A stretch of DNA of 64,000 nucleotides from Dokdonia sp. 4H-3-7-5 (GTDB lineage: Bacteria > Bacteroidota > Bacteroidia > Flavobacteriales > Flavobacteriaceae). Position numbers and translations under genes: made by a program. The DNA lies in the NCBI RefSeq assembly GCF_000212355.1, contig NC_015496.1:1872501-1936500 (forward strand), given 5' to 3'. This document shows positions 1-64,000 of this stretch, in pieces; position 1 is the first letter of the stretch, and each line of letters opens with the position of its first letter. Under the pieces are notes generated by a model. The model was not told the DNA's origin and searched no databases. It saw only the letters and a program-made list of their open reading frames with translations.

Positions 1-771
1 AAGCTCGAGAAGTTTTTTGTAATCTGCTTCTGGACTTTTTAATAGTGTAGTTAAGTTTTGTGAGGGTTTATCTTTGCTAAAATTGAAATCGATCTTACAT
101 TCTTGTAAGAGGTTATTGGTATTCTCAATAAGTGATGGATAGTCTTTAAAAACCTGAGCAATCTCTTTTCGTGAGTACATCAAGTCATTAGGACTTCCCT
201 GATCTGTATGTGGGAGCGTGCTAAGTAATACATTTGTATCTATAGCTCTTAATAAACGATGCGTGTTAAAATCTCGCTTATCGCGAAAGCTTACTGTATG
301 GAGAATAACTAACTTTTTTGTTAATGAACTAAGAGAAGAAAATTTAAGCTTATAAATATCTTTTGCTCGCACACCTATATATTCATTACTAGTAAAGGTT
401 GTCTTTCCTAACTCCATTACATTTTCAAAAGGATAAATAATAATTACATTTTGAAAATGCGGAGCTTGGTCAGGAAATGGAGTTTTGTTATGTAAGTGTT
501 TTGATAAGTAGTTGTTTATTTCAAGGAAGCCTTGGTTATTCATTGCGAGTGCAACGTAGCACTGTTTTGTATTGTTTCTAAAATCGACACCTATGATAGG
601 TTTTATGTTTTTTTCCTTTGCGCGACGCACAAAATTTAGACAGCCAGATGTATTATTAATATCTGTAAGTGCAAAATGATTACACCCTTCATGTATCGCT
701 AGATCTAGTAATTCCTCCTCAGAAATTGTTCCATATCTTAAACTAAAATAAGAGTGATTATTGAGATACAT
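1..771 (-). CDS. dnaE: DNA polymerase III alpha subunit (DnaE-type), N-terminal part, cut by window edge
   Basis: My own minus-strand translation from the ATG at 771 is open for 257 codons to the window edge. It begins with a PHP domain, recognisable from the NHSYFSLRYGT start, the EELLDLA helix and the ALTDINNTSG segment, as in alpha subunits of replicative or error-prone DNA polymerases. The first PHP metal motif, usually HxH, is reduced to NNHS. The gene lies 41 bases downstream of dinB on the same strand, so the two probably form one transcript. In other bacteria such pairing with a Y-family polymerase marks the damage-inducible second DnaE. That role is inference, because the polymerase domain lies outside the window. 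Confidence 0.85.
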   Translation of the reverse strand, partial: MYLNNHSYFSLRYGTISEEELLDLAIHEGCNHFALTDINNTSGCLNFVRRAKEKNIKPIIGVDFRNNTKQCYVALAMNNQGFLEINNYLSKHLHNKTPFPDQAPHFQNVIIIYPFENVMELGKTTFTSNEYIGVRAKDIYKLKFSSLSSLTKKLVILHTVSFRDKRDFNTHRLLRAIDTNVLLSTLPHTDQGSPNDLMYSRKEIAQVFKDYPSLIENTNNLLQECKIDFNFSKDKPSQNLTTLLKSPEADYKKLLEL

Positions 772-812
772 GAATTTAGTCTTGGGGTTTAAATAAATAA
801 AAGAGGTGTTTT

Positions 813-2033
813 TTACTGATGTCTGTGAGCTAAGAGTATAGGAGGTTCACCGTTAAAAGGATTACCTTGATTTCCTATAGTTCTGGATCCTTCACCTATC
901 GTGTTTGCTCTTCGCACGGTATGATCACCATATTTATTTCTTAATTCGTCCATTGCTTTGTAAAGATTTACGGTCTTGTTAGTATTCTCAAAAAGGTCTA
1001 TTTGATAATGCCCCTCTGTAAGACCACCAAAGCGTACACCTACTAACCTAATAAGCATCCTACGATTATTAAGCTTATTAAAAAGTTCTATTACTGTGGG
1101 AATGAGAACATGATCTGCAGCGGTGTAGGGGATACGCATCTGTTTTGAATATGTTTGAAAATCTGAGTATCTAATTTTTAATGTTACGACAGAAGTGAGT
1201 TTATTACCACGCCGTAGTTGAAAAGCTAGATTTTCTGCAATGGCAGTTATAGTAGTATGTAACTTCACCATGTCAATTGTGTCTTGACCATATGTACGTT
1301 CACTAGAGATAGATTTACGTTCGTGATACTCCACAATAGGGCTATCATCAATACCATTACAACGCTCCCAGATGATGCGTCCATTTTTTCCAAAAACAGA
1401 AGTCATCATTTCTACAGGCATTTGTTGAACAAGATCTACCGTGCGCACTCCTAGATTACAGAACTGAATAAAAGTCTTCTGTCCTACCGAAGGAATTTTT
1501 TTGATAGATAATGGTGCAAGAAACACTTTCTCATAACCAGGGTCAATTTTAATTTCATTATTAGGTTTTGCTTCTCCCGTAGCCACTTTTGATACCGTTT
1601 TGTTAGGAGACATCCCGAAGGAAATAGGTAAACCTGTTTCTCGCATAATACGCTGGCGAAGCTCTTTTGAGTATTTATAAGCTCCAAAGAACTTATCCAT
1701 CCCAGTGAGATCACCATAAAACTCATCTACACTTGCTTTTTCTAGAACAGGCAGTTCTTCTTGAAGAATTTGAGTTACCTCTTTAGACATTTTTGAATAT
1801 GTGCCGCCATTTCCTCGTATGTAAATACCATTAGGGCATAATTGTCTAGCTACTTTAATGGGCATAGCACTATGTACACCATAGGTGCGAGCTTCATAAC
1901 TTGCAGCGCTTACCACGCCGCGATCGCCAGTACCACCTACAATAACGGGTTTCCCTATAAGGCGACTATCTAGCCTACGCTCACAAGAAACGAAGAAAGT
2001 ATCAAGATCAAAATGAATAATTGTACGTTGCAT
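813..2033 (-). CDS. dinB: Y-family DNA polymerase IV (DinB-type)
   Basis: This 406-residue protein is a Y-family translesion DNA polymerase that copies past damaged bases. The N-terminal motif FDLDTFFVSCERR carries the first catalytic aspartates (D9, D11), and SVDEFYGDL carries the second acidic pair (D103, E104), so it should be active, unlike ImuB-type relatives that lose these residues. The fingers/palm region is followed by helix-hairpin-helix DNA binding near residues 180-225 and a little-finger domain up to about 350. It lies just upstream of dnaE in one likely operon. A promoter-like box and an inverted repeat lie directly upstream. No lexA-like repressor gene is visible nearby. Confidence 0.92.
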   Translation of the reverse strand: MQRTIIHFDLDTFFVSCERRLDSRLIGKPVIVGGTGDRGVVSAASYEARTYGVHSAMPIKVARQLCPNGIYIRGNGGTYSKMSKEVTQILQEELPVLEKASVDEFYGDLTGMDKFFGAYKYSKELRQRIMRETGLPISFGMSPNKTVSKVATGEAKPNNEIKIDPGYEKVFLAPLSIKKIPSVGQKTFIQFCNLGVRTVDLVQQMPVEMMTSVFGKNGRIIWERCNGIDDSPIVEYHERKSISSERTYGQDTIDMVKLHTTITAIAENLAFQLRRGNKLTSVVTLKIRYSDFQTYSKQMRIPYTAADHVLIPTVIELFNKLNNRRMLIRLVGVRFGGLTEGHYQIDLFENTNKTVNLYKAMDELRNKYGDHTVRRANTIGEGSRTIGNQGNPFNGEPPILLAHRHQ

Positions 2034-2048
2034 AATATAGAATTAATC

Positions 2049-2089
2049 CAAAATTATGGAAATATTCCTATTTAAGTAATAGGTAACCT
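2049..2089 (-). promoter_or_regulatory. Candidate dinB promoter with overlapping inverted-repeat operator
   Basis: Read on the minus strand, TAATTTTG (2049-2056) matches the Bacteroidota -7 box TAnnTTTG, 15 bases before the dinB ATG. A perfect inverted repeat CCTATT-TAAGT-AATAGG lies at 2068-2084, where the -33 element would sit, and GGTAACC at 2083-2089 is a further small palindrome. Repressor binding here is inference. Confidence 0.4.
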
Positions 2090-2201
2090 TATTTTAGTTA
2101 TTAACATTGGTGGTTCGAGATTCATTGCGTTAACATTATTTAACAACCTTTCGGTTTCTGTTTTGGTTATCTTGATCCTCTTTAATTTTAATTTATTTTA
2201 G

Positions 2202-5063
2202 ATGAAAATCACACGTCTTATAGCCCTTATTGCGCTGGTAACTATTACATTCTCGTGTAAGCAAGAAAGTGAGGAGAATACCGCTTTCGCGAAAGCGGAA
2301 ACCCCACAATTCAACGTTCCATTTGAAAAGTTTACGCTAGATAATGGACTTACCGTAATCTTACATCAAGACGACTCAGATCCAGTAGTTGCAGTAGCAC
2401 TTACCGCACACGTAGGATCTGCAAGAGAGATAGAAGGACGTACAGGTTTTGCTCACTTATTTGAGCACTTATTATTTTTAGAATCTGAAAACCTTGGAAA
2501 AGGTGGGCTTGATGCAATGAGCGCGCGTATTGGTGGTTCTGGAGCAAACGGATCTACGAGTCGTGATCGCACAAACTATTTTCAAACAGTGCCAAAAGAT
2601 GCTCTTGAAAAAATGATTTGGGCAGAGGCAGATAAGCTTGGATACTTCATAAATACGGTAACAGATCCAGTTCTTGCAAAAGAAAAGCAGGTGGTAAAGA
2701 ATGAAAAAAGGCAGTCTGTGGATAACCGTCCTTATGGTCACGCACGTTATGTGGTAGGGAAGAACCTTTATCCAGAAAACCATCCTTATAACTGGCAGGT
2801 AATAGGCTCATTAGAAGATTTACAAAATGCAACACTACAAGATGTAAAAGATTTTTATAATCGCTGGTACACGCCTAATAATACAACGCTTACGATCGCT
2901 GGAGATTTTGATATTGCGCAAACTAAGGAGTGGGTGGAAAAATATTTTGGAGAAATTCCAAGAGGAGAAGAAGTTCCAGCAATGGAAAAGCAACCTGTTA
3001 CAGTAGCAAATACAAAGCGACTCTATTATGAAGATAACTTTGCTAGATTACCACAACTATCAATGACGTGGCCTACGGTGCCTAATTATGATAAGGACTC
3101 TTATGCACTTGAAGTGCTGGCTAGTTATCTTTCTAAAGGCAAGAATGCGCCGTTCAATAAGATTTTAATTGATGAGAAGCAGCTTACGGCTGGTGTGAGA
3201 ATGTTCAATTTTGGTTCTGAAATCGCAGGAGAATTTGGTTTAAGCGTCAATGCATATCCTGGTAAAGATCTTGATGATGTACTTGTAGGAATTAATGAGG
3301 CTTTTACAAAATTTGAACTTGAGGGAATCTCACAAAAAGATTTAGACAGAATTAAAGCAGGGCAAGAAACACAGTTTTATAATGGCTTATCAAGTGTATT
3401 AGGAAAAGGATTTCAGCTAGCGCAGTATGAGATTTTTGCTGGGGATCCTGCATACATCACAGAAGATGTAGATCGTATTCTTGCAGTGACTAAGGAAGAT
3501 GTACAACGCGTTTACGAGCAGTACATTAAAGGGCATAATTATATTGCTACTAGTTTTGTGCCTATAGGTCAAACAACACTTGCACTTGAAGATTCTGATC
3601 TTGCACAAGTAGTAGAAGAAAAGATAGTAGAAGGAGCAGAGGAGACATTTGATGCGAGTATCGCAGCAGATTATGAGCGTACTCCTTCGTCCTTTGATCG
3701 TAGTGAGGAGCCTGCATATGGCAAAACTGCTGAAGTTACTGTTCCTAATGTTTGGGAAGACAAACTTTCTTCTGGACTTGAAGTGTATGGTATCGAAAAT
3801 GACGAAGTACCACTTGTGCAATTTCAGATGAATATACGTGGAGGATTACTTTTAGAGGATATCAATAGAGTAGGCGTTTCCAGTTTGCTAGCAGATTTAC
3901 TTATGAAGGGAACTGCCACAAAAACTACTGCAGCACTTGAAAATGAGATTGAAAGCCTTGGAGCAAATATTTACACGTACTCAGACAAAGAGAATATATA
4001 CATAGGCGGGAATACACTGGCTAAAAACTATGATAAAACCATTGCCTTGGTTCAAGAAATCCTCTTGCAGCCGCGCTGGGATAAGACAGAGTTTGACTTA
4101 TTAAAGCAGAGTACCTTAAGTCGTCTGGAGCAGCAACAGGCAAACCCTAATAGTATTGCAGCTATACAATTTGATAAATTAATTTATGGAGAGCGTAGCC
4201 TACTAGCTCAAAACAGCTTAGGAACTCCAGCTTCTGTAAATGCAATTACGCTTGAGGATCTAAAGAGTTATTATAACAATTATGTAGTTCCTAATGTTGC
4301 TAAAATGCAAGTAGTAGGTGCTGTAGGTAAAGAAAAAGCAACTACAGTACTCGCAGGTCTTAATGATAATTGGGAGGCTAGAGAATTTACAATTCCTGTA
4401 GTAGAGGTTCCTAAGGCTCCGGAGCAGTCTAACGTATATTTTTATGATGTGCCAGATGCAAAGCAGTCTGTACTTCGTTTTGGATACCCAGCAATGGCAG
4501 AAACCGATAAAGATTTTTATCCAGCACAAATGATGAACTACCGTTTAGGTGGTGGTGGTTTTGCCTCACAACTTACACAGAAACTTAGAGAAGGAAAAGG
4601 ATATACTTATGGCATACGTTCAGGTTTTTCTGGATCTACACTTCCTGGAGCGTTTGCTGTCTCGAGTGGAGTACGTTCTAATGTAACTTATGAGTCTACT
4701 GCACTCGTAAAGGATATTCTTAAAAACTATGGGAAGAACTTCACACAACAAGATCTTGACGTGTCTAAAAGTTTTCTACTAAAAAGTCAAGCGCGTGCTT
4801 TTGAAACTATGGGAGCAAAGCTAAATATGCTAGATGATATTGCAAACCTGGGTATATCTCCAGATTATATCAAGGAACGCCAGGCTATCGTAGAGAATAT
4901 GACAGTAGAAGAAATCAAGAAACTATCAGATAAATATCTTAATCCAGATAAAATGATATACTTGATAGTAGGTGATAAGAAAACACAGATGGATAAACTA
5001 GAGCAGCTAGGTTATGGTACTCCTATACTTTTGAATGAGAGTAAAGAACCTGTAAAGAACTAG
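2202..5063 (+). CDS. M16 family zinc metallopeptidase lipoprotein, two-domain
   Basis: This is a 953-residue secreted peptidase of the pitrilysin/M16 family. A lipoprotein signal ends at TFSC (Cys19). The zinc motif HLFEH is at residues 85-89, with the distal Glu ligand in the EKQVVKNEKR segment about 75 residues later. The second half (from about residue 510) is a non-catalytic M16 domain that keeps the Arg/Tyr segment REGKGYTYG used to clamp substrate. The length fits one chain carrying both halves. It probably degrades peptides in the periplasm or at the outer membrane. Residues 28-32 (AFAKA), just after the lipid anchor, are encoded by a copy of the iterated palindrome. A terminator follows. 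Confidence 0.93.
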   Translation: MKITRLIALIALVTITFSCKQESEENTAFAKAETPQFNVPFEKFTLDNGLTVILHQDDSDPVVAVALTAHVGSAREIEGRTGFAHLFEHLLFLESENLGKGGLDAMSARIGGSGANGSTSRDRTNYFQTVPKDALEKMIWAEADKLGYFINTVTDPVLAKEKQVVKNEKRQSVDNRPYGHARYVVGKNLYPENHPYNWQVIGSLEDLQNATLQDVKDFYNRWYTPNNTTLTIAGDFDIAQTKEWVEKYFGEIPRGEEVPAMEKQPVTVANTKRLYYEDNFARLPQLSMTWPTVPNYDKDSYALEVLASYLSKGKNAPFNKILIDEKQLTAGVRMFNFGSEIAGEFGLSVNAYPGKDLDDVLVGINEAFTKFELEGISQKDLDRIKAGQETQFYNGLSSVLGKGFQLAQYEIFAGDPAYITEDVDRILAVTKEDVQRVYEQYIKGHNYIATSFVPIGQTTLALEDSDLAQVVEEKIVEGAEETFDASIAADYERTPSSFDRSEEPAYGKTAEVTVPNVWEDKLSSGLEVYGIENDEVPLVQFQMNIRGGLLLEDINRVGVSSLLADLLMKGTATKTTAALENEIESLGANIYTYSDKENIYIGGNTLAKNYDKTIALVQEILLQPRWDKTEFDLLKQSTLSRLEQQQANPNSIAAIQFDKLIYGERSLLAQNSLGTPASVNAITLEDLKSYYNNYVVPNVAKMQVVGAVGKEKATTVLAGLNDNWEAREFTIPVVEVPKAPEQSNVYFYDVPDAKQSVLRFGYPAMAETDKDFYPAQMMNYRLGGGGFASQLTQKLREGKGYTYGIRSGFSGSTLPGAFAVSSGVRSNVTYESTALVKDILKNYGKNFTQQDLDVSKSFLLKSQARAFETMGAKLNMLDDIANLGISPDYIKERQAIVENMTVEEIKKLSDKYLNPDKMIYLIVGDKKTQMDKLEQLGYGTPILLNESKEPVKN
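2281..2298. repeat. Iterated palindrome copy 1 (inside M16 gene)
   Basis: Perfect 18-nt palindrome CCGCTTTCGCGAAAGCGG. It lies in the linker after the lipobox, encodes AFAKA in frame, and interrupts no recognised motif. Confidence 0.9.
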
Positions 5064-5084
5064 AAACTCAAATCTCTTAATTAT

Positions 5085-5117
5085 AAAAAGCGAACTCTTG
5101 ATGGAGTTCGCTTTTTT
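5085..5117. terminator. Bidirectional intrinsic terminator
   Basis: A 13-bp stem (AAAAAGCGAACTC paired with GAGTTCGCTTTTT) closes a short loop, with A and T tracts on opposite sides. It lies between the convergent M16 and EamA genes and can serve both. Confidence 0.9.
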
Positions 5118-5120
5118 TAT

Positions 5121-5137
5121 GCTTTCGCGAAAGCGTA
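5121..5137. repeat. Iterated palindrome copy 2 (intergenic)
   Basis: GCTTTCGCGAAAGC core plus a right-hand GTA flank, three bases after the terminator. The left TAC flank is degenerate. Confidence 0.9.
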
Positions 5138-5167
5138 ATTCCATATAAAACCTATACTACAGCGAAT

Positions 5168-5998
5168 CTAAGCTCTTCTCTTTACCCAAACGTTAAGTAG
5201 CATCCCTATGACTAGAACTCCCATCCCTACTAGAGGAGCGGTGTCATACCGTTCATTAAAGAGAAAGTAACCTAAGATTAAAGCATATACGAGTTCCATG
5301 TATTTAATGGGAGCTACGGTAGCTGTATCTGCAAGTTGGAAAGAACGCGTTAAGAATACTTGGCCAAAAAGTCCAAAGACGCCAATACCACTTACATACC
5401 ACCACTCAACACCTACAGGCATACGCCAGTGTTGTATAAAGAAAAGACTACCTATGATAGAGATTACCATAAAGTAGTTGATTATGGTTAAAAAATGTTC
5501 TCGCGATCCTAAATAACGCACAATGGTAAACACACCACCTACCAAAATAGAAGACATAATAATGAGTATAAAACTTATCGTATCTATTCTAAAATCGACT
5601 CCTTTTAACACAAGAGCTCCTATAACAGAAATGACTAATGCCACCCATTGCCATGGTTTTACTTTTTCTTTTAAAAACCAAAGCGCAAAGATGGCACTAA
5701 ACAAAGGGGCTGTATATCGTAAAGCAACGGCAGATCCTAATGGGATGCGCTGTATGACCACAAAATAAAGCGCGAGAGAAACAAAACTCAATATCCCTCT
5801 AGTTATGAGCCAAGAGAAATTACTCCCTATAACAGGAACTCGCTTGATAAGCATGTAAGGAAAAATAAAAATAAAGGTGCCCACACATCTAAAAAACACT
5901 ACCTGTAGTGGGTGAAAATCTTCGAGATATTTTGCCAGTAAGTTCATCCACGTAAACGCAAATGCAGCAATAAGCATGTAAACAACTCCTTTTATCAC
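5168..5998 (-). CDS. EamA/DMT family membrane transporter
   Basis: This 276-residue protein is almost entirely hydrophobic. It has about ten predicted membrane helices in two five-helix EamA repeats, the usual size of drug/metabolite transporter family members. N-terminal MIKGVVYMLIAAFAFTWMNL and the internal ALRYTAPLFSAIFALWFLKE segment are typical of the family. Substrates vary (metabolites, amino acids, drugs) and cannot be told from sequence. It converges on the M16 gene and diverges from the small lipoprotein at 6136. No partner gene suggests a specific role. Confidence 0.85.
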   Translation of the reverse strand: MIKGVVYMLIAAFAFTWMNLLAKYLEDFHPLQVVFFRCVGTFIFIFPYMLIKRVPVIGSNFSWLITRGILSFVSLALYFVVIQRIPLGSAVALRYTAPLFSAIFALWFLKEKVKPWQWVALVISVIGALVLKGVDFRIDTISFILIIMSSILVGGVFTIVRYLGSREHFLTIINYFMVISIIGSLFFIQHWRMPVGVEWWYVSGIGVFGLFGQVFLTRSFQLADTATVAPIKYMELVYALILGYFLFNERYDTAPLVGMGVLVIGMLLNVWVKRRA

Positions 5999-6135
5999 TG
6001 GAAGAATTTTACCGCAAAGGTATCAGATAACATATCTATTTTAGTAATTATATAGGTTTATTATAACTACCTATTAACAAAAAATGTAATTGTACCATAT
6101 TACATTTACACCCTAACCAATAAACAATTATTATT

Positions 6136-6405
6136 ATGAAAAAAGTATTTGTAGTACTAGCACTTGTAGGATTTACATTCTCAACAATCTCTTGTAGAGA
6201 GACAACTCAAGATAAAATTGAAAACTCTGCAGAAGCAGCAGGAGAAGATATCGAAAACGGACTGGAAGAAGCTGGTGATGCTATCGAAAATGCTGCCGAA
6301 GAAACTGGCGAAGCTATCGAAAATGGAGCTAACAAAGCTGGTCAAGAGATAGAAGAAGAAATCGAAGGAACAGACGATTATAATGGTGATGACGATAACA
6401 ACTAA
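6136..6405 (+). CDS. Small acidic lipoprotein with tandem 11-residue repeats
   Basis: This 89-residue protein has a signal peptide ending in a lipobox-like TISC (Cys20). Residues 26-80 are five consecutive 11-residue units: DKIENSAEAAG, EDIENGLEEAG, DAIENAAEETG, EAIENGANKAG and a diverged last unit QEIEEEIEGTD. The pattern xxIENxxxxxG predicts an amphipathic, highly acidic helix like those of LEA or apolipoprotein-type surface-coating proteins. The C-terminus is Asp/Asn-rich. A strong terminator follows, so it is likely a single-gene transcript. I do not recognise a named family. A stress or envelope-protective role is inference. Confidence 0.8.
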   Translation: MKKVFVVLALVGFTFSTISCRETTQDKIENSAEAAGEDIENGLEEAGDAIENAAEETGEAIENGANKAGQEIEEEIEGTDDYNGDDDNN

Positions 6406-6423
6406 GAAGTCGTTATTAGTGTA

Positions 6424-6457
6424 AAAAAAAAGCGAGCAGTGATGCTCGCTTTTTTTA
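6424..6457. terminator. Bidirectional intrinsic terminator
   Basis: AGCGAGCA-GTGA-TGCTCGCT stem flanked by an A run and a T run, between the small lipoprotein gene and the convergent rodA. Confidence 0.92.
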
Positions 6458-6468
6458 TGTTTGTTTTT

Positions 6469-6487
6469 ACGCTTTCGCGAAAGTGTA
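6469..6487. repeat. Iterated palindrome copy 3 (intergenic)
   Basis: ACGCTTTCGCGAAAGTGTA, one mismatch from the perfect palindrome, seven bases from the rodA stop codon. Confidence 0.88.
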
Positions 6488-6493
6488 CTTAGA

Positions 6494-7753
6494 TTACCAC
6501 TCGTTTACTCTATTACCATCTAGTTTTACAAAGATGAATAGTAAAATAGTGAAGCCCCATAATCCTGATCCTCCGTAACTGAAAAACGGCAAAGGAATTC
6601 CTACCGTAGGTAAGAGACCTATGACCATCCCAATGTTTACTACAAAGTGAATGAATAAAATTCCTGCGAGGCTGTATCCATAAATGCGCGAGAAGTCATT
6701 TTTTTGTTTTTCTGATAGTTGGATGATCCTCAAAATAAGCACTACAAATAAGATGATTACTAGGGTACTCCCAAGGAAACCCCACTCTTCACCAACTGTT
6801 GAGAAAATATAATCTGTGTGTTGTTCTGGTACAAACTTACCTTTAGTTTGTGTTCCTTCTAGAAACCCTCTTCCAAACCAGCCACCATTACCTATGGCAA
6901 TCTCACTTTGCTGTGTATTATATCCTATACTTTTTGCATCTACCTCTTTACCCAAAACAATATTAAAACGGTCGCGGTGACGTTGCTCGAAGATATTTTC
7001 GAAAATGTAGTTTACAGAAAATGCAAAAAGACATGCTGCTGCAACAAGACCTATATAAAGACGTTTTGAGGGTCGTTTTTTTCTATTTCTAGCAAACAGT
7101 ATCAAGGCAATCACAAGAACAATTAGAGACACATAAATAGGTCCTAAAACTAGTGTAAGCACAAATAACGTAATCGTAGATGCTCCTAGAATTAAATAAC
7201 TAGCAGCAAGTCCCTCTCTATATAGCGGAAAGAAAAATGCAGCATAAACTAATGCACTTCCAGGATCTGGTTGTGGCACAATGATAAGTGCTGGTATTGC
7301 TATAATAGCAAGAGCACGTACTTGATCTTTTATGGTTTTTATATTGGTTTGTATGTCGCTCAGATATTTGGCGAGTGCTAGTGCGGTAGCGGCTTTGGCA
7401 AATTCACTAGGCTGCAAACTCATAAAACCGAGATTGTACCAACTTGTTGCCCCAGATATAGTCTTACCAAAAACAAACAATAATATTAATGACAGCAACG
7501 AGCCTATGTAAATGACACTAGAGAATCGCTCAAAGAATTTTGAGTCTAAGAAGAGAATAAACGTAATGATAAGAAAGCCTAGAAATATCCACACAAGTTG
7601 CTTGAAGTACAAGTTATTCATACTTGCAAAAGCTTGTGTATCTGGATCAAAGGCAGCAGAGTAAATATTAACCCAGCCTATAGCTACGAGGGCTAAGTAT
7701 AATAAAATAAGTACCCAGTCAAAACTACCAACATTCCTTGTAAAACGGCTCAT
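6494..7753 (-). CDS. rodA: Rod-shape determining protein RodA (SEDS glycosyltransferase)
   Basis: This 419-residue polytopic membrane protein of the FtsW/RodA/SpoVE family polymerises lipid II glycan strands for side-wall growth. It has about ten membrane helices. Family segments seen are LQPSEFAKAATALALAKYL, the periplasmic-loop WGFLGS and the C-terminal GLLPTVGIPLPFFSYGGSGL signature. It overlaps the PBP2 stop codon by one base, so the two are translationally coupled, as expected for partners of one synthase complex. It is the last gene of the mre operon and is followed by the iterated palindrome and a shared terminator. Confidence 0.97.
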   Translation of the reverse strand: MSRFTRNVGSFDWVLILLYLALVAIGWVNIYSAAFDPDTQAFASMNNLYFKQLVWIFLGFLIITFILFLDSKFFERFSSVIYIGSLLSLILLFVFGKTISGATSWYNLGFMSLQPSEFAKAATALALAKYLSDIQTNIKTIKDQVRALAIIAIPALIIVPQPDPGSALVYAAFFFPLYREGLAASYLILGASTITLFVLTLVLGPIYVSLIVLVIALILFARNRKKRPSKRLYIGLVAAACLFAFSVNYIFENIFEQRHRDRFNIVLGKEVDAKSIGYNTQQSEIAIGNGGWFGRGFLEGTQTKGKFVPEQHTDYIFSTVGEEWGFLGSTLVIILFVVLILRIIQLSEKQKNDFSRIYGYSLAGILFIHFVVNIGMVIGLLPTVGIPLPFFSYGGSGLWGFTILLFIFVKLDGNRVNEW

Positions 7754-9621
7754 TAATAATTTATTTTAAAAGGCTTGCCACTCAATGGTTTAGCATATTC
7801 TTCCTCAAGGGTATGTGTGAGAATCCATTGTTCTAAATCCTTACGCGTTACTTCTCTGTTAATGTATTTTTCAATCATGAGAGATGCGATACGGCCACCG
7901 TAACGAGATCCCCAATACCCATTTTCTACAAAGATGGCAATAGCAATCTTTGGTTTGTCTTTAGGAGCAAAGGCTACAAAAGTAGAGTGGTCTGTAAGCT
8001 GTGTTGTTACTCCATCTATTTTAGCATAATTCTCTGCTGTACCTGTTTTACCTGAAATATCTATTCCAGGTACTTTTAAGTTTGCTGCAGTCCCATAATT
8101 GTACACATCATTGAGCCCTTGTATCACAGGTTCAAAGTGTTTTGCATCTATAGTGGTATAATTTTTCTGTTCAAATTGAGAAGGAATCGTGTCTTGTCCT
8201 TCTATTTTTTTTATGATGTGCGGTCTGTAAAACCAGCCTCTATTTGCAATAGTTGCTGTAAAGTGTGCCATTTGCATTGGAGTAAGTGCAACTTCCCCTT
8301 GTCCAATAGAGTTAGATAATGTTGCAGCACTTCCCCATCTTCTATTAGGGTAATCATGGATTTTGTTATAGTATGAAGCCCCTGGAATGAAACCTGGTCT
8401 TCCTATAGGTAAGTCATAACCCATAAAATCTCCTAGTCCAAAACTCTTAAGGTGGCCTTGCCATGCAGCAATACCTTCTTGTGGCGTATCGTATTTATTG
8501 AGAGTATTTAAGTAAGCAGTTCCAAAGTAGGCATTACAAGAGTAAGCAATACCACTGATCATTTGTACTGGACTTTTATGGTGGTGACACCCAAAGGTCC
8601 TTCCTCTACCATATCTCATTCCTCCATTACAATACACTCTATCATCAAGACCAATCGCTCCTTCTTGGAGTGCAATGAGTCCCGTAAGTGCTTTAAAAGG
8701 TGATCCTGGCGCATATTCTCCTAGCAATGCTCTGTCATAAAGAGGCTTTGCAATAGAGTCGTTATCAAGTTTTGAATAATTTTTAGATCGCTCACGACCT
8801 ACCATTAAAGCAGGGTCATAATTGGGAGCAGCCACAAGTGCTAGAATTTCTCCAGTAGATGGCTCAATGGCTACAATGCCACCGCGCTTACCTTGCATTA
8901 ATTCTTCTCCATATTTTTGAAGTTCAGAATCTATGGTAAGATATATATTCTTTCCTTCTTCAGGTTCTTGATCAAGTGTGCCTTCTTTGTAAGGGCCTAT
9001 AACACGATTAAATCGATCTTTTTGAAGGTATTTGATCCCTTTTTTTCCTCTTAGGAGCTCTTCATATTTTTGTTCAACACCTTGTCGTCCTATTAAATCT
9101 CCGCTTATATAGTAAGGCTGTTTATCAATAATCCCTTGGTGTACTTCTTGGATGTATCCAAGAAAGTTTGCGCCAAAGTCTATCTGATAGTCACGTAATG
9201 ATCTTTTCTGGATAAAGAAGCCTTCAAACTTGCGCATTTGCTCGCCTAAGTATGCAAATTCTTCTTGTGACATAGTAGGCACTATAACAGAAGGATGCCT
9301 AGGAGAATAATGTATTGCCTTGTTAAGTTGTTTTACAAGTTTTTCTTTATCAATATTTAATAATGAGCATAGCTTGAGCGTGTCAAAAGGTTTGATTTCT
9401 CTAGGTATAGCCATTAAATCATATGATGGCTGGTTAGAAACTAAAAGTTCTCCATAGCGGTCATAAATACGACCACGTTGTGGGATTTCAAATTGTTGCT
9501 TTATAGCGTTACTCTCAGATAAAACAGCTGCAGAGGTGTCATACACCTGCAGATAAAATAGTCTAGCAATAAAGAGTACACCAGTAGTAAGAACAATAAA
9601 GAGGAGTAGTAATTTTCTCAT
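7753..9621 (-). CDS. mrdA: Penicillin-binding protein 2 (elongasome transpeptidase)
   Basis: This 622-residue class B PBP cross-links peptidoglycan as RodA's partner. One N-terminal membrane anchor (residues 3-25) precedes a dimerisation/pedestal domain containing RGRIYDRYGELL and a C-terminal transpeptidase domain. Active-site motifs are SPFK with Ser307 and Lys310, SCN at 361-363 and KTG at 525-527. The gene overlaps mreD upstream and rodA downstream by a few bases. The His-rich loop GCHHHKS near 344-350 is unusual to the eye but lies outside the catalytic motifs. Confidence 0.96.
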   Translation of the reverse strand: MRKLLLLFIVLTTGVLFIARLFYLQVYDTSAAVLSESNAIKQQFEIPQRGRIYDRYGELLVSNQPSYDLMAIPREIKPFDTLKLCSLLNIDKEKLVKQLNKAIHYSPRHPSVIVPTMSQEEFAYLGEQMRKFEGFFIQKRSLRDYQIDFGANFLGYIQEVHQGIIDKQPYYISGDLIGRQGVEQKYEELLRGKKGIKYLQKDRFNRVIGPYKEGTLDQEPEEGKNIYLTIDSELQKYGEELMQGKRGGIVAIEPSTGEILALVAAPNYDPALMVGRERSKNYSKLDNDSIAKPLYDRALLGEYAPGSPFKALTGLIALQEGAIGLDDRVYCNGGMRYGRGRTFGCHHHKSPVQMISGIAYSCNAYFGTAYLNTLNKYDTPQEGIAAWQGHLKSFGLGDFMGYDLPIGRPGFIPGASYYNKIHDYPNRRWGSAATLSNSIGQGEVALTPMQMAHFTATIANRGWFYRPHIIKKIEGQDTIPSQFEQKNYTTIDAKHFEPVIQGLNDVYNYGTAANLKVPGIDISGKTGTAENYAKIDGVTTQLTDHSTFVAFAPKDKPKIAIAIFVENGYWGSRYGGRIASLMIEKYINREVTRKDLEQWILTHTLEEEYAKPLSGKPFKINY

Positions 9622-10124
9622 TCGTTACGGCTGCTGAAAAGGATATTAAAAGTCAAACAAAGTATAATAGTAAAGATACTAGTGACTAACGTTTTGTTTA
9701 AGGTGTAGAGTATATTACTTATGTTAAATACCTCTAGTAAAAACAATACTAAATGGTGAATGAGCACCATTATAGAAATAAAGATGAATCGCTCGTAAAA
9801 ACTCACCTTAGATAATTTTATGGCATTGTACTCATAACTTACTCCAAAAGAAAATCGTAAAGCAACTGGCCTAAGGTATGCCAGGAAGAGGCAAGCTGCC
9901 GCATGCACACCGCCACTGTTACCAAACATATCCATCGTAAGTCCCGTTAAGAAGGCGATAAAAATATATAACGCTCTATTAGCTGTAAATGGAAAGACTA
10001 ATAGAAACAAGACGTAAGGGTAGGGATTGATGTACCCAAAGAGATTTACATTATTAAAAATATAAATCTGCACAATCATGAGTGCTACAAACCTAGCAAT
10101 ATTTACAGAGACACTATTCTTCAT
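9618..10124 (-). CDS. mreD: Rod-shape determining protein MreD
   Basis: This 168-residue integral membrane protein has about five helices and FLTGLTMDMFGNSGGVHAA, an MreD-like segment. Sequence conservation in MreD is weak, so the call rests on size, topology and position between mreC and PBP2. It overlaps mreC by 11 bases and PBP2 by 4 bases, indicating tight translational coupling within the elongasome operon. Confidence 0.9.
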   Translation of the reverse strand: MKNSVSVNIARFVALMIVQIYIFNNVNLFGYINPYPYVLFLLVFPFTANRALYIFIAFLTGLTMDMFGNSGGVHAAACLFLAYLRPVALRFSFGVSYEYNAIKLSKVSFYERFIFISIMVLIHHLVLFLLEVFNISNILYTLNKTLVTSIFTIILCLTFNILFSSRNE

Positions 10125-10959
10125 CTTGCTGTGTTTCTAGTGCTATGATTTCCTTCTTATAGCTATTTTCTACCACATACACATGACCTAGATTAGTCAT
10201 GTCATTAATAAGTTTAATAGATAATGTATAGAAGTTTTTACTTGGATCTAATACAAACTCGTTTACTGTACCTATAGGAATCCCTTTCGGGAAAATTGCC
10301 GATTTCCCACTGGTTTCTATGGTATCACCTAGTTTTACAGGTGCTTGCTGTTGCATATCAATAACCTGAACGATATTTGGGTCCTCACCATCCCATTGCA
10401 TTGTCCCAAAATGTTCCGACGCTCTTAACTTTGCACTTGTGGTAAAGTTAGAATTGAGAATAGATAATACGGTACTGTAACCAGAAGATGTTTTATCAAT
10501 AATACCTACGATTCCTTTGCTAGTGATTACTCCTTGGTCTTTGTGAATACTATCTTGTGACCCACCTAAAAGAGTAATAAAATTATCTGTCTTTGCATAG
10601 TTGTTATTGAGAACCTTTGCAGGAATGTAGGAGAATTTTCGCAGACTATCTGACGGGATAGGTGATGTTATGTCTGTGAGAACTTCAAGGTCAAGATTAT
10701 CCTCGTTAGGTGATTTCAACATTTCGCGTAAGCGGGCATTCTCTTCTAGAAGCTGTTTATTGTAAGTCTTTAGTTTAAAATAATCTTGAACACTAGTTAC
10801 AGATCCATAAATGCCACCCGTAAACCAGTTTGCAGAGTTTACAAATTTACTACGGTGATAAGAATGAGATTGTATGGTAAAAACAAGCGACAGCATTAGT
10901 AAAAATGCAAACAGCAGGAAGTGCTTGTTCCTGATCAAGAAATTGATAATCTGATGCAT
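10114..10959 (-). CDS. mreC: Rod-shape determining protein MreC
   Basis: This 281-residue protein has one N-terminal membrane helix (about 12-32), a coiled coil (about 60-85, rich in LLEENARLREM) and a periplasmic beta domain. The conserved stretch VITSKGIVGIIDKTSSGYSTV and the later FPKGIPIGTV identify MreC, which links MreB inside to PBP2 outside. The start lies 14 bases downstream of the mreB stop. C-terminal ETQQDEE is acidic and short. Confidence 0.95.
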   Translation of the reverse strand: MHQIINFLIRNKHFLLFAFLLMLSLVFTIQSHSYHRSKFVNSANWFTGGIYGSVTSVQDYFKLKTYNKQLLEENARLREMLKSPNEDNLDLEVLTDITSPIPSDSLRKFSYIPAKVLNNNYAKTDNFITLLGGSQDSIHKDQGVITSKGIVGIIDKTSSGYSTVLSILNSNFTTSAKLRASEHFGTMQWDGEDPNIVQVIDMQQQAPVKLGDTIETSGKSAIFPKGIPIGTVNEFVLDPSKNFYTLSIKLINDMTNLGHVYVVENSYKKEIIALETQQDEE

Positions 10960-10973
10960 AACTTAAGAGTTTT

Positions 10974-12002
10974 CTATTTAATGAGAACGCTCTTATACTT
11001 CGCAATATTTTTTAGGCATATTCCAGTACCTCGTACTACAGCCCTAAGCGGATCTTCGGCAATATAAACAGGTAAGTCTGTTTTTTGAGAAAGACGCTTG
11101 TCAAGACCTCGTAACATAGATCCTCCACCAGCAAGGTAGATTCCTGTGTTATAAATATCGGCAGCGAGTTCTGGAGGAGTTTGAGATAATGTTTCCATTA
11201 CCGCATCCTCTATACGAAGTATAGATTTATCAAGTGCCTTTGCAATCTCGCGATAGCTTATTTGCACTTGTTTAGGTTTACCTGTAAGAAGATCACGTCC
11301 TTGAACGCTCATTTCCTCTGGCGGAACTTCAAGATCCTCTGTAGCGGCACCTATTTGTATTTTAATTTTTTCGGCACTGCGTTCACCTACATAGAGGTTG
11401 TGCTGGGTGCGCATGTAATAAATGATGTCATTTGTAAATACATCACCGGCAATTTTTACAGACTTATCACAAACAATTCCTCCTAGAGCAATCACCGCAA
11501 TTTCTGTAGTACCACCACCTATATCTACAATCATGTTACCCTTAGGTTGCATGATGTCTACACCTATACCTATGGCCGCAGCCATAGGCTCGTGTATTAA
11601 GTAAACTTCTTTTCCATTTACACGCTCTGCACTTTCTTTTACTGCTCGCATCTCTACTTCTGTAATTCCAGAAGGAATACAAATCACCATGCGCAATGCT
11701 GGTGGAAAGAATTTCTTTTTAAGCGCAGGGATTTCTTTAATGAACATCGCAATCATTTGTTCACTCGCGTCAAAATCTGCAATTACACCATCCTTAAGAG
11801 GTCTAATTGTCTTGATATTTTCATGCGTTTTCCCCTGCATTTGAGCAGCTTCCTTACCTACAGCTATGATTTTTTTGGTCGTCCTATCCCTAGCAACTAT
11901 GGAGGGGCTATCTACCACTACCTTGTCGTTGTGAATAATCAGTGTGTTTGCGGTACCGAGGTCAATTGCTATATCTTCGGTTAAAAAATCAAAAAATCCC
12001 AT
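10974..12002 (-). CDS. mreB: Rod-shape determining protein MreB (actin-like)
   Basis: This 342-residue actin-fold ATPase forms the cytoplasmic filaments that guide side-wall synthesis. Phosphate-1 motif DLGTANTLI is near residues 14-24, phosphate-2 DIGGGTTEIAVIALGG near 165, and the adenosine motif GIYLAGGGSMLRGLD near 287-301. The N-terminus MGFFDFLTEDIAIDLGTAN includes the short amphipathic stretch used for membrane contact. It is the first mre gene, 109 bases downstream of purH, with an iterated palindrome in the gap. Confidence 0.98.
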   Translation of the reverse strand: MGFFDFLTEDIAIDLGTANTLIIHNDKVVVDSPSIVARDRTTKKIIAVGKEAAQMQGKTHENIKTIRPLKDGVIADFDASEQMIAMFIKEIPALKKKFFPPALRMVICIPSGITEVEMRAVKESAERVNGKEVYLIHEPMAAAIGIGVDIMQPKGNMIVDIGGGTTEIAVIALGGIVCDKSVKIAGDVFTNDIIYYMRTQHNLYVGERSAEKIKIQIGAATEDLEVPPEEMSVQGRDLLTGKPKQVQISYREIAKALDKSILRIEDAVMETLSQTPPELAADIYNTGIYLAGGGSMLRGLDKRLSQKTDLPVYIAEDPLRAVVRGTGICLKNIAKYKSVLIK

Positions 12003-12075
12003 AGGGTTATTGTGGAGGTATTAAATGTTAGCAGTTACGCGTTTGTATAAATGTACAAATATTAAAGGGTAAAAT

Positions 12076-12095
12076 TACGCTTTCGCGAAAGCGTA
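12076..12095. repeat. Iterated palindrome copy 4 (purH-mreB gap), perfect 20-mer
   Basis: Perfect full-length form TACGCTTTCGCGAAAGCGTA, in the gap between purH and mreB. Confidence 0.95.
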
Positions 12096-12111
12096 CTCCC
12101 TTAAACTTATA

Positions 12112-13644
12112 TTAATGTTTAAAATGTCTTGTTCCCGTCATTACCATTGAGATATTGTGCTCATTACAGTAATCAATTGTAAGTTGATCTTTAATAGATC
12201 CACCAGGTTGAATTACCGATGTGATACCCGCATTATCTGCAATCTCAACACAGTCTGGAAATGGGAAAAATGCATCACTTGCCATTACAGATCCTTTAAG
12301 ATCAAAACCAAATGAGGTTGCTTTATCAATAGCTTGTCTTAAGGCATCAACTCTAGAAGTTTGACCTGTACCACTTGCACAAAGTTGTTTGTTCTTTGCA
12401 AGTACAATGGTATTAGATTTTGTGTGCTTACATATTTTTGAAGCAAACAGTAAATCTTCTATCTCCTTATCTGTAGGAGCGGTAGTTGTTGCGTTTGTTA
12501 AATTTTCCTTCACATCTGTCTTGTTATCGCGACCTTGAACGAGTGTTCCGTTAAGGCAAGTGCGCACGGTTGTCTCAGGTAATACGATATTTTTGAGCGT
12601 AAGGACTATCCTGTTTTTCTTTCCTTTTAAAATTTCTAGTGCATCTGCATCGTAAGACGGCGCTATCACTACCTCACAGAATAATTTATGAATTTCATTT
12701 GCAGTCGAAATATCTATGTTTCCATTTGCAATTAACACTCCGCCAAAGGCAGAAGTAGGATCTCCAGCAAGAGCGTCTACATATGCTTGGTGCATAGTGT
12801 CACGCTGTGCAAAACCACATGCATTGTTGTGTTTAAGAATAGCAAACGTAGGTGCTTCTCCTTGAAATTCTGAAATTAAGTTTACAGCAGCATCTACATC
12901 AAGCAGGTTGTTGTATGATAATTCTTTACCGTGAAGCTTCTCAAAAACTTCATCAAAATCTCCAAAGAAAAATCCTTTTTGATGCGGATTTTCTCCATAT
13001 CTAAGTGCTTTCCCTTCATTTTTACTATGTCTAAGTACTGGGATTTCTTGGTCTGTATTGAAATAATTGAAGATCGCAGTATCGTAATGAGAAGAAACGG
13101 CAAAACTCTTTGCTGCAAAACGTTTTCTCTGTGCAATAGTAGTACTTCCGTTTCCTGTAGTAATAATGTCAAGAACCTCTGCATAGTCTTCCATAGAAGA
13201 TACACATAAGGTGTCTTTAAAGTTTTTTGCTGCAGCACGTATAAGTGAAATACCACCTATATCTATTTTTTCTATAATATCTTGTTCTGGCGCGCCAGAA
13301 GCTACTGTTTTTTCAAAAGGGTATAAATCTACAATCACAAGATCAAGCTGCGGAATTTCAAATTCTTCCATTTCCTTTACATCTCCTTCGTGATCTTGAC
13401 GGTTTAAAATTCCTCCAAAAACTTTAGGGTGTAATGTTTTTACACGACCACCTAAGATAGAAGGGTAAGAAGTCACATCCTCGACAGGTACAACTGGGAT
13501 TCCTAAATCTTTAATAAACTTCTCTGTTCCACCAGTAGAATAAAGGGTTACTCCTTGTTCGTGTAGCTTTTGAACGATAGGGGCTAAGCCGTCTTTATGG
13601 AATACTGAAATTAGTGCTGCGCCTATTTTTTTTGTTGTGCTCAT
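12112..13644 (-). CDS. purH: Bifunctional AICAR transformylase / IMP cyclohydrolase PurH
   Basis: This 510-residue enzyme catalyses the last two steps of purine synthesis (AICAR to FAICAR to IMP). The N-terminal MGS-like cyclohydrolase domain begins ISVFHKDGLAPIVQKL and contains YSTGGT and GGRVKTLHPKVFGGIL. The C-terminal transformylase domain has RYGENPHQ, KHNNACG (catalytic Lys-His pair) and the final DAFFPFPDCVE. Length is normal for the family. It precedes mreB on the same strand. Co-transcription with mreB is possible, though the gap holds a palindrome. Confidence 0.98.
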   Translation of the reverse strand: MSTTKKIGAALISVFHKDGLAPIVQKLHEQGVTLYSTGGTEKFIKDLGIPVVPVEDVTSYPSILGGRVKTLHPKVFGGILNRQDHEGDVKEMEEFEIPQLDLVIVDLYPFEKTVASGAPEQDIIEKIDIGGISLIRAAAKNFKDTLCVSSMEDYAEVLDIITTGNGSTTIAQRKRFAAKSFAVSSHYDTAIFNYFNTDQEIPVLRHSKNEGKALRYGENPHQKGFFFGDFDEVFEKLHGKELSYNNLLDVDAAVNLISEFQGEAPTFAILKHNNACGFAQRDTMHQAYVDALAGDPTSAFGGVLIANGNIDISTANEIHKLFCEVVIAPSYDADALEILKGKKNRIVLTLKNIVLPETTVRTCLNGTLVQGRDNKTDVKENLTNATTTAPTDKEIEDLLFASKICKHTKSNTIVLAKNKQLCASGTGQTSRVDALRQAIDKATSFGFDLKGSVMASDAFFPFPDCVEIADNAGITSVIQPGGSIKDQLTIDYCNEHNISMVMTGTRHFKH

Positions 13645-13814
13645 TGTGAGAAAATTAATAGATTTTGGTTGATCCTAAATGGATGGGTTTTAAAAGCTTC
13701 AAAAATAGGTATTTCAACCCTTTTTGTTTGGGGTTTCTATTAACAAATTGACATGACTTTGTAACAATTTTTAGTGTGTGGCGTCTTACTCGTATCTTTA
13801 GATAAAATCAATCA

Positions 13815-15077
13815 ATGCTAATATATTTAAGAGCCTTAGGGGAGAGTTTTAGATTTGCTGTAAATGCATTGCGCAATAACAAGCTTCGTACGTTTCTCTC
13901 TTTGATGGGAGTTACGGTTGGGATTTTCTCAATTATTGGGGTTCTCGCAGCGGTAGATTCGCTTGAAAAAGACATTAAGGGAAGTCTTTCTTCTCTAGAT
14001 CAGGAGAGTATGATTATCGCTCATATCTCCTTTGGACCTACAGAAGTTCCGCGCTGGAAGCGAGAGCGTTTTCCGCTTGTTACTTATGAGGATTACCAGA
14101 ACTTACAGCGTAACCTGCCTGGCTTAGGTGCTATAAACTACACGATGTCTATTCCTTCACAAAAGATTAGTTATGAAGGGAAAGTGGTAGAGAGTGTTCA
14201 AGTAGATAATGCAACCGAAGGGCTTTTTGAGATAGAAAAACTAGAATTTGAAGATGGACGCTTTTTTAATGAGCAAGAGTCTATAAATGGAGTGCCCGTT
14301 GCAATCATAGGATCTGTTTTGCGTGATAACCTTTTTGGAGAAGGTGTAGATCCAATAGGGAAACAAATAAAAACTTTAAGCAGGAAGTTTACAATCATTG
14401 GAGTTCTCAAGAAGCAAGGTATTAATGCCTTTGGAGATTCTAAGGATGAGAAAATAGTAATTCCAGTAAATATTATAAGACGTATTTATGGCGATAATAA
14501 TAGATCTACTTTCCCTACAATGACAATCGTACCTGCAGAGGGTGAGGATGCAGATGAATTCTACGCTATCGCCGAACAGAAAATGAGAGCAGGTAGGTCT
14601 ATAAAAGCTGGGGAAACTAGTGATTTCTTCATCAATAGACTTAGTGGTTTTACAGATGCTATTGATGGGATTATAGGTGTGCTTACTACAGTGGGCTGGT
14701 TAATTGGTGGCTTTGCACTACTAGTGGGTGGTTTCGGGATTGCAAATATTATGTTTGTGAGTGTCAAAGAGCGCACAAACCTCATAGGTATACAGAAGGC
14801 GCTAGGAGCAAAGCGCCGTTTCATCTTATTTCAGTTTTTATTTGAATCTGTATTGTTATCTATTTTTGGCGGATTTATTGGACTTGTTATGGTGCAGCTT
14901 ATAGTATGGCTGCTAGATGTCTCTAAGATTGCGGGAGACTTTGAATTTGTATTATCTTTTGATAATATTTTCTTAGGACTCTTCACAACATTTATCATAG
15001 GTATCATTGCAGGGATAATCCCAGCAATAGGAGCCTCACGACTAGATCCTGTAGAAGCAATAAGAACAGGGATGTAA
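13815..15077 (+). CDS. ABC transporter permease, MacB/FtsX type
   Basis: This 420-residue permease has an N-terminal membrane helix (about 20-50, LRTFLSLMGVTVGIFSII), a large periplasmic MacB-PCD domain (about 55-270) and three C-terminal helices of the FtsX domain containing GIANIMFVSVKERT-IGIQKALGA and the end motif PVEAIR. This architecture is of mechanotransmission exporters such as MacB/LolC. The matching ATPase is not beside it, so the substrate is unknown. It is transcribed divergently from purH and ends at a strong terminator. Confidence 0.92.
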   Translation: MLIYLRALGESFRFAVNALRNNKLRTFLSLMGVTVGIFSIIGVLAAVDSLEKDIKGSLSSLDQESMIIAHISFGPTEVPRWKRERFPLVTYEDYQNLQRNLPGLGAINYTMSIPSQKISYEGKVVESVQVDNATEGLFEIEKLEFEDGRFFNEQESINGVPVAIIGSVLRDNLFGEGVDPIGKQIKTLSRKFTIIGVLKKQGINAFGDSKDEKIVIPVNIIRRIYGDNNRSTFPTMTIVPAEGEDADEFYAIAEQKMRAGRSIKAGETSDFFINRLSGFTDAIDGIIGVLTTVGWLIGGFALLVGGFGIANIMFVSVKERTNLIGIQKALGAKRRFILFQFLFESVLLSIFGGFIGLVMVQLIVWLLDVSKIAGDFEFVLSFDNIFLGLFTTFIIGIIAGIIPAIGASRLDPVEAIRTGM

Positions 15078-15093
15078 TAGCTTTATATAATAT

Positions 15094-15133
15094 AAAAAAG
15101 CCCCAATTCTATATTTAGAATTGGGGCTTTTTA
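15094..15133. terminator. Bidirectional intrinsic terminator
   Basis: AAAAAGCCCCAATTCT pairs with AGAATTGGGGCTTTTT around a short loop. It sits between the convergent permease and GAF-domain genes. Confidence 0.94.
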
Positions 15134-15151
15134 ATTAGTGGAAGGTGCTTC

Positions 15152-15607
15152 TTACAGCAATGCTGCAACTTGCACATTTACAAACTCGAGGAAATCTTCG
15201 TCATCTTTTGTAAAAGGATCTACATGACTTGAGTCTATATCTATCTGCCCTATGTTTTTACCATCTTTAAATAATGGAATAACAATCTCACTTTTTACAG
15301 TGATAGAACAAGCGATATAATTGTCTTGCGCTTTTACGTCTGGCACTACAAAGTTTGCATTAGATTCTGCTACCTGACCACATATCCCTTTACCAAAAGG
15401 AATTACCGTGTGATCTGTAGGTTCTCCAGCAAATGCTTCTAGGTGTAATGTGCGCTTTTCATGGTTTGCCATGTAAAAACCTACCCAGTCATAATATTCT
15501 ATGCGCTCGCGCAATAACTCACATATTGCAGTCATTTTGCTTGTAGCGCTATCTTCTTTTTTATCCGCGATGCGGCTTACTTCTATTTTTAAATCTTCAA
15601 AAGCCAT
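15152..15607 (-). CDS. GAF-domain protein, free methionine-(R)-sulfoxide reductase-like
   Basis: This 151-residue single GAF domain matches the fRMsr (YebR/MsrC) pattern. It has WVGFYM at 41-46, GKGICGQ with Cys76, NYIACS with Cys100 and the closing SEIVIP and IGQIDIDS strands. fRMsr enzymes reduce free methionine sulfoxide with three cysteines. Cys76 and Cys100 correspond to the second and third (Cys100 being the catalytic one), while the first cysteine, expected near residue 64-66, is replaced in GEPTDHTVI. Activity with only one resolving cysteine is plausible but unproven. It is divergent from xrtF with only about 33 bases between them. Confidence 0.83.
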   Translation of the reverse strand: MAFEDLKIEVSRIADKKEDSATSKMTAICELLRERIEYYDWVGFYMANHEKRTLHLEAFAGEPTDHTVIPFGKGICGQVAESNANFVVPDVKAQDNYIACSITVKSEIVIPLFKDGKNIGQIDIDSSHVDPFTKDDEDFLEFVNVQVAALL

Positions 15608-15640
15608 TTTTCTTGTATTTTAGACGTTAAAATACGCCCC

Positions 15641-16189
15641 TTGCTTAAACTACTACGCAAATATAAGTCCGTACTTCGATTTCTCATTATCTTCATAGGA
15701 AGTTATTTGGTTTTTGTGGTGCTTTACCAACTATTTTTAACCTACGGAGGTAGTAGTCGCTATTTTCCCGACATTATTACACATACAGTTGCCAGACAAA
15801 GTCAATCTGTCATCACATCATTAGGTTATGACATGCAAGTGGTGCCAAGTAAATGGGAGCCTGCTATGAATCTCACAATGAATGGAAAAACGCTTGCTAG
15901 AGTTGTAGAAGGCTGTAATGCTGTAAGTGTAATGCTATTATTTATTTCATTCATGCTAGCATTCTTTGGTGATATGAAGCGTACGCTCTTATTCATTTTT
16001 GGAGGAGCAGCACTTATTTACGGGATGAATGTCTTGCGCATTGCATTACTTACCATAGGTATTTATGAGTATCCACAATATGCAGATGTACTTCATGGAA
16101 CCATCTTTCCGGCGGTAATTTATGGTACCGTGTTCTTATTATGGATAGGCTGGATCAATTCTTACAAAAAACCGGTGAAGGATGAATAA
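15641..16189 (+). CDS. xrtF: Exosortase family protein XrtF
   Basis: This 182-residue membrane protein has about five or six helices and the exosortase catalytic triad: Cys92 in VVEGCNAVSVM, Arg133 in MNVLRIALL and His152 in VLHGTIFPAV. Exosortases are presumed transpeptidases that cleave C-terminal sorting tags of exported proteins, and XrtF is the flavobacterial subtype. The best start is TTG at 15641; no in-frame ATG gives the full first helix. It overlaps the next gene by 8 bases. The target protein carrying the sorting tag is not in this window. Confidence 0.92.
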   Translation: MLKLLRKYKSVLRFLIIFIGSYLVFVVLYQLFLTYGGSSRYFPDIITHTVARQSQSVITSLGYDMQVVPSKWEPAMNLTMNGKTLARVVEGCNAVSVMLLFISFMLAFFGDMKRTLLFIFGGAALIYGMNVLRIALLTIGIYEYPQYADVLHGTIFPAVIYGTVFLLWIGWINSYKKPVKDE

Positions 16190-16613
16190 GTTAGTCCGCG
16201 TCCTGATAGGTGGATTGTTATTGTTGGGATTGTTGTATGTACGCTTTCGCGAAAGCGAACTATTCTACGATCCGCTTATTGATTACTTCCATGGTGATTA
16301 TCAGAATAAGGCATTGCCCGAACTAGCGCAAGGGAAGTTCTTTTTAAATGTACTCTTGAGGTATTTCATCAACATGCTACTGTCTCTCGGAATTTTATGG
16401 GCAGTTTTTACAGATAGGAGTATTTTAAAATTCACGAGTATATTTTACTTGATAGTTTTGGTGATATTATTATTGCCGTTTTACTACTTACTACATCATC
16501 ATAACCCTTCAGAATATCTGCCGTTATTCTACGTGCGTAGATTCTTAATACAGCCATTGTTGATTTTTCTCTTATTACCTGCTTTTTTTTATTACCGTAA
16601 GGTTGATAAATAG
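16182..16613 (+). CDS. Exosortase F system-associated membrane protein
   Basis: This 143-residue protein has four predicted helices. A conserved N-terminal segment (FYDPLIDYFHGDYQNKALP) and its position 8 bases overlapping xrtF identify the partner usually found with XrtF in flavobacteria. The RFRESELF stretch near residues 23-30 is encoded by a copy of the iterated palindrome, at the edge of the first helix. Its function is unknown; tight coupling suggests it works in the same sorting complex. Confidence 0.85.
   Translation: MNKLVRVLIGGLLLLGLLYVRFRESELFYDPLIDYFHGDYQNKALPELAQGKFFLNVLLRYFINMLLSLGILWAVFTDRSILKFTSIFYLIVLVILLLPFYYLLHHHNPSEYLPLFYVRRFLIQPLLIFLLLPAFFYYRKVDK
16240..16258. repeat. 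Iterated palindrome copy 5 (inside XrtF-partner gene)
   Basis: TACGCTTTCGCGAAAGCGA, read in a frame giving VRFRESE, different from the AFAKA frame of other coding copies. Confidence 0.9.
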
Positions 16614-16629
16614 GGTATGTGTATTTTTG
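16602..16629 (+). promoter_or_regulatory. Promoter of the DUF3347 gene
   Basis: TTG at 16603-16605 and TATTTTTG at 16622-16629 match the Bacteroidota -33 and -7 elements with 16 bases between them. Transcription would begin about 15 bases before the ATG at 16650. Confidence 0.6.
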
Positions 16630-16649
16630 TAGTCTAAACATGTTATAAG

Positions 16650-17213
16650 ATGAAAAACACTTTATTAGTAATAGCTATTCTAGCAATTGTGTCATGTAAA
16701 CAACAAGAAGGTGCTAATGTGCAAACCGCTCCTACCCAAGTAGGGATTGATGCTGTAGTAACAGAAAATGGAGATTTAAATGTGACTGATGCTGTTGAAG
16801 ATGTAACATTTAAAACAGAGGAAGCGTCACAAATTCACGCTTCTTATTTAATGTTAAAAGGTGCGCTCGTAAATACAAACGCTAAAGAAGCTGCTCAAGA
16901 AGCGGCAAAATTTAAAGATGTACTAGACGCTCAAGTAGAAAGTGATATCACGAGAAACTTAAGTGACGACCTAGCGCTTATCTCAATGTCTAAAGATGCT
17001 GCAGAGCAACGCGTAGCTTTTGAAAATATTTCAAAAAAGGTAGAGGTATATCTATCTAGCGAGATTACATCTGGCACTATATATAAGCAATACTGCCCGA
17101 TGGCTTTTGAAGGTAAAGGTGCTTACTGGTTATCTAACTCTCCAGAAATACGTAACCCATATTACGGAGACAAGATGTTGAAGTGTGGTGTAGTAGATAA
17201 GGAGATTCAGTAA
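16650..17213 (+). CDS. DUF3347 lipoprotein, metal-binding
   Basis: This 187-residue lipoprotein (IVSC, Cys16) has a DUF3347 helical region (about 60-140) and a C-terminal segment YCPMAFEGKGAYWLS / EIRNPYYGDKMLKCG. That Cys-Met-Cys pattern also ends CusB-type efflux adaptors and is thought to bind copper or another heavy metal. It acts in the periplasm or on a membrane face. It opens a run of nine plus-strand genes for metal-binding envelope proteins. Which metal is bound is not settled by sequence; copper is the best guess. Confidence 0.85.
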   Translation: MKNTLLVIAILAIVSCKQQEGANVQTAPTQVGIDAVVTENGDLNVTDAVEDVTFKTEEASQIHASYLMLKGALVNTNAKEAAQEAAKFKDVLDAQVESDITRNLSDDLALISMSKDAAEQRVAFENISKKVEVYLSSEITSGTIYKQYCPMAFEGKGAYWLSNSPEIRNPYYGDKMLKCGVVDKEIQ

Positions 17214-17246
17214 TAAACTGCTATTAGCTATAGAGAGCCTTTATTT

Positions 17247-17627
17247 TTGAAATCTACTTGTGCACTTGTCATATTCTTTTTCTTTGCGTTACGTCCTGCC
17301 ATAAACGTAGGATATGTGATGTATTACGAGCTCAATATAGATTATATAATAGAGACGTATTGCGTTAACACAGACAAGCCAGCCTTGCAGTGTAATGGTA
17401 AGTGTTTTCTTTCTAAGCAGCTCACTCTAGATGTAGACCAAGAAGATCCTTCTCAAGGGCAGCAACTACAGATTGTAGAGGCTTTTTACCCATTGTTTTA
17501 TCAAAATGAAGATCAGGTAGATATATCATCTACCTCAATAACTTTTGCTAAGGAGAATTTTCCAAATCATTTGGGAAGTATTAAAACCTTCCAAGAGCGC
17601 ATAGATCCACCACCCAAAACTTATTGA
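17247..17627 (+). CDS. Small membrane/periplasmic protein with conserved Cys motif, metal-cluster member
   Basis: This 126-residue protein starts at TTG 17247; no ATG gives the hydrophobic N-terminus. One N-terminal membrane helix is followed by YCVNTDKPALQCNGKCFLSK, with Cys39, Cys49 and Cys53. I recognise this C-x9-C-x3-C pattern from flavobacterial genes near copper and other metal receptors, but know no function. The remainder is acidic and ends with PPPK. Its place directly after the DUF3347 gene supports a metal role. Confidence 0.7.
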   Translation: MKSTCALVIFFFFALRPAINVGYVMYYELNIDYIIETYCVNTDKPALQCNGKCFLSKQLTLDVDQEDPSQGQQLQIVEAFYPLFYQNEDQVDISSTSITFAKENFPNHLGSIKTFQERIDPPPKTY

Positions 17628-17679
17628 ATTTATAAAGAGATACTAGTCTTTTAATATCGCTAGTCTCGCAGTTTATGAG

Positions 17680-17697
17680 CGTACTCAAAAGAGTACG
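17680..17697. promoter_or_regulatory. Hairpin upstream of Met-rich barrel gene
   Basis: Perfect CGTACTC-AAAA-GAGTACG hairpin, 36 bases before the ATG at 17734. There is no T tract, so an operator or leader structure fits better than a terminator. Confidence 0.4.
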
Positions 17698-17733
17698 TTC
17701 ACTTCACTATACACAATATTTAAAATTCAATAA

Positions 17734-18765
17734 ATGAAAAAATTATATATAGCACTACTCGCCGCAGTAGTTGCTACTAGTACATACGCACAAGAGCAAG
17801 AGGTATCACAATCATGGTCAAGTAATCGTCCAGATGGGCATGCTCCTATATCTGTTATGGGTGACCATACTCACAAAAAAGGAGAATTCATGTTTTCATA
17901 TAGATATATGAATATGCAAATGAATGATCTTAAGAGAGGTAATGATGATGTAAGTTTTGATAGTGTATTACTTCCTAATGGAGGAGAATATATGGTTACA
18001 CCTACAGATATGCCTATGAACATGCATATGCTAGGAGGTATGTATGCTGTGTCAGATAAAGTTACACTTGAAGCGATGCTTGGATATACATCTATGGATA
18101 TGGAACACCTTACAGCCATGGGAGGAACATTTAGCACAGCATCTAGCGGAATCACAGATCTCAAATTATCGGCCTTATATACTGTTTTCAATAAGAACAG
18201 GCAGCAGTTACACGGTAAAGTAGGGGTGTCATTACCTACAGGAAGTATAGATGAAATGGATGTTACTCCTGTATCTAATGGCAATGAAGTAATACTACCT
18301 TATCCTATGCAGATAGGAAGCGGCACCGTAGATGCTCTTCTTGGGGCAACGTTTTTGTGGCAAACAGATAGATTCTCTGGTGGAAATCAAGTAAATGGAG
18401 TAATCCGTACTGGGACTAATGATCGCGATTATAGATTGGGCAATGTATATAGCCTTGATAACTGGATTGCTTATAAAACGGCAGATTGGATTAGTTTTTC
18501 TGCACGTGTAAAAGGAAGTGTAGTTTCAGAAATAGATGGCGCAAATCCAGATTTGAATCCGCTTATGGTAATCACTGCAGATACTAGAAACTCTGGTGGT
18601 ACTTATATAGATGGGGGATTAGGATTTAATCTTTACGCCTATAAAGGAGCATTAAAGAATGTACGTTTAGGTGTTGAAGTAGCTACACCTCTCTTACAAG
18701 ATGTAAATGGAGTACAACTCAAGCGTAAGGAGACTGTGACAGTTGGACTACAATACTCATTATAA
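17734..18765 (+). CDS. Methionine-rich outer-membrane beta-barrel protein (transporter-like)
   Basis: This 343-residue protein has a signal peptide cut after STYAQ. The mature part is a beta-barrel of the phenol-degradation 'transporter' superfamily type (alternating strands, final aromatic QYSL). Met-rich runs MNMQMNDL and MPMNMHMLGGM, plus GDHTHKKGEF, resemble copper(I) and copper(II) ligand patterns. It probably lets metal ions cross, or binds them at, the outer membrane. It shares the metal cluster with HMA-domain proteins. Direct transport has not been shown for this group to my knowledge. Confidence 0.75.
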   Translation: MKKLYIALLAAVVATSTYAQEQEVSQSWSSNRPDGHAPISVMGDHTHKKGEFMFSYRYMNMQMNDLKRGNDDVSFDSVLLPNGGEYMVTPTDMPMNMHMLGGMYAVSDKVTLEAMLGYTSMDMEHLTAMGGTFSTASSGITDLKLSALYTVFNKNRQQLHGKVGVSLPTGSIDEMDVTPVSNGNEVILPYPMQIGSGTVDALLGATFLWQTDRFSGGNQVNGVIRTGTNDRDYRLGNVYSLDNWIAYKTADWISFSARVKGSVVSEIDGANPDLNPLMVITADTRNSGGTYIDGGLGFNLYAYKGALKNVRLGVEVATPLLQDVNGVQLKRKETVTVGLQYSL

Positions 18766-18820
18766 TCAGTGCTCCTATATAATTACTATGTGATCATATA
18801 GGCACAGTAATTGTTATTAT

Positions 18821-18853
18821 AAAGCCAAGTAACATCATTGTTATTTGGCTTTT
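18821..18853 (+). terminator. Intrinsic terminator after Met-rich barrel gene
   Basis: AAAGCCAAGTAACA pairs with TGTTATTTGGCTTT (one wobble) and runs into a T-rich tail. Confidence 0.65.
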
Positions 18854-18856
18854 ATT

Positions 18857-18864
18857 TATTTTTG
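18857..18864 (+). promoter_or_regulatory. Promoter -7 box for HYC_CC_PP gene, possibly leaderless
   Basis: TATTTTTG, an exact TAnnTTTG, ends five bases before the ATG at 18870. Transcription would start near or on the start codon. Confidence 0.5.
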
Positions 18865-18869
18865 CATTA

Positions 18870-19286
18870 ATGAAAAACGGTTTCCATAAAATAACATCTT
18901 TGTTTTTAGCGCTTTTAGTGCTAGGATCTACGATGTCTTTTAGTGTAGATAAGCACTATTGTGGAGATCATTTAATTGATGTTGCGATTTTTGGTGAAGC
19001 TGCTCCTTGTGAGATGATGCAATCCTTAGACGCTAAGTATGGCAAAGACACTTACAAAAAAATGGGATGCTGCAAGAATGAGCAAACCGTTTTTGAAGGT
19101 CAAGATGAGCTCAAAATGCAATTTGATCAATTTACTACAGATCAACTTGTATTTTTAAAAGCCTTCACCTACAGCTATACATATCTTTTTTTAGAAGCAG
19201 ATAAACATTCTGCATCGGTCACAAGTCACCCTCCTCCCTTGATAATTACAGATTATCAAGTTGCTTACAATCAATACCTAATTTAA
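18870..19286 (+). CDS. HYC_CC_PP family secreted protein
   Basis: This 138-residue secreted protein has the three short motifs that name its family: HYC at 29-31, CC at 67-68 in KKMGCCKNE, and a Pro run in HPPPLI near residue 122. An additional Cys at 47 precedes MM. Spacing of cysteines and histidines suggests a small metal-binding fold outside the cytoplasm. It sits in the metal cluster between two outer-membrane barrels. The biochemical role of the family is not known to me. Confidence 0.82.
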   Translation: MKNGFHKITSLFLALLVLGSTMSFSVDKHYCGDHLIDVAIFGEAAPCEMMQSLDAKYGKDTYKKMGCCKNEQTVFEGQDELKMQFDQFTTDQLVFLKAFTYSYTYLFLEADKHSASVTSHPPPLIITDYQVAYNQYLI

Positions 19287-19360
19287 TACCTGTATAAACA
19301 GGTATCTCTGCGTGCAATATCATTGCGCATTTGGGATTCCGCTATGGTTTATATGCCATA
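19286..19360. repeat. Cluster of short inverted repeats in a gap
   Basis: ATACCTGT-ATAA-ACAGGTAT (19286-19305) is a perfect 8-bp stem. It is followed by TGCG...CGCA around 19309-19329 and ATGG...CCAT around 19344-19359. None carries a T tract. They form the non-coding gap before the second barrel gene and may fold in the mRNA. Confidence 0.45.
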
Positions 19361-19439
19361 GAAATATAAGCTAGTTGCTCTTGTAGTAACTACACTTTTA
19401 TTACTAATTACCCAATCTTTGGGTATAACGAGAATCACA

Positions 19440-20210
19440 ATGAAAAATATATTTATAGTCTTATTGGTGACATTCGCTTTCGCGAAAGCGCACTCACAAG
19501 GACCACCACTTACCGCAGATAAACCTATCATGCTAGGTGGCGGAAGTTTTATAGCAAAAACACTTACCGAAATACGCGTTTCAGAAGACGGGACAGCAAC
19601 TCGCGTACCTCTTATGCTACACTATTTACCTACGTCAAACACGCTTGTAGCGGTGCATTTACCTTACGTAACTTATGATTATGACGATTTTCGCGGAAGC
19701 GGAAGTACATTAGGTGACATCAACATTATAGGTAAGTATCAGTTTTATAGAAAAGATGGAACGGGTAAAACCTTCCGAATGGTTGCCAAAACATTACAGA
19801 CCTTACCTACCGGAGAAGCTCTCGATATTGAAGGTATAAGTACTGGTAAGTATTCTGGGTATTATGGAGTAGTCGCGGGTTATGAATCGCTCAAATATGG
19901 TGTTTCTAATGAAGTGGGGTATAACTGGGTGCCAGATGGATCTCTTGATAAGTTGGTTTATAAATTAGGATTTGGATTACCATTGCTTAAACCTACGTAT
20001 CCTGTAAATCAGCTCAATTTATATTTTGAATATTCTAGCGAGTGGTTTTTAGAGCGTGATCAATTTGAATTGCTGTATGCTCAAGGAATCCAGTACGCAA
20101 GAAAACAATGGACATGGGAAGCAGGAGTTCAAGTACCGCTTAGCCAAAACGTTCCTGAGGCAATAGAGAGAAAATATTCTATATACTTAGGAACACGTTT
20201 TATACTTTAA
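19440..20210 (+). CDS. Outer-membrane beta-barrel protein, transporter-like
   Basis: I place the start at ATG 19440, seven codons inside the longest frame, because it gives a standard signal peptide (MKNIFIVLLVTFAFAKAHSQ, cut near AHSQ). The 256-residue product is a beta-barrel of the same loose 'transporter' class as the protein at 17734, but lacks the Met-rich runs. Part of its signal peptide (FAFAKA) is written by a copy of the iterated palindrome. It probably works with the neighbouring metal-binding proteins at the outer membrane. Confidence 0.72.
   Translation: MKNIFIVLLVTFAFAKAHSQGPPLTADKPIMLGGGSFIAKTLTEIRVSEDGTATRVPLMLHYLPTSNTLVAVHLPYVTYDYDDFRGSGSTLGDINIIGKYQFYRKDGTGKTFRMVAKTLQTLPTGEALDIEGISTGKYSGYYGVVAGYESLKYGVSNEVGYNWVPDGSLDKLVYKLGFGLPLLKPTYPVNQLNLYFEYSSEWFLERDQFELLYAQGIQYARKQWTWEAGVQVPLSQNVPEAIERKYSIYLGTRFIL
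19475..19490. repeat. Iterated palindrome copy 6 (inside signal peptide of barrel gene)
   Basis: CGCTTTCGCGAAAGCG encodes AFAKA at the end of the signal peptide of the gene at 19440. Confidence 0.9.
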
Positions 20211-20249
20211 TAATAACAGTATCTCAAAGAGAGAATTAAATTAAACATT

Positions 20250-20876
20250 ATGAAAACAATAATATCAATATTAGTAATGGCCTTGTTTACAACTATGGGT
20301 GTGCAAGCGCAAAAGGAAATGGATCAATTTGAAGTGCAGGTAGACGGCCTAGGTTGTCCATTCTGTGCATACGGATTAGAGAAAAAATTCAAAGAGTTTA
20401 AAGGAATAAAGAAAGTAGCCATCGATATTGAAACAGGCGACTTTAGTTTTGAGTATCCTGCAGAAAAAGCACTTACGATGGATGCTGTTGTAAAACAAGT
20501 AGAAAATGCTGGATATACACCTATTACCTCAAAAATCACTAGAGCTGATGGCGAAGTAGAATTATCTGAAACGAATACTACAAAGCTTACAAAAGAGAGC
20601 ATTGTAAAAACTCAGAAAATGCTTGTAGCAGGTAAGTGTGGGATGTGTGAGGCGCGTATTTTAAAAGTTACAAACGGTATAGAAGGAGTAACAGATGCCG
20701 CTTGGAATCAGAATAATCAAATGTTAGAAGTTAGCTTTGATAACAGCCAGACAACAACAGATGCAATACAAAAAGAAATAGCTAAGGCTGGTCACGACAC
20801 AAAAGCTCATAAAGCAACAGCAGGAGCTTATGATAATCTTCCGGCTTGTTGTAAATATGAGCGCTTAGTACAATAG
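20250..20876 (+). CDS. Secreted protein with two heavy-metal-associated (HMA) domains
   Basis: This 208-residue protein has a signal peptide (to about residue 20) and two HMA folds. The first carries GLGCPFC (Cys36, Cys39), the second AGKCGMCEARI (Cys130, Cys133). A third cysteine pair, PACCKYER, lies at residues 200-201. HMA domains bind Cu(I), Hg(II) or Zn(II). Most are cytoplasmic, so a secreted double one suggests periplasmic metal capture or transfer. It is followed by a terminator-like hairpin. Confidence 0.9.
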   Translation: MKTIISILVMALFTTMGVQAQKEMDQFEVQVDGLGCPFCAYGLEKKFKEFKGIKKVAIDIETGDFSFEYPAEKALTMDAVVKQVENAGYTPITSKITRADGEVELSETNTTKLTKESIVKTQKMLVAGKCGMCEARILKVTNGIEGVTDAAWNQNNQMLEVSFDNSQTTTDAIQKEIAKAGHDTKAHKATAGAYDNLPACCKYERLVQ

Positions 20877-20905
20877 TGTCTTTCACCCCTAAGGTAAAGA
20901 CGAGT

Positions 20906-20946
20906 GAGGCAGTTATGTGATAAGCATGCCGCTGCCTCTCTTTTTT
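20906..20946 (+). terminator. Intrinsic terminator between HMA and NHL genes
   Basis: GAGGCAG (20906-20912) pairs with CTGCCTC (20932-20938), followed by TCTTTTTT. The loop is long (19 bases), so efficiency may be partial. Confidence 0.55.
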
Positions 20947-20961
20947 AAACACAAAATAACT

Positions 20962-21834
20962 ATGAAAAATTTATACATTATACTCATTGCAGCGCTCACT
21001 CTATATAGCTGCAAAGAGGAGCCAAAAACTCAAATCGCTTGGGTACATACCAAGACAATTAATCTTCAAGGCATAAACCCGATTGGGATTGCACAAGATG
21101 AAAATGGACTGTGGTTAAGTGATGGAGATCACAATAGGGTGGTTCAGGTAAACCTTAATGGAGATATACAGCAATCTATAGATTCTCTAGATAGACCTAT
21201 GCATATCGCAACAGATGCTGGTATAGTATATATCCCGCAATATGGTAATGATGAGGTGCTGTCTGTGTTAGGAGCTACAAAAAAGGCTATCGCTATAACC
21301 GATAGTCTTGATGCGCCTGCTGGTATAGATGCTAGAGGAAACGCAATAGCTATAGCAGATTTTTATAACAACCGTATTTTATATACTGAAGATGGTGTGA
21401 CTTGGTCTTCATTTGGAAAAGAGGGTAAAGCAGATGGAGATTTTTACTATCCTACAGACGTGCAAATTACAGATGATGCCATCTGGGTAGCCGATGCTTA
21501 TAACAATAGACTTCAAAAATTTGATAAAAAAGGAAATCACTTGATGACAGTTGGGGAAGATCAAAAGATGAATGCAGCCACTGGTATCTACGTTTCAGAC
21601 AAAGAAGTGTTCTCTACAGACTTTGAGAATAATAGAGTCTTAGTTTTTGATCATGAAGGAAATTTTAAACAAGAAATTAATGATGCTATTTTAAAACCTA
21701 CAGATATGTTGCTAGTAGGTGATATATTATATGTAACTAATTATAAAGGGAAGTCACTGAGTGTATATGAGCAAAAAGAAGTGCTCGTAGAAGCTCCTCT
21801 TGAGGAGGAACACCGTGATGACCATAATCACTAA
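20962..21834 (+). CDS. NHL-repeat beta-propeller lipoprotein
   Basis: Start placed at ATG 20962, since it directly begins a lipoprotein signal (MKNLYIILIAALTLYSC, Cys17); the longer frame only adds 15 unlikely residues. The 290-residue product has repeated NHL-type strands (WLSDGDHNRVVQV, IAIADFYNNRILY, WVADAYNNRLQKF, FSTDFENNRVLVF), forming a propeller of about six blades. It ends EEEHRDDHNH, a possible metal-binding tail. It probably scaffolds or senses at the envelope. Six bases separate it from the next gene. Confidence 0.85.
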   Translation: MKNLYIILIAALTLYSCKEEPKTQIAWVHTKTINLQGINPIGIAQDENGLWLSDGDHNRVVQVNLNGDIQQSIDSLDRPMHIATDAGIVYIPQYGNDEVLSVLGATKKAIAITDSLDAPAGIDARGNAIAIADFYNNRILYTEDGVTWSSFGKEGKADGDFYYPTDVQITDDAIWVADAYNNRLQKFDKKGNHLMTVGEDQKMNAATGIYVSDKEVFSTDFENNRVLVFDHEGNFKQEINDAILKPTDMLLVGDILYVTNYKGKSLSVYEQKEVLVEAPLEEEHRDDHNH

Positions 21835-21839
21835 GGACT

Positions 21840-22607
21840 ATGATAAAGCAAGCGTATACAGTAAAGGGAATGACTTGTAATGGTTGCAGAGCAGAGGTGG
21901 AAAAAGAGCTAGGCGATATTGATGGTGTTGCAAATGTAATTGTGTCTCTAGAAGATGAAGAAGCTATCCTCACGATGGTTGATCACATTTCTATAAAGAC
22001 ACTGCAAGATACTTTGCCAGAAAAATATAGCTTGTCATCTAAGAAGGTCTCGAAAGCAATAAGTGAAAAGCAAGAGAGTAGTTCTGGAGTGTTTGTAAAT
22101 AGTGAGTCAGCTGCGCAAGTAGTTGAAGAGTCAAAATTGCAGCAACTCAAACCGTTGCTTTTGATATTATTTTACATCACTGTAGCATCTGTATTGCTCA
22201 ATTATAAAGAAGCAAGCTGGCAGTCTGGCATGCTAGATTTTATGGGGCTTTTTTATATTGTCTTTAGCTTCTTTAAAATGCTTGATCTTAAAGGCTTTTC
22301 AACAAGCTTTTCCATGTATGATCCACTGTCTCGTACAATACCGGCTTATGGTAAAGTCTATCCGTTTATCGAAACCGTACTAGGATTTATGTTTTTAATG
22401 CGTTTTCAAGTAGAAATAGCACTTATAGCTACCATTGTGATTCTTGGTGTTACCACGGTGGGTGTGACTAAAACACTGTTGAGTAAAAAGGAAATTCAAT
22501 GCGCATGTTTAGGCACAGCTTTAAAGCTACCTATGACAGAAGCAACTTTTATTGAGAATGCTATTATGATCATAATGGCAATTATTATGCTTATAAGACT
22601 TGTATGA
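21840..22607 (+). CDS. Fusion of an HMA domain to a MauE/DoxX-like membrane domain
   Basis: This 255-residue protein begins with a heavy-metal-associated domain (GMTCNGC, Cys13 and Cys16; residues 1-68). A charged linker leads to four membrane helices of the MauE/DoxX type (from about residue 105). A second Cys pair, CACLG at 222-226, lies at the start of the last helix. The layout suggests that metal captured by the HMA domain passes to the membrane Cys pair. It overlaps the next gene by four bases. Transport is inference. Confidence 0.83.
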   Translation: MIKQAYTVKGMTCNGCRAEVEKELGDIDGVANVIVSLEDEEAILTMVDHISIKTLQDTLPEKYSLSSKKVSKAISEKQESSSGVFVNSESAAQVVEESKLQQLKPLLLILFYITVASVLLNYKEASWQSGMLDFMGLFYIVFSFFKMLDLKGFSTSFSMYDPLSRTIPAYGKVYPFIETVLGFMFLMRFQVEIALIATIVILGVTTVGVTKTLLSKKEIQCACLGTALKLPMTEATFIENAIMIIMAIIMLIRLV

Positions 22608-22807
22608 AGTTAAAGTTTACCACTGCCCAGATTTGCACCATTGTGTTAGTAGTTTTCTATATAATTTGGGAATATAATATTCAAGTATACCTGACAGATG
22701 AGCATCTCGATTATGGAGTTGAGGTCCGGTATGATTTGATTTTTATTCTACCAATACTGGTAATTATGATTGCAGTTTCTGTCTGGCAATATTTTAAAAA
22801 GAAGTAG
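22604..22807 (+). CDS. Small two-helix membrane protein, metal-cluster end
   Basis: This 67-residue protein has two membrane helices with an acidic connecting loop (LTDEHLDYGVEVRYD). It overlaps the HMA-MauE fusion gene by four bases, so it is translated with it. I do not recognise a family. Overlap and position suggest an accessory subunit. Confidence 0.65.
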   Translation: MKLKFTTAQICTIVLVVFYIIWEYNIQVYLTDEHLDYGVEVRYDLIFILPILVIMIAVSVWQYFKKK

Positions 22808-22827
22808 TACGCTTTCGCGAAACCGTA
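22808..22827. repeat. Iterated palindrome copy 7 (3' of metal cluster)
   Basis: TACGCTTTCGCGAAACCGTA, one mismatch from the perfect 20-mer, beginning at the stop codon of the last cluster gene. Confidence 0.88.
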
Positions 22828-22837
22828 ACAACAATCA

Positions 22838-22870
22838 TAAAAAAACCTCTGCCGAAAAGCAGAGGTTTTT
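22838..22870. terminator. Bidirectional intrinsic terminator
   Basis: AAAAACCTCTGC paired with GCAGAGGTTTTT, between the metal cluster and the convergent groL. Confidence 0.93.
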
Positions 22871-22919
22871 CATTGAATATACCCAGAGGTAACTCAAATA
22901 AAGTTTGTCGCACTGCGAC

Positions 22920-24581
<1,662 letters not shown>

Positions 24582-24632
24582 TTATGCAATAAGCTTTAAG
24601 CGCTATGTTTAAAATATTTTAATTACTCTTGG

Positions 24633-24652
24633 TACGCTTTCGCGAAAGCGAA
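24633..24652. repeat. Iterated palindrome copy 8 (groS-groL gap)
   Basis: TACGCTTTCGCGAAAGCGAA, near perfect, inside the groSL operon just after the groS stop codon. Confidence 0.92.
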
Positions 24653-24659
24653 TATCTAT

Positions 24660-24935
24660 TTATACTATCGCAAGGATATCATCCTCTTTCATGATCATAT
24701 AATCTACTCCGTCAAATTTGAGTTCGCTACCTGAGTATTTTCCATAAATAACTGTATCACCTACGACTACTGTCATTTCGTGATCTTTAGTTCCAGATCC
24801 TACAGCTACTACTTTGCCTTTTTGTTGTTTTTCTTGTGCGCTATCTGGGATATATAAACCAGATGCTGTTTGAGTTTCTGCCGCAACAGGCTCGATTACA
24901 ACGCGGTCTGCTAATGGTTTGATTTTAATTGCCAT
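24660..24935 (-). CDS. groS: Co-chaperonin GroES (10 kDa)
   Basis: This 91-residue GroES has the standard start [13 protein letters not shown], the mobile-loop region [15 protein letters not shown] and the closing [12 protein letters not shown]. It caps GroEL rings. It is the first gene of the groSL operon, separated from secG by a terminator. No CIRCE repeat is visible upstream. Confidence 0.98.
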
Positions 24936-25000
24936 TGTTATAGATTTAATTATTGAGTTGAATTGTTATTGTAACCCTTAACTGGTTACGCGAGCGTAAA

Positions 25001-25016
25001 AGACAGAAATTATGCC
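25001..25016 (-). promoter_or_regulatory. Possible sigma-54-like element upstream of groS
   Basis: On the minus strand TGGCATAATTTCTGTC resembles the TGGCA half of a -24/-12 promoter, about 66 bases before the groS ATG. The -12 part (CTGTC for TTGCA) is poor, so this is tentative. Confidence 0.2.
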
Positions 25017-25047
25017 ACTCACCATGCACTGACAAATTTGCATAACA

Positions 25048-25078
25048 AAAAAGAGCCAGCTAAAATAGCTGGCTCTTT
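25048..25078. terminator. Intrinsic terminator after secG
   Basis: AAAGAGCCAGCTA pairs with TAGCTGGCTCTTT around a 3-base loop, flanked by A and T tracts, between secG and groS. Confidence 0.93.
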
Positions 25079-25099
25079 AATATGTTATGTTGTGAGAGT

Positions 25100-25441
25100 C
25101 TATTGATCTCCTCCATTTTCTGGAAGACTTACTGGCTCTGGAGCAGGAGTAGTTTGTTCTACAGCATCTGCATCAAAAACTTGAGACTCGCTTCTTATAG
25201 TACCGTCAAAAATACTTAGGTTACTAGCAAGAATAAGTACTAATAAGATAGTCGCTAGTGCCCATGTTGCTTTGTCAAGAAAATCTGTTGTTTTCTGAAC
25301 GCCACCCATTTGCTGTGTACCACCACCGCCAAAAGAAGAAGATAATCCGCCTCCTTTAGGGTTTTGAACCATAATAACGACAATAAGAAGGAAAGCTACT
25401 ATAATGATCAATCCTAAAAATATATAAAACGTAGTACTCAT
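25100..25441 (-). CDS. secG: Preprotein translocase subunit SecG
   Basis: This 113-residue protein has two membrane helices. Between them is the glycine-rich loop QNPKGGGLSSSFGGGGTQQMGG that defines SecG, an accessory of the SecYEG channel. The C-terminal tail rich in Pro, Glu and Gln is variable in this phylum. It is the last gene of the miaB-to-secG run, ending in a strong terminator. Confidence 0.95.
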   Translation of the reverse strand: MSTTFYIFLGLIIIVAFLLIVVIMVQNPKGGGLSSSFGGGGTQQMGGVQKTTDFLDKATWALATILLVLILASNLSIFDGTIRSESQVFDADAVEQTTPAPEPVSLPENGGDQ

Positions 25442-25447
25442 AATATT

Positions 25448-26371
25448 TTAATCTTTTTGTTCTTCAAGTTGTTCTACTGCTCGAATTTGGTCTGCAAAGA
25501 AACCACTTTTTTCTGGATATTTCAAACTTAAAATTCGGTATGCTTGTTTTGCTTTTGGAAAGTTTTTTTGCTCGACATAAACTCGTGCTAAAGTCTCTGT
25601 CATCAAGGCGTCAGAAGAAAATAGAAATTCTTTTTTTGTTTTCTTTTTATCTGCCGGTATTGACTTTATATTTCCAATTTTCGGATTTGTTTCTATAAAG
25701 GAATCTATAATTTGTTGTTTTCGCTTTCGCGAAACTTTAGTTGTAGTTTCCTCATTATCAGATTTTGATGCGGTTGTAGTTTCCTTTTTAATTACTACTT
25801 CTTTTGTAGAAGTAGGAGCAGGAACCTCTTTGTCATCAGATGTAGATGAGCGATCTATGGGTTGAAAAGAAGAAAGCTGTAACCACTCAGAAAAAGAATG
25901 CGCTTCAGATTTTGTAAAAGGTAGTGGCTTGCCTACTTGAAGCGTATGCTCTGCCTTTGCTCTAGTCATAATAGAGTCTTTCTTTTCTACAAATAAATCT
26001 GGATCAAGAATTTGCGATGCTTTTGCTTGTTCTTCTTGCTCGACTAGAATAGATACATCTTGTGCATCTGTGACTTCTAGAGACCGTAGTTGTTTTTCTT
26101 GATCTTTTATTTGAGTACTTACCGCTGTCTGTAAGAAATGCTCTGACGTGATATAGTCAAATAGTACGGCTCTATCTGCTGTGTGGCTAGCTGTGCGCTT
26201 TAATGCTTTGTTATAAGCAAAGCTCTCTTGGTTTTTTAACCCTTTTAGATACAGCGCATGAGCACTTTGAAAGAAAGGAAATGCGTCAATAATAGTGCGC
26301 AAATGGCTTGTCTGCTCAGTATTAATCTGGTCAGGATGTTCTAGTAAATATGTGTATTGTTCTGTAGTCAT
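25448..26371 (-). CDS. Conserved protein of the lptE-secG block, TPR-like C-terminus
   Basis: This 307-residue protein has an N-terminal helical region (YLLEHPDQINTEQ, then FPFFQSAHALYLKGL), a low-complexity Ser/Thr/Glu/Lys middle (about 115-245) and a C-terminal TPR-like unit (TETLARVYVEQKNFPKAKQAY). The start overlaps the lptE stop in an ATG/TAA arrangement. It is always beside lptE and secG in flavobacteria as I recall, suggesting an envelope role, but none is known. The KVSRKRK stretch in the linker comes from the iterated palindrome. Confidence 0.78.
   Translation of the reverse strand: MTTEQYTYLLEHPDQINTEQTSHLRTIIDAFPFFQSAHALYLKGLKNQESFAYNKALKRTASHTADRAVLFDYITSEHFLQTAVSTQIKDQEKQLRSLEVTDAQDVSILVEQEEQAKASQILDPDLFVEKKDSIMTRAKAEHTLQVGKPLPFTKSEAHSFSEWLQLSSFQPIDRSSTSDDKEVPAPTSTKEVVIKKETTTASKSDNEETTTKVSRKRKQQIIDSFIETNPKIGNIKSIPADKKKTKKEFLFSSDALMTETLARVYVEQKNFPKAKQAYRILSLKYPEKSGFFADQIRAVEQLEEQKD
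25722..25735. repeat. Iterated palindrome copy 9 (inside low-complexity linker)
   Basis: CGCTTTCGCGAAAC, shortened on the right, encoding SRKR on the minus strand in the disordered linker of the gene at 25448. Confidence 0.8.
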
Positions 26372-26883
26372 TACCAGCGAGCTAGTGATGCGTTAAATAC
26401 ATCTTGAGTAATACGCTCATAAATTTCATCCAGAGCACTATCTAGAGCGCTACCTACTAATTGTGTTTCACCAGGAACATCTGAGAAAAATGAAAACCTA
26501 CGTTCAAAATCATACTCACCATCTTCCCGAGTATTATTAAAAAAACGAACATTTACTGTAATGGTAAGTCGGTTTTGTGCTGCTAGATTTTCTGAAGTAG
26601 AAGCTTGCGGAGCAATGTAATATTCTATTATCTCACCTTCGTACACTACATCTGCATTGCTGTTTGTAAGTACTAGTGGTGATTGGTTCTGGATAATATC
26701 TCTCAGCTGTTCTGTAAACTCTCTATCTATTCCGGGCTCAACAATTGCAGCCTCGTTTTGAAAAAAGCGAACTTCAAACGTCTCTTCTTTATCTATAGAC
26801 ACGCCACTTAATGAATACACGCTACAGCCTTGGATTAAAAAGACTGTTGTAATTAAAATGATGAAGTTGTTAAATGATTTCAT
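26371..26883 (-). CDS. lptE: LPS-assembly lipoprotein LptE-like
   Basis: This 170-residue lipoprotein (QGCS, Cys20) resembles Bacteroidota LptE. A SLSGVSI segment follows the anchor and an LTNSNADVVYEGEIIEY strand pair lies in the middle. LptE plugs the LptD pore that inserts LPS into the outer membrane. The call rests on size, anchor and location between a sigma-54 activator and secG, because the family is weakly conserved. Its last base overlaps the next gene's start codon. Confidence 0.85.
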   Translation of the reverse strand: MKSFNNFIILITTVFLIQGCSVYSLSGVSIDKEETFEVRFFQNEAAIVEPGIDREFTEQLRDIIQNQSPLVLTNSNADVVYEGEIIEYYIAPQASTSENLAAQNRLTITVNVRFFNNTREDGEYDFERRFSFFSDVPGETQLVGSALDSALDEIYERITQDVFNASLARW

Positions 26884-26922
26884 GTGACTTGATCTATAAA
26901 ATATATTGAATTGCTTGTGAAA

Positions 26923-28146
26923 TTAGAAAATCGTGTATCCTATAATAAATGAAGTAGTTTGGTAATTCGAATCCCACTCAATAAAATCGCTAAGTAAATT
27001 TCTGTCTGTTTGATATCTAATTTCAGCACTATACTTGTTATTGAGTTTGTAGCCTACTCCAAAAGCAATATTACTTCCTGCCCGTACTTCTAACGGAGCG
27101 ATTGAAGAATTATTTGCAGGGTCAAATTCTACAGCCGTCTCTGAAGATATATCTACAATAAATGATGCGTTTACAAAAAGTTTAGATTTGTCATTTAGAA
27201 AGAAATAATGTCTTAGACCTAATGGTATTTCTATAGATGAATAGTCAATTGATGTAGTAATAGCATCGCCAAATAGAGATCCAGCTTCCTGAGTTATTTC
27301 AGACTTAAAACTTTGGTATGAAGGTTCAATAACGAAAGCCCATTTATTATTATTAGTTGGTAAGATTAATTCAAGTTCTAATCCAATACCAAAGTTTGTC
27401 TTACTACCTAAGTCAGCTTTTTTAACTGTGGCGCCTGGATTACTAATTGAGAAGGAAGAGTTGTTTATTCTAGGTCTTATAGAAAGGTTAATGACCTTGC
27501 CTTTTGTCTCTGTATTATAATTTTTAAAACTATAATTATTGCATTCGTTGTGTTCAATAAAGTAGCCAATTAAACTACTCTTGTTGTAACTAACATTCTC
27601 TGGGCTGCTTGTAGCGTTTTCAGGACACGATATCTCTGTTTTTAATTGCTGTTTATATTGCGTATTTGTGCTGATCTTGCCAGTTGTAGTCAAGAATTTC
27701 TTATACACAAGTTGCTTGATTTCAGCCCCAGATTTACTATAAAAATATCTGGTTATAGTTCCATTTTTGTAAGAGTATAAGCTAGTGTTTCCTTCAACTA
27801 AAATATTCAGGAATAATGTTTTTGTTTCAAAAATAGGAGCTCTACTTTTATCTAAAAAATCAGCACTAGCACTTGACATATCAATTTTTACTGTAGCCCT
27901 AACATACTTAGAAGAGTTTAAAATCATGAACTCCTTTACTGTACTGATATCACCCGTTAAAGACTTGGAGTCTTTAGATAATTTATATTGAAAATTTTCT
28001 GGATTATTATTCCAGTCATTGTCCTTAATTAAGCATTCAATTTTATTGTTGTTATTTTCAATAAAATATCCCTTTACGTATTCTGTTTGTGCAACGCTAT
28101 TTATGCCAATACATGAAAGAAATAAGAATAATAGTGTTTTGTTCAT
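26923..28146 (-). CDS. Outer-membrane beta-barrel protein of unknown function
   Basis: This 407-residue secreted protein (signal cut after SVAQ) has an N-terminal beta domain starting with YVKGYFIENNNNKIECLIKD and a C-terminal porin-like barrel (from about residue 215: INLSIRPR, FGIGLELELILP, closing SFIIGYTIF). It is AT-rich and Asn/Lys-rich compared with its neighbours. As I recall the flavobacterial miaB / sigma-54 activator / lptE order, this gene is extra, so it may be a later insertion. I do not recognise its function. Confidence 0.72.
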   Translation of the reverse strand: MNKTLLFLFLSCIGINSVAQTEYVKGYFIENNNNKIECLIKDNDWNNNPENFQYKLSKDSKSLTGDISTVKEFMILNSSKYVRATVKIDMSSASADFLDKSRAPIFETKTLFLNILVEGNTSLYSYKNGTITRYFYSKSGAEIKQLVYKKFLTTTGKISTNTQYKQQLKTEISCPENATSSPENVSYNKSSLIGYFIEHNECNNYSFKNYNTETKGKVINLSIRPRINNSSFSISNPGATVKKADLGSKTNFGIGLELELILPTNNNKWAFVIEPSYQSFKSEITQEAGSLFGDAITTSIDYSSIEIPLGLRHYFFLNDKSKLFVNASFIVDISSETAVEFDPANNSSIAPLEVRAGSNIAFGVGYKLNNKYSAEIRYQTDRNLLSDFIEWDSNYQTTSFIIGYTIF

Positions 28147-28214
28147 TTAATAAAGTTTTTTGATTGATGATTGATGAAATTTATTTGAGCTAAAAATACT
28201 CTTACGATTATGAC

Positions 28215-29483
28215 TTACAAATCAAACTGTTTGATTTTTCTGTATAACGTGCGCTCGCTTATACCTAGTTCTTGAGCGGCTACTTTCCGTTTGCCTTTAT
28301 GACGCTCTAGTGATTTCTTTATAAGTTCAAGCTCTTTGTCGTGTAGCGATAATGTTTCTTCTTCCTCAATTTCTTCTGCAAAATGATATGGGTCTGCAGT
28401 AGGTTCTGGTTGAGGTGGAGTAGGAGCTTGTGCTTGTGATTTATGAGGTATCTGTAGTACGTCCATTACTTCTTCTACGGTCTCATAAGAGTCATCGTCA
28501 TCATCATAAATCTTTTTAATGAGGCTCTCATTCTCCTCACGTACATCTGAGGTATTGCCATTTTTCATTAACTCTAGCGTCAGCTTCTTGAGGTCATTCA
28601 AGTCGGCTTTCATGTCAAAAAGAACTTTGTAAAGAATCTCACGCTCGTTTGAGAAGTCAGACTTCTCTTGTGACTTTACAATGGCGGGAAGTCTAGATCC
28701 TGTGTCGGGAAGATAGTTGCTTATAGTTGCAGCCGATACTTCGCGGTTAGTTTCTAATACAGATACTTGCTCGGCTACGTTACGTAGCTGGCGTATGTTT
28801 CCATTCCAGCGATATGAAACTAGAAGTTGTACTGCTTCTTCAGACAGTCGTATCGTTGGCATCTTATACTTCATAGCAAAGTCTGATGCAAATTTCCTAA
28901 ACAATAAATGAATGTCTCCTTTACGCTCTCTCAGCGGAGGAAGCGGGATATCTACGGTACTCAGTCTATAAAATAAATCCTCTCGAAACTTTCCTTCTTG
29001 GATAGCCTCAAACATCGATACATTAGTAGCTGCAACAATACGAACATCTGTTTTCTGTGTTTTTGACGAACCTACTTTTAAAAACTCTCCGTTTTCTAAC
29101 ACTCTTAATAGACGTACCTGCGTTGGTAATGGTAACTCTCCCACTTCATCTAGAAATATCGTCCCACCATCTGCCTCTTCAAAGTATCCACTTCTTGTAG
29201 AAGTTGCACCTGTAAATGCACCTTTCTCGTGTCCAAAAAGCTCACTGTCTATCGTTCCCTCTGGGATTGCTCCACAGTTTACAGCAATATATTTATTGTG
29301 TTTTCTATGAGAAAGTGAGTGTATAATGCGTGGGACACTCTCTTTACCTACTCCAGATTCTCCTGTCACTAGTACAGAAATATCTGTAGGAGCCACTTGT
29401 ATAGCTTTTTCGATAGCGCGATTTAGTGCAGGATTATCTCCTATAATACCAAATCGTTGTTTTGTGGTTTGTATTCCTTCCAT
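28215..29483 (-). CDS. Sigma-54-dependent transcriptional activator without receiver domain
   Basis: This 422-residue AAA+ activator starts directly with the ATPase: Walker A GESGVGKES at 41-49, GAFTGA at 88-93 for sigma-54 contact, and Walker B TIFLDE at 108-113. A linker (about 270-370) leads to a Fis-type helix-turn-helix ending ISERTLYRKIKQFDL. It lacks the receiver or sensor domain common to NtrC types, so control may come from partners or synthesis level. It lies between miaB and the lptE region. Its targets are unknown. Confidence 0.92.
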   Translation of the reverse strand: MEGIQTTKQRFGIIGDNPALNRAIEKAIQVAPTDISVLVTGESGVGKESVPRIIHSLSHRKHNKYIAVNCGAIPEGTIDSELFGHEKGAFTGATSTRSGYFEEADGGTIFLDEVGELPLPTQVRLLRVLENGEFLKVGSSKTQKTDVRIVAATNVSMFEAIQEGKFREDLFYRLSTVDIPLPPLRERKGDIHLLFRKFASDFAMKYKMPTIRLSEEAVQLLVSYRWNGNIRQLRNVAEQVSVLETNREVSAATISNYLPDTGSRLPAIVKSQEKSDFSNEREILYKVLFDMKADLNDLKKLTLELMKNGNTSDVREENESLIKKIYDDDDDSYETVEEVMDVLQIPHKSQAQAPTPPQPEPTADPYHFAEEIEEEETLSLHDKELELIKKSLERHKGKRKVAAQELGISERTLYRKIKQFDL

Positions 29484-29532
29484 AGTAAACGCCCATTACA
29501 GTGGGTATCTATTTGATTAGTATAAAATATGT

Positions 29533-29552
29533 TACGCTTTCGCGAAAGCGTT
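29533..29552. repeat. Iterated palindrome copy 10 (miaB to sigma-54 activator gap)
   Basis: TACGCTTTCGCGAAAGCGTT, one base from perfect, in the gap between miaB and the activator gene. Confidence 0.92.
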
Positions 29553-29591
29553 ATTCTCAAAAAACTATTGTAAGCACAGTACTTTGTGTTT

Positions 29592-31043
29592 CTATTGCCA
29601 GTACGCTGCATAGCCTGTTGCCTCACCTATAAGTGTCCCTGTAGTACATTCATTAATTTTTACATTAACGAAATCGCCTACTTTGTAATCTCCTTTAGGG
29701 AAAACGGCAACGACATTCTGATCATTACGACCGCTCCACTCATCTTTATTCTTTTTTGATTCCTTTTCTATAAGAATCTCTACCGTTTGATCTTGGTAGC
29801 GAAGTAAATTGTCTCTAGAGATTGCTCTTTGTAGGTCAATCACATCTTGTAAACGTCTCTTTTTTATCGCTAGCGGGATGTCATCTTCCATCTTGCGTTC
29901 TGCCATAGTACCTGGACGCTCAGAATAGTAGAACATAAAACCAAAATCATATTTTACATAGTTGATAAGGTCAAGTGTTCCTTGATGATCTTCTTCGGTT
30001 TCTGTAGGGAAACCAGTAATCATATCTTGACTAATCCCAATATGAGGGATTAGATTTTTAATATTATCAATGAGCGTTTTATACTCCGCAACCGTATGCT
30101 GGCGATTCATTAATTGTAAAATCCTATCGCTTCCTGACTGCACAGGCAGGTGAATGTAATTACATACATTCTTATGTTTTGCCATCACCTCTATCACGTC
30201 AAGCGTCATATCTTGAGGGTTTGAGGTAGAGAAACGTATGCGCATTTTAGGTTGTGCCTTTGCAACGGTGTCCATGAGCTGCGCAAAATTTACCGCAGTA
30301 GCTTTTGCCATTTCACTAGCCTTGTCAAAATCTTTCTTGAGGCCGCCGCCATACCATAAGTATGAATCCACGTTTTGACCAAGTAGTGTAATTTCTTTAA
30401 AACCTTTTTCAGCAAGATCTTGTACTTCTTCTAGTATAGACTGAGGATCACGGCTACGCTCGCGACCTCTTGTAAAAGGAACGACACAAAACGTACACAT
30501 ATTATCACAACCACGAGTGATTGATACAAAAGCAGTAACACCATTAGTTAATAAACGTACTGGTGAGATATCTCCGTAAGTTTCTTCTTTAGATAAGATT
30601 ACGTTTACTGCATTTCTACCTTCTTCTACCTCGCTAAGTAAGTTAGGAATATCTTTATAAGCATCTGGACCTACTACGAGATCAACTATTTTTTCTTCTT
30701 CAAGAAATTTGCTTTTAAGACGCTCTGCCATACAGCCTAGTACTCCTACTTTCATATTAGGATTTTGCTTGCGCTTTACGGCTTGATATTTTTCTAAACG
30801 TTTACGTACAGTTACCTCTGCCTTCTCACGTATAGAACAAGTGTTTACTAGCACAAGATCTGCTTCTTCAAGAATTTGAGTAGTATTATACCCTTCATTT
30901 GCAAGAATGGAAGCCACCACCTCACTATCTGCAAAGTTCATCTGGCAACCGTAACTTTCTATAAAAAGCTTTTTTGTATTCTCAAGTTTGCGCTCTAATG
31001 TAAGCGCTTCCCCTTGTTTGTGTTCTTCTATTATTTTTTCCAT
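29592..31043 (-). CDS. miaB: tRNA-2-methylthio-N6-dimethylallyladenosine synthase MiaB
   Basis: This 483-residue radical-SAM methylthiotransferase modifies A37 of tRNAs. It has an N-terminal UPF0004 domain with YGCQMN and the later NTCSIREKA and GVLGCMAERL cysteines for the auxiliary cluster. The radical-SAM triad CDNMCTFC follows, then a C-terminal TRAM domain (about 405-480). Length is normal. It is the first gene of the minus-strand block that continues through the activator. Confidence 0.97.
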   Translation of the reverse strand: MEKIIEEHKQGEALTLERKLENTKKLFIESYGCQMNFADSEVVASILANEGYNTTQILEEADLVLVNTCSIREKAEVTVRKRLEKYQAVKRKQNPNMKVGVLGCMAERLKSKFLEEEKIVDLVVGPDAYKDIPNLLSEVEEGRNAVNVILSKEETYGDISPVRLLTNGVTAFVSITRGCDNMCTFCVVPFTRGRERSRDPQSILEEVQDLAEKGFKEITLLGQNVDSYLWYGGGLKKDFDKASEMAKATAVNFAQLMDTVAKAQPKMRIRFSTSNPQDMTLDVIEVMAKHKNVCNYIHLPVQSGSDRILQLMNRQHTVAEYKTLIDNIKNLIPHIGISQDMITGFPTETEEDHQGTLDLINYVKYDFGFMFYYSERPGTMAERKMEDDIPLAIKKRRLQDVIDLQRAISRDNLLRYQDQTVEILIEKESKKNKDEWSGRNDQNVVAVFPKGDYKVGDFVNVKINECTTGTLIGEATGYAAYWQ

Positions 31044-31170
31044 CTGCTTATTCGTCCAAAATCTTTGTCAAGGATTATGCAAAGATACGTCTAATGTAGA
31101 GTTGTGACAAAGTGGCAGACGCCAAGAATTACATAAAATTCTCGTTATTTGCTTTTTTAAAATTCGAAGA

Positions 31171-32103
31171 TTGCTACATAAACTATTTATCTTATTGCTG
31201 TTACTAGTCATTCAGACTGGTTATTCTCAATCCGTTGAGGGGACTAAAACACAACGATTGTTACATCAAATCGCTGTACAACATGATAACGACTTTGTCT
31301 TTGCTATAGATCGTTATTATACAGCAGGGACATTCTTAAGTTATAGTAGGCAATTACAAGGAGAATTTATTTTTAAAAAGCAAGAGTATCCGCTGCAGTT
31401 AGATCTTATGTTAGGTCAGGAAACCAACACGCCTAGAGAACTCTTTGAAACTAATTTTGATTTTCTTGAACGCCCTTATGCGGGCTATCTCTTTGTTAAA
31501 GGTTCCGTGTCAAAAGCGCAAGAGGATGTGGTTTTTAAAATTGACGCAGAGCTAGGACTTGCAGGAGAGCAATCTAAGGCAGGTGATATACAAGTTGGCT
31601 ATCATGAACTTATCAATGAATTTATACCCGTTTGGGAGGGTGAGATAGGTAATAGTATCCACTTTAATAGCTTTGGGACTTTCGTTAAAGACTATCGGTT
31701 AGAAAATTCTAATTTATTTAAAAATGTTGCACTTCAGTCTACGGTTGCGCTAGGTACACGAAGAGTTTTTGCAAGACAAGAAGCTCTGCTTTATATAGGT
31801 AATCGTGATGTAATAGCTAGCTCTTCGGCTTTTGGGAGATTGGGAGGTAAGCATGAGTTTTATGGCTTTGCGGGAGTGGGCGCAGAGTATGTATTTCTTA
31901 ATGCACTTATTGAAGGGCATCCCTTTGGAGATGATTCTCCCTTTACGTTACCCATAGTATCAACCGTATTATCCTTTAAATCTGGTATTACGTACCGTGG
32001 AGAAAAAAATCTATATAGTGTTGTTTACAATTTTAGAACAAGAGAGACTAAGCGAGAAGGTCGAAGCCAGTATGTTGCCTTGCAATTTGCCAGAAAATTT
32101 TAA
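31171..32103 (+). CDS. LpxR-like lipid A deacylase family protein
   Basis: This 310-residue outer-membrane protein starts at TTG 31171, the first codon before a full signal peptide (LLLLLVIQTGYSQ). It has QHDNDFVFAIDRYYTAGTF and FLERPYAGYLF, which match the ND-D-YT and RPYAG motifs of LpxR-type lipid A 3'-O-deacylases. A beta-barrel follows, ending in an aromatic-poor RKF. It would trim acyl chains from LPS at the cell surface. Substrate in flavobacteria is inferred from family only. Confidence 0.82.
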   Translation: MLHKLFILLLLLVIQTGYSQSVEGTKTQRLLHQIAVQHDNDFVFAIDRYYTAGTFLSYSRQLQGEFIFKKQEYPLQLDLMLGQETNTPRELFETNFDFLERPYAGYLFVKGSVSKAQEDVVFKIDAELGLAGEQSKAGDIQVGYHELINEFIPVWEGEIGNSIHFNSFGTFVKDYRLENSNLFKNVALQSTVALGTRRVFARQEALLYIGNRDVIASSSAFGRLGGKHEFYGFAGVGAEYVFLNALIEGHPFGDDSPFTLPIVSTVLSFKSGITYRGEKNLYSVVYNFRTRETKREGRSQYVALQFARKF

Positions 32104-32132
32104 TTGGACTGTCGATTAATCTTATATTTTTA
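32104..32132 (+). promoter_or_regulatory. Promoter of membrane protein gene at 32155
   Basis: TTG at 32104-32106 and TATTTTTA at 32125-32132 approximate the -33 and -7 elements with 18 bases between them. Confidence 0.45.
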
Positions 32133-32154
32133 CGACTGTAATAAAAGATAAAGA

Positions 32155-32925
32155 ATGATATTATCAGATATGCTTGTCAAAATTAGACAAGCACGTCATA
32201 TTGATTTTGGAGACTTGTTTGGTCGAGCGATTGATTTGTTTCAAAAAGTATGGCTTCAGGGCTTGCTTATGCAAGTGTTAACGATTGCTGTTTCTTGGGG
32301 AGTGTCTATGGCGGTCATGTTGCCTATGAGCTTAGGTGGTGCATTTATAGAATATGGCGATGTTTCATATAATGATGATGAGGTAGGTGTCATTGCTTTA
32401 ATTTTTATGATGGTGATGTACTTAGTGATTTTAGTGATTATGTCTGTAGTTAACTTTGCACTTCAGGCTGCTTTTTACAGAATCATACGCATGAAAGACC
32501 GCAACCGAAGTGGAGATCGTGGGGTAGGCTTCGGTATGTTTATCAAGAAAAAGTATCTCAAGAAGGTGTTAGTGCTTTCTATGATGCAGGTGGGTATTGC
32601 CGTACTAGCCGCTTTGATTTTTATAATTCCATTATTTTATGTGGTAGTGCCGTTACAATTTGCCATCGTGATATTTGCTTTTAACCCTGACTGGTCTGTA
32701 AACGATATTTACAAAGCAGCATTTGCACTAGGGAATAAAAAGTGGGGAATTACCTTCGGAACTTTTCTTGTTATTGGTTTCCTAGCTATTGTTGTTGGGG
32801 TTATGGCTTGCTTCATAGGTGTGTATGCAACCGTTTCAGTTGTCTATTTGCCGGCTTACCTTATATATAAAGATGTGGTAGGTTTTACAGAAGATGAAGA
32901 TATGATTGCTCAGATTGGAGTGTAG
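32155..32925 (+). CDS. Polytopic membrane protein of unknown function
   Basis: This 256-residue protein has about six membrane helices (about 35-60, 80-110, 140-175 and 195-240) with a basic loop (KDRNRSGDRGVGFGMFIKKKY). N-terminal DFGDLFGRAIDLFQKVW and the repeated NPDWSVNDIYKAAF segment suggest a DUF975/YciC-like four-to-six-helix family, but I am not certain. No catalytic residues stand out. It is a single-gene unit followed by the iterated palindrome. Confidence 0.7.
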   Translation: MILSDMLVKIRQARHIDFGDLFGRAIDLFQKVWLQGLLMQVLTIAVSWGVSMAVMLPMSLGGAFIEYGDVSYNDDEVGVIALIFMMVMYLVILVIMSVVNFALQAAFYRIIRMKDRNRSGDRGVGFGMFIKKKYLKKVLVLSMMQVGIAVLAALIFIIPLFYVVVPLQFAIVIFAFNPDWSVNDIYKAAFALGNKKWGITFGTFLVIGFLAIVVGVMACFIGVYATVSVVYLPAYLIYKDVVGFTEDEDMIAQIGV

Positions 32926-32931
32926 TAAAGT

Positions 32932-32947
32932 TACGCTTTCGCGAAAG
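32932..32947. repeat. Iterated palindrome copy 11 (intergenic)
   Basis: TACGCTTTCGCGAAAG plus C, with the right arm ending in TG, seven bases after the stop codon of the gene at 32155. Confidence 0.88.
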
Positions 32948-32964
32948 CTGCTATAAACAGACCT

Positions 32965-33834
32965 TTATGATTTAAATAAAAAGCAATTAATTAATGTAAA
33001 CATTCTTGACAGCCTTCTCTTCAAGCTTCTTAAGTTTTTTTGGCTTTTTCTTAGAAATAGAGTAATACCGATACCTAGTTGATCACCACTTAGAGAATAA
33101 GTTCCCTCTGTGCGTTCAGATATTTCTAGATTGTCAAAAAGATATTCTCCAGTAAAATAATTAGGTATTGCTTTCTGGTAAATGATAGACACTTGATATA
33201 AAATAGGTTTAGTCATATAATAAAAACCTGGACTAATCTTTAGATTTGGATAAATAGGAAACTTACGTGTTTGCCCCCTTATTCCAAAAATCTCTCTTCC
33301 CTCGTTTAGATCTTCTACAAAAGCGCTTACTGTTCCTTCTACCGAACCTTCTCGTAATAAGGTTAAGTTTACGCCAATTCTAGCAGAAAAATAGATTCTA
33401 GATCCCATCTGCTTTTTCAGTTCCATTTCTAGTGGTACTGAAATTATGAGTTGACCTAAAGTACGCTCGTTAGATTCAAAATTCGTAAATCCTGGTATAT
33501 CCCCATCTGGTAGTCTAAATTGAATACTTTCTAAAGGCAGTAAATTAAGATGTACACCATATCTAAATGAAAGCTCTCTTTCTGGTTGAATTACTTTGTT
33601 AAAACCAAAATTTACTCCAGGAATGCTATTTCCTTTAATATCAATGTTTCCTAATGTTCTAGTGTAGTTAGGGGCTCTGTTTAATACGGGATTAAAGGTG
33701 AATCCCCAAGTTTTATAACTGGCAAACTCTGGAAATTGAGATTTTGAAGAGTTACTCTGACCCAATGCAATATTTATTGTTAAAAAGGCAAGCCCAAATA
33801 GGCTTGCCTTTAAAATTAATTTAGCTTTCCTCAT
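32965..33834 (-). CDS. Outer-membrane beta-barrel protein, partner of lipoprotein at 33837
   Basis: I choose ATG 33834, whose A is the last base of the upstream TAA stop (TAATG), giving 289 residues; a TTG two codons earlier is the alternative. The signal peptide ends at IALGQ. The rest looks like an outer-membrane barrel with strands such as ELSFRYGVHLNLLP and IYFSARIGVNLTLL, and ends in a basic tail (SQKNLRSLKRRLSR). It is translationally coupled to the lipoprotein gene. An internal hairpin terminator-like sequence lies in its first codons. Function is unknown. Confidence 0.72.
   Translation of the reverse strand: MRKAKLILKASLFGLAFLTINIALGQSNSSKSQFPEFASYKTWGFTFNPVLNRAPNYTRTLGNIDIKGNSIPGVNFGFNKVIQPERELSFRYGVHLNLLPLESIQFRLPDGDIPGFTNFESNERTLGQLIISVPLEMELKKQMGSRIYFSARIGVNLTLLREGSVEGTVSAFVEDLNEGREIFGIRGQTRKFPIYPNLKISPGFYYMTKPILYQVSIIYQKAIPNYFTGEYLFDNLEISERTEGTYSLSGDQLGIGITLFLRKSQKNLRSLKRRLSRMFTLINCFLFKS
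33781..33811 (-). terminator. Terminator-like hairpin inside start of barrel gene
   Basis: On the minus strand AAAGGCAAGCC pairs with GGCTTGCCTTT around a 6-base loop, followed by TTTTTA. It lies in the signal-peptide codons of the gene starting at 33834, so it could lower transcription of that gene relative to the upstream lipoprotein. Confidence 0.5.
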
Positions 33835-34859
33835 TACCAACTTAATGCTTTGTACGTTGTTTTGCCTCCATAATAATAATCACCAACTACTCCTTGCCCG
33901 TTTCTAGCTTTTAGAGTCATCCCGGGATGGTCTGTCATTATAACCTTTCTTTTCTTTCTTTTCTTTCTTGATTTACTCTTATAACCTTGTCTCACAGTTG
34001 CTCCAAAACAAGCTGATGCTTTTAAGTTTTTTTGTAAACCAACACCTAGACGTGTGCGATGTCTTTTCCACCTATTCCCCCTCTTTCTAAAAGATTCTAC
34101 TTTTGACTTAGTTTTTGTCCAGAAAGGAAGACTTCTAATTGAGACGGATCTCTTAACTCTCTTATTATGTGCATAATTGTCACGATCCCAAGATCTCTTC
34201 CAAGAAGTACAAGAAGAAGATGCTTTAGAAGTAGTAATTATATTTGGGTCATTAGAGACATCCTCATCATTTCGAACTTTTAAAATAGATTCCCCAAAAT
34301 TTCCTATAATTTCATAGTTGAGCTGCGGGTGTCCAAAATTAAAAACTTTACCATCAATCATCACTTCTTGATCTTGGTTAAGTAGCACCATCTCTTCTTC
34401 TTCAAATAAATTATCTAAAGACGGGTCTTTGTTCTCATCTAAGATTTCATCATCTAGCCATATTGTTTCTTTAGTCTCATATGAATTAAATAAAGAATTA
34501 GAAAAACTTCTTGTTTGTTGGAATTGGCGTAGAGGCGCTCTACTATCAAATTGCGTGCTTTCCTCCATATCATCAAGTTCGTCATCTGTAAGATGATCAT
34601 ATTGAGCCACAAACTTATCTTCGTGAGCTTCGATGGCAACTTCAAGTTCTTCTGCGGCAGCAACAAAATCTTCGATAGATGCAAAAGATAACATTGTTGC
34701 ATTGCCTCCTTGGGATCGGCCTCTTGCTGGTAGATCAAATGAAATGATGTTAGTTTCAGGGACTTGTTCTAGTGTAAATGCCGCTTCTGTATTTTGCGAT
34801 TCGTTTGTTAATTCAATATCTTCTTTACTACAAGAAGTAAGAGATAGAGTTGTTATCAT
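33834..34859 (-). CDS. Lipoprotein with acidic N-half and strongly basic C-half, signal apparently frameshifted
   Basis: The annotated 341-residue frame begins MITTLSLTSC, a lipobox without the usual charged start. Upstream, an ATG at 34891 opens a short frame that stops 11 codons later. One extra A in the AAATTT run at 34883-34888 would join the frames to give MKIYKQLLAVTMITTLSLTSC, a textbook lipoprotein signal. The mature N-half is Asp/Glu-rich; the C-half is basic (KSKSRKKRKKRK). Function is unknown, and it is coupled to the barrel gene. Confidence 0.7.
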   Translation of the reverse strand: MITTLSLTSCSKEDIELTNESQNTEAAFTLEQVPETNIISFDLPARGRSQGGNATMLSFASIEDFVAAAEELEVAIEAHEDKFVAQYDHLTDDELDDMEESTQFDSRAPLRQFQQTRSFSNSLFNSYETKETIWLDDEILDENKDPSLDNLFEEEEMVLLNQDQEVMIDGKVFNFGHPQLNYEIIGNFGESILKVRNDEDVSNDPNIITTSKASSSCTSWKRSWDRDNYAHNKRVKRSVSIRSLPFWTKTKSKVESFRKRGNRWKRHRTRLGVGLQKNLKASACFGATVRQGYKSKSRKKRKKRKVIMTDHPGMTLKARNGQGVVGDYYYGGKTTYKALSW

Positions 34860-34882
34860 TGTAACTGCCAGTAATTGCTTGT

Positions 34883-34891
34883 AAATTTCAT
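34883..34891 (-). other. Possible frameshift site in the lipoprotein signal region
   Basis: Minus-strand ATGAAATTT: a single extra A would fuse the ATG to the lipoprotein frame. It may be a sequencing error, a real pseudogene-forming deletion or a phase-variable site. Confidence 0.5.
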
Positions 34892-35010
34892 TCGTTTTTT
34901 GTTTTAGAATTATAAAATTTGATTGGTACCAACCGCTAAACTAGTGGTTTAGTTTTGTCATTCTTAAAGGATTTCCTTTTTTTGAGCGTTTTTTTTTTTT
35001 GATTTTTTAT

Positions 35011-35030
35011 TACGCTTTCGCGAAAGCGTA
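35011..35030. repeat. Iterated palindrome copy 12 (upstream of topA), perfect 20-mer
   Basis: Perfect full-length TACGCTTTCGCGAAAGCGTA in the 290-base gap between the lipoprotein and topA, beside a T13 run. The gap also has a CTAAAC-TAGTG-GTTTAG hairpin at 34936-34952. Confidence 0.95.
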
Positions 35031-35121
35031 ACAACTCCATAAAACAGTGATTTGCGATGCTTCAAAAAGTGAAATATCACAGAAATAATGCCCTTGCGGA
35101 TTACGATATAAATAAAACATC

Positions 35122-35129
35122 TACTTTTG
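35122..35129 (+). promoter_or_regulatory. topA promoter -7 box
   Basis: TACTTTTG, an exact TAnnTTTG, 20 bases before the topA ATG. No well-placed -33 TTG is seen. Confidence 0.5.
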
Positions 35130-35149
35130 TACCCTGAAAAATAAGATGT

Positions 35150-37696
35150 ATGGCAAAGAATCTCGTCATTGTGGAGTCACCTGCAAAGGCTAAAACAATA
35201 GAAAAATTTCTAGGCTCTGACTATAAAGTTGAGAGTAGTTTTGGACACATAGCAGACCTTCCCTCTAAAGAGTTAGGTGTTGATGTAGATGGAGATTTTA
35301 CTCCTAAATATAAAGTCTCTGACGATAAGAAAAAGGTAGTAAAAAATCTAAAATCACTAGCCGCAAAAGCCGATATGGTTTGGCTAGCAAGTGATGAGGA
35401 TCGCGAGGGTGAGGCCATTGCATGGCACCTCGAGCAAGAGCTCGGCTTAACACCAGACCGTACTAAGCGTATTGTTTTTCATGAGATTACTAAAACTGCA
35501 ATCTTAAGAGCAATCGATAATCCGCGCCAGATTGATTATGATCTTGTAAATGCGCAACAAGCGCGTAGAGTTTTAGATAGACTCGTAGGTTACGAACTTT
35601 CGCCAGTGTTATGGAGAAAGGTAAAAGGAGGGCTTTCGGCAGGGCGAGTGCAATCTGTTTCTGTGAGACTTATTGTAGAGCGTGAGCGCGAGGTGTTAAA
35701 CTTTGAGCCACAAGCATCATACAGAGTAGATGCAGAGTTTACTACAGAAGATGGAAAATCTTTTAGGGCAAAACTTCCTAAAAACATTACTACTAAGAAA
35801 AAAGCACAAGAATTTCTTGAGAAAAACTTGAAGGCTACTTTTAAAGTAGATGCGCTTACAAAAAAGCCCGCCAAAAAATCACCAGCACCACCATTTACAA
35901 CTTCTACACTACAACAAGAAGCAAGTAGAAAGTTATACTTCTCTGTTAGTAAAACGATGAATATGGCGCAGCGTCTCTATGAGGCTGGGCACATTACCTA
36001 TATGAGAACAGATAGTGTAAACCTATCTAAAGATGCAAAAGCTGGTGCGCAAGCAGAAATACTAGCTGCTTACGGTAAAGAATTTCATAAAGAACGTAAC
36101 TATAAAGGGAAGTCAAAAGGAGCACAAGAAGCTCACGAAGCGATACGTCCAACAGATTTTTCTAAGCATTCAGTTAATATGGATCGCGATCAAATGCGTC
36201 TGTATGAATTAATATGGAAACGAGCTATTGCATCACAAATGAGTGAGGCGCAACTAGAGCGTACTAATGTGCAGATAGCTTCAAGCGCAGGAACAGATAA
36301 CTTTACTGCAAACGGAGAGATCTTGAAATTTGAAGGATTCTTAAAGGTATACCTTGAAGGTCATGATGATGAGGATGAAGAAGAGACTGGATTACTTCCA
36401 GATCTTAAAACAGGAGAAACATTACTCAATTCTTACATTACCGCAACAGAGCGTTTTACAAGGCCACCATATAGATATACGGAAGCATCTCTAGTAAAGA
36501 AATTAGAGGAGCTTGGTATCGGTCGTCCGTCTACATATGCGCCTACTATTACTACGATACAAAATCGTAAGTATGTTGAGAAGGGTACTGTAGATGGTAA
36601 AGAGCGATCTTATGATGTGTTAAGTCTTGAGAACAACGAGATAAAAGATAGAACCTTAACAGAGATGGTAGGTTCAGACAAAGGAAAGCTAGTTCCTACA
36701 GATGTGGGAATGGTGGTAAATGATTTCTTGGTACAGCATTTTGAAAATATTCTTGATTACAACTTTACAGCAAAAGTCGAAGCAGACTTTGATGATATTG
36801 CAGAAGGTAAGCAGGAGTGGACAAAGATGATGAAAGACTTTTACACAGATTTTCATCCTCATGTAAAAGATGTAGAGAAAAATGCAGAGCGTGAAGTAGG
36901 TGAGCGTATTTTAGGTAAAGATCCAGAAAGCGGTAAACCGGTAAGTGTTCGTTTAGGGAAATTTGGACCTATGGTTCAAATAGGTTCTGTAGAAGATGAA
37001 GAGAAACCGCGTTTTGCAAGTTTAGGTCCAGATCAAACGCTGGCAAACCTGACTTATGAGCAAGCGATGGACTTGTTTAAGTTGCCTAAAGTTTTAGGGA
37101 CTTTTGAGGAAGAAGAAGTATCTGTAAATAATGGTCGTTTTGGTCCTTATGTGAAGTTTGGGGCAACCTTTGTTTCATTGCCTAAAGGCCGTGACCCTAT
37201 GGATGTAGATCTTGATGAAGCTATTGTGTATATTAAAGAGAAGCAAAAGGCAGATGCTCCTATTTATACCTATGAAGACCTTCCAGTTCAAAAAGGAACA
37301 GGACGTTTCGGGCCATTTATAAAATGGAACGGGATGTTTATTAATGTCAATAAGAAGTACGACTTTGATAACCTTTCTGACGATGACATCGTAGAGCTTA
37401 TTGAAGTGAAGAAGCAGAAGGAAATAGATAAAGTACTTCAAGACTTCCCAGAAGAAGGTATACGTGTAGAAAAAGCAAGATGGGGTCGTTCTAATATTAT
37501 TAAAGGAAAGACTAAAATTGAGCTAAGTAAGGATATAGACGCAGCAGCGTTAACCTTAGATGAAATCAAGGCCTACATAGAGAAAAAAGCACCTAAGAAA
37601 AAAGCAGCAGCAAAAAAGAAAGCTCCGGCCAAAAAGAAAGCTCCAGCAAAGAAAAAGGCGCCTGTAAAGAAGAAAACGACTGCAAAAAAGAAGTAA
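35150..37696 (+). CDS. topA: DNA topoisomerase I TopA
   Basis: This 848-residue type IA topoisomerase relaxes negative supercoils. It has the Toprim domain start NLVIVESPAKAKTIEKFLG, the DREGEAIAWHL acidic motif, the active-site Tyr284 in GHITYMRTDSVNLS, and C-terminal topoisomerase repeats of the GRFGPYVKFG type (about 610-800), which lack zinc cysteines. The last 35 residues are a Lys/Ala/Pro tail of repeated KKKAPAKKK units like histone H1. It is followed four bases later by the arginase-like gene. Confidence 0.98.
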   Translation: MAKNLVIVESPAKAKTIEKFLGSDYKVESSFGHIADLPSKELGVDVDGDFTPKYKVSDDKKKVVKNLKSLAAKADMVWLASDEDREGEAIAWHLEQELGLTPDRTKRIVFHEITKTAILRAIDNPRQIDYDLVNAQQARRVLDRLVGYELSPVLWRKVKGGLSAGRVQSVSVRLIVEREREVLNFEPQASYRVDAEFTTEDGKSFRAKLPKNITTKKKAQEFLEKNLKATFKVDALTKKPAKKSPAPPFTTSTLQQEASRKLYFSVSKTMNMAQRLYEAGHITYMRTDSVNLSKDAKAGAQAEILAAYGKEFHKERNYKGKSKGAQEAHEAIRPTDFSKHSVNMDRDQMRLYELIWKRAIASQMSEAQLERTNVQIASSAGTDNFTANGEILKFEGFLKVYLEGHDDEDEEETGLLPDLKTGETLLNSYITATERFTRPPYRYTEASLVKKLEELGIGRPSTYAPTITTIQNRKYVEKGTVDGKERSYDVLSLENNEIKDRTLTEMVGSDKGKLVPTDVGMVVNDFLVQHFENILDYNFTAKVEADFDDIAEGKQEWTKMMKDFYTDFHPHVKDVEKNAEREVGERILGKDPESGKPVSVRLGKFGPMVQIGSVEDEEKPRFASLGPDQTLANLTYEQAMDLFKLPKVLGTFEEEEVSVNNGRFGPYVKFGATFVSLPKGRDPMDVDLDEAIVYIKEKQKADAPIYTYEDLPVQKGTGRFGPFIKWNGMFINVNKKYDFDNLSDDDIVELIEVKKQKEIDKVLQDFPEEGIRVEKARWGRSNIIKGKTKIELSKDIDAAALTLDEIKAYIEKKAPKKKAAAKKKAPAKKKAPAKKKAPVKKKTTAKKK

Positions 37697-37699
37697 TAT

Positions 37700-38866
37700 A
37701 TGGCCTTTGAGGTGCTAAGCCCTATACCAGAAATTGCGCTTGCGCATATACAATTACAACATCATCAATCACTAGGTAATAACATTAGATTACACAGTGA
37801 GGAATTGGGAATGCCAGATCTAGAGGGTGTGCAAGTTGCTATTATTTGCTTGCGCGAAAACAGGCGTGATCAAAATAACCTCGGAGAATCATTATCATTT
37901 ACAGAACTTAGGACCACTTTTTACGAACTTTTCCCTGGTAACTGGCACACAACAATTGCCGATTTGGGTGACATTCATGGAGGAGAAAGTGTAGATGACA
38001 CCTATTTTGCCATCAGAACTGTTAACGAAGCTCTTTTTAAGAAGGGAATTGTACCTATGTATATAGGAGGAAGTCAAGATTTGGTGTATCCTATTTACAG
38101 ATCGTATGATAAATTGGATCAAATGGTAAATGTGGTGAATGTAGATAGTCGTTTTGACTTAGGAGATGCGAGCCAGCCTATCCATAATAAATCGTACGTA
38201 GGGAAGATTATTGTTGAAAAACCATACAACCTTTTCAACTACTCAAATATAGGGTATCAAACTTATTTTAATCCTCAGGAGGAAATAGATTTGATGGATA
38301 AGTTATACTTTGATAGTTACCGATTAGGAAATGTTTCGGCTATGATGAGTATTGTGGAGCCTGTAATGAGAGATGCAGATCTTGTTGCAATAGACTTAAA
38401 TGCTGTGCGCAGTAGTGAGCTAAGTACTAGGTATAATAAAATGCCTAATGGGTTTGATGGAAAGGAGATATGTACTATTGCTCGATATGCAGGTATAAGT
38501 GACAAGGTAACTTCTTTTGGAGTTTTTGAATATAAGAATGATGCTCATGAGGAAAAAGCAGCGATGCTCGTTGCTCAAATGATGTGGTACTTTATTGAGG
38601 GGGTAAATTTTCGCGCAAGCGAAAACATGGATATTGAGAAAGGAAATTTTCTTACGTATCAAGTTCCAATTGAAGATGAAGTGTTAACATTTTACAAAAG
38701 TGAAAAAACAGCCAGATGGTGGATCGAGATTCCATTTATTATGGGCTTGAATAATAAATTAAAAAGGCACACGTTATTACCTTGCACGTACCAAGATTAT
38801 CTGGATGCTTGTAATCAAAATATCCCTGAACGTTGGTTCAAAGCAAGGAAGAAAAACGAAATTTGA
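37700..38866 (+). CDS. Arginase-fold protein (formimidoylglutamase-like) with degenerate metal site
   Basis: This 388-residue ureohydrolase-fold protein keeps the strand motifs but loses half the manganese ligands. The GGDHS motif reads GGSQD (Gln126 for His), DAHxD reads DSRFD (149-153, Arg for the second ligand His), and DxD reads DLN (Asp232, Asn234). Asp149, Asp153 and Asp232 remain. Bacteroidota proteins like this are often annotated formimidoylglutamase. With this site, hydrolase activity is doubtful, and a binding or regulatory role is equally likely. It lies between topA and gldK. Confidence 0.82.
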   Translation: MAFEVLSPIPEIALAHIQLQHHQSLGNNIRLHSEELGMPDLEGVQVAIICLRENRRDQNNLGESLSFTELRTTFYELFPGNWHTTIADLGDIHGGESVDDTYFAIRTVNEALFKKGIVPMYIGGSQDLVYPIYRSYDKLDQMVNVVNVDSRFDLGDASQPIHNKSYVGKIIVEKPYNLFNYSNIGYQTYFNPQEEIDLMDKLYFDSYRLGNVSAMMSIVEPVMRDADLVAIDLNAVRSSELSTRYNKMPNGFDGKEICTIARYAGISDKVTSFGVFEYKNDAHEEKAAMLVAQMMWYFIEGVNFRASENMDIEKGNFLTYQVPIEDEVLTFYKSEKTARWWIEIPFIMGLNNKLKRHTLLPCTYQDYLDACNQNIPERWFKARKKNEI

Positions 38867-38974
38867 CTATGTGTTTCAACGATGAAATGATTATTTTTGG
38901 CGAATAAATTGTTTATTACAAATAAAATAAATAGGTTTACGCCCTTAACTTTAGAATACTTAACCTAATATCCT

Positions 38975-40345
38975 ATGAAAAAGTATATTGCATTTATTGC
39001 GATAGTAGCTTTGCTGTCTAGTTGTGGCAAAGGCGATCGAGGGGAACTCGTCGGTGCCAAAGGCAAGCGATGGAACCCTGAAAAACCTTATGGAATGACC
39101 CTCGTTTCTGGAGGTGCTTACATAATGGGTAAGAGTGATGATGACTTTGCTGCCGTAAATGACGCTCCTACTAAAACGGTGACTGTGCGCTCTTTCTACA
39201 TGGACGAAACAGAAATCACTAACTCAGAATATAGACAGTTTGTAGAGTGGGTTCAAGATTCTACTATACGTACGAAACTTGCAATCTTAGCTGATGAGCT
39301 TGGAGAGACTCCTGGTAATGGTGGTATAGGCGAGTTTGCATTTAGCGATGCAGATCCTGATAACATGACCCCTTACGAGCAATACATGTATGATAACTAT
39401 TTCGGACTAGGTGAGACTGGCTTTGAAGGAAGGAAGTTAAATAAGGACGTAGAGCTTTTTACGGATACTGCAGAATACCCAGATGAGTATTATGCTGAGG
39501 TTATGGATACAATGTATATTCCAATGGAAGAAGCTTATAATGGGCAGCGCACTATCGATGTAGATAAGTTAGATTTCCGTTATACGTACCTTGATATTCA
39601 AGAAGCAGCAAAGAAAAACGGCGGTCGTCGTAAAGATCATATCAAAACAGAAATTGTAAATATTTATCCAGACACAACGGTGTGGATTAAAGATTTTGCG
39701 TACTCATACAATGAACCTATGCATAATGACTATTTCTGGCATGATGCATACGGAGAGTATCCAGTTGTTGGAGTTACATGGATGCAAGCAAAAGCTTTTT
39801 GTGAGTGGAGAACGATGTACAAGAACGCTCATCAAAAATCTAAGAAGAGACAATTTGTAAACCGTTTTAGACTTCCTGGTGAAGCAGAGTGGGAGTATGC
39901 CGCTCGTGGCGGACTAGAAAGTGGTGATTACCCTTGGGGTGGTCCATATGCAAAGAATGATAGAGGTTGCTTCCTTGCAAACTTTAAACCTTTAAGAGGG
40001 GATTATGGCGCAGATCAAGCGTTGTATACAGTAGAAGCAGATGCTTACGAACCTAATGATTACAACCTGTACAATATGGCAGGAAATGTATCAGAGTGGG
40101 TAGCTTCTTCTTACGATCCAGCTTCTTATGAATATATGTCTACCATTAACCCTAACGTAAATGACAAAGACAATCGTCGCAAAGTGATACGTGGTGGTTC
40201 ATGGAAAGACGTTGCTTACTTCCTACAGGTAAGCTCACGTGACTATGAGTATCAAGACTCTGCTCGTAGTTATATCGGTTTTAGAACCGTGCAGGACTTT
40301 ATGGGTGTTGATGAGAAAATCAACCTTAGAAAGCCGAAGAAATAA
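38975..40345 (+). CDS. gldK: Gliding motility lipoprotein GldK (type IX secretion)
   Basis: This 456-residue lipoprotein (LSSC, Cys17) has an FGE-sulfatase-like fold. N-terminal LVSGGAYIMGKSDDD, MDETEITNSEYRQFV and the C-terminal RLPGEAEWEYAARGG and NMAGNVSEWVA segments are diagnostic. GldK forms a periplasmic ring with GldN under the outer membrane in the T9SS. It is the first of the four-gene gldKLMN run and has its own upstream gap of about 108 bases. Confidence 0.97.
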   Translation: MKKYIAFIAIVALLSSCGKGDRGELVGAKGKRWNPEKPYGMTLVSGGAYIMGKSDDDFAAVNDAPTKTVTVRSFYMDETEITNSEYRQFVEWVQDSTIRTKLAILADELGETPGNGGIGEFAFSDADPDNMTPYEQYMYDNYFGLGETGFEGRKLNKDVELFTDTAEYPDEYYAEVMDTMYIPMEEAYNGQRTIDVDKLDFRYTYLDIQEAAKKNGGRRKDHIKTEIVNIYPDTTVWIKDFAYSYNEPMHNDYFWHDAYGEYPVVGVTWMQAKAFCEWRTMYKNAHQKSKKRQFVNRFRLPGEAEWEYAARGGLESGDYPWGGPYAKNDRGCFLANFKPLRGDYGADQALYTVEADAYEPNDYNLYNMAGNVSEWVASSYDPASYEYMSTINPNVNDKDNRRKVIRGGSWKDVAYFLQVSSRDYEYQDSARSYIGFRTVQDFMGVDEKINLRKPKK

Positions 40346-40423
40346 CGAATTGAATAATTCCCAAATTATAACAATTACTTAATCTAATTAACTTACTTAA
40401 CTAAACTAAAAAACCTATTTAAC

Positions 40424-41059
40424 ATGGCTAAATCAAAAACTGGAAAGAAATTAATGAATATGGTCTACGGACTAGGAGCAGCAGTAGTAATTATTGGTGC
40501 TTTATTCAAAATAATGCACTGGCCTTTCGGTAACGAGATGCTTATTGTTGGTCTAATTACGGAGGCGGTAGTATTTGCTATTTCTGCATTTGAACCTGTG
40601 GATAATGAGCTTGATTGGGCATTAGTGTACCCAGAACTTGCAGGTGGTGCAAGTGGATCAAAGAAAAAAGCAGTAGCTCCTGTTGAAGCAGAAGCTCAAT
40701 TATCTAAAAAATTAGATAACATGCTTAAAGAAGCAAAAATTGATTCTGAGCTTATGACAAGCCTAGGGACAAGTATCCGTAGCTTTGAGGGGGCAGCAAA
40801 AGGAATTGCACCTACGGCAGATGCTATGACATCTACTAAAAAATATTCTGAAGAGATGGCACTTGCTGCAGCTCAAATGGAGTCTTTAAATAGCCTTTAC
40901 AAAGTACAGGTAGAGTCTTCTAGCCGTCAAGCAGAAATCAACGAGCAAGTAACTCAAAATGCCGGAAAGCTTAAAGATCAAATGGAGAGTCTTGCAACAA
41001 ACCTTTCTTCTTTAAACGGAGTATATGGTGGAATGCTTTCTGCAATGAACAAAAACTAA
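40424..41059 (+). CDS. gldL: Gliding motility protein GldL (T9SS motor)
   Basis: This 211-residue inner-membrane protein has two N-terminal helices (about 10-60, containing FKIMHWPFGNEMLIVGL with the buried Glu of the proton-driven motor). A long cytoplasmic coiled coil (about 90-205) follows. GldL and GldM form the rotary motor that powers type IX secretion and gliding. Spacing to gldM is 47 bases. Confidence 0.97.
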   Translation: MAKSKTGKKLMNMVYGLGAAVVIIGALFKIMHWPFGNEMLIVGLITEAVVFAISAFEPVDNELDWALVYPELAGGASGSKKKAVAPVEAEAQLSKKLDNMLKEAKIDSELMTSLGTSIRSFEGAAKGIAPTADAMTSTKKYSEEMALAAAQMESLNSLYKVQVESSSRQAEINEQVTQNAGKLKDQMESLATNLSSLNGVYGGMLSAMNKN

Positions 41060-41106
41060 TTTTAGTTGTTTACACAATTAATAAACTAACAACTAAAATT
41101 TAAAAA

Positions 41107-42672
41107 ATGGCAGGAGGAAAACAAAGCCCAAGGCAAAAGATGATTAATCTAATGTATTTAGTGTTTATAGCAATGCTAGCACTAAATATGTCTAAAGAGG
41201 TATTATCTGCTTTTGGTTCAATAAACGAAAAATTTGATCGTTCTAATGCGACGTTTGAAGCAAAGAATGATCTTGCATTAGCAGATATTTCTAAAAAAGC
41301 AAATGAAAACGAAGAGTTTAAAGCAGCTGCTGCAACAGCAAAATCTGCTAAAGCTCTTGGAGATGAATATTTCGCATACTTAGCTTCTGAAAAAGCAGCA
41401 CTTTTGGCTGAAGTAAAAGACCCTAAGGATTATGAAGCTATGGATAAGTCTAACTTTATCGATGAGCGTTATTATAAGGGAGGTAAAGTATCGCCAACTG
41501 GACAAGAATTTCTTGCAAAGATGGATGCTTACCGAGAAGGAATGTTGAAACTTGCAGGAGATAATGAAGCGCTTGCGGCGCAAATTCAAAGTGATTTTAG
41601 TACAGCTCCTATCGTCACAGGCGGAGAAGGAGATGGAGCAAAAATTACTCAGGATTATTTATCTTATAACTACGTAGGATTTCCATCAGTATCTTCTTTA
41701 ACTAAAATGTCTCAATTACAAAATGACATTAAAGTTGTTGAGAATGAATTATTGTCAAAATTACTTTCTGGTAATCTTAAAGAACTTGCTTCTTTAAACA
41801 ACTACGAAACTGTAATGACAACTTCAAAAGGTGCTTATTACACAGGATCAACATTTGATGGAGTTCTTTCTTTAGGTCGTGTAGATTCTTCTACTAAGCC
41901 TTCTAGAGTAGAATTAAAATTAGATGGACGTGCAATCCCTGCAGATAAAGTTTCTTTCGATGGTGGTAAACTTGTTTTAGGAGTAAACACTGGAGGTGTA
42001 GGTGATCACAAAATTACGGGATCATTATTTTACCCTCAAGATGGTAAGGAAATCGAAGTTCCAGTTGAGCAATCTTTTACGACCATTAACAAGCCTAACT
42101 CTGCTACTATCGCGGCAGATAAGATGAATGTTGTTTATCGTGGAGTTGCAAACCCAATGACGATATCATTTGCTGGGGTATCTGATAATGCAGTTTCTGC
42201 ATCTGGAGCAGGTCTTTCTAAAAGATCTGGAACTAGCTATTCAATGACTCCTGGTCAAGGACGTGAAGTAACGATTAATGTGACTGCAAAGCTTCCTGAT
42301 GGAGGTAGTGCTTCAGATAAAGCTGTTTTCCGTATTAAAGATATTCCACGTCCAGTGGGAACTTTAGGAGGTGATGATGGCGGTAATTTAAAGAAGCCTA
42401 GAAACACAGTTGCAGCAGCACCAATAGGAGCAAGCCTTCCAGATTTTGACTTTGATCTTAATCTAAACGTAAATAGCTTCAAATTTAGAGCAGGAGATGC
42501 GGCTACAGTTTCTGTACAAGGCAATAAACTTAACGGAGCTGCACAATCTGCATTAAAGCGTGCAAAAAGAGGATCTACAGTACAGATTTTTGATATTAAA
42601 GCAAGTATACAAGGTAACTCAGGATATAGATTGAAAACAGTTTCTCCAATCATCATTGAGTTAGCAAACTAA
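41107..42672 (+). CDS. gldM: Gliding motility protein GldM (T9SS motor shaft)
   Basis: This 521-residue protein has one N-terminal membrane helix (LMYLVFIAMLALNMSKEVLSAF, with the first cytoplasmic residues KQSPRQKMI) and four periplasmic beta-rich domains. It transmits GldL motor rotation across the periplasm to the GldK/GldN ring. Length matches the family. It ends 13 bases before gldN, indicating a single operon. Confidence 0.97.
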   Translation: MAGGKQSPRQKMINLMYLVFIAMLALNMSKEVLSAFGSINEKFDRSNATFEAKNDLALADISKKANENEEFKAAAATAKSAKALGDEYFAYLASEKAALLAEVKDPKDYEAMDKSNFIDERYYKGGKVSPTGQEFLAKMDAYREGMLKLAGDNEALAAQIQSDFSTAPIVTGGEGDGAKITQDYLSYNYVGFPSVSSLTKMSQLQNDIKVVENELLSKLLSGNLKELASLNNYETVMTTSKGAYYTGSTFDGVLSLGRVDSSTKPSRVELKLDGRAIPADKVSFDGGKLVLGVNTGGVGDHKITGSLFYPQDGKEIEVPVEQSFTTINKPNSATIAADKMNVVYRGVANPMTISFAGVSDNAVSASGAGLSKRSGTSYSMTPGQGREVTINVTAKLPDGGSASDKAVFRIKDIPRPVGTLGGDDGGNLKKPRNTVAAAPIGASLPDFDFDLNLNVNSFKFRAGDAATVSVQGNKLNGAAQSALKRAKRGSTVQIFDIKASIQGNSGYRLKTVSPIIIELAN

Positions 42673-42685
42673 AATAAAAGTAATT

Positions 42686-43576
42686 ATGAGTCTTAAACGT
42701 TTAATTTTTGTTGCACTCGGTCTATTGATGGCAGTTCCAGCATTTGCACAAGGAAATATCCTTAATGCAAAAACGCCAGATGAAATGTTTGAAGTTACCG
42801 AAGAGCAAAAAGCAAAGGACAATGACAATCCATTGCCATACGGTTACGTAGAAAAACGTGACGTGTTGTGGGCAAAAAACACATGGGAGGTTATTGATCT
42901 TGATGAACGCGTAAATTTCCCGCTCTACTACCCTATTGATACTATCAATATGGGATCAGATCGTCGTTCACTTTTTGATGTTCTAGTAAAGAATATTAAA
43001 AATGGAAAGATTGATGCTATTTACAGAGATTCATACTTCACAGAAAAAATCCAACTAGGAGATCTTTCTGCCGCAATGGTAAAAATTGATACTTCTGATG
43101 CTGGATATGATCAATTAAATGCTGGAGAGTCAATTTCTGATTATAACATCGAGCGCACAGAGATCACTGCTTATGATATCAACGCATACCACATACGTGG
43201 ATACTGGTATATCGATAAGCGTCAAGGAGAACTTAAGTACCGATTATTAGGTATTGCACCAGTTTCTGGTGATGTAAATTTCTTAGATGATGCAAGTGCA
43301 GCAGATATTGAACTTTTCTGGATATGGTTTCCAGGAGCGCGTGAAGTATTGCACAATGCAAAAGCATTTAACCGCAAGAATACGTCTATGCCTATATCAT
43401 TTGACCACTTGTTAAATAGTAGACGTTTTAACGCGACTATTTATAAAGAGGATAACGTACAAGGTGACCGTAAGGTTAAGGAGTACATCAATGATAACTC
43501 AATGATGCAATTACTAGAGTCAGATCGTATCAAAGAACGTATTAGGGATATTGAACAGGATCTTTGGAATTACTAG
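42686..43576 (+). CDS. gldN: Gliding motility protein GldN (T9SS ring)
   Basis: This 296-residue secreted protein (signal cut after AFAQ) has the GldN/PorN pattern VEKRDVLWAKNTWEVIDLDE and the C-terminal LFWIWFPGAREVLHNAKAFN. It joins GldK in the periplasmic ring. It ends at a strong terminator, closing the gldKLMN operon. Confidence 0.97.
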   Translation: MSLKRLIFVALGLLMAVPAFAQGNILNAKTPDEMFEVTEEQKAKDNDNPLPYGYVEKRDVLWAKNTWEVIDLDERVNFPLYYPIDTINMGSDRRSLFDVLVKNIKNGKIDAIYRDSYFTEKIQLGDLSAAMVKIDTSDAGYDQLNAGESISDYNIERTEITAYDINAYHIRGYWYIDKRQGELKYRLLGIAPVSGDVNFLDDASAADIELFWIWFPGAREVLHNAKAFNRKNTSMPISFDHLLNSRRFNATIYKEDNVQGDRKVKEYINDNSMMQLLESDRIKERIRDIEQDLWNY

Positions 43577-43595
43577 TTTAATTTTTAATTATAAT

Positions 43596-43631
43596 ATAAG
43601 CCACCTAAGCAATACGTTTAGGTGGTTTTTT
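43596..43631 (+). terminator. Intrinsic terminator after gldN
   Basis: GCCACCTAA pairs with TTAGGTGGT around a short loop, followed by an eight-base T run. Confidence 0.88.
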
Positions 43632-43675
43632 TATTTTATAAATCTCAGACTGATAAAAAGGAAGACGGTGCGCAC

Positions 43676-43704
43676 TTTGTGAGCCTACTATTCCTGTATT
43701 TTTG
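43676..43704 (+). promoter_or_regulatory. Promoter of FAD oxidoreductase gene, probable leaderless transcript
   Basis: TTTG (43676-43679) and TATTTTTG (43697-43704) match both Bacteroidota elements with 17 bases between them. The GTG start at 43709 begins five bases after the -7 box, so the transcript would start at about the start codon. Confidence 0.6.
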
Positions 43705-43708
43705 TAAG

Positions 43709-44764
43709 GTGAAAGAAGTAGATTATATTATCGTAGGTCTTGGGCTGGCAGGTATCGCATTTTGTGAAGAGTGCGAGCGCAATGGTAAGTCTTTTATTGT
43801 CATAGATAAAGGAACAGAAGGCGCAAGCCGTGTAGCAGCTGGTTTGTATAACCCAGTAATTTTAAAGCGATACTCACTGCCTTGGAAGGCTATTGAGCAA
43901 TTTGACCTTGCAATACCATATTTCAGAAATTTAGAAGAGAAACTCGGCGAGTCGTTCATGTATGAATTGCCCGTGCGCAAAGTATTCCATTCTATCGAAG
44001 ATCAAAATAATTGGTTTACAGCAAGTGATAAGCCTGGATTGGAGCGGTTTGTGAAAACTGCGATAGTAAAGGAAGAGCGTGAGGAGATTTCGGCACCATT
44101 TAATTATGGGGAGGTGCTTGAGACAGGTAGAGTTGCAATCACAAAACTCCAGACGTCATATGAGCAATACCTTGTTGATAAGTCCGCTTTCGCGAAAGCG
44201 GTATTTGATTATGACTTATTACAATTACAAGACTCATCAGTAACATATGATGGCTACAAAGCCTCTCGAATTGTCTTTGCCGAAGGTTATGGAGTGAAGC
44301 AAAACCCTTACTTCGGGAAATTGCCATTAGTTGGTAATAAGGGAGAATACATAATTATCAGTGCTCCACAATTACAATTAAATGCAGCAATTAAATCTTC
44401 ATTCTTTATCGTTCCATTAGGAAACGATCTTTATAAAGTAGGTGCAACTTATAATTGGACAGATAAAGATTGGGAAGCGACAACAGAAGCTCGTGAAGAG
44501 CTTTTAGAAAAGCTTGACGCACTAATTAATGTTTCTTATGCAGTCGTCGATCAAGAGGCGGGCGTGCGTCCTACGACGGGGGATAGAAGACCACTCCTTG
44601 GTGTTCACCCTATCTACAACCAGCTAGCCATATTAAATGGATTAGGCACAAGAGGAATCATGGCAGGTCCTCTGCTAGCGAAGTATCTCTATAATTTTTT
44701 AGAGCATCAAGAAGCACTCCCTGCTGAATTGGATGTGATGCGTTTTCCTAAAAAATTCAAGTAG
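43709..44764 (+). CDS. FAD-dependent oxidoreductase, D-amino-acid oxidase family
   Basis: I start this gene at GTG 43709, where the Rossmann motif VDYIIVGLGLAGIAFCEE begins; the longer frame would cross the gldN terminator. The 351-residue product has the DAAO-type FAD domain (IVIDKGTEGASRVAAGLYNP) and the C-terminal RPTTGDRRPLLG and NGLGTRGIMAGP motifs. It oxidises an amine or amino acid, substrate unknown. Residues encoded near 44184-44201 (SAFAKAV) come from an iterated palindrome in a variable loop. Confidence 0.87.
   Translation: MKEVDYIIVGLGLAGIAFCEECERNGKSFIVIDKGTEGASRVAAGLYNPVILKRYSLPWKAIEQFDLAIPYFRNLEEKLGESFMYELPVRKVFHSIEDQNNWFTASDKPGLERFVKTAIVKEEREEISAPFNYGEVLETGRVAITKLQTSYEQYLVDKSAFAKAVFDYDLLQLQDSSVTYDGYKASRIVFAEGYGVKQNPYFGKLPLVGNKGEYIIISAPQLQLNAAIKSSFFIVPLGNDLYKVGATYNWTDKDWEATTEAREELLEKLDALINVSYAVVDQEAGVRPTTGDRRPLLGVHPIYNQLAILNGLGTRGIMAGPLLAKYLYNFLEHQEALPAELDVMRFPKKFK
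44184..44201. repeat. Iterated palindrome copy 13 (inside FAD oxidoreductase gene)
   Basis: CCGCTTTCGCGAAAGCGG, same 18-nt form as the M16 copy, encoding AFAKA in frame. Confidence 0.92.
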
Positions 44765-44777
44765 TCGGTTTTGGTAA

Positions 44778-45170
44778 TTAGCTTGACAGTTGATCTTTAG
44801 CTGGGTCGTACTTCATGAAAAAATTGATCCATATATTTCGAGCAAGTCGCATAATGACAGGCATGAATACAATCATGGTTCCTACAATTGCGATAAATGT
44901 ATTAACTAGAGTTGCCTCAAAAAAGAAGTAGGTAATTACAAATGCTGCTGTCGCAAAAGCAATCCCAACAGGGTAACTTACATACATTGCCCCATAAAAG
45001 AAGGAAGGTTCTATTTTGTATTTTGTATTGCAATGAGAGCAGCGTTCATGCATTTTGAGCGTTTGGGAAAGTATGTACGGATTTGGGTTTTTATACATGG
45101 ATTCATTTTGACAAACAGGGCATTTTCCTTTAATAATACTGTTAATTTTGCTGCCTTTTAGAATTCCCAT
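44778..45170 (-). CDS. DUF983 family membrane protein
   Basis: This 130-residue protein has a zinc-ribbon-like start (KCPVCQNES, then ERCSHCNTKY) and two membrane helices (about 60-105). These mark DUF983, whose function is unknown. The cysteine pairs probably bind zinc. It is divergent from the ABC-F gene with 82 bases between them. Confidence 0.88.
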   Translation of the reverse strand: MGILKGSKINSIIKGKCPVCQNESMYKNPNPYILSQTLKMHERCSHCNTKYKIEPSFFYGAMYVSYPVGIAFATAAFVITYFFFEATLVNTFIAIVGTMIVFMPVIMRLARNIWINFFMKYDPAKDQLSS

Positions 45171-45205
45171 AATCTCTTTGGTTTATGAGTACAAATTTAA
45201 GCATC

Positions 45206-45240
45206 TTTGCAGTCCTCATACTTTATAAATCATATTTTTT
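45206..45240 (+). promoter_or_regulatory. Candidate promoter of ABC-F gene
   Basis: TTTG at 45206-45209 and TATTTTTT at 45233-45240 (last base off consensus) upstream of the ATG at 45253. Confidence 0.35.
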
Positions 45241-45252
45241 ACTTATCTCCTT

Positions 45253-47163
45253 ATGCTTAATATTCATAACCTTTCTGTCTCTTTTCAAGGCGAATATCTT
45301 TTTGAAGAAATCACCTTCCGTCTTAATGGAGGAGATCGCGTGGGGCTTGTAGGTAAAAATGGTGCAGGTAAGTCTACTATGTTGCGCATTATTTCTGGCG
45401 AGCAACCTTATGATACTGGATCTATAGCTATTGAAAAAGAGATAAGTATTGGTTTTCTTAAGCAGGATATTGACTTTGTAGAAGGAAGAACCGTTCTTCA
45501 AGAATCTTATGAAGCTTTTAAAGAAATTAAGGAGCTAGAAGGCAAACTTGAGGAGATTAATAGTCAGCTAGCTACTCGTACAGATTATGAGAGTGAGGGA
45601 TATAACCAGTTAATGATTGACATAAACGATGTGCAACATCAATATGAGGTGCATGGAGGTTATAACTATAAAGGAGAGACAGAACGTATCCTTCAGGGAC
45701 TAGGTTTTAAACGTGAAGATTTTGATAAGCTTACAGATACTTTTTCTGGAGGATGGCGCATGCGTATTGAGCTTGCAAAGCTATTACTTCAAAACCATGA
45801 CATCCTATTACTGGATGAGCCTACAAACCACTTAGATATAGAATCTATTATTTGGCTTGAGACCTTCTTAAAAGGATATTCTGGAGCTGTAGCAATTGTG
45901 TCGCACGATAAAATGTTCTTAGACAATGTTACAAATCGTACTATTGAGATTTCTTTAGGACGTATTTATGATTACCCCAAACCATACACAGAGTACCTAG
46001 TCTTACGTAAAGAATTAAGAGAGCAGCAACTTGCTTCTCAGAAAAACCAGCAAAAGCAAATAGAGCAAACGGAGAAACTCATTGAGAAATTCCGTGCAAA
46101 AGCATCTAAGGCAACTATGGCACAATCTCTTATTAAGAAGCTTGATAAGATAGATCGCATTGAAGTAGATGAGGATGATAATAGTGTGATGACATTAAAA
46201 TTTCCAGTATCCGTTACTCCAGGAAAAGTGGTGGTAGAGGCAAACGATGTTGAGAAAAGTTATGGGGATAAGACAGTACTACAAGGGATAGATTTACTTG
46301 TAGAAAGAAATACAAAGACTGCCTTTGTAGGGCAAAATGGTCAAGGCAAATCTACACTTGCTAAAATTATAGTAGGAGAACTAGCGCACCAAGGTGATGT
46401 AAAGTTAGGACACAATGTGCAAATAGGATACTTCGCTCAAAATCAAGCAGAATACCTAGACGGCTCAAAAACCGTTGAGGAAACAATGATCGATGCGGCA
46501 GATGAACGCACTAGGCCGCTTGTGCGTAATATTTTAGGTTCTTTTCTTTTTAGGGGTGAAGAAGTAGATAAATATGTGCGTGTACTTTCTGGAGGTGAGC
46601 GTAACAGACTTGCACTTGCAAAATTGATGTTGCAGCCTTTTAATGTGCTTGTGATGGATGAGCCTACTAACCACCTCGACATAAAATCTAAGAATGTTTT
46701 AAAGGATAGTCTTAAGCAGTTTGAAGGAACCCTTATTGTAGTATCTCACGATCGTGATTTCTTACAAGGACTTACAGATCGCGTTTATGAATTTAAAGAC
46801 CACCGTATACGTGAATTTCTGGGTGATGTAGATCATTATCTTGAACAGCGCGAGGTGTCAAACTTACGCGAGATAGAAAAGAGAGATGTCATCAAAAAAG
46901 AGGCGCCAGCAAAAAGCTCTAAAAAATCATACGAAGATCAGAAGAAGCTTAAATCACTTAATAATAGGTTGAGTAAGGTGGAATCTAATATCAACAAACT
47001 TGAAAGAGAAGTTAAGCAACTTGATGCTGAGCTTGCAACTAATTATGATGAGACCGTTGCGAAGCCAGATTTTTTTGATAATTATAACGGCAAAAAAAAG
47101 AAGCTAGATGGGTATATGGAAGACTGGGGCAAAATCACAGAAGAGCTCGACGCTTTGAACTAA
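45253..47163 (+). CDS. ABC-F family ATPase (ribosome-associated type)
   Basis: This 636-residue soluble protein has two ABC cassettes. Walker A motifs are GKNGAGKST (about 36-44) and GQNGQGKST, with signatures FSGGWRM and LSGGERNR. An arm/linker helix pair lies between the cassettes (about 235-305), and a C-terminal coiled coil follows (about 545-630). There are no membrane helices, so it acts on the ribosome as a translation or antibiotic-protection factor rather than as a pump. The subtype is nearest Uup-like. Confidence 0.93.
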   Translation: MLNIHNLSVSFQGEYLFEEITFRLNGGDRVGLVGKNGAGKSTMLRIISGEQPYDTGSIAIEKEISIGFLKQDIDFVEGRTVLQESYEAFKEIKELEGKLEEINSQLATRTDYESEGYNQLMIDINDVQHQYEVHGGYNYKGETERILQGLGFKREDFDKLTDTFSGGWRMRIELAKLLLQNHDILLLDEPTNHLDIESIIWLETFLKGYSGAVAIVSHDKMFLDNVTNRTIEISLGRIYDYPKPYTEYLVLRKELREQQLASQKNQQKQIEQTEKLIEKFRAKASKATMAQSLIKKLDKIDRIEVDEDDNSVMTLKFPVSVTPGKVVVEANDVEKSYGDKTVLQGIDLLVERNTKTAFVGQNGQGKSTLAKIIVGELAHQGDVKLGHNVQIGYFAQNQAEYLDGSKTVEETMIDAADERTRPLVRNILGSFLFRGEEVDKYVRVLSGGERNRLALAKLMLQPFNVLVMDEPTNHLDIKSKNVLKDSLKQFEGTLIVVSHDRDFLQGLTDRVYEFKDHRIREFLGDVDHYLEQREVSNLREIEKRDVIKKEAPAKSSKKSYEDQKKLKSLNNRLSKVESNINKLEREVKQLDAELATNYDETVAKPDFFDNYNGKKKKLDGYMEDWGKITEELDALN

Positions 47164-47173
47164 TATTTTCCTC

Positions 47174-47191
47174 ACGCTTTCGCGAAAGCGA
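47174..47191. repeat. Iterated palindrome copy 14 (after ABC-F gene)
   Basis: ACGCTTTCGCGAAAGCGA, eleven bases after the stop codon of the ABC-F gene. Confidence 0.92.
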
Positions 47192-47205
47192 AAAGAATCA
47201 ATGCT

Positions 47206-47233
47206 AAAACCTGCTCTCGAGTAGGTTTTTTTT
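47206..47233 (+). terminator. Intrinsic terminator after ABC-F gene
   Basis: AAAACCTGCT pairs with AGTAGGTTTT (one wobble) around CTCG, followed by a T tract. Confidence 0.85.
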
Positions 47234-47509
47234 ATTCGTTACTACTTTCGGTTCGCTAAAAGAACATGGATCGCACTTACTACATATTAAGCCAGTAATT
47301 TGGAATTTCTTTACATTGTACTTAAGCTAGAAGTAATTGGATTGTAATTTAAAATAGTAAGAATAAAACTTTTTTTTAAGAACTAATTAACAAGACCCGG
47401 TCGATTACATAGGTAGCTTTGTTTTTTTGATGCCAAAGTATCACAATTAACTAAAATTTAAAGTTTGTTAACTCATTTGAGAGACTTGACTTTAACCTAA
47501 AATAATTAA

Positions 47510-48637
47510 ATGCGTAACATAATACTCTCTGTAATAGGTGTGCTCGTAATTGTAGGAGCTATTTTTGCCGCTATTAAAATTAGTGAAAGCAATGACAAAC
47601 CAAAACCTGAAGTAAAAAAGGTTGTTAAAACTGTTTTTGTAGAAGAAGTAAAAAATGGAACAGTACCAATCACCATACCAGCAAATGGCTCATTGGTTGC
47701 AAAAAATAGGCTAGAATTATATGCCGAGGTTCAAGGGGTTTTTCGAAGTAGTGCACATGATTTTAAAGCAGGTCAATCATATAGAAGAGGCGAGACCTTG
47801 ATACGCATAGACGGTGCAGAGTTTAATGCCTCTATACAATCTGCTCGAAGCGAATTTTCAAACCTTCTCACTTCTTTAATGCCAGATCTACGTTTAGATT
47901 ACCCAGAAGCTTTTCCGCAATGGCAAGAATATCTAGAAAAATTTAGTGTTGACAAAAGTATACCTGACCTTCCAGAAATCACTTCTGATAATGTAAGATA
48001 TTTCATAACAGGGCGTGGAGTATCTGCAGCCTACTACAACATCAAGAATTTAGAGCAGCGTTCTTATAAATATAGAATAACAGCACCATTTTCTGGAATA
48101 GTAACGGAAGCTTTAGTGACGAACGGAACTTTAATAAGGCAAGGTCAAAAGTTAGGTGAATTTATCGATACCTCTGTCTTTGAACTTGAATTATCTATAA
48201 GTAAAAACTTGAGTGACCTTCTCAAAATTGGAGAGGATGTGAGCCTAAAAACTGTAAATGGTAATAAATCATATACTGGTAAGGTAGTTCGTGTTAATGG
48301 AAGAGTAGATCAAGCTACACAAACAATCGGTGTTTTTGTACAAGTGGATGGAGACGACTTAAAAGAAGGAATGTATCTTGAATCCTTGCTTGAAGCAAAA
48401 AATGAACAAAATGCAATTGAGCTTTCTAGAAAATTACTTGTAGATCAAAACAAAATTTTTGTTCTTAAGGATAGTATTCTTGATGTTATGGAAGTTAATC
48501 CTGTATATTTTTCTCCAGATAAAATGGTTGTTAAAGGTATCCCAGATGGAACTAAGGTTTTATCTAAATCTGTTCCAGGAGCATACGCAGGTATGTTAGT
48601 AAAGGAGAATAAAGAACAAACACAAACCCCAGAATGA
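47510..48637 (+). CDS. RND efflux periplasmic adaptor (membrane-fusion protein)
   Basis: This 375-residue adaptor has one N-terminal anchor helix and a lipoyl half-motif near YAEVQGVF. A short helical hairpin (about 95-180) and beta-barrel/lipoyl parts with RITAPFSGIVTEALVTNGTL follow. It joins the RND pump to the outer-membrane duct. It overlaps the pump gene by four bases and opens the three-gene efflux operon. No TetR repressor gene is adjacent, although such pumps often have one. Confidence 0.95.
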   Translation: MRNIILSVIGVLVIVGAIFAAIKISESNDKPKPEVKKVVKTVFVEEVKNGTVPITIPANGSLVAKNRLELYAEVQGVFRSSAHDFKAGQSYRRGETLIRIDGAEFNASIQSARSEFSNLLTSLMPDLRLDYPEAFPQWQEYLEKFSVDKSIPDLPEITSDNVRYFITGRGVSAAYYNIKNLEQRSYKYRITAPFSGIVTEALVTNGTLIRQGQKLGEFIDTSVFELELSISKNLSDLLKIGEDVSLKTVNGNKSYTGKVVRVNGRVDQATQTIGVFVQVDGDDLKEGMYLESLLEAKNEQNAIELSRKLLVDQNKIFVLKDSILDVMEVNPVYFSPDKMVVKGIPDGTKVLSKSVPGAYAGMLVKENKEQTQTPE

Positions 48638-51600
48638 AAAAAATAATAAGTTATTTTATAAGATATTCGGTAGCTGGGAATGTTCTAATTCTAGCCTTTG
48701 TAATCTTTGGGGTTGCAGGTATATTGCAGCTTAAGTCATCCTTTTTTCCTTTACAGGAAGCCGAAATTATTAATATTAATGTTACTTATCCAGGTGCAGC
48801 TCCTCAAGAAATAGAAGAAGGTGTTGTACTTAAAATTGAGGATAACCTTAAAGGTTTAATAGGGGTTGAACGTGTGACCTCTACTTCACGAGAAAGTGGT
48901 GGGAGTATTACTGTAGAAATTGAAACGGATGAGAATATTGATGATATGCTTGCCGAGGTAAAAAATGCAGTTGATAGAGTGCCTAACTTTCCGACAGGTA
49001 TGGAACCTCTTGTGGTATCAAAACAAGAGCAAATACGTCAAACTATTGATTTTGCAATAAGTGGTGAGAATATTGAATTAAGTGCGCTTAAGAATATAGC
49101 TAGAGATATTGAAAATGACCTTAGGGCCATGGATGGTATTTCACAAATAAATATATCTGGATACCCACAAGAGGAAATCGAAATTGCTGTCCGAGAAAAC
49201 GATCTTCTTGCGTATGATCTCACATTTGTAGAAGTCGCACAAGCTGTAAGTCGAGCAAATATCCTTACGACAGGTGGTAATATCAAAACTGATGCAGAAG
49301 ATTATCTTATAAGGGCTAGTAACCGTGTTTATTATGGTAATGAGCTTAATAATATTGTTGTGCGATCACAACAAGATGGAACCACAGTGCGACTTCAAGA
49401 TGTTGCCGATGTAAGCGATCGATTTTCTGAAACTCCAAATGCCTCTTACTTTAATGGTAATATGGCAGTTAATATTGAAATAACAAATACTAATAGTGAA
49501 GATCTCATAACGACAGCAGATCAAGTAAACGAGTATATTTTAGAATTCAATGAAAAGTATACGGGTATACACATTGACGTAGTAAGTGATTCATCTATAC
49601 GTCTAAATGAACGCACAAATCTGCTTATTGAAAATGGAGCTGTTGGAATTATTCTTGTTTTAGTCTTTCTATCCTTTTTTCTAAACACAAGACTAGCTTT
49701 TTGGGTAGCCTTTGGGTTGCCTATATCCTTTTTAGGAATGTTTATTTTTGCCGACTCATTTGATGTTACTATTAATGTGCTGTCGTTATTTGGAATGATC
49801 ATCGTGATAGGGATTCTAGTAGACGATGGTATTGTGATTTCAGAGAATATCTATCAGCATTTTGAAATGGGGAAATCTCGCACACAAGCCGCGATAGATG
49901 GAACAATGGAAGTACTGCCGCCGATTATAGCAGCAATCACAACAACTATACTTGCTTTTTCTACATTCCTATTTTTGGATGGGCGGATAGGTAATTTTTT
50001 TGGCGAAGTCTCCGTTATTGTAATATTAACACTGGTGGTTTCTCTAGTAGAGGCATTAGTAATCCTTCCCGCACACATTGCACACTCAAAAGCACTTATA
50101 CCTGACGATGAAATTTCTATCAAGGATAAAAAGGGAATAGATAAACTCTTATTTAAACTAAGAAAATATAATGAGTACGGTGATCAAATGATGCGTTATC
50201 TGAGGGATAAAGTATATAGTCCCATACTGAGATTTGCTTTGCAACAACGTTTTGTGACTTTTGCAATACTTGCTGCTCTTATGATCTTAACTATAGGGAG
50301 TATAAGTGGAGGAATTATACGTACAGCCTTTTTTCCAAATATTGCTAGTGATAGGGTAAGTATTAACCTATTGATGCCAGAAGGTACTAATCCAAAGATT
50401 ACAGATAGTATTATAACATCAATTGAGACAGCTGTGTGGGTTGTAAATGAGGATTATACTGCAAGACAATCAGGTAACAAACAGGTAGTCGAAAACATTA
50501 TAAAGCGTGTAGGACCGGGTAACAATAAAGCTTCTTTAAATGTTAACTTGCTTCCGGGTGAAGAAAGAGATTTTGCTTCCCAAGAAATAACAAACTCAAT
50601 ACGAGAACAGGTAGGGGAAGTTTATGGAGTAGAATTGTTAACATTTGGGTCTGGAGGAAATTTTGGAGGTAGTCCTGTTTCAGTTTCTATTTTGGGTAAT
50701 AATACTGAAGAATTAAAAGCTGTTAAACAAGAGCTTAGGACGTATATGGAGACAAATCCATTACTAGCAGATGTGACAGACACAGATCCAGAGGGTATTA
50801 AAGAAATTAATGTAGAGCTTAATGAAACTGCATATGCTCTTGGTTTAAATCTTGCGGATGTAATGTCTCAAATAAGAGCAGGCTTTTTTGGTCTACAAGC
50901 TCAACGTTTTCAGAGAGGTCAAGATGAAATACGAGTTTGGGTCAGGTATGCACGTTCTGATAGGGAATCAATAAATGATCTTGATGAAATGCGAATTGTA
51001 ACTCCTAGTGGACAAAGAGTTCCTTTTGCTGAAATTGGCACTTATGAAATTATGCGTAGTGACGAGTCAATACGACACCTTAACGGCCTTAGAGAAATTC
51101 AAGTGAATGCAGATCTTAAAGATCCCAAAGGTAGTCCTACAGAGATTTTGGCCACTATAGAGAATACAGTGATGCCAGACATACTCTCAAAATACCCAAC
51201 GGTAAGAGTAATATATGAGGGGCAAAATAGAGAGGCAAAAAAACTTACCGACTCCGCAGAGATTGTAGTTCCTGTGATTATATTTCTTATTTATATTGTG
51301 ATTGCTTTTACTTTCAGAAGCTACAGTCAACCTCTTTTATTGATTTTAATGATACCGTTTAGTCTTATAGCAGTGGGCTGGGGCCATTGGATTCACGATT
51401 TTCCTGTAAATATTCTTTCTGCCTTAGGTATTATTGCTTTGATAGGTATTATGGTTAATGATGGGTTGGTTCTTATTGGTAAGTTTAACTCATTTTTACG
51501 GGAAGGAATGGCATTTGACACTGCGTTATATGAGGCAGGGAGAACGCGTTTTAGAGCAATATTTCTTACATCAGTCACAACAATTGCCGGTATAGCTCCA

Positions 51601-51906
51601 TTGCTATTAGAAAAAAGTAGGCAGGCGCAGTTTCTTAAACCTATGGCAATATCTATAGCTTACGGAATTGGTATTGCTACAGTATTAACATTGATTATAC
51701 TTCCAATACTTTTATCATTTACAAATACGGTGAAGCAGAAGTCTAAGTGGTTGGTAACAAATGAAAAGGTCACTAAGGAAGAAGTAGAGCGTGCAATTAA
51801 GGAGATGAAAGAGGAGGAAGAGCATAATACTTCAAATGCTGCGATGGATGATAAAAATAGCTCAGACGGGGATGCTACCTTAATAAAACCACTTTATGAC
51901 AAATAG
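48634..51906 (+). CDS. RND efflux pump permease (inner membrane)
   Basis: This 1090-residue pump has 12 membrane helices and two large periplasmic loops. The proton-relay aspartates are in ILVDDGIVISENIYQ, and the duplicated ALGIIALIGIMVNDG lies in the second half. The substrate class (drug, acid or metal) is not settled. The C-terminal extension (about 1045-1090) is Glu- and Asp-rich. It overlaps the adaptor by four bases and the duct gene by eleven. Confidence 0.96.
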   Translation: MKKIISYFIRYSVAGNVLILAFVIFGVAGILQLKSSFFPLQEAEIININVTYPGAAPQEIEEGVVLKIEDNLKGLIGVERVTSTSRESGGSITVEIETDENIDDMLAEVKNAVDRVPNFPTGMEPLVVSKQEQIRQTIDFAISGENIELSALKNIARDIENDLRAMDGISQINISGYPQEEIEIAVRENDLLAYDLTFVEVAQAVSRANILTTGGNIKTDAEDYLIRASNRVYYGNELNNIVVRSQQDGTTVRLQDVADVSDRFSETPNASYFNGNMAVNIEITNTNSEDLITTADQVNEYILEFNEKYTGIHIDVVSDSSIRLNERTNLLIENGAVGIILVLVFLSFFLNTRLAFWVAFGLPISFLGMFIFADSFDVTINVLSLFGMIIVIGILVDDGIVISENIYQHFEMGKSRTQAAIDGTMEVLPPIIAAITTTILAFSTFLFLDGRIGNFFGEVSVIVILTLVVSLVEALVILPAHIAHSKALIPDDEISIKDKKGIDKLLFKLRKYNEYGDQMMRYLRDKVYSPILRFALQQRFVTFAILAALMILTIGSISGGIIRTAFFPNIASDRVSINLLMPEGTNPKITDSIITSIETAVWVVNEDYTARQSGNKQVVENIIKRVGPGNNKASLNVNLLPGEERDFASQEITNSIREQVGEVYGVELLTFGSGGNFGGSPVSVSILGNNTEELKAVKQELRTYMETNPLLADVTDTDPEGIKEINVELNETAYALGLNLADVMSQIRAGFFGLQAQRFQRGQDEIRVWVRYARSDRESINDLDEMRIVTPSGQRVPFAEIGTYEIMRSDESIRHLNGLREIQVNADLKDPKGSPTEILATIENTVMPDILSKYPTVRVIYEGQNREAKKLTDSAEIVVPVIIFLIYIVIAFTFRSYSQPLLLILMIPFSLIAVGWGHWIHDFPVNILSALGIIALIGIMVNDGLVLIGKFNSFLREGMAFDTALYEAGRTRFRAIFLTSVTTIAGIAPLLLEKSRQAQFLKPMAISIAYGIGIATVLTLIILPILLSFTNTVKQKSKWLVTNEKVTKEEVERAIKEMKEEEEHNTSNAAMDDKNSSDGDATLIKPLYDK

Positions 51907-53263
51907 ATTATATAGCGTGCCATTAATTTTGGTATTATTATGTGCTTATGTCAGCGCATTTGCTCAAGAACCCCAAACTCCATTTCTTTCTTCAGAGGAT
52001 GCAGTACGTGCCATGCTTACTAATAATTTTGGGATTCAGATCGCAAATAATAATGTAGGTGTAGCAGATAACAACACAAGTATTTTAAATTCTGATTATC
52101 TCCCTACTGTTTTTGGACAAGCAGGTGCAAATTTTGACAGAACTACGAGTACTACGGATTTTAATGGTGCTTTAGATAATGATGGAAATGCTCGTCCTAA
52201 TGTGGTTATACCAGACGCCGAAACTGTGCGTTATGATGCATCTATAAATGCAAGTTATACTCTTTTTGACGGTTTAGGTAGATTTTATAATTATAAACAG
52301 CTTAAGGAGCAATACAACCTATCACAGTTAGAGGCGAGAGAAACTATAGAAAACACCATGGTTCAGCTTTTTTCAGTGTATTATGAGGTTGCCCGTATAG
52401 AAGAAAATATAGCTGTTTTTGAAACTGCACTAGAGATTTCAAGAAAGCGTGAAACGCGTGCCCAGTATCAATTTGATTATGGGCAAGTTAATAAACTACA
52501 AATTCTAAATGCTCAAGTAGATATTGTAACAGATAGTATTAATTTATTAAATGCTAAACAGCAACTGCGCAACACACAACGTGATCTCAATGTAGTTCTT
52601 GCGGCCCCACTTGAAAATTTAAAAACAGCAGATACTACAGTGGCATTCGTAAGTCCGCTATTGATAGATAGTTATGTTGAGCAGGCAAGTGTAAATAATG
52701 TGAATTTATTGCAAGTTGAACAGGATATCATTATTTCAGATTATGAAATAAAAAAGGCAAAAGGACTCTTTTTGCCAACCATAGGGTTAACTGGTAGTTA
52801 TGGATGGAATCTCGCAAACAATCCTGCATCTGCTTTTTTTCCTGGAACTACTAGAAGTTCGACTAGTCTTGCTGCCGGGGCCAGCTTAAGCTGGAATATT
52901 TTTGATGGCGGCAGATCAATTGTAGGATTAAAAAATGCACGAATAGCTCTTGATAGTCAGAAGTTAATTAAAGAGCAGCTCAAGCAACAGGTTTACAGAG
53001 ACATTGCTAATGCAAAAGGAAATTATCAGAATGCACTAATGGTTTTTAGATTGCAAGAGCAAAATGTAATTACTAGCGAGGCTAATTTTGAGCGCTCATC
53101 AGAACAATTTAAATTAGGTCAAGTATCAAGTGTAGAGTTTCGTCAAGCACAATTAAATCTTCTTAATGCGCAGACTACCAAGAACGCTGCAAAGTATACA
53201 GCAAAGCTTGCAGAGATACAGTTATTACAGCTTACAGGTCAATTGCTTAATGTAGATTTTTAA
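51896..53263 (+). CDS. TolC-family outer-membrane efflux duct
   Basis: This 455-residue protein has a signal peptide ending near SAFAQ and two TolC repeats with long helices (AREYYEVARIEENIAVFE-type and the QEQNVITSEANFERSSEQFKLGQVSSVEFRQAQ pattern). It forms the outer-membrane tunnel of the tripartite pump. It starts eleven bases inside the pump gene and ends just before an iterated palindrome. Confidence 0.95.
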   Translation: MTNRLYSVPLILVLLCAYVSAFAQEPQTPFLSSEDAVRAMLTNNFGIQIANNNVGVADNNTSILNSDYLPTVFGQAGANFDRTTSTTDFNGALDNDGNARPNVVIPDAETVRYDASINASYTLFDGLGRFYNYKQLKEQYNLSQLEARETIENTMVQLFSVYYEVARIEENIAVFETALEISRKRETRAQYQFDYGQVNKLQILNAQVDIVTDSINLLNAKQQLRNTQRDLNVVLAAPLENLKTADTTVAFVSPLLIDSYVEQASVNNVNLLQVEQDIIISDYEIKKAKGLFLPTIGLTGSYGWNLANNPASAFFPGTTRSSTSLAAGASLSWNIFDGGRSIVGLKNARIALDSQKLIKEQLKQQVYRDIANAKGNYQNALMVFRLQEQNVITSEANFERSSEQFKLGQVSSVEFRQAQLNLLNAQTTKNAAKYTAKLAEIQLLQLTGQLLNVDF

Positions 53264-53274
53264 AACGTAGGTAG

Positions 53275-53290
53275 CGCTTTCGCGAAAGCG
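53275..53290. repeat. Iterated palindrome copy 15 (after efflux operon)
   Basis: CGCTTTCGCGAAAGCG with a following TA, eleven bases after the duct gene stop codon. It is the last copy seen before the tRNA and island. Confidence 0.93.
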
Positions 53291-53314
53291 TAATCCTCTA
53301 TATATTAGATCGTC

Positions 53315-53494
53315 ATGTACGAACATTTTTTTCAATGCCCTTACTGTTGGGAAGAGATTTCTATGCTCTTAGATCCATCCATAAGTAGTGTGTATGTAGA
53401 AGATTGTGAGGTTTGTTGTAACCCTATTGAATTGCAAGTAGGTTTTGAGGATGGAACTTTAACTTCATTCTCTGCTATAGACATCGAACAATAG
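53315..53494 (+). CDS. Small CPxCG-type cysteine-rich zinc-ribbon protein
   Basis: This 59-residue product has FQCPYCWEEISM and a second pair DCEVCCNP, a compact four-cysteine zinc ribbon of the CPxCG motif-containing family seen in many bacteria. The start is ATG 53315 and the stop TAG at 53492. The gene follows the palindrome and precedes the gene at 53564 by about 70 bases. Function is not known. Confidence 0.85.
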   Translation: MYEHFFQCPYCWEEISMLLDPSISSVYVEDCEVCCNPIELQVGFEDGTLTSFSAIDIEQ

Positions 53495-53563
53495 CCCATT
53501 TTCTTACATTTGGGCGTTATTTTTTATTTATTAAATATCTATCTTTCTATCAATAAATAATTT

Positions 53564-53920
53564 ATGATAATAGAACTTAATATCGCAGATGACACCCTAG
53601 GATTTGTTTATGAAAACAAAATCGCTCAAGATGGTGTTAACCAAGTAAAGGCGGCGATAGAGAAAAAGCTTGAAAGTCACGATAAAATCAATATCTATCT
53701 TGAAGATGATGATGTGGATGAGATTGAGATAAGAGCATTTATTGACCATACATTTTTTGATATTTCTTATGCTAAGCGTATCAATAGATTAGTGATTGTA
53801 TCTAACAGGTCGTGGATACGCCGCGTAGTGCGTCTCAAGGATTTATTAATGACCTCAGACGTGAAGGCTTACTCGTCAAAAAAACGTGTAGATGCTTTAT
53901 GCTGGGTTATGAAAAAATAA
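53564..53920 (+). CDS. STAS/SEC14-like (DUF3478) small protein
   Basis: This 118-residue protein has a STAS/SpoIIAA-like alpha-beta pattern (MIIELNIADDTLGFVYENKI, then INIYLEDDDVDEIEIRAF and NRLVIVSNRSWIRR). Such small proteins bind ligands or partners. It stands between the CPxCG gene and the convergent AsmA-like gene, only four bases from the latter's stop codon. I cannot name a specific function. Confidence 0.78.
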   Translation: MIIELNIADDTLGFVYENKIAQDGVNQVKAAIEKKLESHDKINIYLEDDDVDEIEIRAFIDHTFFDISYAKRINRLVIVSNRSWIRRVVRLKDLLMTSDVKAYSSKKRVDALCWVMKK

Positions 53921-53924
53921 GAAT

Positions 53925-55481
53925 TTATCCTTTTCCTGCTAGTGTCGCGATTAATCCAGACTTGAGGTTGAGCCAAAGATAATTGAAGAATGACTTTGTT
54001 GCATCTCTTTCTGTCTCACCAGTACCCTCTCTAAAATCTGTAGGCTTGTCATCACTATCTTCTTTAATAAATAGGTTTACAACCTTAGATAATAACTTGT
54101 TAATGCCTTTCCCTCTTTTGCGCATTATTTCAATCTCAAAATCGTCATATTTCATACGCATATCAATGCTAGATTTGCTAGCATTACCGTCTATGGTAAA
54201 GTAGGTTTGGTAAGTTTCACCTGTGAGTTTAATATTTAGATTGGGAGCGGTAAATTGATTCATCTGTTCTCCTGGTAATTTTCCTATACTTCCTTTAAAT
54301 AGAAACAGATCATTTTTATCATTTACATCAAAAGACCAATCTACTTCAATAGGAGTGTTATCCATAAAAGTAGCGGTGAGTTTTAAAGCTGTTTTATCTC
54401 CAGCAGGATATGTGTTTCCTAGTTTGTTTATAGATGCATTAAGAGCAGAAAATTCAATGCGACCTCCTTGATTGTCATCCTTTAATTTTTCTTGATAAAC
54501 AATGCTACCATCTTTAATAGTTACATTATTTACTAGGAGGTTAATAGGAGCCTCCCTGAGCATCTTACTATAAAGAGGCTTGTAAGTATTATCATCAGTA
54601 ACTAGCTTGTCTCTAAAAACATTTAAAGTAGGTTTGTCAATTAAGATCGAGATAGCTCCAGCAAATAACTCACTATTTTCAAATCCAAAAGTGGGATTGT
54701 CTATTTCAATCGCTGCTATTGCGAGATTAAAATGATCTCTTTCAATTGGAGTTATATTTGAGAGGTCAGCCTTACTATATTTTGTATTCAATGTGATATT
54801 GTTGAAACGTCCTTTTCTATCAGTTATGGTAAAATCTTCAAGAGTGAGTCGTTCGTATTTGCCTACTTTGAGAGATATTTCGGAACCATTAGCATTGTAG
54901 TCCGAGTAATCTAGAGGTATCTTTCTTGAAAGAGTTTTGCTATCTATATAGATGTCGTCTATTTCTAAGGTGATATCTCCTACGCTAACGGATATTGAGT
55001 CTTTTGTTCCATCATAAATTGTCAATGAGGCATTATCTATACTTAACTCTTCAAGCAGGATAGGTTTAAAAACTTTTGCAAGAGGTTTTCTTACCGTGTC
55101 TGTTGATTTTTTGAATTTATGCTTGCTGTATGTAATTGCTGCACCATTAAGTTTAATATCTTCTATGTTGATTTCTTTATTCACTAGATAACTCCAATAG
55201 CTTACATCTTCAATTGTAAATGAGTTTGCTTTAACGATTGTGTGCGTTATGGTATCCGTTTTGTTCTGAATATGCACTTCTGGATCTACAATAGTGATAG
55301 TTCCAGAGAAGCTTTCTAGATTTATATCACTATATGAGACAGTAAAATGCTCTGGCAGCCTATTTTTTAAAAAGAATTCTGCTTTATTTTTTACAGCTCG
55401 ATTTATAAGAATTTGAGCTGTAAGTATTGCTAGTATTAAGATTACCAGCGAGATGAGAATTGTTCTTGTTTTTTTATTCAT
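53925..55481 (-). CDS. AsmA/DUF748-like inner-membrane-anchored protein
   Basis: This 518-residue protein has one N-terminal anchor helix (about 7-27) and a long beta-rich periplasmic body with repeated segments (VSYSDINLESFSGTITIVDP, NVTIKDGSIVYQEKL), as in DUF748/AsmA relatives that span the periplasm and may carry lipids. The C-terminus (SFFNYLWLNLKSGLIATLAG) is family-like. It faces the tRNA gene divergently. Confidence 0.85.
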   Translation of the reverse strand: MNKKTRTILISLVILILAILTAQILINRAVKNKAEFFLKNRLPEHFTVSYSDINLESFSGTITIVDPEVHIQNKTDTITHTIVKANSFTIEDVSYWSYLVNKEINIEDIKLNGAAITYSKHKFKKSTDTVRKPLAKVFKPILLEELSIDNASLTIYDGTKDSISVSVGDITLEIDDIYIDSKTLSRKIPLDYSDYNANGSEISLKVGKYERLTLEDFTITDRKGRFNNITLNTKYSKADLSNITPIERDHFNLAIAAIEIDNPTFGFENSELFAGAISILIDKPTLNVFRDKLVTDDNTYKPLYSKMLREAPINLLVNNVTIKDGSIVYQEKLKDDNQGGRIEFSALNASINKLGNTYPAGDKTALKLTATFMDNTPIEVDWSFDVNDKNDLFLFKGSIGKLPGEQMNQFTAPNLNIKLTGETYQTYFTIDGNASKSSIDMRMKYDDFEIEIMRKRGKGINKLLSKVVNLFIKEDSDDKPTDFREGTGETERDATKSFFNYLWLNLKSGLIATLAGKG

Positions 55482-55552
55482 AGGTTAAATATAGTATGCA
55501 GTAATCGCTGAGAAAAAAGTTTGTGATTTCTTGTTAAATATGCCCTTTACGA

Positions 55553-55585
55553 TTTGGTAATAAGGAAAAGTTTGTTGTATATTTG
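55553..55585 (+). promoter_or_regulatory. Promoter of initiator tRNA gene
   Basis: TTTG at 55553-55556 and TATATTTG at 55578-55585 match both consensus elements with 21 bases between them. Transcription would start near 55592. Confidence 0.6.
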
Positions 55586-55644
55586 CACTCCAATTAACGC
55601 AGTACTGATGGCCTAATCAAGAAACGTGTTACTGGAACGTATAT

Positions 55645-55717
55645 CGCGGGATAGAGCAGTAGGCAGCTCGTCGGGCTCATAACCCGAAGGTCACTGGTTC
55701 GAGTCCAGTTCCCGCTA
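55645..55717 (+). tRNA. Initiator tRNA-Met (anticodon CAT)
   Basis: The sequence folds as a full cloverleaf: acceptor CGCGGGA with TCCCGCT, anticodon arm TCGGG-CTCATAA-CCCGA and T arm ACTGG-TTCGAGT-CCAGT. The three consecutive GC pairs in the anticodon stem and the unpaired 1-72 position (C opposite T) mark the initiator, not elongator, tRNA-Met. No CCA is encoded. A terminator follows, then the island integrase. Confidence 0.96.
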
Positions 55718-55740
55718 CTAAGGCTAACGCCAACAAAATC

Positions 55741-55771
55741 AACGGATAGTGTTTCACTATCCGTTTTTTTT
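55741..55771 (+). terminator. Terminator of the tRNA transcript
   Basis: AACGGATAGTG pairs with CACTATCCGTT around TTT, followed by a T tract, directly before the integrase. Confidence 0.93.
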
Positions 55772-55828
55772 ATGCCTTCACTTTTTTTACATTTACTCAA
55801 AGTACACGCTAACGTACACGATTCGACC

Positions 55829-57130
55829 ATGAAACTTAATTATTCTGAGCCTAAATTTTATACTGGAGGAGTGGATATTTTTAATTGGTCAAAGCTCTCA
55901 AAGAAGCAGAAAGAAGTAGCTTTATCTAAAAATTGGTACGTATACTACTCTTACAGAAATCCTCAAACAGGAAAACTCGAAAGACAGACTAATCTAAAGG
56001 CAAGTGTGAACACTTATCCTGACAAGGCTAGGAGATGGAAAATGCTAAAGATTGTAAAAGCAGCAATAGAGAATCTTCTCGAAGCAGGATATAATCCATT
56101 TGTAGATAACAAATCTGTTAAGGAATACCTTCAATCACAAGAGAAAGAAAAGGTTGGTCAAACTATAAATACTAAAGGTACTAGTGTAATACAACAATCT
56201 AATCCTGTATTACAAGTTGATAATGCTATCCAGATGTCTATTAAAGACGCTTTTCAATTAGGTCTAGAGACTAAGCAGCGTATTCTTAATGAAAATTCAT
56301 TTCCGAAATTTAAAAGTAGGATCAAAAGGTTTGAAGTATGGTTAAGCGATAATAGCTATACGGAAGAAAACTGCATCACAACTATACAGAAGAAGTCTGT
56401 AATACAATATTTGAACAGTGTGTTACAACTAACTAGTGCACGCAATCGAAACAATACAAGGACTGCTATTTCCTCATTATTTCAAGTTTTGGAGGATAAT
56501 GATGTAGTACAAGAAAATTTTGTCAAAAAGATTAATGTACTTAAATCTGTGCCTGAGAGAAACAAGACATACACTCCTAAACAGGTAGAAGATGTCTTTC
56601 ATTATATGAAAGTTAATGATCCCATTTTGTTACTCTTTGTTCAATTCATTTCTTACAATTTCTTAAGGCCTATTGAAGTATGTAGATTAAGAATAGGTGA
56701 TTTAGACTTAAAAGATAAAAAACTCTATGTGAGAGCTAAGAATCAACCTGTCAAAACTAAAATTATCCCAGATATCTTGATAGATAAGCTTTCTGGATTG
56801 GAGAAACTTGATAGTAATGCTCTTTTATTTACGCCAGACAGAATAGGTGGTCTCTGGGAGACTAAGGAAGGTAATAGGAGAGACTACTTTACAAAACGTT
56901 TTAAAACAGTAAAGGGTCATTTTTCTTTAGGTACAAACTACGGTTTGTATAGTTTTAGACACACATTTATAACTAAGCTTTATAAAGAACTTGCCATAAA
57001 GCTAACCCCAAATGAAGTAAAAAGTAAATTAATGCTAATCACGGGTCATTCTACTATGAAAGCACTAGAACAATATTTGAGAGATATTGATGCAGTGCTG
57101 CCTCAGGATTACTCCAATATGTTGAAATAA
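55829..57130 (+). CDS. Tyrosine recombinase / integrase of the island
   Basis: I place the start at ATG 55829 (MKLNYSEPKFYTGG); the longer frame would begin in the tRNA terminator. The 433-residue product has a SAM-like arm-binding domain (about 130-230) and the catalytic domain: Arg in LRPIEVCRLRIGDL, His-Arg in YSFRHTFITKLY, GH in ITGHSTMKALEQYL and the nucleophile Tyr in EQYLRDID. Its place directly downstream of the tRNA gene fits site-specific insertion there. It shares a stop/start base with the next gene. Confidence 0.93.
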   Translation: MKLNYSEPKFYTGGVDIFNWSKLSKKQKEVALSKNWYVYYSYRNPQTGKLERQTNLKASVNTYPDKARRWKMLKIVKAAIENLLEAGYNPFVDNKSVKEYLQSQEKEKVGQTINTKGTSVIQQSNPVLQVDNAIQMSIKDAFQLGLETKQRILNENSFPKFKSRIKRFEVWLSDNSYTEENCITTIQKKSVIQYLNSVLQLTSARNRNNTRTAISSLFQVLEDNDVVQENFVKKINVLKSVPERNKTYTPKQVEDVFHYMKVNDPILLLFVQFISYNFLRPIEVCRLRIGDLDLKDKKLYVRAKNQPVKTKIIPDILIDKLSGLEKLDSNALLFTPDRIGGLWETKEGNRRDYFTKRFKTVKGHFSLGTNYGLYSFRHTFITKLYKELAIKLTPNEVKSKLMLITGHSTMKALEQYLRDIDAVLPQDYSNMLK

Positions 57131-58089
57131 TGGAATTTAAAAACTTTGGGCTTGTCAGTGTAGAAGAAGCTAACGCAATGGGACAAGGCTACACTGACTT
57201 TTTGCAGGAAAAAGGTCTTATTATTTCTGTTCAACCTTTGAGTTCTTCAACGGTTAATATGGGAATGGATGGTAGTTTAGGAATAACACTTTCTAATTCA
57301 AGACCTATAGAAAAACGTTTCACACCTGAGTTAGGTTTAGAAATTCGGGATTTTCTTTTGGATAATTATAAGGGATTTATTGGAGGGGACTTAATTTCTT
57401 TTCGCAGAAAATTTCAAGACGAATGCTTTGGGCGCAGTGATCACGAAAAAAAACAGATTGGTTTAGAGTATTTTAATTTGTATTACAAAACCTGGTGTGA
57501 TATACCTATGCTCAACAATAGCCTAAATGTAGATGGTAATTCTGTGGATACGCCTAGAATGAACTCCTTAAATGCTGAACGGAATTACATAGCAGAACAA
57601 TTCAGGTATGAGCTTGATATGATCTCCAAATATTTAGTAGGAGATAGGGGGTACTTCAATCGTGACCTTTATGAAAGCTCATTGAAACTACAAGAGACGA
57701 TATCCTTTGAAAATGAATATTTAATACTACAATACTTAAATGATTTATTCGGTTTTGAGAATCAGAAAAGTAATGATCGCAATCTTATCTTAGATAAGAT
57801 CTATAAGGAGAATAGAACTAAAATAGATTCTTTTGATACCATTCTCTTTATAGACAACATCTTTTCTATAGAAGATTATAGATCACAAGCGTATGGGATA
57901 GCGCTTTTTGATTTTTTAAAACATGAGGTGAAAACAATTTACTTGTCTATGAGAGAATTTTCAGATTTGATAGTAGAAAATTTCCCTTCTAATTTTAACA
58001 AATTGAAACACCGAGATAAAGGTGATGCTCACGATGAAAAGAAAAATCTTTTCAAAAATGAATGGGATAAATTCTTTGAAGATCACTAA
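57130..58089 (+). CDS. Unknown protein translationally coupled to integrase
   Basis: This 319-residue protein starts on the last base of the integrase stop codon (TAATG). It is soluble, mixed alpha/beta, with FTPELGLEIRDFLLDNYKGF and YELDMISKYLVGDRGYFNRDLYE segments and an acidic/basic C-terminal helix (KLKHRDKGDAHDEKKN). I recognise no domain. Coupling to the integrase suggests a partner in integration, excision or their control. Confidence 0.72.
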   Translation: MEFKNFGLVSVEEANAMGQGYTDFLQEKGLIISVQPLSSSTVNMGMDGSLGITLSNSRPIEKRFTPELGLEIRDFLLDNYKGFIGGDLISFRRKFQDECFGRSDHEKKQIGLEYFNLYYKTWCDIPMLNNSLNVDGNSVDTPRMNSLNAERNYIAEQFRYELDMISKYLVGDRGYFNRDLYESSLKLQETISFENEYLILQYLNDLFGFENQKSNDRNLILDKIYKENRTKIDSFDTILFIDNIFSIEDYRSQAYGIALFDFLKHEVKTIYLSMREFSDLIVENFPSNFNKLKHRDKGDAHDEKKNLFKNEWDKFFEDH

Positions 58090-58109
58090 AATTTTAATTT
58101 TTAACAAAT

Positions 58110-58149
58110 TACCCCGTGTCTACCCCTTTTCTACCCCTAATATTACCCT
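58110..58149. repeat. Iteron-like TACCCC array
   Basis: TACCCC at 58110, 58121 and 58132, then TACCCT at 58144, are spaced 11, 11 and 12 bases, about one helical turn. They lie in the gap before the RHH and RepA-like genes. Confidence 0.7.
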
Positions 58150-58183
58150 AGTTTAACTCTCTGTATTTTAAAATCTTACACCC

Positions 58184-58238
58184 AGTAAACACTACTGATC
58201 AGGTGTAGGGATCTATTATTCTTTTCTCGGTGTTTACT
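58184..58238. repeat. Inverted repeat with central palindrome
   Basis: AGTAAACAC (58184-58192) is mirrored by GTGTTTACT (58230-58238). CTGATCAG (58195-58202) is a self-palindrome between them. With the TACCCC array this fills the 179-base gap. Confidence 0.6.
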
Positions 58239-58268
58239 CTAACTATTTTTTAATTAGAACTAAACATT

Positions 58269-58442
58269 ATGGACAAAAAGAAAGCAACAGTAATATTCAG
58301 AGTTGATACTGAATACAAAATCTATTTAGAGAAACTCGCAGCGCATTATGAAGTAACTGTCTCAGAATTTGTAAGAGATTTTCTTGTAGATGCCCTAGAA
58401 GATTGTGAGCTACCTTTCTATTACAATAAGGGTGATGAATAG
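58269..58442 (+). CDS. Small ribbon-helix-helix-like protein
   Basis: This 57-residue product (MDKKKATVIFRVDTEYKIYL...) shows a beta strand followed by two helices with SEFVRDFLVDAL, fitting a ribbon-helix-helix DNA-binding fold. It overlaps the next gene by eight bases. It probably regulates or binds the neighbouring origin-like array, by analogy with plasmid systems. Confidence 0.72.
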   Translation: MDKKKATVIFRVDTEYKIYLEKLAAHYEVTVSEFVRDFLVDALEDCELPFYYNKGDE

Positions 58443-59460
58443 ATCCATCATTGCTGATGATCTCCAGCGAAGGAAAGAAGATCTAGAAGATAAAAGAACT
58501 ACAAACAATTGTTTAATTGTAAAGCCTGTAAATAAGTGGATTGATGATGCCAAATCTAGGCCTATTCCAAACATGTTGTTTAGTGAATTATGGTATGAGA
58601 ATGAGCTTGCCATATTGTTTGCAGATACAAATCAGGGAAAGTCAATACTTGCAGTACAAATAGCTGATAGTCTTAGTAGAGGAATTGCTATTGATGGATT
58701 CAAACTAGAGTGTAAACCTAAAAAAGTCTTATACCTAGATTTTGAACTTTCTGATAAACAATTTGAAAATAGATACTCTGTAGATTATTCTAGTCATTAC
58801 ACGTTTGACAACTTATTTCATAGAGCAGAGCTAAATCCAGAATTAGACCTACCAAAAGAATATAAATCCATAGAGGATTATCTCTGTGGGACTCTTGAGG
58901 CTACAATTATAGGTAACGGTGCTGATGTCATAATCATAGATAATCTAACGTATCTAAATTCAGATAGCGAGAAGGCTAAGTATGCACTTAACCTAATGAA
59001 GCTTCTGAAAAAAATAATTAAGTCTACCACTGTTTCAATTTTAGTGCTTGCACATACTCCTAAGAGGGATAATTCTGTACCTCTCACTAAAAATGATCTA
59101 GCAGGAAGCAAAATGCTTATGAATTTTTGTGACAGTTGTTTTGCTATAGGCGCGAGTACTTTAGAAGTATCTCACAGGTATATCAAGCAAATAAAACAAC
59201 GTAATACAGAGCATATATATCATGGTGAGCATGTCATTCTATGCGAGATACACAAAGAGCTCAATTTCTTAAAATTTAATTTTCTGGAGTATACCAGTGA
59301 GCTTGATCATTTAAAGACTGCTACAACTGCTTCCATTGATACTAGGGATGCAAAGATGGTAGACTTGATACAGCAAGGGAAAAATAATGTTGAGATAGGA
59401 AAGGAATTAGGATTGAGTGAAGGAGCTATAAGGAAAAGAAGAAATAAGCTCAACTGCTAA
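58435..59460 (+). CDS. RepA-like AAA ATPase (replicative helicase type)
   Basis: Start chosen at ATG 58435, overlapping the RHH gene. The 341-residue product has a RecA-fold ATPase core: Walker A FADTNQGKSILAVQ (Asp-Thr-Asn replacing the usual Gly-rich lead), Walker B ADVIIIDNLTYL, and LAHTPKRD. This fits mobile-element RepA/DnaB-like helicases. The C-terminus has a helix-turn-helix (NNVEIGKELGLSEGAIRKRRNKL). It probably acts in element replication or its control. Confidence 0.82.
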   Translation: MNRSIIADDLQRRKEDLEDKRTTNNCLIVKPVNKWIDDAKSRPIPNMLFSELWYENELAILFADTNQGKSILAVQIADSLSRGIAIDGFKLECKPKKVLYLDFELSDKQFENRYSVDYSSHYTFDNLFHRAELNPELDLPKEYKSIEDYLCGTLEATIIGNGADVIIIDNLTYLNSDSEKAKYALNLMKLLKKIIKSTTVSILVLAHTPKRDNSVPLTKNDLAGSKMLMNFCDSCFAIGASTLEVSHRYIKQIKQRNTEHIYHGEHVILCEIHKELNFLKFNFLEYTSELDHLKTATTASIDTRDAKMVDLIQQGKNNVEIGKELGLSEGAIRKRRNKLNC

Positions 59461-59463
59461 TCT

Positions 59464-59661
59464 ATGAATGCTCAAGTGGTATATAATCTTGTTAAAACAC
59501 TTCCTAAGGAAGAGTTCGACAAGTTGTACCACATGATGAAGAATGAATTTAATATTCAAACTAGTGCTCTAGATCCTAAAAGAAGTAAAAAACACTTCCC
59601 AGATATTACTGTCAGGGAAATGGAGATTTATTTGATTGAAAATCACTTTAACAAGAAGTAA
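59464..59661 (+). CDS. Small conserved protein of flavobacterial mobile elements
   Basis: This 65-residue protein (MNAQVVYNLVKTLPKEEFDKLYHMM...) lies three bases after the RepA-like gene. Similar short proteins appear in mobile elements of this phylum, in my memory, but no function is known. It precedes the perfect inverted repeat. Confidence 0.65.
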   Translation: MNAQVVYNLVKTLPKEEFDKLYHMMKNEFNIQTSALDPKRSKKHFPDITVREMEIYLIENHFNKK

Positions 59662-59677
59662 ACTACACAAAATCTAT

Positions 59678-59717
59678 TCGTACCAATCGTACTATATTAT
59701 TAGTACGATTGGTACGA
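59678..59717. repeat. Perfect 17-bp inverted repeat with four CGTAC half-sites
   Basis: TCGTACCAATCGTACTA (59678-59694) and TAGTACGATTGGTACGA (59701-59717) are exact complements around a TATTAT loop. Each arm holds CGTAC twice. No T tract follows. It lies 18 bases before the primase-like gene. Confidence 0.92.
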
Positions 59718-59734
59718 GTATAAAGTATTAGCTT

Positions 59735-60604
59735 ATGAATTATAGATATGTATTAGATGGCTCTAGTAAGAAATACGTTTGCCCTAAGTGCTCAAAGAAA
59801 AGTTTTGTGAGATATCTCGATAAGCAGGACGGGGGCTATTTGACATCTACTTTAGGACGATGTGATAGAGAAAGTAAATGCGGCTATTTCAATAAACCTT
59901 ATGCAAATAGTGTTTTGTCATATGATGTAATACATAGACCTGTACCTCAGGTGCCAACATACCACAACGATGATCTTCTCTTCAAATACTGTAATAATTA
60001 TGCATCTAACAATCTGTTTAATTACCTATTGAAATACTTTAATCTCGGTCAAGTACTTGAAGTTTTTAAAAGGTATCATATAGGTACGTGTTCATACTGG
60101 AAAGGAGCAACTGTATTTTTTCAAATGGATATTGAAAAACGCCTTAGAGGTGGGAAAGTGATGCAGTATATTGAACATACTGGCAAACGAGTCAAGAAAC
60201 CGTACAATCGCATAAGCTGGATGCACAAAGTATTACAGCTTGATAACTTTATATTACAGCAATGTTTATTTGGATTACATAATATAATTGACTGTAATAC
60301 ATTGTCAACAGTTTGTATTACAGAGTCAGAAAAGACAGCAATCGTTATGAGTTTAATGTTTCCTGAGTATACATGGCTGGCAACTGGTAGTAAATCTAAT
60401 TTTAAGGAATCTTTATTACAACCTCTAAAGGCGTATAATATCATTGCATATCCTGATAAGACAGAATTTAATGACTGGAATAACAAATGTAAAGACCTGA
60501 ACAGGCAAGGTTATCATATAAATTGTAGTGACCTTTTAGAAAGTCAAGCTTTGGAAGAGGGAGGTGATCTCGTTGATTTGGTAGTGTCTAAAAAATTTTT
60601 GTGA
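59735..60604 (+). CDS. Primase-like protein with zinc ribbon and Toprim-type motifs
   Basis: This 289-residue protein starts with a CHC2-like zinc ribbon (YVCPKCSKKSFVRYL, then GRCDRESKCGYF), followed by a DUF6371-type region and a Toprim-like core (VCITESEKTAIVMSL and IAYPDKTEF). These are features of phage/plasmid primases. It would prime DNA synthesis for the element. It stands alone behind the inverted repeat and ends near a convergent gene. Confidence 0.82.
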   Translation: MNYRYVLDGSSKKYVCPKCSKKSFVRYLDKQDGGYLTSTLGRCDRESKCGYFNKPYANSVLSYDVIHRPVPQVPTYHNDDLLFKYCNNYASNNLFNYLLKYFNLGQVLEVFKRYHIGTCSYWKGATVFFQMDIEKRLRGGKVMQYIEHTGKRVKKPYNRISWMHKVLQLDNFILQQCLFGLHNIIDCNTLSTVCITESEKTAIVMSLMFPEYTWLATGSKSNFKESLLQPLKAYNIIAYPDKTEFNDWNNKCKDLNRQGYHINCSDLLESQALEEGGDLVDLVVSKKFL

Positions 60605-60657
60605 AGAAACTTAAGTGTCTGAACACATCAATTCTATTGGTGTAAAAGTGCTAATAC

Positions 60658-60690
60658 TTACCACTTCAAAGTAAATGGAATAAGTGGTAA
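60658..60690. repeat. Inverted repeat between convergent genes
   Basis: TTACCACTT (60658-60666) pairs with AAGTGGTAA (60682-60690) around 15 bases. There is no T tract. It lies between the primase-like gene and the gene at 60691. It may be a weak terminator or a protein-binding site. Confidence 0.5.
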
Positions 60691-61500
60691 TTACATCAAG
60701 CTTAATTCTCGAGCAATAAAAAGAGAAACACTATAAGGAAATTTGTCTTTATCTGGGATTACCTTTGGCCATGAGCTTGGGTAATCTGGCTGTTCAACTG
60801 CGTCTTCTAATGCTATTTTAATATCTTCAGATCTTTTGTTGTATTTATTCTTCAGATCTTTTTTAGAAACAACCCATCCTTGTTTTAGTGCAGCTATTCT
60901 GTCTTTAAAGTCATCATCAAAATCAGCCATGTCTACAATGATGAATTTACCCCATATATGAAAATAATCCTTTGGGCTTATTTTACGCACTTTGTAGAAC
61001 TTGTGTGGCTTAGTTGTAATCTCTAAGCTATCAGTGGGCTTTTCAAAAAAGAACTTGAGCCAAGTGCGACGAGTGTTCTTACTCATATTAATGTCATGTT
61101 CCAGTGACTCCATGGACAACACATTGGTATCCATCCATTCAAAAAGACCTATAGCAGCCATAGCTATACCTATGGGATTCATACTTTTGGAAAAGCTATC
61201 AAAATCTATTTCTTTATGAGCTATTTCTGTGGTTACCAGTCCAGCTATTAAATCATTAACACCATTCATCTCCTGAATTTTTGGGATAAGGTTAATGCTC
61301 TGCTCATCCCAAGTAGCAAATGGAAAGAGGATCTCAAAAATAGCTGTCAATTCACCTTTAGCTTTAGTACCTTCTTTTAGTTCATCTTCTAATATTTCTA
61401 AAGAACCTCGTTCTTGTACAACTTGTTCTACAAGAACACTCGTGTACTCTTGCATCTTAGAATTCATAAATTCGAATAAATGTGGTAGGATAGCTTTCAT
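60691..61500 (-). CDS. Unknown protein of the island
   Basis: This 269-residue soluble protein is mostly helical, with an N-terminal helical region (LFEFMNSKMQEYTSVLVEQ), a Phe/Asp-rich centre and a positively charged segment (KKDLKNKYNKRSED). I recognise no domain. It starts right at the T tract of a terminator, with no room for a usual leader. It is the last of three minus-strand genes. Confidence 0.68.
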   Translation of the reverse strand: MKAILPHLFEFMNSKMQEYTSVLVEQVVQERGSLEILEDELKEGTKAKGELTAIFEILFPFATWDEQSINLIPKIQEMNGVNDLIAGLVTTEIAHKEIDFDSFSKSMNPIGIAMAAIGLFEWMDTNVLSMESLEHDINMSKNTRRTWLKFFFEKPTDSLEITTKPHKFYKVRKISPKDYFHIWGKFIIVDMADFDDDFKDRIAALKQGWVVSKKDLKNKYNKRSEDIKIALEDAVEQPDYPSSWPKVIPDKDKFPYSVSLFIARELSLM

Positions 61501-61526
61501 AAAAAAACCCGCTCTTTGTGAGCGGG
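61501..61526 (-). terminator. Terminator abutting the start codon of the 60691 gene
   Basis: On the minus strand CCCGCTC pairs with GAGCGGG, followed by seven T residues and then the ATG at 61500. It would end the two short upstream genes. Confidence 0.85.
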
Positions 61527-61553
61527 ATAAATGTAGTTAATTATCATTTTATG

Positions 61554-61658
61554 TTAATCATTATCTCCTTTATACTCCTCATTGTTCGGGTTAAGTTGAT
61601 CAGACCTATTATCTAAGTCATCTTGCGTAGGCTGGTAATCTTCTTTAAATGCGCTCAT
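61554..61658 (-). CDS. 34-residue acidic small protein
   Basis: The frame ATG 61658 to TAA 61554 gives an Asp/Asn-rich peptide (MSAFKEDYQPTQDDLDNRSD...). It starts three bases after the gene at 61661 and precedes the terminator. Its reality is suggested by tight packing only. Confidence 0.55.
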   Translation of the reverse strand: MSAFKEDYQPTQDDLDNRSDQLNPNNEEYKGDND

Positions 61659-61660
61659 AA

Positions 61661-61789
61661 TTATTTTGTTTTAGTAGCTGCACTTGTCGCACGTGCGGCA
61701 AAGCTGTTTTTAGATACGGTTCCTGATGTTTTGGCAGTTCTTGATTGTATTCTACTTGCTGCACTTGAAGTCATTGGTTTTTTTGACAT
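61661..61789 (-). CDS. 42-residue SMP-like small protein
   Basis: ATG 61789 to TAA 61661 encodes MSKKPMTSSAASRIQSRTAK... with SFAARATSAATK near the end. The pattern AA-RIQS...AK...SFAARA-SAA matches the seed-maturation-protein (SMP) motif seen in small bacterial proteins. It is basic and lacks cysteines. It opens the minus-strand run of three genes. Function is unknown. Confidence 0.65.
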   Translation of the reverse strand: MSKKPMTSSAASRIQSRTAKTSGTVSKNSFAARATSAATKTK

Positions 61790-62050
61790 GATATTAATTT
61801 ATATAAATAAGAGCATTTGTTGGTAGCTCAAACACCAATCTGGGTGCAATTTATAGGTTATATAAAATCAGTTTGTCAAATTTTGATCGATAAATGAAAA
61901 CATGAGGTATTGTGATTTTTGATTTTTTAGTCCTAAAGTTATTATCTAATCTAAGGATGTGTATTTCCTTAATTTTTATTTAAACGAATTACATTTTTAG
62001 AATCATATTATTTAATTATGACTTATTTTGTGACGGCATAAATAAATTGA

Positions 62051-64000
62051 ATGAACGAATCAACTACAAGGAAAGAACTCATAGATGTTCAGCTAAAAGA
62101 AGCTGGATGGGATATAAACGATCACACTCAAGTTGTAGAAGAATATATTGTTGATTTATTAGCTAAAAATCAAGTAGATGAACCAGCTAGAAACTATAAA
62201 AAGAATCAGTTTTCAGATTATGTTCTATTAGGGAAGAATGGAAAACCTCTAGCAGTTGTAGAAGCTAAAAAAAGTACTAAGGATGCAAAAACTGGTCGCG
62301 AACAAGCAAAACAATATTGCTATAATATTCAGATGGAAACAAAAGATATTTTGCCTTTCTGTTTTTACACTAACGGTCACGAGATATTCTTTTGGGATTT
62401 AGAAAATGCTCCACCAAGAAAAGTGATTGGTTATCCTACTCGAGAAGATCTAGAAAGGTACCAGTATATTAGAGAAGCAAAAAAGCCACTTACCACAGAA
62501 TTAATAAATACCAATGTAGCAGGAAGAGATTATCAAATAAGGGCTATCCGTTCTGTAATGGATGGGCTAGAACAAAAAAGAAGAACATTTTTAATTGTAA
62601 TGGCAACTGGTACTGGAAAAACCAGAACTACCATTGCATTAGTTGAAGCGCTAATGAGAGCAGGGTGGGCGGAAAAAGCTCTATTTTTAGTAGATAGGAT
62701 TGCTTTAAGAGACCAAGCGCTTGAAGCTTTTAAAGAGCATTTGCCTAACGAACCTAGATGGCCTAAACAAGGAGAAAAAAGTATTGCAAAGGATAGACGG
62801 ATTTATATCTCTACTTATCCAACAATGCTGAATATTGTTCGTGAAGAAAAAGAAACTTTATCACCTCACTTTTTTGATTTAATAGTGGTAGACGAAAGTC
62901 ACCGAAGTATTTACAATACCTATAAAGAAGTATTAGATTATTTTAACACCATTACTATTGGCTTAACTGCTACACCAACAGATGTTATTGACCATAACAC
63001 CTTTAAAATATTTAATTGTGAAGATGGTTTGCCGTCTTTTGCTTATACCTATGAAGAAGCTGTAAATAATATCCCTCCGTATTTGTGCAATTTTCAGGTA
63101 ATGAAAATTAAAACCAAATTTCAAACGGATGGCATTAGCAAAAGAACTGTTTCCTTAGAAGACCAAAAGAAATTAATTCTTGAAGGAAAGGAGATTTCCG
63201 AAATCAATTTTGAAGGCGTAGAGTTAGAAAAGAAAGTCATAAATAGAGGGACAAATACACTTATTGTAAAGGAATTTATGGAGGAATCCATAAAAGATAT
63301 CAATGGTGTATTGCCTGGGAAAACAATATTTTTCTGTGCCAATATTGCTCACGCAAGACGCATTGAAGAAATATTTGACCAACTCTATCCACAATACAAT
63401 GGGGAATTAGCCAAAGTAATGGTTTCTGAAGATTCAAGAGTTCACGGAAAAGGAGGTTTACTAGACCAGTTTAAAAACAAAGATTTTCCGAGAGTTGCTA
63501 TTAGTGTGGATATGTTAGATACTGGTATCGATATTAGAGAATTGGTGAACTTAGTTTTTGCAAAACCTGTTTACTCTTATACCAAATTTTGGCAAATGAT
63601 TGGAAGAGGAACTCGTTTACTCGAACCTACACAAATGAAATCTTGGTGTACTGAAAAAGACGTTTTCTTAATTTTAGATTGTTGGGATAATTTTGAATAT
63701 TTCAAGCTAAAACCGAAAGGAAAAGAACTAAAACAAGCCATACCTATTCCTGTAAAACTATTCGGTTTACGATTAGATAAATTAGAGTTTGCACTTGAAG
63801 CTAGTATTCAAAATACGATTGAGGAAGAATGCAAAAGGCTACAAAAACAAATCATACTGCTACCTGCAAACTCAATAGTCATAAAAGAGAATAGCAAAGG
63901 TATTGCAAAAGTTAACAACCCTGATTTTTGGGAAAATATAAATTCTGAAAAAATAGACTTCTTAAAAGCTGAAATACTTCCTCTAATGCGAACTATTTCT
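62051..64000 (+). CDS. hsdR: Type I restriction endonuclease R subunit, 3' end outside window
   Basis: The frame from ATG 62051 is open for 650 codons to the edge. It has a PD-(D/E)xK nuclease (Asp56 in FSDYVLLG, Glu71 and Lys73 in VVEAKKS), Walker A MATGTGKTRT (184-193), DESH at 281-284, motif III GLTATPT and motif VI QMIGRGTRL. This fits the HsdR translocase/nuclease of type I systems. The M and S genes should follow to the right. It would defend the cell or the island against foreign DNA. Confidence 0.92.
   Translation, partial: MNESTTRKELIDVQLKEAGWDINDHTQVVEEYIVDLLAKNQVDEPARNYKKNQFSDYVLLGKNGKPLAVVEAKKSTKDAKTGREQAKQYCYNIQMETKDILPFCFYTNGHEIFFWDLENAPPRKVIGYPTREDLERYQYIREAKKPLTTELINTNVAGRDYQIRAIRSVMDGLEQKRRTFLIVMATGTGKTRTTIALVEALMRAGWAEKALFLVDRIALRDQALEAFKEHLPNEPRWPKQGEKSIAKDRRIYISTYPTMLNIVREEKETLSPHFFDLIVVDESHRSIYNTYKEVLDYFNTITIGLTATPTDVIDHNTFKIFNCEDGLPSFAYTYEEAVNNIPPYLCNFQVMKIKTKFQTDGISKRTVSLEDQKKLILEGKEISEINFEGVELEKKVINRGTNTLIVKEFMEESIKDINGVLPGKTIFFCANIAHARRIEEIFDQLYPQYNGELAKVMVSEDSRVHGKGGLLDQFKNKDFPRVAISVDMLDTGIDIRELVNLVFAKPVYSYTKFWQMIGRGTRLLEPTQMKSWCTEKDVFLILDCWDNFEYFKLKPKGKELKQAIPIPVKLFGLRLDKLEFALEASIQNTIEEECKRLQKQIILLPANSIVIKENSKGIAKVNNPDFWENINSEKIDFLKAEILPLMRTIS

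Follow-up and report, generated by a model that had tools for sequence, protein, structure and literature searches.

An iterated palindrome in the Dokdonia chromosome

Why does one perfect palindrome recur every few kilobases along a Dokdonia chromosome, on no common type of gene? The window analysed here is a 64,000-nucleotide stretch of the chromosome of the marine bacterium Dokdonia sp. 4H-3-7-5, in which the initial annotation had reported fifteen intact cores; all fifteen are found within a few bases of the positions it gave (Table 1). The core TTTCGCGAAA occurs 15 times in the 64-kb window against 0.05 by chance, well within the estimate of fewer than one, and at most twice in any of 100 shuffles. 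Window G+C measures ~37%, close to the ~38% assumed, and 10 of the 15 copies form perfect palindromes 16-22 nt long, much as described (16-20 nt for most). The whole genome (3.39 Mb) contains 1012 copies of TTTCGCGAAA and 10 of a reversed control word; this ~100-fold difference is far from the random expectation and makes the proposed likeness to HIP1 right in kind. The full consensus of the site is TTACGCTTTCGCGAAAGCGTAA, and its density is 0.30 per kb, or about one site per 3 kb. The observation of an iterated palindrome is confirmed and exceeds what was first reported.

Table 1. Palindrome copies in the 64-kb window, with genomic context and retention in relatives.
Copy	Form	Position	Context	Kept in relatives
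1	18-nt perfect palindrome	2281..2298	N-terminal region of M16-peptidase ORF 2202-5063	4/4 aligned
2	14-nt palindrome	5121..5134	convergent gap	4/4 aligned
3	12-nt palindrome	6472..6483	just 3' of FtsW/RodA-type ORF 6494-7753(-)	4/5 aligned
4	20-nt palindrome	12076..12095	3' of purH-type ORF 12112-13644(-)	4/4 aligned
5	16-nt palindrome	16242..16257	within ORF 16182-16613, without Pfam match	8/8 aligned
6	16-nt palindrome	19475..19490	signal-peptide-like stretch (FAFAKAH), ORF 19419-20210	3/3 aligned
7	10-nt core (TACGCTTTCGCGAAACCGTA)	22813..22822	convergent gap	3/4 aligned
8	16-nt palindrome	24635..24650	tandem gap	4/5 aligned
9	10-nt core	25725..25734	within ORF 25448-26371(-)	1/5 aligned (least conserved of the 15)
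10	18-nt palindrome	29534..29551	3' of MiaB gene 29592-31043(-)	6/6 aligned
11	14-nt palindrome	32935..32948	convergent gap	2/2 aligned
12	22-nt palindrome	35010..35031	divergent gap 5' of topA (35150-37696)	2/2 aligned
13	18-nt palindrome	44184..44201	coding (SAFAKAV), MnmC-like oxidoreductase gene 43622-44764	10/12 Dokdonia
14	16-nt palindrome	47175..47190	12 bp 3' of ABC-F gene 45253-47163	outside alignments
15	16-nt palindrome (last in window)	53275..53290	12 bp 3' of outer-membrane efflux gene 51896-53263	5/10 aligned

Genome-wide iterated palindromes have been on record since HIP1, and what they do is still under debate. Judging by titles and the openings of abstracts, none of the open-licence papers that contain TTTCGCGAAA concerns the palindrome, and CGCTTTCGCGAAAGC is absent from open-licence literature text. 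As listed, open-licence papers on Dokdonia that mention 'palindrom' do not treat the present word, nor is it reported in the listed papers on HIP1 and Bacteroidetes, uptake sequences or motifs; those on nucleoids and Bacteroidetes have unrelated content only. The accessible part of the article on Dokdonia genomes (PMC3587595) does not contain 'palindrom'.

The palindrome is probably read whole and in double-stranded form

In an 864-kb sample of the Dokdonia sp. 4H-3-7-5 genome, perfect 10-mer cores number 261 against 0.85 expected (~307-fold), and over-representation drops steeply with a single mismatch, to 54 cores against ~30 (~1.8-fold). Half-sites outside palindromes range from under expectation to a slight excess in this sample. 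The excess is seen for some long half-sites (ACGCTTTCG, 8 against 3.5 expected; TACGCTTTCG, 6 against 1.3), which are perhaps relics; the same two words occur 250 and 179 times within palindromes. The arms vary independently, with 918 of 1566 arm positions complementary compared with 925 ± 13 after shuffling, and with 53 non-consensus complementary pairs compared with 55. Given the scarcity of one-mismatch cores and of half-sites, and arms that vary independently, the word appears to be read as double-stranded DNA, by a pair of identical subunits, rather than as a hairpin. The scarcity of half-sites likewise disfavours a half-site or Chi reading.

The copies had been described as sharing no flanks, which does not hold: the 5' side is C-poor and T/G-rich to ~26 bp from the centre. 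This signature fades near 26-27 bp in this and other Dokdonia genomes, defining a symmetric footprint of ~52 bp; it is also present in the distant genus g10 and, more weakly, in the genus g162. A replication-strand cause is rejected since the signature is the same on both replichores. In the alignment with the relative G004, substitution at flank positions 11-26 is close to the background rate, with no raised mutation. Both this rate and the strand-specific T/G bias, which a simple dimer does not account for, count against the reading preferred below.

Copies are evenly spaced and densest in convergent gaps

Placement is biased, contrary to what had been implied. Among the 261 sampled copies, 119 are intergenic, with the highest density in convergent gaps (2.37 per kb) and the lowest in divergent gaps (1.11 per kb, 27 copies); the remaining 142 lie inside genes, where they seem to be tolerated in a small set of peptides (AFAKA, often in signal peptides). 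A global transcription factor might use a dimeric palindromic site as its operator, and the 27 copies in divergent gaps would suit it, but with over half of the copies intragenic and density lowest in divergent gaps, this explanation is very unlikely. A hairpin in RNA or DNA, acting for instance to terminate transcription or to set mRNA stability, has an equally slim chance. Tandem-gap copies do lie closer to the stop codon than to the next start in 46 of 61 cases, as such an element would; against this, copies are T-rich on the 5' side and A-rich on the 3' side, the opposite of an intrinsic terminator, the intragenic share is large, and the absence of covariation between the arms led us to reject it.

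Spacing is more even than chance allows. The 240 gaps between sampled copies have a coefficient of variation of 0.61, compared with 1.00 in the null model and a lowest value of 0.82 among 2000 null sets, and only 23 gaps fall under 1 kb, compared with 70 in the null. Density shows no origin-terminus trend when set against distance from the origin inferred by skew (Spearman -0.09, p = 0.58; 41 stretches in a 25% sample of the genome, variance/mean 0.40). Of the biases suggested for testing, that in spacing is borne out.

Conservation and turnover among relatives

All 18 Dokdonia genomes searched carry 383-937 copies of the 12-mer, and among 299 genomes sampled from the family the word reaches such numbers in only three genera. 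Across 235 kb aligned with G004 at 89.5% identity, 74 of 77 copies are kept, when identity alone would leave ~25, and 4 more are found only in the relative (the zero inner-core substitution rate in this alignment is set aside as true by construction, since shared copies are defined by the core). Five of the seven differences are single substitutions in the core and two involve gaps, so insertion is possible at some places. At the coding site 44192, relatives without the site have equal length; this copy (copy 13) is also present in g162, in the same codons. Many intergenic sites sit in gapped alignments.

These comparisons bear on the earlier suggestion of a short mobile repeat, of the REP/RAYT or another insertion-type palindromic kind. 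That a single palindromic word reaches so high a copy number, with an intergenic bias and gapped alignments, could be expected of such an element, but the equal lengths at 44192 and the predominance of substitutions point the other way, as does the lack of a Y1-transposase (PF01797, RAYT), which has 0 matches in the Dokdonia sp. 4H-3-7-5 genome (G000) and is absent in 10 of the 13 Dokdonia genomes searched, this one included. Mobility is thus the least probable of the explanations considered.

Copies missing in a relative tend to have closer neighbours (median distance 1350 versus 2024 bp, n = 19 versus 198, p = 0.005), a small effect from non-independent rows that stands at p = 0.03 with unique sites only. 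Orthologous placement is found in 28 of 35 comparisons of sites of the Dokdonia sp. 4H-3-7-5 genome with the Dokdonia genome G001 and in 2 of 29 with g10 (two sites being counted twice); the distant genus bears the same word at almost entirely different places. Lineages show three states, with the word present, absent or confined to imported islands. No comparable palindromes belonging to other genera were seen in the loci scanned, which are largely orthologous and small per genome.

Metal-resistance islands of other genera bear the word. Because of this, the word may be usable as a dye for DNA origin.

Candidate proteins

The proposed link to a methyltransferase finds no support in the two families searched, PF00145 and PF01555. 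Ten of 18 Dokdonia genomes, this one among them, lack PF00145, which occurs in 26 of 46 genomes overall; PF01555 has a 40-position partial match under the cut-off in this genome and no full match. A ParB/Noc paralogue as reader is rejected, since G000 has a single PF02195 match, the chromosomal ParB; parS-like words with 2 and 3 mismatches are present in a G004 stretch, so that ParB need not read the palindrome. No evident DNA-binding candidate is seen among the proteins that the 25% sample of this genome shares with the samples of g10 and g162, a comparison covering a small part of each genome.

One role that such a site could have is that of a landmark or self mark for recombination or repair, Chi-like or repair-strand-like, required by a DNA-processing machine within a few kilobases of a break or mismatch. 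In its favour are the density and regularity of the sites, which suit a coverage role, the more frequent absence from relatives of copies that have a close neighbour, and the likeness of the T/G-rich 5' arms to sequences that RecA-type proteins prefer. Half-sites are scarce, however, unlike the short, oriented, one-strand-read Chi. A methylation-directed model, as PMC4390886 proposes for HIP1, would need a matching methyltransferase, and none is conserved in the two families searched. We regard this role as rather improbable.

The main rival is a self-specific DNA uptake sequence analogous to USS/DUS, with palindrome-bearing fragments taken up preferentially and spread by recombination. The regular spacing and the preference for intergenic DNA are consistent with this, and so are the peptide frames in which copies are tolerated, turnover chiefly through point mutation, the separate seeding of g10 and the sharp fall from zero to one mismatch, which is 92- and 82-fold for two uptake sequences in the part of PMC1939737 considered. 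A member of the same family favours its own DNA in transformation, according to the accessible part of PMC7965970. All 20 genomes tested have ComEC, siteless genera among them, so ComEC leaves the site distribution unaccounted for. Further against uptake, the type IV pilus secretin (PF00263) is absent in 7 of the 13 Dokdonia genomes searched, this one included, all of them rich in sites, and the uptake sequences in that part of PMC1939737 are not palindromes. Uptake is a serious though unlikely alternative.

A putative dimer-binding site at kilobase intervals

Our preferred reading, at a probability of roughly 0.45, is that TTACGCTTTCGCGAAAGCGTAA is the double-stranded recognition site of a putative homodimeric, sequence-specific protein, met about every 3 kb along the chromosome. 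It draws on the all-or-none core, independent arms, symmetric ~52-bp footprint, even spacing, conserved copies and distant reseeding; spacing, placement and turnover are all equally expected of a DNA uptake sequence. The homodimer would dock on sites across the whole chromosome, each copy probably conferring a slight advantage, contingent on a site being present within a few kilobases. Coverage of this kind would fit a chromosome-organising or chromosome-maintenance protein, with sites accommodated in intergenic DNA away from promoters and in a small number of tolerant peptide contexts, and gained or lost by point mutation, as seen in most though not all cases. Because the searches returned no reader protein, the intracellular step is one that we infer. 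As for the initial annotation, its proposal that machinery for nucleoid, repair or replication binds the palindrome remains the best reading, while the search for the binding protein gave no candidate; its interpretation overall is partly supported.

A more specific version is tentative. The word may be a chromosome-wide address on which a dimeric protein in a few genera of the Flavobacteriaceae, bound to a 52-bp site, builds a periodic architecture or surveillance grid. Under selection for kilobase coverage, point mutation would have been the main source of the ~1000 near-identical palindromes, and the same process would have run a second time in a distant genus, at positions almost all different.

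Comparison with known systems

REP elements with RAYT transposases are palindromic and intergenic. The Dokdonia word shares the palindromic form and intergenic bias, but the genome lacks a RAYT and the clean coding site 44192 has no insertion signature. Noc sites, parS-ParB, SlmA and MatP provide palindromic chromosomal sites for dimeric proteins, and the Dokdonia word resembles them in symmetry and in its putative dimeric reader; it differs in having ~1000 copies, no origin-terminus trend and one ParB-type protein. Chi is short, asymmetric, oriented and read on one strand; it shares genome-wide coverage at kilobase spacing, whereas half-sites of the Dokdonia palindrome are scarce.

USS and DUS have an extended flank preference, which finds a parallel in the Dokdonia flank signature. 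Like USS of Pasteurellaceae and DUS of Neisseriaceae, as described in the part of PMC1939737 considered, the Dokdonia word has many copies, a non-coding excess and a steep one-mismatch fall; unlike them, it is palindromic, and its genome lacks the type IV pilus secretin.

Like HIP1 (GCGATCGC) of cyanobacteria, it is a perfect palindrome repeated genome-wide. HIP1 occurs about once per 1000 nt (PMC4390886); the Dokdonia word, at ~1/3 of that density, is 16-22 nt long with a ~52-bp compositional footprint, strong intergenic and even-spacing bias and conserved copies, and is without the matching methyltransferase of the HIP type among the families searched. The Dokdonia case is cleaner than HIP1, and its long exact word, conserved copies, footprint edge and contrasting lineages make the question of function testable.

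Copy number and anatomy of the palindrome

The window contains 15 copies of the 10-mer core TTTCGCGAAA, where 0.05 would be expected, in agreement with the 15 intact cores counted in the initial annotation. Ten of the 15 copies are perfect over at least 16 nt, as had been described, although the longest reaches 22 nt and exceeds the proposed range of 16-20 nt. Across the own genome, a single contig of 3,389,993 bases, there are 1012 copies of TTTCGCGAAA and 10 of the reversed word, confirming a genome-wide excess; whole-genome counts are pattern searches, and the sequence itself was examined for 25% of the genome. As far as our literature searches reach, they returned no published account of the palindrome. 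The window also holds a single unrelated perfect palindrome (Table).

In 864 kb of the own genome, 261 perfect cores were found versus 0.85 expected, and one-mismatch cores total 54 versus ~30. Half-sites outside palindromes are scarce there, a few being slightly over expectation; ACGCTTTCG, for example, lies outside palindromes 8 times (3.5 expected) and inside them 250 times. The 14-mer form is perfect in 188 cases and has one mismatch in 28, mostly at the outer two arm positions. Arm positions 6-11 from the centre are complementary in 918 of 1566 cases, compared with 925 +/- 13 after shuffling. The arms thus vary independently; this pattern argues that the palindrome is not a hairpin and points to a separate recognition unit in each arm.

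The copies had been thought to share no flanks, a view that the data contradict. Outside the palindrome, at intergenic and coding copies alike, each strand is rich in T and G and poor in C on its 5' side, a bias that extends to 26 bp and drops near 27 bp. The C fraction in the 5' flank is 0.068 at intergenic copies and 0.088 at coding copies versus 0.154 at random intergenic points. This signature recurs in other Dokdonia genomes and in g10, and more weakly in g162 (g10 and g162 being two other Flavobacteriaceae genera); it is independent of replichore.

Chromosomal placement

By gene calls from a simple ORF heuristic, 119 of 261 copies are intergenic, at 2.37 copies per kb in convergent gaps, 1.26 in tandem gaps and 1.11 in divergent gaps. 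In tandem gaps, the upstream stop is closer than the next start for 46 of 61 copies. Of 77 coding copies in the first 464 kb sampled, 44 use the AFAKA reading frame. An ORF start lies no more than 100 nt from 29 of the 140 coding copies (13.8 expected), several of these being in what look like signal-peptide stretches.

Spacing is biased towards evenness: the 240 inter-copy gaps have a CV of 0.61 versus 1.00, with 23 gaps below 1 kb (70 expected) and 4 above 8 kb (18 expected). Copy density is under-dispersed (variance/mean 0.40) and does not correlate with how far a stretch lies from the skew-inferred origin (Spearman -0.09, p = 0.58).

Conservation and turnover

Across twelve Dokdonia relatives, 60 of the 74 window copies that could be aligned are kept, and 59 of 76 of the relatives' copies occur in the window; the alignments required 15 bp beyond each site, which favours conserved places in the kept-copy counts. 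Individual relatives keep 13/13 (G006), 13/14 (G004), 9/10 (G001) and 7/9 (G016), the last two at ~77% overall identity. Over 235 kb aligned to G004 at 89.5% identity, 74 of the 77 own copies persist in this relative, versus ~25 expected by identity alone. Four copies are specific to G004; at all four the own sequence differs by a single C-to-T or G-to-A in CGCG, a number too small for a claim. Among own-only copies, one differs by a single transversion and two lie in gapped alignment. At coding site 44192, core length is unchanged in siteless relatives, apart from alignment noise. In intergenic DNA, where alignments are frequently gapped, insertion may also play a part. Copies missing in a relative lie nearer another copy, a hint of diminishing returns.

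No copy lies in the final 10.7 kb of the window. The G004 alignment ends at 55.7 kb though its compared stretch runs further, while that of G006 ends at 59.7 kb, close to the end of its stretch; compared pieces from three other relatives stop at ~53.4 kb. The distal segment is probably a mobile element (Table).

Features of the window and related stretches elsewhere
Feature	Location	Observation
Copy 13, MnmC-like oxidoreductase gene	44184-44201	coding site 44192
Unrelated perfect palindrome	13285-13300	16 nt, TTCTGGCGCGCCAGAA
Part of HlyD/AcrB/outer-membrane-efflux operon	47491-51684	66.5% identity to G006, flanks 94% and 78%; probable replacement
Efflux gene start	~51950 equivalent	copy in 13/20 aligned rows, missing in window
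Probable mobile element	55723-64000	lower GC; ORF just below Pfam cut-off for phage integrase; AAA_25 and DUF6371 proteins
Related metal-resistance stretches with palindrome, several genera	L051, L053-L059, L294-L306 (loci); G084:C3:32333-94752 (another genome)	

Distribution among genera and on presumably foreign DNA

The form CTTTCGCGAAAG has 786 copies in the own genome and 383-937 in each of 18/18 Dokdonia genomes. Among 299 family genomes from 203 genera, it reaches hundreds only in the genera designated g1, g10 (586 and 685) and g162 (445), the others having 0-21; among 247 genomes sampled from the class, none besides the own genome exceeds 10. Of the own copies, 28/35 recur at the orthologous place in G001 and 2/17 in g162; for g10 the figure is 2/29 comparisons, among which two own sites appear twice.

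Of 80 named topA loci retained, seven of the eight titled Dokdonia carry 3-6 cores (the eighth, 6.6 kb long, has zero), all five from Leeuwenhoekiella have none, and 4 of the remaining 67 have one each. In a quick-search tree of the single gene TopA, g162 and Leeuwenhoekiella are sisters (support 85), adjoining Dokdonia, and g10 lies far outside. The palindrome was probably lost in Leeuwenhoekiella and separately spread in g10. The 10-mer occurs 34 and 24 times in two Leeuwenhoekiella genomes (G142, G296), versus 21 and 18 for controls; of these 58 copies 10 were examined, and in 9 GC adjoins the core on one or both sides. These GC-flanked copies are perhaps relics of a lost system.

Mutually similar stretches in seven other genomes also bear the palindrome, and two annotated ones encode copper/heavy-metal resistance. 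The metal-resistance stretches show Dokdonia-like spacing, with decayed beside intact copies; the G084 stretch has at least 17 copies among those listed in 62 kb. In 127 pairwise comparisons, which count every pair in both directions, the islands share the word in 28/28 cases at >=80% identity, 30/37 at 75-80%, 26/55 at 70-75% and 0/3 below, alongside relics with one and two mutations. These islands presumably stem from hosts having the system. Separately, the 16-mer occurs in 41 stretches of IMG/VR viral contigs (L171-L211), several with multiple copies, possibly phages or prophages of such hosts.

A dimer-type site and its possible reader

Together, these data show that the palindrome is a double-stranded, sequence-specific site of the dimer type, which gives coverage at the kilobase scale and is kept by selection or drive. 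The putative reader, a homodimeric protein docking on the palindrome, would be an intracellular chromosome protein. The chief rival is that the palindrome serves as a DNA uptake sequence, a reading weakened by the missing secretin but retained because ComEC is present and because PMC7965970, as far as consulted, leaves open which machinery competent Flavobacteriaceae use for uptake. No RAYT or ParB paralogue accounts for the palindrome, and neither of two methyltransferase families searched explains it. The initial annotation had likened the palindrome to HIP1, for which PMC4390886 provides background.
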